From: Prevotella sp.
Lineage (GTDB): Bacteria; Bacteroidota; Bacteroidia; Bacteroidales; Bacteroidaceae
Reading direction: 5' to 3'
DNA length: 38,185 nucleotides
Assembly: GCA_017443345.1 (NCBI GenBank)
Contig: JAFSNR010000203.1
Coordinates: 1-38,185, forward strand
The position numbers and the translations under genes are program-made. The first letter of the stretch is position 1; the number at the start of each line of letters is the position of its first letter. A model generated the notes under the pieces. That model saw only the letters and a program-made list of their open reading frames with translations. It searched no databases and was not told the origin of the DNA. Positions 1 to 38,185 of the stretch are shown piece by piece.

Positions 1-880
1 CGGCAGCGACGGTACCATTCTCGATACCCTCGGCGATGGTCACCGCATAGTCGATCTTCTTGAACGTAGCAGAGATGCTCACATTGCCAGCAGGCATCGT
101 GAACTTACCGTCGGTTACCGTGATGGCATTGCCGGCGGCATCCTTCACGGTGAGTGCATCGAGCACATAGCCAGTAGCGGGTGTGATGGTGAGTGTCACC
201 TCGTCACCGACTTGTGCCGTCGTCTTGTCAGCAGCGACGGTACCATTCTCGATACCCTCGGCGATGGTCACCGCATAGTCGATCTTCTTGAACGTAGCAG
301 AGATGCTCACATTGCCAGCAGGCATCGTGAACTTACCGTCGGTTACCATGATGGCAGTCTCACCGCTCTTCACGCTGAGCTCCACGAGCTCCCATCCGGT
401 TGTGGTTTCATACGAAACGCTGATCTCATCACCCATCTGGGCCGTGGTGACAGCCTCTCCGGCAGCATTCTTCACGCTGACGCTACCGCCCGTGATCTCA
501 GCCACAGTGATGGTATAGTCGGTTTTCTTGAACTTCACGCTGACCGATACCTTGTCGCTTGGCATAGTGAAGGTCCATGTGTTGGCAGCCGTACCGGCCT
601 TCACCTCGATCTGCTTCTCCACGGGGATATCGGTACGCGTCTGGGCATTCTCCCACGCCGTCGTGGAGGCGACCACTGGCGCACCGTCGACCTCATAGCC
701 CGTGGCGGGTGTGGCGGTGATGGTCACAGTCAGACCTGCGTCAGCCTCTGCGACCTCCTCACCACCGACGGTGACGGTGAACGAGCCGTTCTCCGTATCC
801 ACCTTCGTGATGGTATTCCCTGCCCACGCGCCGATGGCGACGATGAGCATAGCTGCTAAAGCAAATATCTTCTGTTTCAT
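1..880 (-). CDS. Secreted protein with InlB-type repeats (partial, runs off the window)
   Basis: This gene starts at the ATG at 878-880, seven bases after a good AAGGAGG ribosome site, and runs off the left edge, so about 293 codons are visible and the C-terminus is missing. Residues 1-20 form a signal peptide (MKQKIFALAAMLIVAIGAWA). The rest is a string of 70-80 residue beta-rich repeats with the recurring phrase FTMPxxNVSxSxxFKK and a Gly-Tyr 'ATGYxxD' segment, which is the pattern of divergent InlB B-repeat (Flg_new-like) domains. The last two visible repeats are nearly identical at DNA level with a 228-base period. It is the last visible gene of a tight four-gene operon, 18 bases after the preceding stop. 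A cell-surface or secreted adhesin-like role is inferred; no enzyme motif is visible. Confidence 0.75.
   Translation of the reverse strand, partial: MKQKIFALAAMLIVAIGAWAGNTITKVDTENGSFTVTVGGEEVAEADAGLTVTITATPATGYEVDGAPVVASTTAWENAQTRTDIPVEKQIEVKAGTAANTWTFTMPSDKVSVSVKFKKTDYTITVAEITGGSVSVKNAAGEAVTTAQMGDEISVSYETTTGWELVELSVKSGETAIMVTDGKFTMPAGNVSISATFKKIDYAVTIAEGIENGTVAADKTTAQVGDEVTLTITPATGYVLDALTVKDAAGNAITVTDGKFTMPAGNVSISATFKKIDYAVTIAEGIENGTVAA
3..347 (-). repeat. 228-bp tandem repeat inside the InlB-type gene
   Basis: Bases 3-119 are identical to bases 231-347, an offset of 228 bases (76 codons). The match continues beyond with a few changes. The unit corresponds to one InlB-type repeat, so this is a recent in-frame duplication that may continue past the window edge. 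Confidence 0.85.
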
Positions 881-898
881 ATCTTAGTCCTCCTTCTT

Positions 899-2002
899 TT
901 ATTTAATGATTACCTTTTGTCCGTTCTGGATGTAGACGCCCTTGCGACCGGCCTTCGTCTGACGACCCTGCAGGTCGAACCATTTTTCATCTTTCACTTC
1001 TTCACTTCTCATGTCGCGAATCGATGTCGTGCCATCGCCGAAGTCGAAGCCCAGCGAGCGCGTGCCGGCAGCCGTACTGAGCTGTATCCAGCAGCGGTGG
1101 GCGGGGATCATGCCGGCACCCTCCACGAGACGGAACGTCGGTGTGGCGTCGCCGTCGCGCAGCACGTAGCAGTTCGCCTGGGCGCTCATCTCCTTCGCGT
1201 CAGTCGTACCCTTGAACTCGCTGGCTGTCGTCACGGGACTGATGCCGCTCGGCAGGTCCATCACTACCGCCATCGCCTCGGCGTTGCTGTTGTAGGCGAT
1301 AAACGGTGTGCCTGCCGGCACGGCCATATCGGTGATCTCGCTCAGCGTCACGGCGGTCTCGCTCACGGCACTCACAGCGTAGAACTTCAGACCGGTCTGC
1401 TCCTCCAGTGGCTTCATGCCCTCGGCGTAGTAGTTCGTCGTGTAACCCTTAGCGAAGGTCACGCTGACTGGCTCGTAGAGTTCGAACTCGGCGCTCTTCG
1501 CCGTCCGGTTGCCGTATGTCTCGTTGTTGTCGGGAGCGTAGAGCTCAAAACAGTAGACCTGTCCGGGCTCGTAGTTCTTTGGCAGCTGGGTCTCGGCGTC
1601 GATATCGTCTGCGCCAAGTGCTACCCAGCCCTCATCGCCCTTCAGATAGAACTGTGGGGAGAGTCCGGCCGCGATCAGCTCCTGTGCGGTCAGCGTCTTC
1701 TGCTGAGAGGCATCGGTCAGGCTGAAGCTCAGTGCGACGGCGGGCACGTAGTTGTCGCCGCTCTTCGTCAGGCGCAGGCGACCGTTGGCCGTCAGCGTCT
1801 CCTCACCGATGATCACGTTAGCGGTCATGTTGCTGGCCAGGTTACGCACCAACTGGTACTCCAGCTTCACGTCGCTCTCGGGCATCGTGAACGAGGCCTC
1901 GGTCTTAGCGTCGTTGATGGTCACGTCTTGCGCCCATGCGCCCGTCGTCATTGTGAGGAGCGCGACGAGCGTCAATAGATATCTCGATATATTGTGTATC
2001 AT
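899..2002 (-). CDS. Secreted protein with C-terminal sorting-like tail
   Basis: The product has a signal peptide (MIHNISRYLLTLVALLTMTTGAWAQ minus the last residues after cleavage) and no recognised catalytic domain. Its N-terminal domain (phrase MPESDVKLEYQLVRNLASN) is paralogous to the middle of the next upstream gene. The C-terminus has the phrase WFDLQGRQTKAGRKGVYI followed by a lysine-rich strand, a tail common on Prevotella secreted proteins and resembling type IX secretion C-terminal signals; the same tail occurs on the M6 protease at 14277. I chose the ATG at 2002 because it puts the signal peptide at the N-terminus; an in-frame ATG at 2044 would add 14 residues, and that extension is partly conserved in the next gene. 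Function unknown. Confidence 0.7.
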   Translation of the reverse strand: MIHNISRYLLTLVALLTMTTGAWAQDVTINDAKTEASFTMPESDVKLEYQLVRNLASNMTANVIIGEETLTANGRLRLTKSGDNYVPAVALSFSLTDASQQKTLTAQELIAAGLSPQFYLKGDEGWVALGADDIDAETQLPKNYEPGQVYCFELYAPDNNETYGNRTAKSAEFELYEPVSVTFAKGYTTNYYAEGMKPLEEQTGLKFYAVSAVSETAVTLSEITDMAVPAGTPFIAYNSNAEAMAVVMDLPSGISPVTTASEFKGTTDAKEMSAQANCYVLRDGDATPTFRLVEGAGMIPAHRCWIQLSTAAGTRSLGFDFGDGTTSIRDMRSEEVKDEKWFDLQGRQTKAGRKGVYIQNGQKVIIK

Positions 2003-2008
2003 AATCTT
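1932..2008 (-). repeat. Duplicated signal-peptide cassette, copy 1
   Basis: These 77 bases match 3309-3385 with two mismatches and code for the start and signal peptide of two adjacent secreted proteins. Similarity continues more weakly upstream to about 2048 and 3424. The first gene of the operon shares only parts of it near 4911-4980. Confidence 0.85.
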
Positions 2009-2056
2009 ATTCTGTTTTATTGTTGTTTTATTCATAATCTTCACGCATGAGGGGGA

Positions 2057-3379
2057 TTATTGATTCATAGACAACTTAATTTCATATTGATTGGTCTGCC
2101 CAGAGCCGTCATGATCAAAATATACCCATAGAACAGCGGTATCGGATGTGACGCCAATCAGCGAATTGAAAGTGATCGTAACGTCACCAGGATTCACGAC
2201 ATATTTGCCATCCATGGAGTATTCGCTTAATTTAGCAGGATCGCTGCCCCATGATTGCAATTCTATACTAGTGATTTTCGCAGATTCGTCGTTCCAAGGA
2301 AAACTGATGGCGTCGCTCAACTTAATGGTGACAGGCAGGTCCGTAGATTCTAAGACCGTCTTGAGGTCGGTGCTCGCACCGTAGTTATTTCCGTTTGTGA
2401 ATTGGCTCTCCACCTTGTAGCTCACAGTGGCACCCTTCACCGTAGCCTTGCGGATGATGTAGTCGGCGTTGGTTACGTTGAGCTTCACGGTCTTGCCAGA
2501 TTCCACTTCAGAGATCTTTCCCTCTGCGTCGGGCGAAACGGCTTTATCGTTGGCCGTAACAGACACATTCTCGTCCTGGGCAGGACTGAGGTAGAGGTCG
2601 TAGACAGCGTATAGTTCGATGTCTGCGCTATAGATGGTGCCGTCGTAAGGTTTGTCCTCTTTGGCTGTTGCCTCGAGGCGCCAGAGACCAGGAGCCAGAT
2701 CGGTTTCAGTGTTCACAGCCACGTACCCGTCACCGTCCTTCTTCTTTAAGGTGTACACAAGCTCACCGTTAGTGAGGCTTACCGGATTCTGTGCATCGAG
2801 CTTGTCGATAGCGGCAAATTGCCAGTTGCCTTGTAACTGGTAGGAACTATTGCCAACCCTTGCGATGCAAGCGCGGGTGACGGGCTGCTGATCGATAAAC
2901 AGATTCAGATCCACGCCGACAGTCAGGTCGCGCACCAGCTCGTAGCTGACGGTCACGTCGCTGGCGGGCATCTCCATCGTGGCCTCGGTCTTAGTGTCGT
3001 TGAGAGTCACGGTGCCGGGCTCGATGACGGGAGCGGGAGCCGTCACGGTTATAGTGGCAGATGAGCCCATGTTATAAGTGACTGTAATCGTTGCTTCACC
3101 ACTGAAGGTGCCGGTAACTGTGAAGTTCTCATTACCATATTTCACGACTTTGCCATCGCCTCCAGATATGGCATTGATGTTAATATTAAATTTTATGTCT
3201 GTGACAACCGCTTTGAGAATGTCCGCCGTTGTTGACCAGGGCAGTGTGACATCCTCGTACGTCTTCACGGTCTGACCGGAAGTGAGCGTGATGGTCGCTG
3301 TCTCCTCGGCCCATGCGCCCGTCGTCATTGCGAGGAGCGCGACGAGCGTCAATAGATATCTCGATATGTTGTGTATCAT
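2057..3379 (-). CDS. Secreted beta-rich hypothetical protein
   Basis: Begins with a signal peptide almost identical in protein and DNA to that of the gene at 899-2002 (cleavage after GAWA). Residues from about 30 to 115 form an Ig/BACON-like beta segment, followed by a domain with the phrase MPASDVTVSYELVRDLT that is paralogous to the N-terminal part of the neighbour, and a C-terminal beta-rich domain with SDAISFPWNDESAKI-type strands. It lacks the DLQGR tail of its neighbour. ATG at 3379 is preferred; the longer start at 3418 would add 13 residues. It is separated from its operon neighbours by about 14 to 55 bases depending on the start used. Function unknown; a surface-exposed role is inferred from the signal peptide and repeats. 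Confidence 0.7.
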   Translation of the reverse strand: MIHNISRYLLTLVALLAMTTGAWAEETATITLTSGQTVKTYEDVTLPWSTTADILKAVVTDIKFNININAISGGDGKVVKYGNENFTVTGTFSGEATITVTYNMGSSATITVTAPAPVIEPGTVTLNDTKTEATMEMPASDVTVSYELVRDLTVGVDLNLFIDQQPVTRACIARVGNSSYQLQGNWQFAAIDKLDAQNPVSLTNGELVYTLKKKDGDGYVAVNTETDLAPGLWRLEATAKEDKPYDGTIYSADIELYAVYDLYLSPAQDENVSVTANDKAVSPDAEGKISEVESGKTVKLNVTNADYIIRKATVKGATVSYKVESQFTNGNNYGASTDLKTVLESTDLPVTIKLSDAISFPWNDESAKITSIELQSWGSDPAKLSEYSMDGKYVVNPGDVTITFNSLIGVTSDTAVLWVYFDHDGSGQTNQYEIKLSMNQ

Positions 3380-3385
3380 AATCTT
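3309..3385 (-). repeat. Duplicated signal-peptide cassette, copy 2
   Basis: Second copy of the cassette at 1932-2008, offset 1377 bases, 75 of 77 bases identical by eye. The mature proteins behind the two copies differ, so the signal-peptide region is more conserved than what it exports. Confidence 0.85.
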
Positions 3386-3432
3386 TTTCTGTTTAATTGT
3401 TACTTTTTCTGTTTTCATCTTCGCGAGAGGGG

Positions 3433-4980
3433 CTAATTGACGAATTTATAGGATTCATTCGCGTTGATTATTGCATCAGGAAGTACTGCTGTAGTATTCG
3501 AATCAACAAGTTGTCCATAGTCGGGATGATGAACTCTGTTGCCTTCTCTGATGAATAAGCCTGAGTCTTTGTTCTCATCGCGCTTGATGGCGTCGGCCCA
3601 GCTGTCTCCCTCGGCATAGTAAACGGTAACAGCACCGACGGTAATGCTCAGCAGCTTCACGGTGTTCTTCGCCGTGGCGGTGCGGAACTTGTAGCCGGTG
3701 GCGGCGGTGATGGCCACTCTCTGGCCCTTAGTTACTCCAGAGATCTTGCCCTCCTCGGGGGTGGCTGCAGTGCCGTCGATAGAGACGGTAGCCATGCCGG
3801 CCTCGATGGTAAAGGCGTTCTTGGCGGCGAGAGTTACGTCATAGGGCTTCGCGGTGAAGTTGGCGGTGACGGTCAGGTCGGCGTCGCCCATGGTGATTTC
3901 TCGCTCGGCGGTGGTGATGCTCGCATCATCAGCCCAGCTAGCGAACTCGTAGCCCTCCTCAGGTGTAGCCTTCAACTTCACCGTAGTGCCACTCTTCACA
4001 TAGATATTGCCAGTTTCGTCCTTCTCCACACCCGTTGGCAGACCACTGCCACGATAGAATGTAATCTTGCTGACCGTAGTGGTGCAGTTCTGGCACACGA
4101 GGCTCTTGGTGGCCTCGCCTTCCCACACGGCGCTCTTGCCACTGAAGGTCCAGCCGTCGGCGGGTGTGATGTGCGGATTATAATCACTGGCGTCACTGGT
4201 CATCGTCAGTTCGATGCGGGTGAATCCGTCGCCCGTGGTGCTGAAGGTGAGGGTATGGTGATCATATTCGTTATCAGCGGAATAGAGAGAAAGATTACCA
4301 TCACCCTGTTTTATCAACCAGCCTTCCGTCGTGGAGAGGGTGATATCACCCGAGGTCAAAGCATCATGTTGTCCTGTTGTCGACACATTTGTCCATGTCT
4401 CCGGAGTCCACTCCACAGGAGCCGCTGCAGCGTCAAGTTCCACCTTTCCACCGTCAGCGGGGCTGGCAGCGAGGGTCAGCATGGCGGGGTAGTACTCCAC
4501 CTGCAGCTCGACGTTGCCGGCGGGCATCGCGTCGAGCGTCCACACCTTGCGCGTGGCGTCGGGGGTCAGCGCCGTGCCGGCGGGGGCGGCACCCTCGATG
4601 GTGAACACAATCTGACTTAAATCATTAAAATAGCCCGAACATGAAACACTGGACGCATTGCCTGTCCATGTGGCTGTAGTTCCGTCGTATGTCCAGTTTG
4701 GATCTTCAATGAAATCATCGGCGGTGACAACAATCTTGGTGATGTTACCGGAGGAAGTTGTAAATGTTGGTTCCCAGATATAAAGTTTAGTATTTTGTAC
4801 AAACCATTTATCTGCTGATTCTACTGTTAAGGTGATCCCATCTTTCGAAAAGGGTGTGCCAGATGGATTTGCCAAATCACTCGCATTCCACGTGACTGTC
4901 GCGTCGGCCCATGCGCCCGCCGTCATAGCAAATAGCGCGACGAGCGTCAATGTTAGTTTTTTTAAGTTTAAATGTATCAT
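3433..4980 (-). CDS. Secreted repeat protein, first gene of the surface-protein operon
   Basis: A 515-residue product with a signal peptide (MIHLNLKKLTLTLVALFAMTAGAWA). Two paralogous beta-rich domains follow, each with the pattern 'TSSxxxxxxI..GxxxWxGxAxSxxC': one near residues 30-125 (NITKIVVTADDF) and one near 190-300 (FTRIELTMTSDASDY). An InlB-type segment lies near 320-420 (GYEFASWADDAS), then a C-terminal segment with the SWADAI phrase often seen in Prevotella surface proteins. No catalytic motif is seen. The first ATG of the frame is at 4980 and directly precedes the signal peptide. The AT-rich leader upstream lacks a clear TAnnTTTG box, so the promoter was not located. Confidence 0.75.
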   Translation of the reverse strand: MIHLNLKKLTLTLVALFAMTAGAWADATVTWNASDLANPSGTPFSKDGITLTVESADKWFVQNTKLYIWEPTFTTSSGNITKIVVTADDFIEDPNWTYDGTTATWTGNASSVSCSGYFNDLSQIVFTIEGAAPAGTALTPDATRKVWTLDAMPAGNVELQVEYYPAMLTLAASPADGGKVELDAAAAPVEWTPETWTNVSTTGQHDALTSGDITLSTTEGWLIKQGDGNLSLYSADNEYDHHTLTFSTTGDGFTRIELTMTSDASDYNPHITPADGWTFSGKSAVWEGEATKSLVCQNCTTTVSKITFYRGSGLPTGVEKDETGNIYVKSGTTVKLKATPEEGYEFASWADDASITTAEREITMGDADLTVTANFTAKPYDVTLAAKNAFTIEAGMATVSIDGTAATPEEGKISGVTKGQRVAITAATGYKFRTATAKNTVKLLSITVGAVTVYYAEGDSWADAIKRDENKDSGLFIREGNRVHHPDYGQLVDSNTTAVLPDAIINANESYKFVN

Positions 4981-5068
4981 AATCTTATATTTTTATTTTT
5001 TTCTTAATTCTTTTATTATTCCCTTTCGCCCTCCGACGATAACTGAGACAAGACGGATAAAACGAGAA

Positions 5069-5103
5069 CCGCCGGGACCATCCAGTTTCGGATGTCTCGG
5101 CGG
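5069..5103 (-). terminator. Hairpin downstream of the 5134-5822 gene pair
   Basis: CCGCCGGGACCATCC pairs with GGATGTCTCGGCGG around a six-base loop, with one bulge. On the minus strand it follows the stop at 5134 by about 30 bases and is trailed by a modest T-containing run; on the plus strand it is trailed by ATATTTTTT. It probably separates this transcript from the surface-protein operon. Confidence 0.55.
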
Positions 5104-5133
5104 ATATTTTTTCGGGGGGCTGTCGTTACTGCT

Positions 5134-5640
5134 CTATGGCTTAAACTCGTTGAACATCTCTATCTCGCTATCGAAGCGGGCGATGATTTCATCTAACCGT
5201 GGATTTGTGCGCTGGATGATAATTGCCACGTAATCTTTGGTGGGTTTACCATCGGAGCCTATGGCCTTTACATCAGTAGCCTTCAATAGGTAACGCTGCT
5301 GCTGTTCGTAACCATTGAACCAGCGCAGAAACAGTCTAGAACGTTGAGCTTGCTGGCCGTTATCATGACTGCACATGTAAAGTAGCACGTCAGGGTTCTG
5401 ATTGAAAAACTCCTCGATGATACAGACTACGGTCTGTGCAATTTTGATATCATTTGGCGACTTGGTGTGGCGCGGATTGGTCAAGTTGAACCAATAGCAA
5501 CGGTAGTATGGGTTATCGTCAAGATCGAAGTCCACGACATAACTGATGCCATTCTCTGTCTCAAAACGATATGCATCTTCCTCGTTCCACACCTTGTATG
5601 GGGCGTTGATGTTGATGCGTGTTAGGTTAAGGGGTTCCAT
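5134..5640 (-). CDS. DUF6169-like hypothetical protein
   Basis: A soluble protein of 168 residues without signal peptide or membrane segment. It has an aromatic-rich N-terminal half (DFDLDDNPYYRCYWFNL), a central helix with the phrase IIEEFFNQNPDVLLYMCSHD, and an RLFLRWFNGYEQ segment, followed by 'DYVAIIIQRTNP' and an acidic C-terminus. The layout resembles the uncharacterised Bacteroidota family I know as DUF6169; that match is from memory and moderate. It follows a 57-residue gene by eight bases, so the two are almost certainly co-transcribed and may act as a pair. Function unknown. Confidence 0.7.
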   Translation of the reverse strand: MEPLNLTRININAPYKVWNEEDAYRFETENGISYVVDFDLDDNPYYRCYWFNLTNPRHTKSPNDIKIAQTVVCIIEEFFNQNPDVLLYMCSHDNGQQAQRSRLFLRWFNGYEQQQRYLLKATDVKAIGSDGKPTKDYVAIIIQRTNPRLDEIIARFDSEIEMFNEFKP

Positions 5641-5648
5641 CGTACGTA

Positions 5649-5822
5649 CTATTTTATATCATAGTAGTGCGACTCATCAGCCTGTTTGCGAATGAGTGCC
5701 TCTTCATCAAACTTCTTCTGCATCTTTTCTTCCCATGCAGCCTTGCGGTCTTTTGCGCGCTGCCACCACGCCATGATTTCCTCGCGTGTACGGCCGTTGT
5801 TGATTGTTGTCGTTGCTTCCAT
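5649..5822 (-). CDS. 57-residue coiled-coil-like small protein
   Basis: A small charged protein (MEATTTINNGRTREEIMAWW at the start) with a predicted helical stretch rich in Lys, Glu and Trp (WQRAKDRKAAWEEKMQKKF). I chose the ATG at 5822 because the promoter -7 box and leader lie just upstream; an ATG at 5861 would place the start inside the promoter. It lies eight bases before the DUF6169-like gene. A small helical partner followed by a globular protein resembles a toxin-antitoxin layout, but no known TA family is recognisable. Confidence 0.6.
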   Translation of the reverse strand: MEATTTINNGRTREEIMAWWQRAKDRKAAWEEKMQKKFDEEALIRKQADESHYYDIK

Positions 5823-5850
5823 AATCTTCGTTGTTTTGTGATTACCGCTG

Positions 5851-5858
5851 CAAAGATA
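5851..5858 (-). promoter_or_regulatory. -7 box of the 5134-5822 gene pair
   Basis: On the minus strand this reads TATCTTTG followed by C, a perfect TAnnTTTG box, about 30 bases ahead of the ATG at 5822. No convincing TTTG -33 box is seen. Confidence 0.65.
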
Positions 5859-5930
5859 CAACTTTTTTTTTATCCGCGCACGATTATGCCCGAAAAATAT
5901 AATATCCGTTTGTCTCAGTAAGTCAAAGAA

Positions 5931-5956
5931 CGATCGAGGCAGAGCCTCAGAGATCG
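5931..5956 (-). terminator. Weak hairpin after the LRR remnant
   Basis: GAGGC-AGA-GCCTC flanked by CGATC and GATCG with a small bulge forms a hairpin about 25 bases past the stop at 5980. There is no strong T run, so termination is uncertain. Confidence 0.3.
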
Positions 5957-5979
5957 CTTGCGCTATACCTTATTATGGA

Positions 5980-6345
5980 TTAGCGCGCAGCCGTCACGCT
6001 CTTCACGTGGCGCGTGCCGCTGTAGGTGGCCTTCACCTCAGTGTTCTTCTTCACGCCCGTAGTCGTAGCCTCGGCGGGAGCGATGGTCCAGTTCGTGACA
6101 TCATCGGTGTTCTCGGCCAGCTTCACGGTGTAGGTGGCATTGGGATCCTCTAATTCTTCAATCATGCTTGCGTAGGCAGGCCATCCGGTCTTGTAAGTAT
6201 TGCCAGAGCCGTAGGGAACGTATATTTTCATTCCGCTGTTTGCGTTGAGGAAAGCATTCTCACCATAGGTTTCCAAGTTGGCGGCATTGATGGTGACTGT
6301 AGTCAAGGAGTTACAATATTGGAAGGCGAAGGATGTACACACCTT
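5980..6345 (-). pseudogene. 3' remnant of a BspA-type leucine-rich-repeat surface protein
   Basis: The readable part starts inside a BspA-like LRR_5 unit (FAFQYCNSLTTVTINAANL, then GENAFLNANSGMKIYVP), continues through the typical C-terminal cap of these proteins (YKTGWPAYASMIEEL) and ends in an InlB-like segment with VKKNTEVKATYSGTRHVKSV. The frame stays open upstream to an ATG at 6435, but those about 30 residues (MRFLPPFTAVLAVKL...) do not look like a protein N-terminus and have no signal peptide. The upstream LRR array and signal peptide expected for the family (usually several hundred residues) are missing. I read it as a truncated gene; a short expressed form cannot be excluded. Confidence 0.55.
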
Positions 6346-6436
6346 TCGGGGGGAGGCGGCTAAAAAGTATTGATTTGTATCAATTCTTGACAATTTCACC
6401 GCCAAAACGGCTGTAAAGGGAGGTAAAAAGCGCAAA

Positions 6437-6467
6437 GCGCCCCGACTTTGAGCAAAAGTCGGGGCGC
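6437..6467 (-). terminator. Intrinsic terminator of the envelope operon
   Basis: GCGCCCCGACTTT and its complement form a 13-base stem with a short loop, five bases after the stop codon of the lipoprotein gene at 6472. On the minus strand it is followed by TTTGCGCTTTTT. It marks the end of the operon that begins with the M28 peptidase. Confidence 0.85.
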
Positions 6468-6471
6468 CGTT

Positions 6472-6837
6472 TTACTTCTTCACGTCCTTGTAAAGCGCGT
6501 ACTTCGTCTTGCGCAGTTTCTTGATGATACCGCGCTCGTCGGTCTCGAACTCCTGCTCCGTGTAGATCACCTGATCATTGCGGAGGAAGGTGAAGGCGAT
6601 GCCGCCCTTAAAGACGGAAGAGTCCTGCTTGATGGACATGCCGATGAGCTCGAACTGAGGATAGGTGGCCGCCATCGCGTCGATGATCGACGTACGGACA
6701 TAATTGATACTGTCGGTAATCACCGTATCGGCTGCCACACTGTCGGCATGTGTCGAGGCAGCCTTCTGCTGACCTCCCTTGGAGGTGCAGGATGCCATGG
6801 CCAAAGTGACCATGAGAATCACAAATAATTTCTTCAT
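6472..6837 (-). CDS. Small lipoprotein, last gene of the TonB-receptor operon
   Basis: A 121-residue product with a lipoprotein signal peptide whose lipobox ends at Cys17 (LAMASC). The mature part alternates polar and hydrophobic residues (FELIGMSIKQDSSVFKGGIAF), as in small beta-rich or cystatin-like folds, and ends with a basic stretch. It starts 13 bases after the stop of the TonB-dependent receptor and is followed at once by a strong terminator. I do not recognise the family. A role beside the receptor at the outer membrane is inferred only from position. Confidence 0.75.
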   Translation of the reverse strand: MKKLFVILMVTLAMASCTSKGGQQKAASTHADSVAADTVITDSINYVRTSIIDAMAATYPQFELIGMSIKQDSSVFKGGIAFTFLRNDQVIYTEQEFETDERGIIKKLRKTKYALYKDVKK

Positions 6838-6850
6838 AACCTATTATATA

Positions 6851-8860
6851 TTAAAAACGAATCTTATCCAAATCCACTGACAGACCTACGCTGAAGGAGG
6901 TGCCTGTGGTCAGCGGCGACGAATAGTAGTAGCCTCGGGGCTTGTAATTGAAGAGGTTGTCGATGGCTGTATTGAGGGTGACACCTTGCCAGAGATGGTG
7001 CTGAAGCATCAGTTTCCAGATGGTATAGCCCTGATCGACATCCGTGCGGCCTGACTGTGGTTTGCCCTGACTGCGCCCAGAGAGGGCGGCATCGAGAGCA
7101 TAGAATCGTGCGAAACGATGGGCATAGCCGAGGCGCCAGGTCATTGAGTGGTTACGCGGCTGGTTGAACTGCGAGAAGTAGACATTGCCCGTCTCGTGCA
7201 TCCACGAATAGTTAAGCTTGAGCGTCAGTCCCCAGTCGAAGTAATGTCCCATACTGACATCGATACCCCAGACGTTGACACCGTCTTCGTTCCAGTAAAG
7301 GGCGCTCTCCTTGCCTTCATAGGTATAATCGATGGTGGTGATGCGCTTGTCGAAGAGGTTGCAATAGCCCATGAGGGTGAAGTTGTAGACACCATCGAGG
7401 ATCCCGCTGTTGCGGATGCGGTTCTGTCGCTCGATAGCGACATTGAAGTTGTTGCTCTTCTCGGGCTCGAGGTCGGGGTTGCCGATAATCCAATAGCCCA
7501 TGTTACCCATATCGAAGTGCATGTACATCTCCTTGAGCGTAGGGGCCCGGAACCCGCTGGCATAGTTCGCACGGAAAGTCATCCATGGGAATTTATACAC
7601 CATGGCGAGACGCCACGTGAGTGCGTTCAGCGATGATGCCGAGAAATGATCGTAGCGCACACTGCCCACGACATTGAACCTCGGCGTGATGTTCCAGTCG
7701 AGCTGGGCATAGCCGTCGATATTGTTCTGTGAGTGACTGGTGTTGTCGACAAACTGATAGGTGGTGAGATAATCGTTCAAGTAGTCGGCTCCGAGAAGCA
7801 AGTTGACCGTTGAGGATTGGAGGGGGAGGCAGTAGAGGGCGTGGGCCACATGCTGGCGATTGCTGTAGTCGTGGTCGTGGGTACGGGTGCCATCGGGCAT
7901 GAAATTGGCCTTATCATACTGGTCGTAGGCATACGACAGTTCGAGATATCGCCCAGGCTCCCAGGCGTACTTGCCTTTCAGTCCGGCGCTGTAGGCATTG
8001 AAATGGTAGTCGTAGGTATCGCGCTCACTGGCACGGAAGAAGTAGCCTCCTCGCCCGATGAGCGTCAGCTGGTCTGAAGGGCGCCACGTGAGTCGCTCCT
8101 TGACATTATAGGTCTTCTGCCCGTAGAGCCGGCTCAGGTTGGAGTCATCGTTGAGCACGCGCTCATCGTAAGGCTGGCCTTGGGCCTTCTTCATCAGTTC
8201 GATGGCAATCTCCTCAGACGAGTATGGTTTGGGCAGGTCTATGGGGTCGATTCTGGTGTGCTGGAAATTGGTCAGCGAGTTCCATTTCTTCGTATTGAAC
8301 GAGAAGCTGGCACCATGACGCCATTCGTTACCGAAGGTATTAAATCGGGTATTGGCGTTGGCTGTCCAGGGCTCGAGACTCTCGCGACTGATGATGTTGA
8401 CCACACCTCCTACGGCATTCGAGCCATAGAGGGCGGACGAAGCGCCCTTCACAATCTCGATACGGCCTACGTTGTCGAGGTTCATACGGTTGTAGTCGAC
8501 ATTATCCATCGTCTCGCCTGCCATTCGCTCGCCATCGACGAGGAAGAGGACAGAATTGCCGCCAAAGCCACTCATGTTGAGCGAGGTCTCCTGACTCATC
8601 GCAAAGCCAAACTCCAGACCAGGTATCTCCTGAATCAGCAAGTCCTGGATATTGGTAGCATCGACGATCTTGATGTCGCGAAGGGTAATCAGGCGCGTCA
8701 CGACGGGGGCATCTTTCAGGGATTTAGGTGTATGCGAGGCTGTCACCACAATGGGATCCAGCTCCACAGAGTCGCGGAAAGCAGTCTGTGCAGAGAGACT
8801 GATAGCAGGCATGAACACAGCCATGCCTGCTAAAAGAGAATATATAAACTTACTCAACAA
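6851..8860 (-). CDS. TonB-dependent outer-membrane receptor (heme/siderophore type)
   Basis: A 669-residue receptor with a signal peptide (about residues 1-24), a short TonB-box region near ELDPIVVTAS, a plug domain at about 45-160 (IPGLEFGFAMSQET, VDGERMAG, RIEIVKGASSALYGSNAVGG) and a beta barrel to the C-terminus. It lacks the N-terminal carboxypeptidase-like domain of SusC proteins, so it belongs to the classic metal/heme/vitamin receptors. The extracellular region carries FRAP (about residue 437) and NPDL (about 461), the two motifs used to describe heme receptors such as HmuR, but close variants occur in other receptors, so heme is only a candidate substrate. The operon also carries two lipoproteins and an integral membrane protein. 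Confidence 0.9.
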   Translation of the reverse strand: MLSKFIYSLLAGMAVFMPAISLSAQTAFRDSVELDPIVVTASHTPKSLKDAPVVTRLITLRDIKIVDATNIQDLLIQEIPGLEFGFAMSQETSLNMSGFGGNSVLFLVDGERMAGETMDNVDYNRMNLDNVGRIEIVKGASSALYGSNAVGGVVNIISRESLEPWTANANTRFNTFGNEWRHGASFSFNTKKWNSLTNFQHTRIDPIDLPKPYSSEEIAIELMKKAQGQPYDERVLNDDSNLSRLYGQKTYNVKERLTWRPSDQLTLIGRGGYFFRASERDTYDYHFNAYSAGLKGKYAWEPGRYLELSYAYDQYDKANFMPDGTRTHDHDYSNRQHVAHALYCLPLQSSTVNLLLGADYLNDYLTTYQFVDNTSHSQNNIDGYAQLDWNITPRFNVVGSVRYDHFSASSLNALTWRLAMVYKFPWMTFRANYASGFRAPTLKEMYMHFDMGNMGYWIIGNPDLEPEKSNNFNVAIERQNRIRNSGILDGVYNFTLMGYCNLFDKRITTIDYTYEGKESALYWNEDGVNVWGIDVSMGHYFDWGLTLKLNYSWMHETGNVYFSQFNQPRNHSMTWRLGYAHRFARFYALDAALSGRSQGKPQSGRTDVDQGYTIWKLMLQHHLWQGVTLNTAIDNLFNYKPRGYYYSSPLTTGTSFSVGLSVDLDKIRF

Positions 8861-8874
8861 CTTTGTGTCACAAC

Positions 8875-9363
8875 TTATTTTCTGGTTCCTGTAAACTGTC
8901 CATCGAAAGCGAAGGGCATATTGCCGTATTTCTGTGAGAACGTCATCACAACCGTCTTGTCGTTAAAGATGACAGTGATGTCACTGATGGTATAAGCCTT
9001 CTCTGACCCATCGGCAGTTTTCACCGTACCCTCATACTTGTCGAGCTTGCCAGTAATCGTATTGCCGCTCTTGGTCAGTGAGATTCCCTTCACAGGAAGG
9101 GCGGGGACAGTCATCATACCTTCACCATATTTGGGAAGAGTCACGTCGACAGATACGTCTGTAGCTTTAGTAAACTCAATGGTCTCGGTACTTTCATCAG
9201 CCTCTCCCATCACGGTGAGAGTCTCAGTGCCTGTATAGGAACCTGCTACCTGCGTAGCTACAGGCACCTCAGGCTCGTCGTTACTACTGCTGCATGAACT
9301 CATACCAAACACGAAGGCCATCGCAGCCAAAATCTGAAATCTGAAATCTGAAATCTTAATCAT
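8875..9363 (-). CDS. Calycin-like lipoprotein
   Basis: A 162-residue product with a lipobox ending at Cys24 (FGMSSC) followed by an acidic Ser/Asp/Glu linker. The mature part reads as a small eight-strand barrel (SYTGTETLTVMGEADE, FNDKTVVMTFSQKYG, FDGQFTGTRK), resembling the Bacteroidota calycin-like lipoprotein family often found near heme or cobalamin receptors. The N-region of its signal peptide (ISDFRFQI) is encoded by heptamer repeats TGAAATC, so its start is tied to a repeat array that also fills the upstream spacer. It lies 14 bases before the TonB receptor gene. Ligand unknown. Confidence 0.75.
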   Translation of the reverse strand: MIKISDFRFQILAAMAFVFGMSSCSSSNDEPEVPVATQVAGSYTGTETLTVMGEADESTETIEFTKATDVSVDVTLPKYGEGMMTVPALPVKGISLTKSGNTITGKLDKYEGTVKTADGSEKAYTISDITVIFNDKTVVMTFSQKYGNMPFAFDGQFTGTRK

Positions 9364-9404
9364 ATCAACTATAAACTTTAAATTATAAACTATAAACTAC
9401 CTCC
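9330..9404. repeat. Heptamer array: lipoprotein start and upstream spacer
   Basis: On the plus strand the units read TGAAATC (three times), two diverged units, then TATAAAC, TTTAAAT, TATAAAC, TATAAAC, TACCTCC, all kept in the same 7-base phase over about ten units. The array spans the stop codon of the membrane protein (9397-9399), the whole intergenic spacer and the first codons of the lipoprotein. Confidence 0.9.
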
Positions 9405-10197
9405 CCGTCCCCAACTGTTGTGTGGTGTAATCGTACTCTGAGCCGAAAGCACTATGCGGAATCGTGAAGACGGCAATCATCACCAGTACCGCCAGAACGA
9501 CCAACCACTTATTGTACTTCCACTTGATGGTAGCCAGGGCTGCCAGGAAGAAGAGGAAGGAGATGAGGGTCTTATTGTCCGTGAGGTCTGTGCCATAGGG
9601 GAATCCTGTCCACCATGGCCCGAAAGCCGCATGCTGAACGAGAGGGCCTAAGACAAAACCTCCCACGAACAACGTTCCAACCGTAATCCAAAGCCACTTC
9701 TTGTAGGGCTTGCGTGTCACTACCAGCAGGAAGGTATAGATAGCAAAGAGCATCGCTCCGAACATCAGCAGGATGTGGGGTATCAGGATATAGGCAGGCA
9801 CATCGTTGCGGAAACGGATCACCACTGGCTCATCTTTCAGATAGTCCTTACCGTCGACAGTGAGATAATACTGCAGCTTCCCTGCGACGGGCTGAACAGG
9901 CAGAGCTGCCTGCCAGGCACCATCCTGCCACTGGAAATCGACTGTGGTGTAGTCGTTCGTCGTGGGGTAACGACGGTAATGCAGACTCATGGCAACAGGT
10001 TCAGCGAACTCAGGGACACCCTTCAGCGTAACCAGCTCATCGCGCTGCACCCCACTGCGGGGCAGCTTGATCTGATAGTGCTCACCACGCAGTTCGATAT
10101 TGACCTTCTGAGGATAAGTAGGCCCCGTCATGCGCTGGTAGATGCTCAGCGCCAATGTGATGACTATAGCGAGAATCCAGTAGACAACCTTTTTCAT
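9397..10197 (-). CDS. Integral membrane protein of unknown function
   Basis: A 266-residue protein with an N-terminal membrane segment (residues 1-20), a periplasmic beta-rich domain at about 30-130 (LRGEHYQIKLPRSG, YYLTVDGKDYLKDEPVVIRF), and a C-terminal block of about four membrane helices (YILIPHILLMFGAML, WITVGTLFVGGFVLGPL, ISFLFFLAALATI, WLVVLAVLVMIAVF). The membrane part has conserved-looking His and Trp residues (PHILL, QHAAFGPWWTGFPYG), as seen in heme-binding or electron-transfer membrane proteins, but no named family is evident. Its ATG overlaps the stop of the M28 peptidase in an ATGA, which suggests translational coupling. Its own stop codon lies inside the heptamer array. Confidence 0.75.
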   Translation of the reverse strand: MKKVVYWILAIVITLALSIYQRMTGPTYPQKVNIELRGEHYQIKLPRSGVQRDELVTLKGVPEFAEPVAMSLHYRRYPTTNDYTTVDFQWQDGAWQAALPVQPVAGKLQYYLTVDGKDYLKDEPVVIRFRNDVPAYILIPHILLMFGAMLFAIYTFLLVVTRKPYKKWLWITVGTLFVGGFVLGPLVQHAAFGPWWTGFPYGTDLTDNKTLISFLFFLAALATIKWKYNKWLVVLAVLVMIAVFTIPHSAFGSEYDYTTQQLGTGR

Positions 10198-11498
10198 TTC
10201 TTTGCAGGCATCAGATGAACTTGGAAGGTGAGCACCTCTTCATTTCGAAGCACTTTCACTGGGATGGTGGTATCAGGCTCGAGTTCCGACAAGCGCTGCA
10301 TATAGTCATCCATATTCTTAACGGGCTTGCCGTCGATCTCCTGAATAATGTCGCCACTACGGATACCTGCATTATGGGCAGACTTGCCTGCCACCACGAT
10401 ATCTGCTCGAAGACCTGGAATACGACTGGCTCCCATCACATCGGGCATCAGGCCTAAAGTGACCTTAAACTTGCCATGCTTCATCATCTTATTGGTACTC
10501 GGCACACTGATATAATCAGGTGTCGTGGGCAAATTGGCAATCCGCGTTATCAGCTCCTTCGAGAAATCGAGTGTCTGCTGCATACCGTCGTAATTCAGGG
10601 TAGAAGGCACATCGTCAGGGGTGTGATACTCCATGTGACCTCCTGTAGTGAGGAAGAGCACTGGGATCTCTTGCGCCACGAACGACGCATGATCGCTGGG
10701 GCCATAGCCATCGGGGGTACAAGATATATTTACTTTCGTCTGCTCAGCAGCAGCCTCAGCCATCGCCTTGAACTCAGAACTGGTGCCAGTACCAGAAACA
10801 CTCATGGCATTGTCGCGCATACGACCCACCATATCGAGATTCACCATCGCAACGATTCCCTTCTTATCGGCAGGGAGGTTGATACGCTGGGCATCGTCCT
10901 TCTTCATCCACTCCAGGAAGTTCTTCGAACCTATAAGTCCCTGTTCTTCAGCACCGAAGAAAGCAAAGATGATACTTCTCTTCGCGCGTTCCTTCTTAAA
11001 ATACTTAGCCAGCTCGAGCACTACTGCATCGCCACTGGCATTATCATCGGCACCAGGATGTACGCCCAAGGTGTCAGGACGTCGTGAACCGGAATTCTGT
11101 CCTCCTAAGCCCAGATGGTCGTAATGCGAACCCACGACGATGTATTCGTGTTTCAACTGCTTATCCTTGCCAGGCAGCACAGCGATGATGTTATGCGTGG
11201 TACGCTCCAGCTCCTTGGTCTTACCATAGGTGAAGTCCTGAAAGTATGCTATCGTTTTCTTTCCCTTGACGATGGGTTTGAGCTTCAGACTACGCAACTG
11301 ACTGACGATGAACTCCGAGGCGAGGGTATCGCCCACAGTAGCCGGGAATCGTCCGCCAAGCTCCTGCGACGCCAGATATTCCACCGTCTGCTTCATCACA
11401 TCCTGCTTCTGCGCATTTAAAGGTAAAAAGGCAAGAAAGTAAAAGAGTAAAACTATCACCCATTTTGCCTTTACCTCTATCATATGTTTTATCTCCAT
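10194..11498 (-). CDS. M28 family zinc aminopeptidase with C-terminal PDZ domain
   Basis: A secreted or periplasmic peptidase of 434 residues from the ATG at 11498. The signal peptide core (VIVLLFYFLAFLPLNAQ) precedes an M28 domain with the co-catalytic zinc motifs in order: GSHYDHLG (about 123-130), HPGADDNASGD (about 147-157), FGAEEQGLIGS with the catalytic Glu pair near 184-185, NLDMVGR, and YGPSDHASF. A PDZ domain follows (GKSAHNAGIRSGDIIQEIDG). M28 enzymes remove N-terminal residues from peptides. I chose 11498 because the promoter at 11522 lies upstream of it, while the frame runs open to 11693 across the promoter. It is the first gene of the envelope operon. Confidence 0.9.
   Translation of the reverse strand: MEIKHMIEVKAKWVIVLLFYFLAFLPLNAQKQDVMKQTVEYLASQELGGRFPATVGDTLASEFIVSQLRSLKLKPIVKGKKTIAYFQDFTYGKTKELERTTHNIIAVLPGKDKQLKHEYIVVGSHYDHLGLGGQNSGSRRPDTLGVHPGADDNASGDAVVLELAKYFKKERAKRSIIFAFFGAEEQGLIGSKNFLEWMKKDDAQRINLPADKKGIVAMVNLDMVGRMRDNAMSVSGTGTSSEFKAMAEAAAEQTKVNISCTPDGYGPSDHASFVAQEIPVLFLTTGGHMEYHTPDDVPSTLNYDGMQQTLDFSKELITRIANLPTTPDYISVPSTNKMMKHGKFKVTLGLMPDVMGASRIPGLRADIVVAGKSAHNAGIRSGDIIQEIDGKPVKNMDDYMQRLSELEPDTTIPVKVLRNEEVLTFQVHLMPAKK
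11419..11476. repeat. Octamer array and inverted arm in the M28 signal peptide
   Basis: On the plus strand: AAAGGTAA, AAAGGCAA, GAAAGTAA, AAGAGTAA, a period of exactly 8. An opposing arm TTTTGCCTTTACCT at 11463-11476 can pair with the first two units. Together they encode the hydrophobic core of the signal peptide. Confidence 0.6.
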
Positions 11499-11521
11499 CT
11501 TTTTACGTTTTATTTGCGGTT

Positions 11522-11554
11522 GCAAAAGTAACATTTTTCTTCCACGCTTGCAAT
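11522..11554 (-). promoter_or_regulatory. Promoter of the M28-TonB receptor operon
   Basis: On the minus strand: TTG (11551-11553), 20 bases, TACTTTTG (11522-11529) followed by C. This fits the Bacteroidota -33/-7 consensus and lies 23 bases upstream of the ATG at 11498. Confidence 0.75.
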
Positions 11555-11611
11555 CCCTATTTATTAGGATTTTCGTAAAACATACGACAAAAAGACATAA
11601 ATCAATGTCAA

Positions 11612-11645
11612 TTTGTCGGTACTCACCCCCTCGGCATATACTTTG
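11612..11645 (+). promoter_or_regulatory. Probable clpB promoter
   Basis: TTTG at 11612-11615, 21 bases, then TATACTTTG at 11637-11645. The -7 element has one extra base compared with TAnnTTTG. It lies 35 bases before the clpB start. No CIRCE-type inverted repeat was seen. Confidence 0.45.
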
Positions 11646-11679
11646 TTGGGCTTTTAACAAAAACAAGGAGGACAAAGAT

Positions 11680-14256
11680 ATGACATTAGACAAATTTACA
11701 ATTAAAGCACAAGAGGCTGTTCAGGCAGCTGTCAATACGGCTCAGATGAACGGCCAGCAGGTCATCGAACCTGCACACATTCTCAAGGGTGTGATGGAGA
11801 AGGCGAAGGACGTAACGAACTTCATCTTCCAGAAACTCGGGGTTAACGCCCAGCAGATAGAGCTTCTGATAGATCAGGAGATCAAACACCTGCCACGCGT
11901 GCAGGGCGGACAACCCTATCTCTCTAATGATAGTAATAATGTACTCGTACGTGCACAAGAGACTGCACAGAAGAATGGCGATGAGTTCGTATCGGTAGAG
12001 CCGATATTGCTCGCTCTGCTTAGCGTCAACTCTACTGCCGCCCGTATCATGAAGGATGCTGGCTGCACGGAGAAAGAGATGACGAAAGCCATTCAGGAAC
12101 TGCGTCAGGGACAGAAGGTACAATCGCAATCAGCCGACGACAACTACCAGAGCTTGGAGAAATACGCCAAGAATCTCGTTGACCTTGCCCGTCAGGGTAA
12201 GCTCGACCCCGTTATCGGACGTGATGATGAGATCCGTCGTCTGTTGCAGATCCTCTCCCGTCGTACTAAGAACAATCCTATCCTTATAGGTGAGCCTGGT
12301 ACTGGTAAGACCGCCATCGTCGAAGGACTCGCAGGACGTATCGTTCGTGGTGATGTGCCTGAGAACCTGAAGGACAAACAGCTCTACTCTCTCGATATGG
12401 GAGCCTTGGTGGCTGGTGCGAAATACAAAGGTGAGTTTGAGGAGCGCCTGAAGAGCGTCATCAACGAGGTGACGAAAGCTGAGGGCCGCATCATCCTCTT
12501 CATCGACGAGATCCACACACTGGTAGGAGCCGGAGGCGGTGAGGGCGCCATGGATGCTGCCAACATCCTCAAGCCTGCCCTCGCCCGTGGTGAACTGCGT
12601 GCCATCGGAGCCACTACCCTCAATGAGTACCAGAAATACTTCGAGAAGGACAAGGCCCTCGAACGTCGATTCCAGACTGTGATGGTAGATGAGCCTGATG
12701 AACTCTCAGCTATCTCCATCCTTCGTGGACTGAAGGAGCGTTACGAGAACCATCACAAGGTACGTATCCAGGATGATGCCTGTATCGCTGCCGTACAACT
12801 CTCTGAGCGCTATATCTCTGAGCGTTTCCTCCCCGACAAGGCCATCGACCTGATGGACGAGGCAGCCGCAAAGCTCCGTATGGAGCGCGACAGCGTACCC
12901 GAGGAACTCGATGAGATATCCCGTCGCCTGGCCCAGCTCGAAATCGAACGCGAGGCGATTGCAAGAGAGGTTAGGGGTAAGGGGCAAGAGGTTAGAGAAT
13001 ACTCTGCTGCAGACACATCTCTAACCCCTAACCCCTCACCACTAACCACTAAACTCGATCAGCTCGACCGCGACATCGCCGAGCTGCGTGAACAGGAGGC
13101 CCAGTTCCGTGCCAAGTGGGAAGGCGAGCGCCAGCTGGTAAACAAGATCCAGCAGGACAAGCAGGAGATAGAGAACCTGAAATACGAGGCTGAGCGCGCA
13201 GAGCGCGAGGGCGACTATGGCAAGGTGGCAGAGATCCGCTACTCTAAGCTGAAAGCCCTCGAGGATGACATCAAGTCCATCCAGGCTCAGCTCGCAAGCA
13301 CCCAGGACGGCAACTCACTCGTTCGCGAGGAGGTCACTGCCGATGATATCGCAGAGGTGGTAAGCCGTTGGACAGGCATCCCCGTTACCCGTATGATGCA
13401 GAGCGAACGTGAAAAGCTGCTCCATCTGGAGGAAGAGCTGCATAAGCGTGTCATTGGTCAGGAGGAGGCCATCACGGCCGTTTCCGATGCCGTACGTCGT
13501 AGCCGCGCAGGTCTGCAGGATCCAAAGCGACCTATCGCCAGTTTCATCTTCCTCGGCACCACTGGTGTTGGTAAGACAGAGCTAGCAAAAACTCTCGCAG
13601 AATACCTCTTCAACGATGAGACGATGATGACCCGTATCGACATGAGCGAATATCAGGAGAAATACAGCGTCTCACGACTGATTGGTGCACCTCCGGGATA
13701 CGTGGGCTACGACGAGGGTGGTCAGCTCACTGAGGCCGTACGCAGAAAACCGTATTCTGTAGTGCTCTTCGATGAGATAGAGAAGGCTCATCCTGATGTG
13801 TTCAACATCCTTCTTCAGGTATTGGACGACGGACGTCTCACAGACAACAAGGGACGTACTGCCAACTTCAAGAACACCATCATCATCATGACCTCTAACG
13901 CCACTCGTGAACAACTGCGCAGCACCATGCGTCCAGAGTTTCTTAACCGTATCGATGAGATTATCACCTTTACGCCACTCACCAAGGAGCAGATTGCCGA
14001 TGTTGTCCGTCTGCAGATGAAGAAGATTACCGACATGCTTGAGCCTCAGGGCATACGTCTGGAATGCACGCCTCAGGCCATTGCTTACCTTGCAGAGGAG
14101 GGTTACGACCCTGACTTCGGAGCCCGTCCCGTAAAACGAGCCATCCAGCAGTTCGTGCTCAACGACCTCTCTAAGAAGCTCCTTGCAGATGAGGTAAATC
14201 GCGACAAGCCCATCATCATCGATGAGTTTGGAGAAGGACTCGTATTTAGGAATTAA
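11680..14256 (+). CDS. clpB: ClpB disaggregase (Hsp100 AAA+ ATPase)
   Basis: Cytoplasmic ring ATPase that extracts proteins from aggregates together with DnaK. The start at 11680 follows AAGGAGG closely and gives the family N-terminus ([17 protein letters not shown]). Order: Clp N-domain (1-145), first AAA+ domain with Walker A GEPGTGKT near 204 and FIDEIHTL, coiled-coil middle domain, second AAA+ domain with GTTGVGKTE near 626, [13 protein letters not shown] and the [11 protein letters not shown] sensor region, ending in a D2-small domain. At 858 residues it is near normal length, but residues about 431-457 are an in-frame insertion made of two opposing heptamer arrays in the middle domain, where relatives have only a few residues. 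The middle domain regulates the ATPase and contacts DnaK, so the insertion may alter control. Confidence 0.97.
12967..13053. repeat. Opposing heptamer arrays inside clpB
   Basis: Left arm 12967-12997 reads GAGGTTA, GGGGTAA, GGGGCAA, GAGGTTA; right arm 13019-13053 reads CTCTAAC, CCCTAAC, CCCTCAC, CACTAAC, CACTAAA. The left arm is complementary to the right at 25 of 31 positions by eye, with a 21-base loop. The reading frame is kept. Confidence 0.9.
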
Positions 14257-14259
14257 CAA

Positions 14260-14293
14260 AGATAGCCATTCGCAAATCAGCGGATGGCTATCT
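14260..14293 (+). terminator. Bidirectional terminator between clpB and the M6 protease gene
   Basis: AGATAGCCAT-CGC pairs with GCG-ATGGCTATCT with one mismatch and a six-base loop, followed by TTTTT on the plus strand three bases after the clpB stop. Its right arm lies inside the last codons of the convergent M6 gene; on the minus strand the trailing run is only TTTG. Confidence 0.85.
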
Positions 14294-15779
14294 TTTTGTT
14301 GTGATGGATGTAGACGCCTTTTTGCGAAGGCTTGCCTGAAAGACGTCGCCCTTGGAGATCATACCAAAGACCTGCATCATTATCAAGCGAAGGAACACCA
14401 TCGATGGCTGTCTCACCCTTCATAAAGTCGAAAGAGATGTTACCATCACTATCCATCCGAATGTTCGAGATGGGCTTCGACATAAACAGGTTACCCTCTG
14501 CATTGGCCTTGAAAACGACGGAAGCCGGAGAGGAACTATCATTCAGCACATCGTTCATCACCTGGGTCGTAGGATCCGTATAGGGATAAGTCGAGGTACT
14601 GAGATAACGGTTACGCATCCAGTTGTCTTGGGTGTATTTATTCGGATCCAACCCACTGTTCGCAGGATCCCAGTCGAGATAATCCTTCCCATCGGCATGG
14701 AAGAGGTCATAGCGGTAGTAAGTATTACTGATGTTCACCTGATTGTTGCTCCATGATTCCCTGTTGTAATCGACATGCGAGATGAGCAGCCCATTGCCGG
14801 GACAACCATAGTCCCACCCTTCCTGCTGACGATTCTCCAGCAGGTAATATTCGTTATCGTTACCCGAGTTTCGCACGAGATAGATCTCACCGCCTTTGCT
14901 CGCGGATTTCATACCTGTAACGGTGGTGGCAGACGTCAGTTCCTTGGGCTGCTTCCAACCCAGGAACAGCTTCTCCATCGCTGTCAGATTGGGAGGACAC
15001 CATCCTTTGCCTGTATAGTCACCGCCATCCATCAAGTCCCATTCGTCAACAGCCGAAAAGATTGTGGCTGGCGTTAAAGGATAGACGTCAGGCAGACCTA
15101 AACAGTGGGCGAACTCATGGATGATAATGCCAATGCCACAAGAGGTACTGTCTTTCCACAGCTCGCACGTGACAGAGCCCATCTCACTATAGACATCACC
15201 AGGCAGTTTGTAGGAACGTGCGACCGTATTTGGCCAGATATGATCGTTCACCTGATTACCGGTAAGACCAGCAGCGACATAGACAACCTGATTAACGAGG
15301 TTATCGCTATCCCAGTCGTAAATATGGAAATCAGTTTCCTCAGAGGCATACATCTGCTTACAGGCTGCCCGCAGGATCTCCTCACCAGTATAATGCGTAT
15401 AGTGACCACCTGATGCGAAATCGACCTTGTAAGGACCATAGATATCAAACTGGAGGTTCAACAGACCGTCAGACTGGTCACGGAAATAATCAGCCACACA
15501 ACCCGGTCCTGCACCCTCGTTATAGCCTTTCTCGTTGAAAAGGCGATCGTAGTAGCGCTCAGGATCGGCCATGCTGAAGTCTGTGTCCTCGAAACTGATG
15601 AGAACCACAGGCTGTCGATACACCTTGCTGCGATCGAAGACCATAGGATCAGGAAGCGAATAAGTACGTCCACGCGTCGTGGCCTCACTATGCGTACAAG
15701 AATAACGCTGCTGACCCCAGACTGTCTGTACAGCCAGGGTCAGCATCACACATATCATCAAGAGTCTATTCACTCTCAA
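14277..15779 (-). CDS. M6-family secreted metalloprotease
   Basis: A 500-residue secreted zinc protease of the immune-inhibitor-A type. The signal peptide spans about residues 1-23 (cleavage near VWGQ). The catalytic motif HEFAHCLGLPD is at 221-231, giving zinc ligands His221 and His225, catalytic Glu222 and the third-ligand region at Asp231; a later DLMDGG matches the Met-turn area. The C-terminus has the DLQGRRL...KGVYI tail also seen at 899-2002, likely a secretion or anchoring signal. The start codon at 15779 is TTG; this places two Arg before the hydrophobic core. An ATG at 15758 is possible but would remove that basic N-region. It lies four bases behind the fumarase gene, so it is co-transcribed with a metabolic gene. 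Confidence 0.88.
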   Translation of the reverse strand: MRVNRLLMICVMLTLAVQTVWGQQRYSCTHSEATTRGRTYSLPDPMVFDRSKVYRQPVVLISFEDTDFSMADPERYYDRLFNEKGYNEGAGPGCVADYFRDQSDGLLNLQFDIYGPYKVDFASGGHYTHYTGEEILRAACKQMYASEETDFHIYDWDSDNLVNQVVYVAAGLTGNQVNDHIWPNTVARSYKLPGDVYSEMGSVTCELWKDSTSCGIGIIIHEFAHCLGLPDVYPLTPATIFSAVDEWDLMDGGDYTGKGWCPPNLTAMEKLFLGWKQPKELTSATTVTGMKSASKGGEIYLVRNSGNDNEYYLLENRQQEGWDYGCPGNGLLISHVDYNRESWSNNQVNISNTYYRYDLFHADGKDYLDWDPANSGLDPNKYTQDNWMRNRYLSTSTYPYTDPTTQVMNDVLNDSSSPASVVFKANAEGNLFMSKPISNIRMDSDGNISFDFMKGETAIDGVPSLDNDAGLWYDLQGRRLSGKPSQKGVYIHHNKKIAIR

Positions 15780-15783
15780 TTCT

Positions 15784-17430
15784 TCAGTTATTCGGGCACC
15801 AAGGCTTCAGGGTTTTGAAGAAGTCGTTACCCTTATCATCCACGAGGATGAATGCAGGGAAGTCCTCAACCTCAATCTTCCATACAGCCTCCATACCGAG
15901 TTCAGGATACTCTACGCACTCGATGCTCTTGATGGAGCTCTGTGAGAGAACAGCAGCTACACCACCGATGGTGCCGAGATAGAAGCCACCATGCTTCTTA
16001 CAAGCCTCAGTGACAACATCTGAACGGTTACCCTTGGCAATCATCACGAGCGATGCGCCATTAGCCTGGAACTCATCAACGTATGGGTCCATACGGTTAG
16101 CGGTGGTTGGACCCATAGATCCACAAGGATAACCCTCTGGAGTCTTAGCAGGACCTGCATAGAGCACAGGATACTTCTTGAAGTAGTCGGGCATACCCTC
16201 GCCAGCATCCAGACGAGCCTTCAGCTTAGCGTGAGCAATGTCGCGAGCCACAATGATGGTACCCTTCAGGTTGACACGGGTGCTTACAGGATACTTACTG
16301 AGCTCCTTACGAACAGCATCAATACCCTCGTTGAGGTCGATCTCGATACCCTTGCCGCCCTCGCCTGGCTTGCGCAGCTCCTCAGGAATGAGCTCTGTGG
16401 GGTTGCTGTCCATCTTCTCCAACCAGATACCATCGGCATTGATCTTAGCCTTGATGTTACGGTCGGCAGAGCAGCTAACGCCCATACCGATAGGACAAGA
16501 AGCACCATGACGAGGCAGACGAATCACACGGATATCGTGAGCCAGATACTTACCACCAAACTGAGCACCCAGACCAATCTTCTGAGCCTCCTTGATGAGT
16601 TTCAGCTCCAGGTCTACATCGCGGAAGGCACGACCTGTCTCATCACCTGTTGTGGGCAGACCATCGTAGAACTTGATAGAAGCGAGCTTCACTGTGAGCA
16701 GGTTCTTCTCGGCTGATGTACCACCTATGACGAATGCAATGTGGTATGGAGGACAGGCTGCTGTACCCAGCGACTTCATCTTCTCTACCAGAAATGGAAT
16801 CAGAGTTCCCTCGTTCTGAATGGTAGCCTTGGTCATGGGGTAGAAGTAGGTCTTGTTGGCAGAGCCACCACCCTTGGCCACCATCACGAACTTATACTCA
16901 GCACCCTCGGTAGCCTCGATATCAATCTGTGCAGGCAGGTTGCAACGGGTATTTACCTCGTCGTACATATTCAATGGAGCATTCTGAGAGTAGCGCAGGT
17001 TGTCCTGAGTAAAGGTATTGAACACGCCCAGACTCAGCGCCTCTTCATCCTCAAAACCAGTCCAGATCTGCTGACCCTTCTCACCGTGGATGATAGCAGT
17101 ACCAGTGTCCTGACAGAAAGGCAGGATACCCTTGCAGGCCACCTCGGCATTGCGCAGGAACTGCAGGGCCACATACTTATCGTTCTCAGAGGCCTCAGGA
17201 TCGGTCAGGATCTTGGCCACCTGCTCATTATGCTCACGACGCAGCATAAACTCCACATCGTGGAATGCCTGCTGGGCCAAAAGGGTCAGAGCCTCCTTAG
17301 AGACCTTTACGATTGTCTTACCTTCAAACTCGGCGGTTGTTACGCCTTCCTTCGACAACAAACGGTACTCCGTTTTGTCCTCGCCCACCTGAAACATCGG
17401 GGCATACTTAAATTCAACTGTCTTAGCCAT
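15784..17430 (-). CDS. fum: Class I (iron-sulfur) fumarate hydratase
   Basis: Cytoplasmic enzyme converting fumarate and malate; in Bacteroidota it serves the reductive branch to succinate. The 548-residue length is normal for class I, which fuses the alpha and beta parts. The three 4Fe-4S ligands match E. coli FumA: Cys106 in [10 protein letters not shown], Cys226 in TAACPPYH, and Cys320 in MGVSCSADR. The C-terminal half holds the conserved GPTTANRMD and [10 protein letters not shown] segments. The cluster is oxygen-sensitive, as expected for an anaerobe. It starts 15 bases after the M16 peptidase stop and ends four bases before the M6 protease. Confidence 0.95.
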
Positions 17431-17445
17431 AATACTTATATTTGT

Positions 17446-20346
17446 TTAGTAACCAAAAACTTCCTCCATTGTCAGTCGTTTGATAGTCCCGATCTTCTCG
17501 AGGGCATCCATATCGAGCTCCTTCTCATCTCCAAGGATCAGGTAGCGACAGGCCTTTTTCGCCATGTTCGCTTTCTCGAAGGCGACCATATCCTGCAGTG
17601 TGACTTTCTCCAGACCCTCATAGATCTTCTTGTTGAGGTCGAAGTCAAGCCCCAACTCCTTCATCGCATTCCAATGGTAGATGATATCCGATTTCGTAAT
17701 ACGCAGACTGGCAAGCTGCTTGGTGAGTCCCTCCTTGGCGATATGAAAGGCTGTCTCACTGGCTGGCATCTCGTTGAGGATCTCATGGAAGTGGTTAACG
17801 CAGTCCATCATCTTATCGTTCTGGGTGATGATGTGCGTATAGAAGCTCTCCTTCTCACCTTTTCTGCCTGGACGGGTATACATGGCCGAGGCATTGTAAG
17901 CCAGACCACGCGCCTCACGCATCTCCTGGAACACGATGCCATTCATACCACCACCGAAGTACTCGTTGAACACAGACTGAACTGCTGCCTCATCGATATT
18001 CCAGGCACGCCCCTCGTTATGATACATACGCATATAGATATTCTTAGCATCGTAAGGAGCAATCCATATTTCGTTCTCGTTGGCCTCCTGCTTCACATAG
18101 TAGTTGTTCTGAGGCACAGCCTGGAGTTGCTGGGCAGCCTGATGGGTCTTATCGACAACAGCAGAGAGGTCACTGACACTCAGCGGACCATAATAGTTCA
18201 CGCTGTGCTCATAGCCAGCAAGACCTTTCAGCAGATCGACAAACACCTGAGGATTGGTCTCCTTCAACTGTTGCGCTGTCAACACATCTCCTGCGGCATT
18301 ACGTGAGCCATAGACACCATAGGAAAACAGACGGTTGAAGCAGGCTCGCTGATCCTTCTTCTGGTCGTCACGGCTCTTCAGGATCTTCGCCACCATAGCA
18401 TCATAGGCCTCTTTGTCAACTTTGGCGTGCTGCAGCAGATTCTCGAGCAAAGCCATAGCTGGTTCCATGTTCTCGCTGAGACCATAGAGGTAAACCTGAA
18501 TCTGATTGCTACCTACGCTGACGTCGAAGTCGCAGGCCAGTTCATAGAACTTCTGACGTACCTCGGCAGCACTCAACTGGTCGGTTCCCAGATAGTCGAT
18601 GTAGTCGGAGGCTACACTATAGCGGTTGTCGGCACTCTTTCCGAATTCATAGAGGAAGGAGAGTTCAAAGAGCCCGTTAATGGTATTCTGCACATAGCGG
18701 AGGGGCAGTCCTTTTCCTGTCTTGGCGAAAGTCAGATCCTTCTGGAAGTCCACGAACTTTGGCTGGATGGGCTCCACCTTGGCATCCTGGATAGCCTGAA
18801 CGAAGGCGCTCTTCTGGTCACGATTGGCCTGGATAGGGGTAATCGCAGGCTTGTCAATCTTCTTCTGAAGGGTATCCACACCTTGTTTCTTATATACGAC
18901 CACATAGCCGTCGGTAAAGAACTTCTTGGCGAAATCCACGATCTCCTGCTTCGTAATCTTCGAGATGCGGTCGATCTTTCCGACCTCTTGTTGCCAGTCT
19001 ACCTCGTTGATAAAGGCATCGACAAACATATCGGCACGTACCTGATTGTACTCCAGCATCTGATAGTATTGACGTTTCTTGTTGTTGATGATACTGGGCA
19101 GGAGGTTATCAGGGAAGTCACCTTTCTTCAGTTTCTCTATCTCACCCAACATCAGATCCTTTACCTCGTCGAGACTCTGACCCTCCTTAGGTGTACCCAT
19201 CAAGAAGAAGGAGCCCAAGTCATGCATCATCTGACTACCGCCAGCAGCACGCTGCACCTTCATGGTCTGGTTCAGGTTCAGGTCGAAAAGACCGGCACGT
19301 CCGTTACTCAACACATCCTCCATCAGTTCGAGGGTGTCGGCCTGGAGTGAGTTGGCTTGCTTGGCCTGCCATCCCATCCAGATCTGCTCTGCCTCCTGAC
19401 CAATCACGGTTGTGTCCTTGGGCTGTGTAATCACAGGCTGCTTGGGGAACACAGGCTGACGCACATCGGCACCTGGTTTCCAACCACTGAAGTACTGGTC
19501 GATGATGGCGATGGTCTTATCGGGATCCAGGTCACCTGCCATACAGATGGCCACGTTGTTGGGCACGTACCACTTATTGAAATAATTCTTGATGTTCGTA
19601 ATCGAGGGGTTCTTCAGGTGCTCTTGCGAACCCAGGGTGGTCTGCGTGCCGTATGGATGGGTAGGAGCCAGCAACTTGCTGATGGCAGCAAATACCTTAC
19701 GGATATCGGCAGTCAGACTGATGTTGTACTCCTCGTACACAGCCTCTAACTCTGTATGGAAACCACGAATCACCATATTCTGGAAACGGTCGCTCTGGAT
19801 CTTTGCCCAGTTCTCGATTTCGTTAGAAGGGATATCCTCAGTATAGCAGGTCACATCGTTCGAGGTATAGGCATTCGTTCCCTCAGCACCAATGGCAGCC
19901 ATCAGCTTGTCATACTCATTGGGGATAAAGTACTTCGCAGCCACCTGACTGACGGAGTCGATCTCATGATAAGCCTGCTTCCTAGCCTCAGGATCAGTCA
20001 GCTTGCGATAAGCCTCATAGCGCTGCTCTATCTCATCGAGAAGCGGGGCCTCGGCCTCAGGGTTATTCGTACCAAACTGCTTCGTACCCTTAAACATCAG
20101 GTGCTCTAGATAGTGAGCCAGTCCTGTAGTCTCTGCAGGGTCGTTCTTCGAACCTGTACGGACAGCGATATAAGTCTGGATCCTCGGCTTCTCCTTATTC
20201 ACAGAGAGATACACCTTCAACCCATTATCCAAGGTATAGATGCGTGACTGCATCATATCCCCCGGCACGCTCTCATACTTGTATTCCTTCGCCTGCATGT
20301 TCAATCCGAACACCAAGCCACAAATCATAACTCCAAGTCTTAACAT
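17446..20346 (-). CDS. M16 family zinc peptidase, two-domain type
   Basis: A 966-residue pitrilysin-type peptidase with an N-terminal signal peptide (about 1-19, MLRLGVMICGLVFGLNMQA), so probably periplasmic. The inverted zinc motif HYLEH is at 78-82 with His78 and His82 as ligands and Glu81 as catalytic residue; the third-ligand Glu lies in the FHTELEAVYEEYN region. Two full M16 halves follow; the second (about 500-966) lacks a zinc motif, as is normal. Such enzymes degrade peptides in a closed chamber. Its start codon directly follows a heptamer array that fills the spacer to the upstream DUF4954 gene. Confidence 0.92.
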   Translation of the reverse strand: MLRLGVMICGLVFGLNMQAKEYKYESVPGDMMQSRIYTLDNGLKVYLSVNKEKPRIQTYIAVRTGSKNDPAETTGLAHYLEHLMFKGTKQFGTNNPEAEAPLLDEIEQRYEAYRKLTDPEARKQAYHEIDSVSQVAAKYFIPNEYDKLMAAIGAEGTNAYTSNDVTCYTEDIPSNEIENWAKIQSDRFQNMVIRGFHTELEAVYEEYNISLTADIRKVFAAISKLLAPTHPYGTQTTLGSQEHLKNPSITNIKNYFNKWYVPNNVAICMAGDLDPDKTIAIIDQYFSGWKPGADVRQPVFPKQPVITQPKDTTVIGQEAEQIWMGWQAKQANSLQADTLELMEDVLSNGRAGLFDLNLNQTMKVQRAAGGSQMMHDLGSFFLMGTPKEGQSLDEVKDLMLGEIEKLKKGDFPDNLLPSIINNKKRQYYQMLEYNQVRADMFVDAFINEVDWQQEVGKIDRISKITKQEIVDFAKKFFTDGYVVVYKKQGVDTLQKKIDKPAITPIQANRDQKSAFVQAIQDAKVEPIQPKFVDFQKDLTFAKTGKGLPLRYVQNTINGLFELSFLYEFGKSADNRYSVASDYIDYLGTDQLSAAEVRQKFYELACDFDVSVGSNQIQVYLYGLSENMEPAMALLENLLQHAKVDKEAYDAMVAKILKSRDDQKKDQRACFNRLFSYGVYGSRNAAGDVLTAQQLKETNPQVFVDLLKGLAGYEHSVNYYGPLSVSDLSAVVDKTHQAAQQLQAVPQNNYYVKQEANENEIWIAPYDAKNIYMRMYHNEGRAWNIDEAAVQSVFNEYFGGGMNGIVFQEMREARGLAYNASAMYTRPGRKGEKESFYTHIITQNDKMMDCVNHFHEILNEMPASETAFHIAKEGLTKQLASLRITKSDIIYHWNAMKELGLDFDLNKKIYEGLEKVTLQDMVAFEKANMAKKACRYLILGDEKELDMDALEKIGTIKRLTMEEVFGY

Positions 20347-20354
20347 ATCATCAT

Positions 20355-20389
20355 CTATAAACTATAAACTCTAACCACTAACCACTAAT
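20355..20389. repeat. Heptamer array between DUF4954 and M16 genes
   Basis: On the plus strand: CTATAAA, CTATAAA, CTCTAAC, CACTAAC, CACTAAT, an exact period of 7. It occupies almost the whole intergenic spacer, including the place where the M16 ribosome site should be, and supplies the TAG stop codon of DUF4954 (20385-20387). Confidence 0.9.
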
Positions 20390-22238
20390 TTTCATAATCA
20401 ATCTCATGATCAAGCTTCTCCACGAAGTCATCGAAGACCTCCCGCTCTACATCACCCATGGCAAACTCCTTCTCTGCATCCTTACGGATCTCGGCAATCC
20501 AGGCACGACGGGCCTTGACATAGTCTTCATGGATGCGCTCACAGGCTGCAGCATCGAGTTCCTCAATCTGATAGTAGTCCAGAATCATCTGATAGCTCCA
20601 AGCCCAACGATAGTCAGAATAGTTGTTATTGATCTCCGTGAAACGGTCGAGCACCTGCTGGATGTTATCGATAGCACCGCTCTTGATGTCATTGATCAGT
20701 CTCTGTTCCTCACTCTCAGGCAACAAGAGACCACTCAGGTCTACCCACTTGCCCTGTCCCACAGTACTTACGGGTTTGCCGATATATCCCTCCTTCTGGG
20801 CACGTTTCAGCACAGCGCCCATATAGATACGCAGGGCAATGTCGTAGTATTTCAGACCCTTTGTCAGCGATGAACAGGCAATCACATACTCATGGAAGTT
20901 ATAGCGCGACACGTTGTCACCAGAGGCGTGGCGCAGATCTTTCAGGATCTGGATACCCTGACGGATCTCTCCCACAGTGAAAGGCGAGAGCCAGTCGAAG
21001 TTGATGATACTCTTGCGCGATTGGCGTGAGCGTTTGTCACGCTTCGGCCATTTCTTGATATCGCGGTAGAGACCTACTGTGGTAATATTACGACCAGGTA
21101 CGAGTACCATCTCATCGCCATAGGCAATCAGATAAGAGAAGGGCAGGTTACGTGTATCAGGATGGTGCATCAGCTTACCGAAGCAGACACTGAAGGCACC
21201 AATCGTAGCGGGCATCAGGATATAGGCACCTGAGGCTGTCTTCGTTCCTCTCTCCAGGGTTCCCCAGTGCATCGGGCCCATCTTATAAGCGTGATTCGAG
21301 AAGTTCGTGTTAGAGCCTGCATTATAGAACGAGAACTCACCTCCGATCAACAGCGAACTCTTATGGTGAGAGGCTGAGAATGGACCGCAGAATGCTGCAC
21401 AGGCTTCACCATTGGCCATAAACGAGTTGGCAAAGAACAGACTGGCCTCAGCTGTAAAGCCATTGGTAATCTGACAGGCCTCACCCACGAAACAGTCCTG
21501 CATCTTCACGGAGTTATTGATCGAACAACCGTCACAGATGATCGAGTTTTCACAGATGACACCTGTACCTATAAACACAGGGGCATCCATCGAACTCATC
21601 ACTGTACACTCCGACAGACGGGCTGCACCACTAATCTCACAGTCGCCCTTGATAATCGTATTGGTGATATCCTTGGCATTGATGATCTTTACATTATTAC
21701 CGATATAGCCGCGATCAGGACGCGACACACGGAGCTCGTCCTCAATCATCTGCTGCATCGTGTGTTTCAGCTGCTTATCAGTATTGTATTTCACCATCAG
21801 GGCAGCCAACTGACTGTTCAACTCCCTGAAAATGGTCACGTTACCATCACCCATCTCGTTGAGCACAGAGATGACGGAACCTTCACCGAAAGTAGCATCA
21901 TCTGTGGTCTCCAGGGTACAGATGTTCGAGATATAACAGTCGTTGCCAATCGTATAGTTGTTGATATAGTTGCCCACTTTCTCAATCAGACAGTCATTTC
22001 CCACGGTCACATTTCTTAATGTGGCGTCATTGATACCAGAATGCTTGAAGAAACCTTTCGATACCTCCACCATCTTATGAAAGGCCCCCAGCCGGATGTC
22101 ACCATAAAAGATGACACGATGGAAGTTGTAAGGCTTAAAGTCCTCAGCTACCATTACCCGCTGCCAGTCCTCTGCCCAACAGACATTGTTCTCCAAGACC
22201 TCAATCTCAGTCTGTGTTAAGTTTCTGTAATCACTCAT
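20385..22238 (-). CDS. DUF4954 protein (left-handed beta-helix, hexapeptide-repeat type)
   Basis: A 617-residue cytoplasmic protein without signal peptide. The centre (about 100-330) is a run of hexapeptide-like turns such as GNDCLIEKVGNYI, GVICENSIICDGCSI and NNSVKMQDCFVGEACQI, which form a left-handed beta helix as in sugar-nucleotide transferases and acyltransferases. The C-terminal third is helical and charged. The family is widespread in Bacteroidota and is sometimes annotated as similar to UDP-GlcNAc pyrophosphorylase, but no nucleotidyltransferase signature is seen. The start at 22238 overlaps the hflX stop by eight bases; upstream in-frame codons would run into hflX. Confidence 0.88.
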   Translation of the reverse strand: MSDYRNLTQTEIEVLENNVCWAEDWQRVMVAEDFKPYNFHRVIFYGDIRLGAFHKMVEVSKGFFKHSGINDATLRNVTVGNDCLIEKVGNYINNYTIGNDCYISNICTLETTDDATFGEGSVISVLNEMGDGNVTIFRELNSQLAALMVKYNTDKQLKHTMQQMIEDELRVSRPDRGYIGNNVKIINAKDITNTIIKGDCEISGAARLSECTVMSSMDAPVFIGTGVICENSIICDGCSINNSVKMQDCFVGEACQITNGFTAEASLFFANSFMANGEACAAFCGPFSASHHKSSLLIGGEFSFYNAGSNTNFSNHAYKMGPMHWGTLERGTKTASGAYILMPATIGAFSVCFGKLMHHPDTRNLPFSYLIAYGDEMVLVPGRNITTVGLYRDIKKWPKRDKRSRQSRKSIINFDWLSPFTVGEIRQGIQILKDLRHASGDNVSRYNFHEYVIACSSLTKGLKYYDIALRIYMGAVLKRAQKEGYIGKPVSTVGQGKWVDLSGLLLPESEEQRLINDIKSGAIDNIQQVLDRFTEINNNYSDYRWAWSYQMILDYYQIEELDAAACERIHEDYVKARRAWIAEIRKDAEKEFAMGDVEREVFDDFVEKLDHEIDYEN

Positions 22239-23589
22239 AATCTTGATATAAAAAATCGTTATATGGATACTTCTGTACATGCAACTCGCGCACACGCTTA
22301 TACAACGTTTCACGCAAGGCATCGATATTGTCTTTGTTCTTGGCGGAGATGAATAGGCACTCCAAGTACCGGTTTCCAGAGCCTGTAGACTGTAAACTGT
22401 CATCTGTAAACATTTTCCCCATCCAGGTCTTCTCCAAATCCTCGAGCGTCAGGTTCTCACGGGTCATTGGAGTCAGGTCGTCTTCTTCTTTCTCCACCCA
22501 CGTATAGGCATCAATCTTATTGAACACCAGCATCGCCGGTTTATCAGCACAACCCAGTTCCTTTAGCGTTTCCTCTACCACACGGATCTGTTCCTCAAAA
22601 TCAGGGTGCGAGATGTCCACCACATGTACCAGCAGATCGGCCTCTCTCACCTCGTCAAGCGTACTTTTAAAGCTCTCTACCAGGTCTGAAGGCAACTTAC
22701 GGATAAAGCCCACGGTATCCGCCAAGAGGAAAGGCAGGTTGTCAATGGTCATTTTTCTCACCGTGGTGTCGAGAGTGGCGAAAAGTTTGTTCTCAGCAAA
22801 CACCTCGCTCTTGGCCAACAGGTTCATCATCGTACTCTTGCCCACATTCGTATAACCCACAAGGGCCACACGGATCAGTCTACCTCGGTTCTTCCTTTGT
22901 GTAGTCTTCTGCTTGTCAATCTCAGCGAGACGCTGTTTCAACAAGGTGATACGCTGCAGAATGATACGACGGTCCATCTCCAGCTGGGTCTCTCCAGGAC
23001 CACGAAGACCCACAGAGCCCTTTCCACCACCAGAGCCTGATCCACCGCCTTGTCGTTCCAAGTGTGTCCACAGTCGCTGCAACCGGGGCAACATATATCT
23101 GTGCTGGGCCAACTCAACCTGAGCCTTGGCCTCAGCTGTCTGAGCACGCATCGCAAAGATATCCAGGATCAGAGAGGTACGGTCGAGAATTTTCACCTGC
23201 AGTTCCTTCTCGATATTACGCATCTGTTTCGCCGAAAGCTCATCGTCGAAGATGACCATACCCACTGGCTGTGGGGCCTTCGAATCATCTAACAGTCCCT
23301 CGGCAAAGAGCGAGGCATCCTGGGAATCAAGCCACTCGTCGTATGCGTCCTGACATTGCTTGATATAGGCCTTGATCTCCTGCAGCTTTCCGCTTCCGAC
23401 ATAGGTCGTCTGACTCGGCCCACCTACCTTTTGGGTAAACCGCCTCACAGTGACAGCGCCTGCTGTATCAGCCAGGAACTCCAACTCGTCAAGATATTCT
23501 TTGGTCTTGGCTTCGTCCTGATCTTTAGTGATGAGTCCAACCAGTACCGCAGTCTCAGCCTTAGCCTCTGATATTACAAATTCTTTCAT
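22231..23589 (-). CDS. hflX: Ribosome-associated GTPase HflX
   Basis: A 452-residue GTPase that binds and splits 70S ribosomes under stress in other bacteria. The HflX N-domain carries [12 protein letters not shown] (about 62-73) and [13 protein letters not shown] (110-122); a Gly-rich linker at 181-192 precedes the [12 protein letters not shown] signature (198-208). The G domain has G1 GYTNVGKST at 245-253, [10 protein letters not shown] for G3, and NKID for G4. Two oddities: an acidic insertion at about 79-108, and a heptamer-encoded segment ([10 protein letters not shown]) at about 394-403 near the C-terminus. It is the first gene of a five-gene operon. Confidence 0.95.
22383..22410. repeat. 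Heptamer array inside hflX
   Basis: On the plus strand: CTGTAGA, CTGTAAA, CTGTCAT, CTGTAAA, exact 7-base phase. It encodes part of an insertion between the [10 protein letters not shown] and [10 protein letters not shown] segments of HflX, with the frame kept. Confidence 0.8.
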
Positions 23590-23597
23590 AATCGATG

Positions 23598-23628
23598 CAA
23601 AATTAATAATAAATGGGCAAAAAACAAA
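23598..23628 (-). promoter_or_regulatory. hflX operon promoter
   Basis: On the minus strand: TTTG (23625-23628), 19 bases, TAATTTTG (23598-23605) followed by C, nine bases before the hflX ATG. The leader would be very short. Confidence 0.7.
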
Positions 23629-23649
23629 AAAAATGAATGTTTTTTATAT

Positions 23650-23689
23650 TTTTTACCTTTTTACTTTTTTACCTTTTTATTTTTTATTA
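23650..23689. repeat. Octamer array in the nagB promoter
   Basis: TTTTTACC, TTTTTACT, TTTTTACC, TTTTTATT, TTTTATTA, a period of exactly 8 over five units, ending directly at the -7 box of nagB. It occupies the space where the -33 box should be. Confidence 0.75.
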
Positions 23690-23697
23690 TATCTTTG
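23690..23697 (+). promoter_or_regulatory. nagB -7 box
   Basis: TATCTTTG followed by C is a perfect TAnnTTTG box 36 bases before the nagB ATG. The usual upstream TTTG is replaced by a T-rich octamer array. Confidence 0.7.
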
Positions 23698-23733
23698 CAC
23701 CAGAATTTACAAGAACCAAAAACATCATACATT

Positions 23734-24528
23734 ATGAGAGTAATTATTCAGAGTGACTATCAGAAAATGTCACAGTGGGCAGCAAACCACGTTATTGAGT
23801 GTATCAACAAGTTCAACCCGACACCCGACCATAAGTTCGTGCTGGGTTTGCCGACAGGTTCTTCACCAGTAGGTATGTACAACTACCTCGTAGAGGCTAA
23901 TCGTGCAGGAAAGGTGTCGTTCAAGAACGTGATTACCTTCAACATGGACGAATACGTAGGTCTGCCCGAGACTCATCCTGAGAGCTATCATGCCTTCATG
24001 GCCCGTAATCTCTTCGATCACATCGACTGTCCGAAGGAGAACATCCACATCCTCAATGGTAATGCCCCCGACCTCGTGGCTGAGTGCAAGCACTATGAGG
24101 AGATGATTGAGGAGGCTGGTGGTATCGACCTCTTCATCGGAGGTATCGGCCCTGATGGTCATATTGCCTTCAACGAGCCTGGTTCCTCTCTGCGCTCCAG
24201 AACACGTATGAAGACACTCACCACCGACACCCGTATCGCCAACAGCCGCTTCTTTGGTGGCAAGCCCGAGAGTGTACCCGCTCACGCCCTGACTGTAGGT
24301 GTAGGTACTGTCATGGATGCCCGTGAGGTGATGATCCTGGTGAATGGCCATGCCAAGGCTCGTGCCCTGCAGGCTGCTATCGAGGGTAGCGTCAACCACA
24401 TGTGGACCATCTCTGCTCTCCAGATGCACGAGCATGGTATCATCGTCAGCGACGAGGAGGCTGCTGATGAACTGAAGGTCAGCACCTATAAGTATTTCAA
24501 GGATATCGAAAGTGACCAGATGCTATGA
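23734..24528 (+). CDS. nagB: Glucosamine-6-phosphate deaminase
   Basis: Cytoplasmic enzyme converting glucosamine 6-phosphate to fructose 6-phosphate and ammonia, linking amino-sugar use to glycolysis. The 264-residue length from the ATG at 23734 is normal. Signature residues keep E. coli numbering: Asp72 in [10 protein letters not shown], and Asp141, His143 and Glu148 in [14 protein letters not shown]; the phosphate-loop region is [12 protein letters not shown]. The short in-frame extension upstream (to 23695) would overlap the promoter and is not used. It shares its last bases with the start of the GH97 gene, so host-glycan amino-sugar use and glycosidase expression are likely coupled. Confidence 0.95.
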
Positions 24529-26537
24529 TGAAAAGTCTTTTTCTTTTATCAATGATTATGACGTCATCAGTCCTCGCTTGGGCTGGTGACGTTATTGTTT
24601 CGTCTCCCAACGAGAAACTCCAGGTGACGATCAGTGACGCAGGCGGACGCTTGTATTATTCAGTAACACTCGACGGCCAACAGGTATTACAACCTTCCGC
24701 CCTCGGTCTCAAGACCTCCATAGGCGACTTCACCACTCAATTATCTATTCTAACCACTAACCTCTCACCCCTAACCTCTTCGTATGAGATGCGCGGCACC
24801 AAAGCCTCGTCTGCCACTTATAAGGCCAACACTCTGACCTTGGATGTCCAGAACAAGGACGGGCGCAAGTTCTCCGTGATCTTCCAGGTCTCCGACAATG
24901 ATATTGCCTTCCGCTATCAGATACCTCGTCAGGCCATCAATAAGAAAGAGTACAAGCGCGCGCGCATATTGGCCGAACTCAGTAGCTTCAACTTCCCCGA
25001 TGGCACCACCACCTTTATCTCTCCCCAGATAGGTCCAGAGACTGGTTGGGAACAAACCAAGCCTTCTTATGAGGAAGGTTATTCTGCCGATTCCCCCATG
25101 GACACCCCGTCCCAATACGGCCATGGCTACATCTTCCCCGCATTATTTCACATATCTCTAACCTCTCGCTCGGCTTCGCCGCTTGGCTCATCCAAGAACC
25201 CCTCACCTCTAACCTCTAAGAATATTTGGGTTCTCGTCAGTGAAACTGGTGTATCCTCAGGATACTGCGGCTCTCACCTCTCTGACTACCAGTCAGGAAC
25301 CGGCTACACCATCGCTTACCCTGATCGTGGTGAAAACAATGGTTTTGGTACCGACTTCGCAGCCATACCACTACCAGGCGAAACCCCATGGCGCACAATC
25401 ACTGTGGGCAACACGCTGAAACCCATCGTAGAGACCACCATCTCTTACGACCTCGTAGAGCCCCTTTATGAGCCCAGCATCGATTATAAACCCGGTCGCT
25501 ACACTTGGAGCTGGCTCCTCTGGCAGGATAATTCCGTTAACTACGACGACCAGGTCAAGTTCATCGATCTCGCCTCTACCATGGGCTTCGAGTATTGCCT
25601 GGTCGACAACTGGTGGGATACACAGATCGGTCGTGAGCGCATCGAAGAGCTCTCCAAGTATGCCCAGTCCAAGGGTGTACACCTCTTGCTATGGTATAAC
25701 TCCAATGGTTTTTGGAACGATGCCCCACAAACCCCACGTAACTGTATGAACACAGCCATCGCCCGTGAGCGTGAGATGAAATGGCTCCAGAGTATCGGCG
25801 TCAAGGGTATCAAGGTTGATTTCTTCGGAGGCGACAAACAAGAGACCATGCGCCTTTATGAAGACATCCTGTCTGATGCCAATCGCTATGGCTTGCAGGT
25901 GGTGTTCCATGGCTGTACCATCCCTCGTGGTTGGGAGCGTATGTATCCTAACTATGTAGCCTCTGAGGCTGTGCTAGCTTCCGAGAACCTGTTCTTTGGC
26001 GAAGAAGCCACCATTCGTGAGGGCTTCGACCTCACCCTCCATCCCTTCTGCCGTAATGCTACGGCCTCGATGGACTGGGGCGGCATCATCATGAACAAAT
26101 GGATGTCGCGTGATAATAAGAGCCGTCATACCCGTAAGACCACTGATATTTTCGAGTTGGCCTCTGGCATTATTATGCAGACCTCCGTACAGTGTGTAGC
26201 CATGCAACCCAATAACCTCGACGAACTCCCACAGTTCGAACTCGATTTCTTGCGTGACCTCCCCACAACATGGGAAGAGACCCGCTATATCGATGGCTAC
26301 CCCGGCAAATACGTCATTCTCGCCCGCAAAGCCAACAACGGCCAATGGTACATTGCCGGCCTCAATGCCCTCAAAGAGCCCCTCACGTTGACCCTCAACT
26401 TGAAGGACTTCCAGGGGCTTTCGCAACTCTACATCGACAACAAAAAAGGTGAGCCAACCCTCACCTCCCTCAAACTCGACAAAAAAGCCTGCACCAAGAT
26501 CACCCTCCAACCAAACGGCGGTCTGATCATCAAATAA
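24525..26537 (+). CDS. GH97 family glycoside hydrolase (alpha-galactosidase/alpha-glucosidase)
   Basis: A 670-residue exported enzyme with a signal peptide (about 1-21), an N-terminal beta-sandwich and a (beta/alpha)8 barrel with the family landmarks [18 protein letters not shown], and [11 protein letters not shown]. Asp432 in KVDFF sits where retaining GH97 enzymes (BT1871-like alpha-galactosidases) have their nucleophile, and Glu481 in ASEAV is a candidate acid/base; the retaining, alpha-galactosidase-like type is therefore likelier than the inverting SusB type. The start overlaps the nagB stop (ATGATG). Two in-frame repeat-derived segments are present: about residues 75-84 ([10 protein letters not shown]) and about 211-232 ([10 protein letters not shown]), both in the N-terminal half. 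Confidence 0.9.
24748..24775. repeat. Heptamer array 1 inside the GH97 gene
   Basis: TTCTAAC, CACTAAC, CTCTCAC, CCCTAAC, exact period of 7, in frame. The unit type is the same as in clpB and between DUF4954 and M16. Confidence 0.85.
25156..25220. repeat. Heptamer array 2 inside the GH97 gene, with an inner dispersed module
   Basis: CTCTAAC at 25156, then a central 34-base module (25166-25199: TCGCTCGGC ... CGCTTGGCT ... TCCAAGAAC), then CCCTCAC, CTCTAAC, CTCTAAG at 25200-25220. The central module has a relative at 32685-32724. Confidence 0.75.
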
Positions 26538-26549
26538 TGAAAAAGCCTA

Positions 26550-26607
26550 AGCGGCAAAAAAACATTCCGCACAAGAAGGTCTTTAGATCAGGACGTTTTT
26601 TGCCGCT
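26550..26607. terminator. Long inverted repeat between convergent GH97 and dehydratase genes
   Basis: AGCGGCAAAAAAAC at 26550 pairs with GTTTTTTGCCGCT ending at 26607, with a loop of about 31 bases. The arms contain the A and T runs, which is unusual for a simple terminator; the right arm touches the stop codon of the dehydratase gene. It may end transcription in both directions. Confidence 0.5.
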
Positions 26608-28613
26608 CAGACTTTTGAATCTAATTGTTCGTAAACGGAATTATTCGAAACATATTCCGGAACAATTTCTTTCATTTTCTTTACCGTTGCCATATCGTCA
26701 AACCGCTTCGATATAGCAATCAATTCATCGATATCGTTGCAAACCCGCTGATAATCATACTCCCGAACCTCTGCAATACGAATCTTCTCATGGAATGTCG
26801 GCTTCGTACCCTCAAGCTCATTCAACACCTCCTCATAAAGCTTCTCACCAGGACGAAGGCCAGTGAACTTCACCTCCACATTCTTCGCACCCGACAACTT
26901 GATCATACGATTCGCCAAATCAGCAATCTTCACAGGCTGGCCCATGTCAAAGACAAAGATCTCACCGCCATTACCCTTCGTTCCAGCCTCAAGCACCAGC
27001 TTACAAGCCTCGGGAATCAACATGAAGAACCTGACGATACGCTCGTCTGTCACTGTCACAGGACCACCATTCTTGATTTGCTCACGGAACAAAGGAATCA
27101 CACTACCATTTGAACCCAACACATTACCAAAACGCGTAGTCACAAACTGAGTACGCGCCGATGGACTACCCATCATACCTGGTGTAATAAAGCTCATCTT
27201 ATTCGTCAAGGCCGACAGGAATGAAGAGACCTTCTTCTCCTTAATTGCCTGATCCAGCGACTGCACATAGATCTCACAGATACGCTTCGAACAACCCATC
27301 ACGTTCGTCGGGTTTACAGCCTTATCCGTCGAAACCATCACAAACTTCTTCACCCCGTATTTCACGCTCAGGTCAGCAATCACCTTCGTACCGTAGATGT
27401 TGTTCAGCACAGCCTCCGAGGGGTTATCCTCCATCATCGGCACATGCTTATAGGCAGCTGCATGGAACACGTAGTCAGGCTTAAAGCGACTGAAAATATT
27501 CTCCATGCGAGCCTCGTTGCAGATACTCGTCACCACCGTCTCAGCCGGTATCTGAGGATATTGCTTCTCCATCATCAGACGAATATCATGCTCTGGCGTC
27601 TCAGCCTGGTCGATCAGCATCATAGCGGCAGGCTTGAACTGTGCCACCTGGCGAACCATCTCAGAACCGATACTACCCGCAGAACCCGTGATCAGCACGC
27701 GCTGACCTGACAAAAGTTCCTCTACTGACTTCAGGTCTACACGGATCTCATCGCGAGGAAGCAAATCCTCCACACTCACCTCCTGTAACTGCACCTGACT
27801 GGTATAGTCCGTTCCCTCAGTCTCCTCTTCGTCGAGCTCCTTGGCATTCTGAGCCATAAATATCTTGGCACCGGCACCAAGGATGATGTCCTGCAGCTCC
27901 TGGTTATGTCGGAACTCCTGCGTACGATAAGGCGACACAAGCACACCTTCAATATCATTGCTCTTGATGATCTCAGACAAGTCTTCACTCACGGAGTACA
28001 CCCGCTCTCCCATAATCTGCTGGTGCTTCGTATTCTTGTGGTGGGTTATGAATCCCTTCACCACATAACGCCTCGGGCGCTGGCCCTGGATATTCTTCGC
28101 CAGGCCGACACCACCCGACATCGCACCATAGATCAACACGCGCATCGCACGCGAATTCGAAAAGGCCACGTCGTAAAGCGTCTTCACAAATATGCGAAGC
28201 CCCCACATAAACAGAGTGGCAATAATATATATAAGGAAGATACTCGTCGTATTGAAGTGGGCAAATAGATGCCCAGGCAGGAGATCCATACCAAACTGCG
28301 CTATCAGCACCAGAACCAGCGACACACAGTTGCCATAAGCCACACGCATCAGGTCCACAAAGCTCGCATAACGCATAAAGCCCGAATACGTATGGAACAG
28401 CCTGAATCCCGGCACACTCAGGACGAGAAAACAGAAAAGCGTATTCAGCACCTTCAAGGTATTCTCAAACAACGATACCGCACTATTGAAGATCCAATAG
28501 GTCAACATACCACTGCAAACGATAATGGCACAATCAATCATCAGAATGCTCCAATACGGCAGTGAATTCTTTGTAAAATACCAATTTAATATCTTGTCAA
28601 ACGGATTCTTCAT
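26607..28613 (-). CDS. Membrane UDP-sugar 4,6-dehydratase (CapD/PglF/WbpM-like)
   Basis: An inner-membrane enzyme of 668 residues that makes a 4-keto-6-deoxy sugar nucleotide, typically from UDP-GlcNAc, for capsule, O-antigen or glycoprotein sugars. Four membrane helices occupy about residues 20-140, a CoA-binding-like Rossmann segment follows (VLIYGAMSGGVGL), and the short-chain dehydrogenase domain starts at GSAGSIGSE near 308. The catalytic region is STDKAVNPTNVMGCSKR: the usual Tyr is Met (Met439, Lys443), as in the WbpM/PglF group. RFGNVLGSNGSVIP and LRPGEKLYEEV are conserved. Residues about 463-487 (SSFLSALTNK...SPSAR) look like an extra 25-residue loop just before TQFVTTRFGNV. It has its own promoter. 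Confidence 0.92.
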   Translation of the reverse strand: MKNPFDKILNWYFTKNSLPYWSILMIDCAIIVCSGMLTYWIFNSAVSLFENTLKVLNTLFCFLVLSVPGFRLFHTYSGFMRYASFVDLMRVAYGNCVSLVLVLIAQFGMDLLPGHLFAHFNTTSIFLIYIIATLFMWGLRIFVKTLYDVAFSNSRAMRVLIYGAMSGGVGLAKNIQGQRPRRYVVKGFITHHKNTKHQQIMGERVYSVSEDLSEIIKSNDIEGVLVSPYRTQEFRHNQELQDIILGAGAKIFMAQNAKELDEEETEGTDYTSQVQLQEVSVEDLLPRDEIRVDLKSVEELLSGQRVLITGSAGSIGSEMVRQVAQFKPAAMMLIDQAETPEHDIRLMMEKQYPQIPAETVVTSICNEARMENIFSRFKPDYVFHAAAYKHVPMMEDNPSEAVLNNIYGTKVIADLSVKYGVKKFVMVSTDKAVNPTNVMGCSKRICEIYVQSLDQAIKEKKVSSFLSALTNKMSFITPGMMGSPSARTQFVTTRFGNVLGSNGSVIPLFREQIKNGGPVTVTDERIVRFFMLIPEACKLVLEAGTKGNGGEIFVFDMGQPVKIADLANRMIKLSGAKNVEVKFTGLRPGEKLYEEVLNELEGTKPTFHEKIRIAEVREYDYQRVCNDIDELIAISKRFDDMATVKKMKEIVPEYVSNNSVYEQLDSKV

Positions 28614-28638
28614 TTCTCATTATTCTCCAAAACCGCTG

Positions 28639-28670
28639 CAAAGATACGAATTAGGCGGGAAAAAACCAAA
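28639..28670 (-). promoter_or_regulatory. Promoter of the dehydratase gene
   Basis: On the minus strand: TTTG (28667-28670), 20 bases, TATCTTTG (28639-28646) followed by C. It is a textbook Bacteroidota promoter 25 bases upstream of the start at 28613. Confidence 0.8.
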
Positions 28671-28739
28671 TTTTATTAGGATTATTTCATAAACTTGCCT
28701 AATTTGCACCTTTGCAGCCCTGTTTTGTCAAGGCGCCCC

Positions 28740-29642
28740 TTAGAAACTCATGACATGAGCATCAAGCCAGCTCTCATTGATTTCAAACGAACTCCCACTG
28801 ACACGAGCATTTGAATAAATAGCGCCTATCAGTGTCGTCTGACGATTTCGCTTCAAAGGTACATTTTCAACCGTCTTACTATACAGCACATTCCCATCCG
28901 CTCCATCCATTGTCTCAATCTTCACATTAATCGTCTGCTCATCCGACGCGAGGAAAAAATAACAGCCAGAATAGGTCGCTTGAGAGTCTGTCGGTAATTT
29001 CAGCAAACTCACAAACCCTGTGTTCGACGTTGCCAAACCTGTGGTTGGATTAAACTCCTTGCCTCCAGCCGAAAAAGTCAGTCTCATATGCGTCACTCCC
29101 TCTGACCTCGAATCCGTTGAATGCACAGCTAAAGCCGTTACAATACGTTGAAGTGTAGCAGTCAGATTCTTGGCATCACTATTGGTAATACTCACCTCCT
29201 GAGTAGCAGCAAACGTATCATACACAGTCCCTTCTCCATAAGTCGCCGCTGTGGCACTTGTCATCGTAATAGCCTGATTCGGTTGCCCCTGCCCATACCC
29301 CAGCACGACCATGGTGTAATTCCCGGCCGATAAGGTAGTAGAAAACGCCCCAAAGGTTTCGTCCTCTGGCAAATTGTTACGAAATTGCGTGTTCTTATAC
29401 ACCTCCGATCCGTCATCAACCTTGTAGAACGCGACAGTCAGCGCCTTCACATCTGCATAATCAGCCACCGCAGTACTACGCGTCCCCGAAAAACCCTCTT
29501 GAGTGATAGAGAATCCACTCACACACACAGTCACTGGCGCAACCACATTCTCAACCTGAACATTGTCAACTGATTCAACACGATCATTGCTGCAACTGGC
29601 AGCCAACAGGATCATACCTGCAAAAAAACTGAATTTCTTCAT
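28740..29642 (-). CDS. Fimbrillin-family lipoprotein (FimB/Mfa2-like)
   Basis: A 300-residue lipoprotein with lipobox ending at Cys17 (LLAASC). After a linker, two beta-rich domains follow: an N-terminal one with FSTTLSAGNYTMVVLGYG at about 100-117 and a C-terminal one with 'NLTATLQRIVTALAV' and 'VPLKRNRQTTLIGAIYS' before 'FEINESWL' near the end. The PLKRNRxTxLxGxIYS phrase is typical of Bacteroidota fimbrillin and fimbrial-anchor (FimB/Mfa2) proteins. No other fimbrial genes lie next to it, so this is a stand-alone subunit or anchor. A good promoter lies directly upstream. Confidence 0.8.
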   Translation of the reverse strand: MKKFSFFAGMILLAASCSNDRVESVDNVQVENVVAPVTVCVSGFSITQEGFSGTRSTAVADYADVKALTVAFYKVDDGSEVYKNTQFRNNLPEDETFGAFSTTLSAGNYTMVVLGYGQGQPNQAITMTSATAATYGEGTVYDTFAATQEVSITNSDAKNLTATLQRIVTALAVHSTDSRSEGVTHMRLTFSAGGKEFNPTTGLATSNTGFVSLLKLPTDSQATYSGCYFFLASDEQTINVKIETMDGADGNVLYSKTVENVPLKRNRQTTLIGAIYSNARVSGSSFEINESWLDAHVMSF

Positions 29643-29681
29643 AGTTACTTAGTTTAACGTTATAAAAAAGATTTGTTGCTG

Positions 29682-29713
29682 CAAAGGTAAACATTTTCCC
29701 CCATATCGACAAA
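29682..29713 (-). promoter_or_regulatory. Promoter of the fimbrillin-family gene
   Basis: On the minus strand: TTTG (29710-29713), 20 bases, TACCTTTG (29682-29689) followed by C, 40 bases before the start at 29642. Confidence 0.75.
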
Positions 29714-29955
29714 TGGTATTTGCATTTTTTAACTGTTCTTTATCAAAGATTAATAGAAATATAGTGTATATTATTATACAATTTATAAATTATATAATTA
29801 CGAAAAATCTAAACGATTTTTCTTTCTTTTGCAAAAATGAAAATTATTATAACCATCTTATTTATTGTAATTTATACACTCAAAAATGGCAGTTTGTTAA
29901 ATAATAAAAAGTCACAATATTTTTATTGATTTTTTATTTTTAGATACGAAATAAT
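29714..29955. other. AT-rich gene-free stretch
   Basis: About 240 bases of very AT-rich DNA between the fimbrillin promoter and the next promoter. No convincing gene, RNA or ordered repeat was seen. The composition is clearly below that of its neighbours and could be a protein-binding or curved region. Confidence 0.4.
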
Positions 29956-29959
29956 TCCT

Positions 29960-29967
29960 TACCTTTG
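29960..29967 (+). promoter_or_regulatory. Promoter -7 box of the candidate small RNA
   Basis: TACCTTTG followed by C, a perfect TAnnTTTG box pointing to the right. The only thing downstream on this strand is the short element ending in a terminator at 30090. Confidence 0.6.
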
Positions 29968-29973
29968 CAACGT

Positions 29974-30090
29974 CATACAAAGACGAGTGGCTAACCCTGG
30001 CCGATGTTATACTTAAATTATTACTATGAATACCGAGGCTCAGCGGAGCCTCACAAAAGAAGGAGGCCCAACCAGCCTCCTTCATTTTTT
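29974..30090 (+). ncRNA. Candidate small RNA of about 117 nt
   Basis: The segment is bounded by a -7 box at 29960-29967 and a strong intrinsic terminator (GAAGGAGGC / GCCTCCTTC then ATTTTTT) at 30059-30090. It contains another perfect 7-bp hairpin (GAGGCTC-agcg-GAGCCTC, 30035-30052). The ATG at 30026 opens a frame that runs through the terminator and antisense into the next gene, so it is not a convincing protein. No known RNA family is recognised. The 3' end is next to, and shares its terminator with, the convergent cation-transporter gene. Confidence 0.45.
30059..30083. terminator. Bidirectional terminator (small RNA / cation transporter)
   Basis: A perfect nine-base stem with a seven-base loop. 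On the plus strand it is followed by ATTTTTT, on the minus strand by TTTT, about 35 bases after the transporter stop. Confidence 0.85.
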
Positions 30091-30117
30091 CTCCCATAAA
30101 CCATCCACTCTTTCCGC

Positions 30118-31005
30118 TCATTTCACCGGCTCCATGTGCAACGTGACGTGTGTCTTCTCTCCGAAGCGTTCTTTCAGTTTACGCTCAATGGTGGTGGCAC
30201 GCTCGTGGACTATAGATAACGGCAACTGTCCGTCCATCCTCACATGGGCCTCGATGGCGATGCGGTTGCCGATACGACGGGTCCGCAGGTTGTGCGGCTC
30301 CTGCACATCACCAAACGACTGAATGATCTCCACAATCTCCTGTTCCGTCTCTGCAGGCAACGAACGCTCGGTCAATTCACCAACACTGGCTTTAAGTAGC
30401 TCATAGGCCACCTTCACCAGCATCAGTCCCACTACAATGGAGGCTACAGGGTCGAGCACTGCCCATCGCTGTCCCAACAAGATGGCACCACCGATACCGA
30501 TGGCCGCACCTATCGATGAGAGGGCATCGCTACGATGATGCCACGCATTGGCCACCATCACTTGCGAGTCGAGTGTCCTTCCCCTCCGTGCGGTATACTG
30601 ATAGAGCAGTTCCTTGATGAGTATCGACAAGAGGGCGGCCCACAAGGCTATCCAACCAGGGATCTCCAGTTGCTCGCCACCCCACCAAGCCCACAGCTTT
30701 GCTGCTCCCGACACCACGATGCCCGTAGCGGCAGCCACCAAGGCCAGACCGATCAGGAACGAGGCAATAGTCTCGAACTTACCGTGTCCGTAGTCGTGCG
30801 ACTGGTCTTGCGGCTTGGCACTGATACTGACGAACACCAGCACCAACAAATCGGTGACGAAGTCTGACAGCGAGTGGACAGCATCGGCAATCATGGCCGA
30901 ACTGTTTCCCATCACGCCCGCAATAAACTTAAACGTCAGCAGTGCCGCATTACCCGCACTGCCTATCAGCGTCACCTTATATATTTCCTTTTCTCTACTC
31001 ATCAC
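30118..31005 (-). CDS. Cation diffusion facilitator (metal efflux) protein
   Basis: Inner-membrane antiporter of 295 residues that exports divalent metal ions (Zn, Fe or Mn). About six membrane helices fill residues 10-200. The metal-site signatures are present: ADAVHSLSD in helix 2 (Asp and following His/Asp), DYGHGKFE in the loop after it, and ANAWHHRSDALSS in helix 5 (His and Asp). A cytoplasmic C-terminal domain (about 210-295) ends with HVTLHMEP, typical for CDF. It is the last gene of the stress operon with alkD-like and bcp genes, which would fit export of iron or another redox-active metal, but the substrate cannot be read from the sequence. Confidence 0.92.
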   Translation of the reverse strand: MMSREKEIYKVTLIGSAGNAALLTFKFIAGVMGNSSAMIADAVHSLSDFVTDLLVLVFVSISAKPQDQSHDYGHGKFETIASFLIGLALVAAATGIVVSGAAKLWAWWGGEQLEIPGWIALWAALLSILIKELLYQYTARRGRTLDSQVMVANAWHHRSDALSSIGAAIGIGGAILLGQRWAVLDPVASIVVGLMLVKVAYELLKASVGELTERSLPAETEQEIVEIIQSFGDVQEPHNLRTRRIGNRIAIEAHVRMDGQLPLSIVHERATTIERKLKERFGEKTHVTLHMEPVK

Positions 31006-31032
31006 ACCATTTTCTGTATTCTAACCACCTAA

Positions 31033-31848
31033 TTAAATACCGGCAAAGGGATTGGTCTTAACCACGTAATCGCTCACAACCCCGTCCGCAGGAACACTCA
31101 TCCACTCCTTCCTCTCCTTCTCAGACATTTTCTCGATGGCATAGCGCAACATCGTGCGAGGCATCTCATGAGCATGCTGGCGAAGAAACTCCCGTAGCAA
31201 ATCCATCGAGACACGTTTCCCCATCTCTCTGAGCATCCAACCCACCGCCTTGTGCATCAAGTCATGTGGATGGTGCAGGTGGATCTCTGCATACCTCAAA
31301 CACCACGAAGGATCTCCCATTTGTGAGGTCTTCCACGTACAGACCATACTCATGCGCTGCTTCCATAGACATGGACTGGCAGCCAATTCGTCAAGCACCT
31401 TGAGCTTAATATCCCTATCACCTAAGTTCGATGGCAACAGCAACCAATGACCCAAAATCTTATGCACAGAGAGGTCCACCAAATCCCAGTTATTCGCTCT
31501 TTCTGCATACTTCAGATACATGGTTAAAATCTCATCACGTCCACGAATGGCTTTTTCGTCATTTGCGAGTCGTTTGGTTGCCAATCGCTCAAATTTGTCC
31601 ACCAGTATCAACAACCCACACAGCCTCACCTCATGCCATTTTGACATCAGCAGCTCAGGCACTTCCTCAAGCACAATATCTTTAGCCACCGACTTTACGA
31701 CCTCTCTCGTCTGTGGCACCTTTAGCCCCAGGAATTCATCGCCATAGCCATACTCACCGGGGCCTGTCTTAAAGAACCCCATGAGTACCCGTCGTTGCTC
31801 CTCATTGCGCAACGACTCCATATACTGTATGATTTCCTTTGCTGTCAC
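31033..31848 (-). CDS. DNA alkylation repair enzyme (AlkD-like, HEAT repeats)
   Basis: A 271-residue all-helical protein. The family phrases are visible in order: GPGEYGYGDEFLGLKVPQTRE (split here after residue 20) near 30-50, SKWHEVRLCGLLILVDKF near 70-87, ERANNWDLVDLS near 115-126, and WKQRMSMVCTW near 160-170. AlkD-type proteins bind or excise alkylated bases; the Asp in NNWDLVD is the equivalent of the catalytic Asp. It is about 35-40 residues longer than most relatives, with the extra part at the C-terminus (MSVPADGVVSDYVVKTNPF). It lies between bcp and the cation transporter on the same transcript. Confidence 0.85.
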   Translation of the reverse strand: MTAKEIIQYMESLRNEEQRRVLMGFFKTGPGEYGYGDEFLGLKVPQTREVVKSVAKDIVLEEVPELLMSKWHEVRLCGLLILVDKFERLATKRLANDEKAIRGRDEILTMYLKYAERANNWDLVDLSVHKILGHWLLLPSNLGDRDIKLKVLDELAASPCLWKQRMSMVCTWKTSQMGDPSWCLRYAEIHLHHPHDLMHKAVGWMLREMGKRVSMDLLREFLRQHAHEMPRTMLRYAIEKMSEKERKEWMSVPADGVVSDYVVKTNPFAGI

Positions 31849-31850
31849 TT

Positions 31851-31878
31851 ATCTTTCTTAATTCTTAACTCTTAATTC
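31851..31878. repeat. Heptamer array between bcp and the AlkD-like gene
   Basis: ATCTTTC, TTAATTC, TTAACTC, TTAATTC on the plus strand, exact period of 7. It fills the spacer and includes the stop codon of bcp (31865-31867) and its last codons. Confidence 0.85.
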
Positions 31879-32326
31879 CTGAAAGGATCTGTTCCGCATG
31901 CTCCTTGGTCTTCACCTGCTTGCCTGCAAAAATCTGCTCAATGACACCTTCCTCATTGATGATAAAGGTTGTGCGGATGGTGCCCATAGTCTTCTTGCCA
32001 TACATGGATTTCTCGCCCCAGGCACCCATGGCCTCCAGAAGTTCGTGGTTGACATCAGCAATCAGCGGAAACGGCAATTCGTGCTTCTCCTTGAACTTCA
32101 CGTGCGAAGCCGCAGAGTCCTTGCTCACACCTACCACCTCATAACCAGCTCCTTGCAGTTCCTTGTAATGGTCACGCAAACTGCAAGCCTCAGCGGTACA
32201 GCCGCTGGTATTGTCCTTCGGATAGAAGTACAGCACCAGTTTCCTGCCCTTGTAATCACTCAGACGGATGTCCCGTCCCTGCTCGTCCTTGCCCAGAATC
32301 TCGGGCGCCTTGTCTCCAATTTTCAT
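31865..32326 (-). CDS. bcp: Thioredoxin-dependent thiol peroxidase (Bcp/PrxQ)
   Basis: A 153-residue peroxiredoxin that reduces hydrogen peroxide and organic peroxides with thioredoxin. FYPKDNTSGCTAEACSLRD holds the peroxidatic Cys43 and the resolving Cys48 five residues later, the PrxQ arrangement. The remaining fold markers are VVGVSKDSAASHVKF, PFPLIAD and RTTFIINEEGVI. Length is normal. It follows the superoxide dismutase fragment by 18 bases; superoxide and peroxide defence would have made functional sense together. Its last codons and stop are supplied by a heptamer array. Confidence 0.94.
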   Translation of the reverse strand: MKIGDKAPEILGKDEQGRDIRLSDYKGRKLVLYFYPKDNTSGCTAEACSLRDHYKELQGAGYEVVGVSKDSAASHVKFKEKHELPFPLIADVNHELLEAMGAWGEKSMYGKKTMGTIRTTFIINEEGVIEQIFAGKQVKTKEHAEQILSGIKS

Positions 32327-32340
32327 ATCAAGTTATTAAA

Positions 32341-32361
32341 ATTTTCAATTATCAATTTTAC
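32341..32361. repeat. Short heptamer array at the truncation point of the SOD fragment
   Basis: ATTTTCA, ATTATCA, ATTTTAC, three units with period 7. It holds the stop codon of the dismutase fragment (32345-32347) and its last codons. With only three units, chance is harder to exclude here than for the other arrays. Confidence 0.5.
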
Positions 32362-32596
32362 ACATTTCAGGTTCCCACAGATGCCTCCCCATATCCACAT
32401 GCCCATTAGCCTTAAACATCACGCCCTCCTCTTCCAAAGGCAGTCCCGCCAACGGGCTTCCATCCAACATTGCGTTCAGATTATTCACATAGCCCGCCAA
32501 ATGCTTCCCATGATGAAAATCTATGGTCTCTCTACTAATCACCGGCTCCAACGCATCCTGTGCATACGGCAGTGTCATCAATATAAATTTTCCCAT
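32345..32596 (-). pseudogene. N-terminal fragment of Fe/Mn superoxide dismutase
   Basis: The first about 60 residues match the SOD N-terminal hairpin ([33 protein letters not shown]), with the first metal-ligand His in the FHHGKH phrase. From about residue 60 the match fades ([16 protein letters not shown]) and the frame stops at 83 residues; a full SOD has about 190-200. At least the catalytic Asp/His ligands of the C-terminal domain are missing, so it cannot be an active dismutase. It keeps a good promoter and the first place in the operon. ATG at 32596 or 32578 are both possible starts. A retained short peptide or leader role cannot be excluded. Confidence 0.7.
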
Positions 32597-32624
32597 ATTC
32601 TTTTTTTTTTTAGTATTTCCGGTT

Positions 32625-32632
32625 CAAAGATA
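32625..32632 (-). promoter_or_regulatory. Promoter -7 box of the stress operon
   Basis: On the minus strand: TATCTTTG, 29 bases before the start of the dismutase fragment. A TTTTTGG lies about 22 bases upstream, slightly further than usual for the -33 box. Confidence 0.6.
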
Positions 32633-32684
32633 GGCATTTTCCCACAAATTCCACCAAAAATCAAAAAATATCTTCATTTTTATG

Positions 32685-32724
32685 TCGCTCGGCGACGAAG
32701 GAGACGCTTGGCTAGTCCAAGAAC
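32685..32724. repeat. Dispersed module related to 25166-25199
   Basis: TCGCTCGGC, 11 bases, CGCTTGGCT, two bases, TCCAAGAAC. The same three blocks in the same order occur inside the GH97 gene with shorter spacing. The left block also forms a GTCGC-tcg-GCGAC hairpin here. Confidence 0.5.
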
Positions 32725-32780
32725 ATTTCCCCTTTTCTCATACTATAAGAGTAGAAAGTCGAACAAAAAACATCTTGAAT

Positions 32781-32951
32781 ATGGCAAACAAAATCTACTT
32801 CACCGCTGACCTCCATTCCCTCACCCACATTTATGCTGAGCCTGTCGAAGCACAAAGGCCTGCCTACCATTTCCGTAAGCAGACCTTCACCGTAATGATC
32901 AGGCCCATCAGGCCGATGAGTATCCAAAACCGACGCCGAGCCGAGTGTTAG
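32781..32951 (+). pseudogene. Possible 5' remnant of a metallophosphoesterase gene
   Basis: The start MANKIYFTADLH matches the first strand and the metal-binding D-x-H of calcineurin-type phosphoesterases (usually KIYFTADLHFGH). After about 14 residues the similarity ends, and a TGAGCCTGTCGA element (32837-32848) follows in the same frame; the frame closes at 57 residues. I read it as a decayed gene start. The short match means this could be coincidence. Confidence 0.35.
32837..32848. repeat. TGAGCCTGTCGA element, copy 1
   Basis: The 12 bases TGAGCCTGTCGA occur here and again at 35709-35720 inside an M15 peptidase gene. It resembles short REP-like dispersed motifs. Both copies follow the N-terminus of a reading frame. 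Confidence 0.4.
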
Positions 32952-32955
32952 TGTC

Positions 32956-33147
32956 GTGCTCGCACGAGCACTACCGAGGCGAGAACCGATGGAGCAGCGA
33001 GAGGAGAGCGGAGCTCGCTCTGGCTTTCCCGAGTCACGACAGAGGTCGACCATCGGTCAAGGCTTGGTGAGGGTGGATGTTTCTTTTAGTTCTTTTCTTT
33101 GCGCCAAAGAAAAGGACATTACCTTTTGCTCCTTTTTCAAAAAGGAG
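32956..33147. other. Hairpin-rich non-coding stretch
   Basis: Several perfect stems in a row: GTGCTCG/CGAGCAC (32956-32971), ACCGATGG (32985-32992) with CCATCGGT (33050-33057) enclosing AGAGCG/CGCTCT (33005-33021), CTTTTCTTTG/CAAAGAAAAG (33092-33114) and CTCCTTTTT/AAAAAGGAG (33129-33147). No gene fits this region on either strand. It may be a structured RNA, a mobile repeat or debris at the edge of the accessory island. Confidence 0.45.
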
Positions 33148-33158
33148 AAACAAAAAAA

Positions 33159-33189
33159 GGGAACCAATGCATTCACTGCATCAGTTCCC
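33159..33189 (-). terminator. Terminator of the DUF6266 gene
   Basis: GGGAAC...GTTCCC with an inner TGCA-rich stem, followed on the minus strand by a run of seven T (33152-33158). It lies about 28 bases after the DUF6266 stop. Confidence 0.85.
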
Positions 33190-33216
33190 TCCCGTCAATG
33201 ACCATTGACCACCGGC

Positions 33217-34281
33217 CTAATGGTCACTTCCCCCCGGCTCATCATCGCCGCCACCGTCACCGCCGGTGTTGCCACCCGTGTTCTGCCCGCCGGTATTGTC
33301 ACCGCCTCCCGAAGGAGTCTCCGACCCCGAGCCACCGCTCGAAGAGCCGCCACCGCTAGTTCCGCTACCCTGGCTAGTCTGGCCAGAAATACTCGCCAGC
33401 GTCTCCGGCTTCAGATACGCCACGCTCACGTTGATACCACCATAACTATCCGCACTCGCCTTCATCGCCGCGTACGTCTGATACTGCGCCAGCACATCGC
33501 TCACCACCGTCATCTGCTGCGAGCTCACCTTGATGCTACCCGAGTCCTTCTCGCGGCTATGCACCCATACGCCGCCCGCATTCACCAGCGCCTGGCCCAT
33601 ACCCAGCACATAACCATTAACCATGAACCCTTCACCATTAACCGAACTGAACCCTACCGCACTCACCACGCTCCACAGCGCATTCTCGTTCGTAGTGTCC
33701 AGCACCACCTTCTCCGCCGTCAGCGTCGCTCTCGGTGTTCCCGCCGAGTCCACGCGCTGCACACCGTAGAACCACGTCAGCTGGTCGCCGTCCTCCCACT
33801 CCGCGTTGTTCTGCAGAATAGCCAGCGTCAGGTCCGCCACCGTTGTCTCCGCGTCAATCACCAGCCCGCCCAGCTTCAGATCACTAACCATGAACCCTGA
33901 ACCATTCACCGTATTCTCTATCGGCACCAGACTGCCACTGCTGATGTAGCTCTCCGCCAGCACGCAGGCCCCAGCCACCCTCATGCTCTTCGTGATGTAC
34001 ACCGGGTTCTTGTCGTAGTTCGACGCCACAAAGCAGTTATACTCGCTCAGCCCCGCCTTCTTACCTTCCCACGCCAGCTTCAGCTTACCCTGATACAGCT
34101 TGAAGTTCGCGCTCATGTTCGCCAGCTGGCACCGCATGTTCGCCTGTCGTTCACTGCGTCGCGCGTTCGCCGTCTTCTTCGGAGCCCGAGCCAGAATCGT
34201 CCCGTGCGCCGTCTGTCTTGTCACAAACTGGTCAGTCAGCTTACCACTGGTCTGACTCAGAAAATCAGTTGTCTTTGCCAT
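33217..34281 (-). CDS. DUF6266 family protein with Gly-rich tail
   Basis: A 354-residue protein. Residues 1-100 carry a basic, conserved-looking N-terminal part (MAKTTDFLSQTSGKLTDQFV, RRSERQANMRCQLANMSANF, NCFVASNYDKNPVYITK) that I associate with DUF6266, a Bacteroidota family often near M15 peptidases. A beta-rich middle follows, then a low-complexity tail of about 50 residues made of Gly, Ser, Thr and Asp. There is no signal peptide. Two in-frame heptamer arrays encode nearly the same peptide twice: VNGSGFMV at about 123-132 and VNGEGFMV at about 211-224. The start at 34281 is preferred over 34350 because it gives the family N-terminus. Function unknown; the context suggests a phage-derived module. 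Confidence 0.75.
   Translation of the reverse strand: MAKTTDFLSQTSGKLTDQFVTRQTAHGTILARAPKKTANARRSERQANMRCQLANMSANFKLYQGKLKLAWEGKKAGLSEYNCFVASNYDKNPVYITKSMRVAGACVLAESYISSGSLVPIENTVNGSGFMVSDLKLGGLVIDAETTVADLTLAILQNNAEWEDGDQLTWFYGVQRVDSAGTPRATLTAEKVVLDTTNENALWSVVSAVGFSSVNGEGFMVNGYVLGMGQALVNAGGVWVHSREKDSGSIKVSSQQMTVVSDVLAQYQTYAAMKASADSYGGINVSVAYLKPETLASISGQTSQGSGTSGGGSSSGGSGSETPSGGGDNTGGQNTGGNTGGDGGGDDEPGGSDH
33611..33652. repeat. Heptamer array 1 inside the DUF6266 gene
   Basis: TAACCAT, TAACCAT, GAACCCT, TCACCAT, TAACCGA, ACTGAAC, exact period of 7 over six units, in frame. Confidence 0.9.
33885..33912. repeat. Heptamer array 2 inside the DUF6266 gene
   Basis: TAACCAT, GAACCCT, GAACCAT, TCACCGT, exact period of 7, in frame. 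It has the same unit type as the array at 33611-33652, 274 bases away, so one may derive from the other. Confidence 0.85.
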
Positions 34282-34391
34282 AATCTTTTTTCCTTTCTTT
34301 AATTTAAATGAATAATTCTTGTTTATCTTTCTCCCCGCCCACCCGTACACATTAAATAATATAAGGCATCGTCCCGCCTTGCCAAAACATA

Positions 34392-34421
34392 AAAATAATC
34401 GGCGGTTTCTGCGATTATTTT
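34392..34421. terminator. Terminator downstream of the lysis-like genes
   Basis: AAAATAATCG pairs with CGATTATTTT around a ten-base loop, with A and T runs on both sides, so it can act on either strand. Two more perfect hairpins follow at 34428-34452 (CCTCT-GCCAA/TTGGC-AGAGG) and 34473-34494 (CCCTTCTT/AAGAAGGG). Confidence 0.65.
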
Positions 34422-34521
34422 TTTAAGCCTCTTGCCAACGATTGGCGAGAGGTTTGGTGAGTGGTTCGAGGTCCCTTCTTAAGGACAAGAAGGGATGAGG
34501 GATGTTGGTGAAAATGGGGTT

Positions 34522-34992
34522 TTAGGGTCGCCCCCTAATCCTCACTACGATCATCAAGACGATAACCGCCACGATAATCCAGAATATCCATTTGAGTCCT
34601 TGAACTATAGCGTTCTTCGAACTCTTTGGATTAGTGCCATTCGTGAAATTCGTGGTCGTCGATACCGAATCCCTCTTTTCGATGAATACCGTATCTCTCA
34701 CCACTCTTACCATTTCACTCCTGTCATTCACCTGAGCGCGGTCGCGAATGCGATCCCGCTCCGTCACCTGCGCCACCTTCAGCGTATCACCTGTCTCGTT
34801 ACGGTCAACAGTAATGGTGGTCGTTTCCATGATGGTGTCATGTACTTCGACCACCACCTTCTCAACCTTTACCGAGTCCTTCGTCACTCTTGAATCCAGC
34901 ACCCTGAAACTTGAAACTGCAGCTTCTCTGCTACTAGAGCACGCTGATACGATTAGCGCACCCAGCGCAATAACAAGCATTCTTCTTAACAT
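34522..34992 (-). CDS. Lipoprotein with C-terminal membrane helix (unimolecular-spanin-like)
   Basis: A 156-residue protein with a lipobox ending at Cys18 (LIVSAC), a beta-strand-rich, alternating Val/Thr/Asp middle (VKVEKVVVEVHDTIMETTTI), and a C-terminal membrane helix (about 132-150, WIFWIIVAVIVLMIVV) followed by Arg. Lipid anchor at one end and inner-membrane helix at the other is the architecture of phage u-spanins such as T1 gp11, which join the two membranes for the last step of lysis. The gene overlaps the end of the upstream coiled-coil gene by 59 bases. A heptamer array encodes residues about 24-35. Spanin function is inferred from layout only. Confidence 0.65.
   Translation of the reverse strand: MLRRMLVIALGALIVSACSSSREAAVSSFRVLDSRVTKDSVKVEKVVVEVHDTIMETTTITVDRNETGDTLKVAQVTERDRIRDRAQVNDRSEMVRVVRDTVFIEKRDSVSTTTNFTNGTNPKSSKNAIVQGLKWIFWIIVAVIVLMIVVRIRGRP
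34888..34922. repeat. Heptamer array inside the spanin-like gene
   Basis: TCTTGAA, TCCAGCA, CCCTGAA, ACTTGAA, ACTGCAG, period 7, in frame, just behind the lipoprotein cleavage site. Confidence 0.75.
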
Positions 34993-35239
34993 TTTCCAGT
35001 TCCTCCGAAATTCGTTGCACTTTCTCTCTCAACTCACGTACATCCTCCTTAAGAGGTTCGGCCACATGCGTTTCCCAATCAACGACAAACTTCTCGGCCA
35101 GCTCCATGTCCTTCTGGCGGATGTCCGCCTTCAGGCTCTCAATCTCCTGCTTGTGCTTCTTGCGGTCAATCACCCACCCGCATCCGCCCAGCATTGTTAT
35201 CACCGCCAGGATGATACTAGTCAAATCAATTCCCATCAT
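34934..35239 (-). CDS. Membrane-anchored coiled-coil protein of the lysis-like cassette
   Basis: A 101-residue protein with one N-terminal membrane segment (about 5-23, LTSIILAVITMLGGCGWVI), then a basic patch and a long charged heptad-type helix (KQEIESLKADIRQKDMELAE, LREKVQRISEELENV), ending with a Cys-rich tip (ACYCAGCA). One N-terminal helix plus coiled coil is the layout of Rz-type inner-membrane spanins and of some holin-like proteins. Start at 35239 or the adjacent ATG at 35236. It overlaps the lipoprotein gene, recalling the nested Rz/Rz1 pairs of phages. Function is inferred. Confidence 0.6.
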   Translation of the reverse strand: MMGIDLTSIILAVITMLGGCGWVIDRKKHKQEIESLKADIRQKDMELAEKFVVDWETHVAEPLKEDVRELREKVQRISEELENVKKNACYCAGCANRISVL

Positions 35240-35276
35240 AATTTTTCCCTTTCTTATTTTTATTGTTTATACTATT

Positions 35277-35765
35277 CTATTCACTCATCAGCTGCGCCAT
35301 ATCAAGTCTGCTCAACCTCAGATATCCCTTCCTTCCAGCAACCTTCTTCAAGATTTCCTTCCGGTTGCCTCCTTGGCGTTTCCAACTCACATGGATCCAC
35401 CTCGGTTCTATACCCGTACTTGGCACATCCTCCAAAATCATCTGGTCCCATTGACCATTCTTCACGATAGCCCTCACTATTTCCAGATTCTCCAGAGCTA
35501 GGTCGTTACCTCTCAGTCCTACCGCAGCGATGTCTGCTGCCGCCGATCCACCTTGACATAAATGCTGGCTCTGGCTGGCTCCACCCACTTCACGGTTGTG
35601 CTTCTCACATCTGTATCCTGAGTTCACCTTAATCGGTTCCCCATATCGCTCCCTCGCCGGATCCAGCACGTTTTCTACTAGCGCCCGGATGTTCTCAACC
35701 GCCTGTGGTGAGCCTGTCGAGCCGCAACATCGGCAGCGGAACTCCTCCATTTTAAACCTCGTCAT
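35277..35765 (-). CDS. M15-type peptidase (endolysin-like), slightly altered metal motif
   Basis: A 162-residue protein of the D,D/L,D-carboxypeptidase-like M15 family that cuts peptidoglycan cross-links. AAAGGAGG precedes the ATG. Visible motifs: VNSGYRCEKHNREVGGASQS, the first zinc His at 68 (SQH), Asp78 (AAADI), and the last His at 125 (RWIHVSW). The H-to-D spacing is ten residues instead of the usual seven because CQG has been inserted. A Cys-rich N-terminus (FRCRCCG) fits the Bacteroidota M15 type, and a TGAGCCTGTCGA element at 35709-35720 encodes part of the loop after it. No signal peptide is present, so release would need a holin or other route. Confidence 0.8.
   Translation of the reverse strand: MTRFKMEEFRCRCCGSTGSPQAVENIRALVENVLDPARERYGEPIKVNSGYRCEKHNREVGGASQSQHLCQGGSAAADIAAVGLRGNDLALENLEIVRAIVKNGQWDQMILEDVPSTGIEPRWIHVSWKRQGGNRKEILKKVAGRKGYLRLSRLDMAQLMSE
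35709..35720. repeat. TGAGCCTGTCGA element, copy 2
   Basis: Identical 12 bases to those at 32837-32848, here in frame inside the M15 peptidase gene, replacing the usual loop after the CRCCG motif. Confidence 0.4.
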
Positions 35766-35779
35766 ACTATCCTCCTTTT

Positions 35780-36202
35780 TTAACGTTTTACTTCTTTCCT
35801 GTTACCACCCTGACGTTTGTACGACACACGCACATACGTCGGGTACACTATCAGTTCATCATACTTGCCAAGTTCTTCGATAACCCTCGCCAAATCCAGA
35901 ACCGTGAATCCAGAATCTTGAACCGGAGCTATTTCAACCGCCTCGCCCTTAACAGCCGGGCTGTCGTTCGACCCGCCTTGTCGGCGGTTTTCCAATGGGC
36001 ATCTGAATCCAGATAACACCACGATCTCATTACCCAGTTTCTCACACACAGGTTCCAGCACCTCAGTCACCAGAGCCTCCATATTCTCTTCAATCCCATT
36101 CGGCAACTTCTTCACAGCCTGTGTCAGGCGGCACTCCTTACAGCGATCCTCCTTCCGTTCACGGTAGCAGCGAATCACCTCTTCTTTAGTGAAATACTTC
36201 AT
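35780..36202 (-). CDS. M15-like protein lacking all zinc ligands
   Basis: A 140-residue paralogue of the gene at 35277, from the ATG at 36202 that follows AAAGGAGG. The frame is kept (VVLSGFRCPLENRRQGGSND, then the shared C-terminal KRQGGNRKEV), but the zinc ligands are changed: the SxH His is Ala83, the Asp is Glu90, and the final His is Arg125. It should therefore not bind zinc in the normal way. It also has a Cys-rich segment near the N-terminus (CKEC). Residues about 94-103 (PVQDSGFTVL) come from an in-frame heptamer array. It may be a regulator, a binding domain or a decaying copy; the clean frame and good ribosome site argue for retention. Confidence 0.7.
   Translation of the reverse strand: MKYFTKEEVIRCYRERKEDRCKECRLTQAVKKLPNGIEENMEALVTEVLEPVCEKLGNEIVVLSGFRCPLENRRQGGSNDSPAVKGEAVEIAPVQDSGFTVLDLARVIEELGKYDELIVYPTYVRVSYKRQGGNRKEVKR
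35895..35922. repeat. Heptamer array inside the zinc-less M15-like gene
   Basis: TCCAGAA, CCGTGAA, TCCAGAA, TCTTGAA, exact period of 7, in frame. Confidence 0.8.
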
Positions 36203-36227
36203 TATCCCGTCCTCCTTTCCTATCAAA

Positions 36228-36404
36228 TTAGATCTTCATACTTCTCATTCTCTTTCTCCAAATGTCAAGATAGTCAGTTTTCACAGGCATCTTAAACATG
36301 TTCATGAGCCTTGGGGGCGTCTTCTTTCTCTTCTTACCTGTCAGATAAGTTTGCTCGCTTTCACGAGGCATATCAGCTTTCACTGCAAACACCTTTCTCA
36401 TCAT
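36228..36404 (-). CDS. Small basic protein of 58 residues
   Basis: The frame opens with ATGATG at 36399-36404 and closes at 36228, giving a very basic protein (MMRKVFAVKADMPRESEQTY at the start, then TGKKRKKTPPR, ending IWRKRMRSMKI). It fills the gap between the zinc-less M15-like gene and a terminator and lies on the same strand, 25 bases upstream of the next start. The ribosome site is weak. I do not recognise it; size and charge fit a small DNA- or RNA-binding or phage accessory protein. Confidence 0.4.
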   Translation of the reverse strand: MMRKVFAVKADMPRESEQTYLTGKKRKKTPPRLMNMFKMPVKTDYLDIWRKRMRSMKI

Positions 36405-36519
36405 TCAAATCTCACTTCATTATTAATTGTTATCCTGAAAACATCTTCACCATTATATTCTCCCACTTTTCCAGAAAGTCACTCTCATCCTCCATTGTTT
36501 TTCGTCATGGTGCAAAAAA

Positions 36520-36543
36520 AACTCGCACATTTCTGTGCGAGTT
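36520..36543 (-). terminator. Intrinsic terminator behind the 36578-37895 genes
   Basis: AACTCGCACA and TGTGCGAGTT form a perfect ten-base stem with a four-base loop, followed on the minus strand by seven T. It splits the island into two transcripts; no obvious promoter for the downstream one was found. Confidence 0.9.
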
Positions 36544-36577
36544 CAACAAATTCTGTGGTTGTCATGCTATGACGACC

Positions 36578-37069
36578 TTACACTTTCGGTCCCTTCGGTC
36601 GTTTGCCCCCTTTTAGCCCTTTACGTTCCTTAAACGCCTTCACTTCAGCCAAATTCACCACAGCGATTCCTCTTTTCTTTCCTTTCCCAACCTTCGGAAC
36701 AGTCGCAATCTTACTGCCAGTTCCACCTACAAGATCACTCATAATCAGTTTTTCTGCAGTCCCATAGGTCGATACGACCTGTCCGCTACCTGTCATTTGC
36801 GAACTCTTCCTTATTCTCCAGCCCATCACTCTGCCTTTTTCGACAGCTTTCCGGGCTGCAGCTGCGGCCTTTACTGCTACTGCTTTTTCTACTTTCACTT
36901 CATCTACACCACTCCTAGCCAAGATTTCATCGGCCTTCTGATTATACTCTTCTATCCGCTTCATCATCCTTTCCAAGTGAGCCTCACGGGTTGTACCCCA
37001 CGCAGCGTACAGCTCCTGCGTGCTTAAGTCCTCAACTTTCGTTTTGTTGCTTTTACCTTTACGTACCAT
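36578..37069 (-). CDS. Basic hypothetical protein
   Basis: A 163-residue soluble, strongly basic protein. Residues 1-75 are helical and charged (EDLSTQELYAAWGTTREAHL, MMKRIEEYNQKADEILARSG); the C-terminal half has Lys/Gly-rich stretches (GKGKKRGIAVVNL, ERKGLKGGKRPKGPKV) as in nucleic-acid-binding tails. No known domain is recognised. It starts four bases after the stop of the sigma-like gene, so the two are co-transcribed and end at the terminator at 36520. Confidence 0.65.
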   Translation of the reverse strand: MVRKGKSNKTKVEDLSTQELYAAWGTTREAHLERMMKRIEEYNQKADEILARSGVDEVKVEKAVAVKAAAAARKAVEKGRVMGWRIRKSSQMTGSGQVVSTYGTAEKLIMSDLVGGTGSKIATVPKVGKGKKRGIAVVNLAEVKAFKERKGLKGGKRPKGPKV

Positions 37070-37073
37070 TTTG

Positions 37074-37895
37074 CTATTTTTTATTAATTATTTTCTTTAA
37101 AACATTTATCATCTTTCTTGCTTCACCGCGTTTCAGGCCCAAACTGTCACGAACTTCCTTAAGCTTCTTGCTCTCGCCTACAGTTTGAACATATTCCCGA
37201 AGCCGTTGATTGCCTTCTTTCCCTTCAGCTGCCTGACAAATCGTTTCCCATAATTCTTGTTTTGATTCTGGTTCGTTCAGACCCGCCGTCATTTTCACCA
37301 CCACAGCAGTTTCTTTCTTAGTCAGGGTATCATCAATCGCGTTTATCGTTTCTTCCGTGTCTATAGCGAGAACCTCGAGTTCATCATTGGCAGGCAGAGT
37401 CTCATGTAAACCCAATTCATTGCCATCATCCTCGCGGACCTTGAATTCCGTATCCTTGTCCAGATGACCGTCTTGGCTGCCTAGCCATTCCACATCCATA
37501 CTCACGGGAATACTGTTGTAGCCATGTTTCTTTTCACCCTTTTTCTGCGTCGCGTATTTCTCCGCTTCTTTCGGAATAACACTATTGGCTATCATGATTA
37601 ACTGTTCTTTCAAAGAATATTTTTCGGATTGCCATATCCAAGAACCGTCGTACAGTTTTTCTACCACCATATCCTCATAGTGGTATAAAGCATCACCCCC
37701 TAGCCGATATGAAGTGTGAGCGCCATATTTGGTATAACCTCCCATCATGACCTTTTTGCCATCTTTCAGTTCTACCAGTTTGCCATGAAGGAGGTTTGAT
37801 ATAATTCTTAGTAATCCGTCCAATGCCTCCTTCCATTCATCAGACTTTACGCGTTTTAAGCGTTCCAACTGCTGCTCTAATAAGTTTCCTTCCAT
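37074..37895 (-). CDS. Sigma-like or helix-turn-helix regulatory protein
   Basis: A 273-residue soluble protein. The part at about 65-110 (ALYHYEDMVVEKLYDGSWIW, YSLKEQLIMIANSVIPKEAE) resembles the sigma-factor-like proteins found in Bacteroidota mobile islands (pattern 'KLYxGxWxW...YSLxEQLxxIAxSxI'). A long acidic middle follows, and the C-terminal 60 residues are a helical, basic segment (LREYVQTVGESKKLKEVRDS, LKRGEARKMINVLKKI) that could form a DNA-binding helix-turn-helix. It begins the island on the minus strand and may control it. The family call is from memory and tentative. Confidence 0.55.
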   Translation of the reverse strand: MEGNLLEQQLERLKRVKSDEWKEALDGLLRIISNLLHGKLVELKDGKKVMMGGYTKYGAHTSYRLGGDALYHYEDMVVEKLYDGSWIWQSEKYSLKEQLIMIANSVIPKEAEKYATQKKGEKKHGYNSIPVSMDVEWLGSQDGHLDKDTEFKVREDDGNELGLHETLPANDELEVLAIDTEETINAIDDTLTKKETAVVVKMTAGLNEPESKQELWETICQAAEGKEGNQRLREYVQTVGESKKLKEVRDSLGLKRGEARKMINVLKKIINKK

Positions 37896-37918
37896 AAGTC
37901 ATCATTTTTAAAATGGTT

Positions 37919-37926
37919 CAAATATA
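37919..37926 (-). promoter_or_regulatory. -7 box of the island's first gene
   Basis: On the minus strand: TATATTTG, fitting TAnnTTTG, 24 bases before the start at 37895. No clear -33 box. Confidence 0.5.
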
Positions 37927-37929
37927 CCT

Positions 37930-38185
37930 TTTTTCACTTATATCTTCTCCCACTTTTTTAGTAATTGACCTGACTTATCGAATTATTTAACATATTTTAA
38001 TACAAATCAACAAAAAAAAGAGCGGCAGTTTGTGGTTTTTGCTGTACCTAAAATCCGCAACTATCATCCAATACACGATTAAGGGTAGATTTATGAGTCG
38101 TTAGTAGCAGCTTTCAGTAAAAAGCAACAGCACAACATCAATATGTAGCCACCATCCCCTTACCCCACGATGCGACTTGAGGTAA
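37930..38185. other. Gene-free end of the window
   Basis: No gene, RNA or ordered repeat could be supported in these 256 bases. All frames are interrupted. The stretch could contain an island boundary, but no attachment site or integrase is visible. Confidence 0.4.

Follow-up and report, generated by a model that had tools for sequence, protein, structure and literature searches.

Heptamer repeats of cyanobacteria, known as STRR, were reportedly described by Mazel and co-workers, and Elhai and co-workers are said to have found, in 2008, small dispersed repeats (SDR) embedded in the heptameric repeats of Nostoc; by that description, the SDR are short cores between heptamers and resemble the short cores found here. 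MITEs and REPINs are inverted-repeat derivatives that carry no ORF and may depend on a full element. The 23S rRNA intervening-sequence protein (IVP, PF05635) is a four-helix bundle. PMC4990558 describes a 428-nt 23S rRNA intervening sequence (IVS) encoding S23/IVP, and PMC5088731 the use of cyanobacterial heptamers in strain typing (STRR fingerprinting). G-rich heptamers of Nostoc and Xanthomonas, inverted pairs among them, are the subject of PMC4692102 (2015), which states that detailed literature on heptameric repeats is unavailable. TAACTGA repeats are reported in PMC4679880 from Beggiatoaceae, cyanobacteria and five Bacteroidetes, so that a first-pass annotation of the DNA studied here, which knew of no described counterpart in this group, was not fully correct on this point. 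Among the matches listed from the open-licence literature, in the portions of text available, none linked IVP or four-helix-bundle genes to heptamer arrays, which does not imply that such a link is unpublished.

The arrays described below lie in a 38,185-nt stretch of Prevotella sp. DNA (the window), in further stretches of the same genome (G000), apparently that of a Prevotella from the rumen, and in other genomes. Probably they derive from hairpin cassettes similar to 23S rRNA intervening sequences, either as their arms or as reduced or half copies. The analysis suggests that a bacterial repeat type which has long lacked an explanation forms part of a family of small gene cassettes that are probably mobile. 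The link to one small protein family provides a candidate source of the arrays and a candidate cognate protein. It also gives 23S rRNA intervening sequences a wider setting and accounts for some of the variation seen in linkers and N-termini of array-bearing proteins.

Under a strict rule (17 of 21 matches), the window contains six runs at lag 7, whereas 20 dinucleotide shuffles average 0.0; lag 8 gives one run and the remaining lags between 4 and 13 none. A relaxed rule (11 of 14 matches) finds 12 lag-7 arrays where 50 shuffles predict 0.8, with lag 9 (9 vs 0.7) and lag 6 (6 vs 0.9) also exceeding the shuffles. These counts confirm the dispersed heptamer arrays of the first-pass annotation and support its view that they form a system and not a product of chance; it was also correct in describing different units at different sites and variation inside arrays. 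One of the relaxed lag-7 rows (23667) stems from the border of an 8-mer array, and the other 11 coincide with sites listed at the time (9330, 12967, 13019, 20355, 22383, 24748, 25200, 31851, 32341, 33611 and 33885), whereas two further listed sites, 34888 and 35895, hold no array at the relaxed threshold (11/14). Sites 34888, 35895, 32341 and 12967 are absent from the list of Tandem Repeats Finder at score 30. The idea of a single exact period is true of the heptamers, but an octamer array at 23640-23686 is also present in the window. Inverted pairing and associated genes had not figured in that annotation. An Rfam search of the window gave no match at gathering thresholds. The arrays are listed in Table 1.

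Table 1. Heptamer and octamer arrays of the window, with their genetic context and the means of detection.
Feature	Position	Strand	Detected by
Two neighbouring heptamer arrays at the start of ORF 8875-9363: (GTTTATA)n ending GTTGAT-ATG, then (ATTTCAG)n	9325..9401	-	Tandem Repeats Finder, relaxed detector
Inverted heptamer pair within a ClpC-like ORF (11548-14256), left (G-rich) arm; inner end GGTTAGAGAATA, as at the resident IVP element L119	12966..12998	+	Relaxed detector; predicted fold with right arm
Right arm of the ClpC pair; minus-strand inner end GGTTAGAGATGTGT	13016..13058	-	Tandem Repeats Finder, relaxed detector, predicted fold
Heptamer array filling the spacer between DUF4954 stop and M16 peptidase start; minus strand GGTTAGTGGTTAGAGTTTATAGTTTATAGATGAT, directly before the start codon	20349..20391	-	Relaxed detector
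Heptamer array (CTGTAAA, plus strand) at the overlap of HflX-like and DUF4954 ORFs	22379..22409	-	Tandem Repeats Finder, relaxed detector
Octamer array of TTTTTACC type in the spacer that separates two divergent genes, the HflX-like one and one of the glucosamine-6-phosphate isomerase/6-phosphogluconolactonase family	23640..23695	.	Tandem Repeats Finder, relaxed detector
Heptamer array encoding a piece of the variable linker of a GH97 glycosidase	24749..24779	.	Tandem Repeats Finder, relaxed detector
Short heptamer array (CTCTAAC type) farther along the GH97 ORF	25197..25220	.	Tandem Repeats Finder, relaxed detector
Heptamer array (AATTAAG, minus strand) between AhpC/TSA-family and DNA-alkylation-repair ORFs, overlapping the AhpC/TSA 3' end	31852..31880	-	Tandem Repeats Finder, relaxed detector
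Weak heptamer array upstream of the AhpC/TSA-family ORF start	32336..32360	-	Relaxed detector only
TAACCAT heptamer array within ORF 33217-34350	33609..33643	-	Tandem Repeats Finder, relaxed detector
Second TAACCAT-type array in ORF 33217-34350, same orientation as the first	33882..33906	-	Tandem Repeats Finder, relaxed detector

The octamer unit in this list is common to the arms of IVP elements L066, L088, L110 and L189. Orthologs of the GH97 protein have different sequences at the linker encoded by array 24749..24779, some of them array-like; ORF 33217-34350, which holds the two TAACCAT arrays, has no Pfam match. When the count was extended to 371 kb of G000, 60 lag-7 runs were obtained (0.0 in five shuffles), along with 20 runs at lag 8, 6 at lag 9 and between 0 and 4 at lags 4-6 and 10-13; the density in these 371 kb is biased upward because, of the 20 stretches that supplement the window, 13 were picked for holding a match. 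Low-complexity runs were left out, and the all-N contigs L023 and L028 drop out thereby. The window plus five stretches picked regardless of matches (124 kb) contains 8 lag-7 and 5 lag-8 runs.

IVP genes sit between inverted arrays with units of 7 to 12 bp, a result that comes mostly from outside the window. In a sample made of the better-scoring PF05635 matches among the matches listed, inverted arms score at least 12 in 65 of 68 loci and at least 16 in 51. Random intervals from related species attain these scores in 10 and 2 cases out of 600, respectively, and random intervals from the IVP-bearing genomes' own stretches in 26 and 1 out of 600. In a blind gene control, 8 of 324 small ORFs reached 16; five of these eight proved to be IVP genes and one a PDDEXK_3 gene. 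The count of 68 omits L121 for its weak match, L139, L141, L144 and L145 for their short flanks, and a short IVP at L166; on inspection, arms were found at L139, L141 and L144 and none at L145. PF05635 scored above cut-off in L016 (element L120), L066, L092 and L119, and structure prediction folds the L119 element end to end. The five cassette ORFs scanned matched PF05635 or PF13366 exclusively, and no transposase was found among them.

The likeness to the 23S rRNA intervening sequence of PMC4990558 extends to the protein family by name (S23/IVP), a similar total size, a sporadic distribution and the location of the ORF within a long stem of terminal inverted repeats. The cassettes differ in that the copies with examined context, those at leuC-leuD and DUF4954-M16 among them, adjoin protein-coding genes, and in that each element has a unit of its own, repeated in tandem along its arms. 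With MITEs and REPINs they share ORF-free inverted-repeat derivatives and a possible dependence of these on a full element; unlike them, they have tandem short units in place of fixed terminal sequences, and the scanned cassettes lack a transposase.

Inverted arms scoring at least 17 are present at each of the 18 IVP loci fetched from plasmids, and these loci span five phyla. In a control on five of those plasmids, none of 66 other small genes and none of 500 random intervals reached 14. At GxxExxY nuclease genes (PDDEXK_3, PF13366), arms score at least 16 in 17 of 24 loci (six more, of 30 in total, had short flanks and were not used). These arms are weakly periodic, less clearly so than those of IVP genes, and a direct match outscores the inverted one in 9 of the 24.

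The arms of IVP elements are periodic, and their period goes with the protein. On the IVP tree, arm period changes 11 times as compared to 27.5 expected, and none of 200 shuffles gave a value this low (periods 6 and 14 were scored as 7; 67 of 77 domains were kept). Arm sequence correlates with IVP protein identity, also without shared flanks (r 0.30; 0 of 2000 permutations). Unit sequence differs from element to element, yet is alike on both arms of one element. At one genomic site that seven IVP loci have in common, the units are 8 bp long throughout and fall into at least three unrelated sequences, which bears out the earlier remark that length remains constant while unit sequence changes; these loci may go back to a single inherited element or to separate arrivals. 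Among dispersed arrays, 36 of 135 match an arm of an IVP element in their own genome, against 9.3 by label permutation (0 of 5000 as high). G028 supplies 13 of the 36 matches and G006, G001 and G016 none, while in G027, G019 and G000 another genome's arms match more arrays than do the genome's own. The possibility that array density tracks IVP number was rejected, the correlation with IVP counts among the matches listed being not significant (Spearman 0.38, p 0.145, 16 genomes). G018 and G003 have arrays and no IVP match among the matches listed.

In the ClpC-like protein, the inverted array pair (12966..13058) makes up a 23-aa in-frame insertion. Its two arms are predicted to fold together, and relative to the resident IVP element L119 one inner end matches and the other is 1 base off over 14. 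Since the insertion is missing from 13 of 15 orthologs, the reading of this array as ordinary conserved coding sequence was rejected. Between leuC and leuD, G000 carries a complete element with both arms; 10 of the 29 orthologous spacers fetched are array-free and 2 nt long, and therefore arms and ORF are missing together. Comparison of orthologous loci, in line with a check advised in the first-pass annotation, found array sites empty in relatives at the ClpC linker and at the DUF4954-M16 and leuC-leuD spacers. The G000 sample contains seven ORF-free inverted pairs in addition to that of ClpC, and two short hairpins that occupy both spacers of one operon, which we take from its sequences to be aminotransferase-iorB-iorA. 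A repeated core family was considered as an explanation and dropped, a 35-nt core being found in only 3 copies in G000. The GTTTA family accounts for 34 of the 71 G000 heptamer arrays, about half, and this genome (92 percent complete) has no resident IVP with that unit. With respect to MITE-like ends that match a resident full-length element, the ClpC pair comes close with L119, and for the GTTTA family no resident source was found in G000.

An ATG is found at the sense 3' edge of 45 of the 71 G000 arrays and at the 5' edge of 21, hairpins are present in both spacers of the operon just mentioned, and translational control has been proposed for the TAACTGA repeats (PMC4679880). All this would suit arrays that work as hairpins or leader elements (as terminators, or as RNase III, translation-coupling or repeat-binding sites), are selected beside genes and do not belong to mobile cassettes. 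We consider this unlikely, as arrays are also insertions within coding regions (ClpC, GH97), many orthologous spacers are without arrays, and both the length and the sequence of units go with the IVP lineage. The fact that arm unit length follows protein phylogeny also speaks against arrays that come first, as targets, with IVP or GxxExxY cassettes inserting into inverted arrays. Such an order of events could accommodate the ORF-free inverted pairs (the seven plus ClpC), but the 2-nt leuC-leuD spacers of 10 out of 29 relatives contain no array to be targeted, and we rate it as quite improbable.

Both slippage and template switching are well established, and the variation of units inside arrays is what they might leave behind. 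Acting neutrally on quasi-palindromes, they could yield inverted arrays anywhere, with IVP genes merely residing in permissive places. However, runs are most numerous at periods 7 (60) and 8 (20), genome-specific units or a lineage-tied unit length would not be predicted, and IVP genes differ sharply from other small genes; we give this explanation little credence. Least credible of all is the addition of heptamers by a reverse transcriptase or a telomerase-like templated process, even if a template of fixed length would conceivably fit the constant unit length and G000 has 3 PF00078 matches. Array-rich G028, G019 and G027 have none, and G010, with 6, shows no 7-10 bp array in 60 kb. The link to reverse transcriptase raised at the outset was abandoned on account of these discordant counts. 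The accessory protein of diversity-generating retroelements (Avd) is expected to have a reverse transcriptase in the same genome; PF00078 has no match in G028, G008 and G019, whose PF05635 matches, among those listed, number 15, 11 and 6.

In the cassette reading that we favour, a complete cassette is about 450-550 bp long and consists of a tandem unit array (7- to 12-bp), a short inner end, a small ORF and the same array inverted. The ORF encodes an IVP four-helix-bundle protein or, in a second group, a GxxExxY PD-(D/E)XK nuclease, and unit length behaves as a property of the protein lineage. ORF-free arm pairs, mostly with cores of 19 to ~55 nt (e.g. ClpC), and single arms, to which the remaining window arrays would belong, would be smaller derivatives; both kinds would be lodged in spacers of operons, in 5' leaders or in loops of proteins. 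We infer that cassettes move, by way of a hairpin of RNA or of single-stranded DNA to which the IVP protein would bind; arms could grow, and keep their likeness, by slippage and by switching of templates from one arm to the other. IVP is not known to contain a catalytic domain, which counts against the cassette reading. Recent within-genome transposition was rejected: among the eight loci each of G028 and G008 there are no near-identical IVP elements (best 73 percent), and therefore no recent burst is seen. Of 22 IVP pairs with at least 70 percent identity, 17 have common flanks and look like cases of vertical descent. Also weighing against the cassette reading are the non-significant relation of array density to IVP counts, the arrays of G018 and G003, the GTTTA family of G000, the uneven spread of same-genome matches among genomes, the weak periodicity of the nuclease-gene arms and the choice of better-scoring matches for the IVP sample.

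A wider reading, which we put forward tentatively and with more doubt than conviction, envisages a phylum-crossing class of mobile hairpin cassettes with short-unit tandem arms, whose unit length is read or set by the encoded protein. IVP would go with 7-8 bp in most lineages and 9-12 bp in much of one clade, GxxExxY with a length near 9-10 bp, and a longer four-helix-bundle variant with CTAG at 9- or 10-bp spacing. Cyanobacterial STRRs, TAACTGA repeats and the window heptamers would be cassette arms or their remnants, and 23S rRNA intervening sequences one branch. As far as the available part of PMC4679880 shows, the TAACTGA repeats are similar in forming heptamer arrays, which in one genome lie for the most part immediately upstream of start codons, with some in ORFs; they differ in having a single unit and nearly all direct repeats, and a source element is not proposed there. 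The STRR and PMC4692102 heptamers share with the arrays period 7 and the form of dispersed degenerate tandem heptamers. PMC4692102 mentions neither 'four helix' nor '23S', whereas the arrays described here form inverted arms on either side of IVP genes. In a comparison with part of the described STRR units, those of the window differ from the PMC4692102 unit GGGGATT. The arms of a Planktothrix IVP element, L268, are (CCCCAAT)n, and this unit is a cyclic form of the complement of GGGGATT.

Comparison with shuffled sequence places the heptamer arrays of the window beyond chance, as the first-pass annotation had supposed. A strict fixed-lag self-match scan found six lag-7 arrays, against an average of 0.0 over 20 dinucleotide-shuffled sequences; at the remaining lags from 4 to 13, a run was seen at lag 8 only. 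A looser rule gave 12 lag-7 arrays versus 0.8 expected, covering 11 of the 13 array sites listed in that annotation and leaving two uncovered. The window is an entire contig (C186) of a 4.16-Mb genome (G000; completeness 92 percent) whose closest named relatives are Prevotella, many being metagenome genomes from ruminants. In 371 kb of this genome, in which 13 of the 20 stretches beyond the window were selected for already holding a hit, 60 lag-7 and 20 lag-8 runs were counted (0.0 and 0.2 in shuffles). GC skew is negative across the second half of the window (20000-38000). About 170 bp (window 22231-22403) belong to both the HflX-like and the DUF4954 ORF, read in different frames; the true start of the latter may lie near residue 55.

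In 80 orthologous loci (1.28 Mb) from named Prevotella relatives, raw run counts were 103 at lag 7, 78 at lag 8, 58 at lag 14, 27 at lag 9 and 13 at lag 10, with at most 8 at every other lag from 4 to 15. Unit sequence changes between species, as seen at the 12 loci listed. A three-unit (TNTAAAC) pattern was matched in 15 of 60 genomes: 119 times in that of the window, and also in 13 further genomes of the genus and in one of the 24 that belong to other families. As control, the pattern was reversed, and it then matched once in each of three of the 60.

Both above-cut-off PF05635 genes of G000, encoding four-helix-bundle proteins of the 23S rRNA intervening-sequence type (IVP), are flanked by inverted arrays; in locus L119 the units are heptamers and in L120 they are octamers. 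A further match, L121, falls below the cut-off. Among relatives, 69 IVP loci, the better-scoring matches of a longer list, were scored for the best inverted repeat without gaps that their two 350-nt flanks form, and one was left out as short. The inverted score reached at least 12 in 65 and at least 16 in 51 of the 68 counted, while direct repeats reached 16 in four. Of 600 random intervals in loci L039 to L118, 10 reached 12 and 2 reached 16; of another 600, placed in stretches of IVP-bearing genomes, 26 and 1 did so. In a blind control, in which small ORFs were called regardless of family, 8 of 324 scored 16 or higher. Five of the eight are IVP genes (L016, L066 and L092 by Pfam, L088 by an in-house profile, L069 by eye, with a start almost identical to the one in L092); the others are a PDDEXK_3 gene (L115), an ORF without Pfam match (L202) and one in L050.

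The association extends to plasmids. Of 26 plasmid records with IVP genes, 18 were fetched (14 from cyanobacteria and one each from Spirochaetota, Bacillota, Bacteroidota and Chloroflexota); inverted arms scoring at least 17 were present in all 18, and 17 show heptamer periodicity, the exception being L266. L263 and L265 have the same arms, share their neighbours and are not independent; in L253, L267, L268 and L270 the direct match outscores the inverted one. None of 66 control genes (other annotated small genes, hand-picked within 50 kb on each of five of these plasmids) and none of 500 random plasmid intervals reached 14, while 5 and 17, respectively, reached 12. The Planktothrix arms hold (CCCCAAT)n, whose opposite strand is a cyclic permutation of GGGGATT, a unit given in PMC4692102. 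Four plasmid IVP genes (L267, L254, L264, L269) have defence or adaptation neighbours: the Anabaena gene sits between cas2 and cas1, the Monoglobus gene between hsdS and hsdR, and those of Chlorohelix and Gloeocapsa adjoin helicase-like, methylase or HEPN genes.

Arm unit length and sequence follow the IVP protein. In a tree built for 67 IVP domains from few columns, with many forks unresolved, arm-period labels (7, n = 32; 8, n = 26; 9-12, n = 9) need 11 changes versus 27.5 when shuffled, none of 200 shuffles being that low. Protein identity correlates with arm similarity (Mantel r 0.41; 0 of 2000 permutations), also after removal of shared-flank pairs (r 0.30, 0 of 2000; 2286 of 2346 pairs left), when 6 of the 21 pairs with at least 65 percent protein identity had similar arms, versus 5 of 1185 below 30 percent. 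Seven loci at one common genomic site (L122, L123, L124, L125, L128, L129, L131) all have 8-bp units, in at least three unrelated sequences. If the element was inherited, length was kept while sequence was renewed; otherwise 8-bp elements arrived repeatedly, and the tree does not decide between the two.

Dispersed arrays resemble resident arms. Of 135 arrays in stretches from 12 genomes, 36 match a same-genome IVP arm, such as GGTACGGA in G034, 9-mers in G004, 12-mers in G019 and GTTGAGC in G028; permuting genome labels gave a mean of 9.3 and a maximum of 34 in 5000 trials. G028 supplies 13 of the 36 and G006, G001 and G016 none; in G027, G019 and G000, arms of some other genome match more arrays than their own. 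The array pair in the ClpC-like gene of the window has inner ends GGTTAGAGAATA and GGTTAGAGATGTGT, and those of resident element L119 are GGTTAGAGAATAG and GGTTAGAGATATGT. Counting against a resident source, no IVP for the GTTTA family was found in G000, though 34 of 71 arrays of its sample belong to it; GTTTA-family arms are present in G035 (L162).

Several sites differ between species, which suggests, from sequence comparison, that the cassettes may move. The ClpC-like array pair is a 23-residue in-frame insertion absent from 13 of 15 covering orthologs; L067 retains a part resembling the right arm, and L050 has a different insert. GH97 linker sequences differ among species, some being array-like. 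Between DUF4954 and M16, the spacer of many species is short, and that of others carries arrays whose units are unrelated; in L066, L088 and L110 an IVP gene flanked by inverted octamer arrays lies there, and the right array appears, as read from the sequence, to be translated into part of the M16 protein's hydrophobic N-terminus. The leuC-leuD spacer of G000 contains a 468-nt element with octamer arms; of 29 orthologous spacers fetched from the 39 of 60 genomes matched, 10 are 2 nt long and several others hold unrelated arrays. Two copies of one short-core hairpin occupy both spacers of an apparent aminotransferase-iorB-iorA operon, and several 12-bp arrays of the CAGCAGGTGACG type stand as inverted pairs in G006 (see table). 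Flanks are shared in 17 of 22 close IVP pairs; no near-identical copies were found among eight IVP loci each in G028 and G008, and array density showed no significant relation to IVP count.

As RNA, the L119 element is predicted to fold arm to arm, and the ClpC pair to reach raw energies of -40.8 (sense) and -54.9 kcal/mol (antisense). The nearest solved IVP structures, 2rld and 2gsc, have five chains per entry, compatible with a pentamer but no proof of one. Avd is a related accessory protein of diversity-generating retroelements. We propose that an IVP multimer binds the repeated unit within the hairpin, which would fix unit length, that template switching would hold the two arms alike, and that ORF-free and one-armed copies may derive from cassettes. 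The cassettes are placed here with IVS-like elements (IVS, 23S rRNA intervening sequence); a wider class would be a bolder reading. In the open-licence literature, among the matches listed, heptamer repeats and IVS elements are treated separately and no report joining them was found.

GxxExxY nuclease genes (PF13366, PDDEXK_3), none of which was found in G000, form a second family with similar arms. Among 30 loci fetched (L301-L330), the 24 with full flanks were counted: the inverted score was at least 12 in 21 and at least 16 in 17, and a direct match was better in nine. The best period was 9 or 10 in 15 (for example CACGGATTA), with strong periodicity (lag score at least 20) in five only. 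Inverted repeats often frame such genes, some being arrays of 9-10 bp units. Regularly spaced CTAG tetramers lie beside a longer IVP-like ORF at three loci and are absent from six others; the bases between them vary.

Positions of repeat features
Feature	Locus	Positions	Side of ORF	Spacing
CTAG tetramers beside longer IVP-like ORF	L121	1045-1120 and 2773-2821	both	9 bp
CTAG tetramers beside longer IVP-like ORF	L350	1319-1412 and 2127-2199	both	10 bp, one skip, one 9-bp step
CTAG tetramers beside longer IVP-like ORF	L354	1060-1108	one	9 bp
Inverted repeats framing GxxExxY gene	L115	10125-10497		
Inverted repeats framing GxxExxY gene	L249	11650-12076		
Short-core hairpin copies	L010	2777-2887 and 3471-3573		
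Inverted 12-bp arrays	L243	9441-9530		
Inverted 12-bp arrays	L244	6026-6309		
Inverted 12-bp arrays	L245	1874-2170		
ClpC-like array pair (in window)	window	12966-13058
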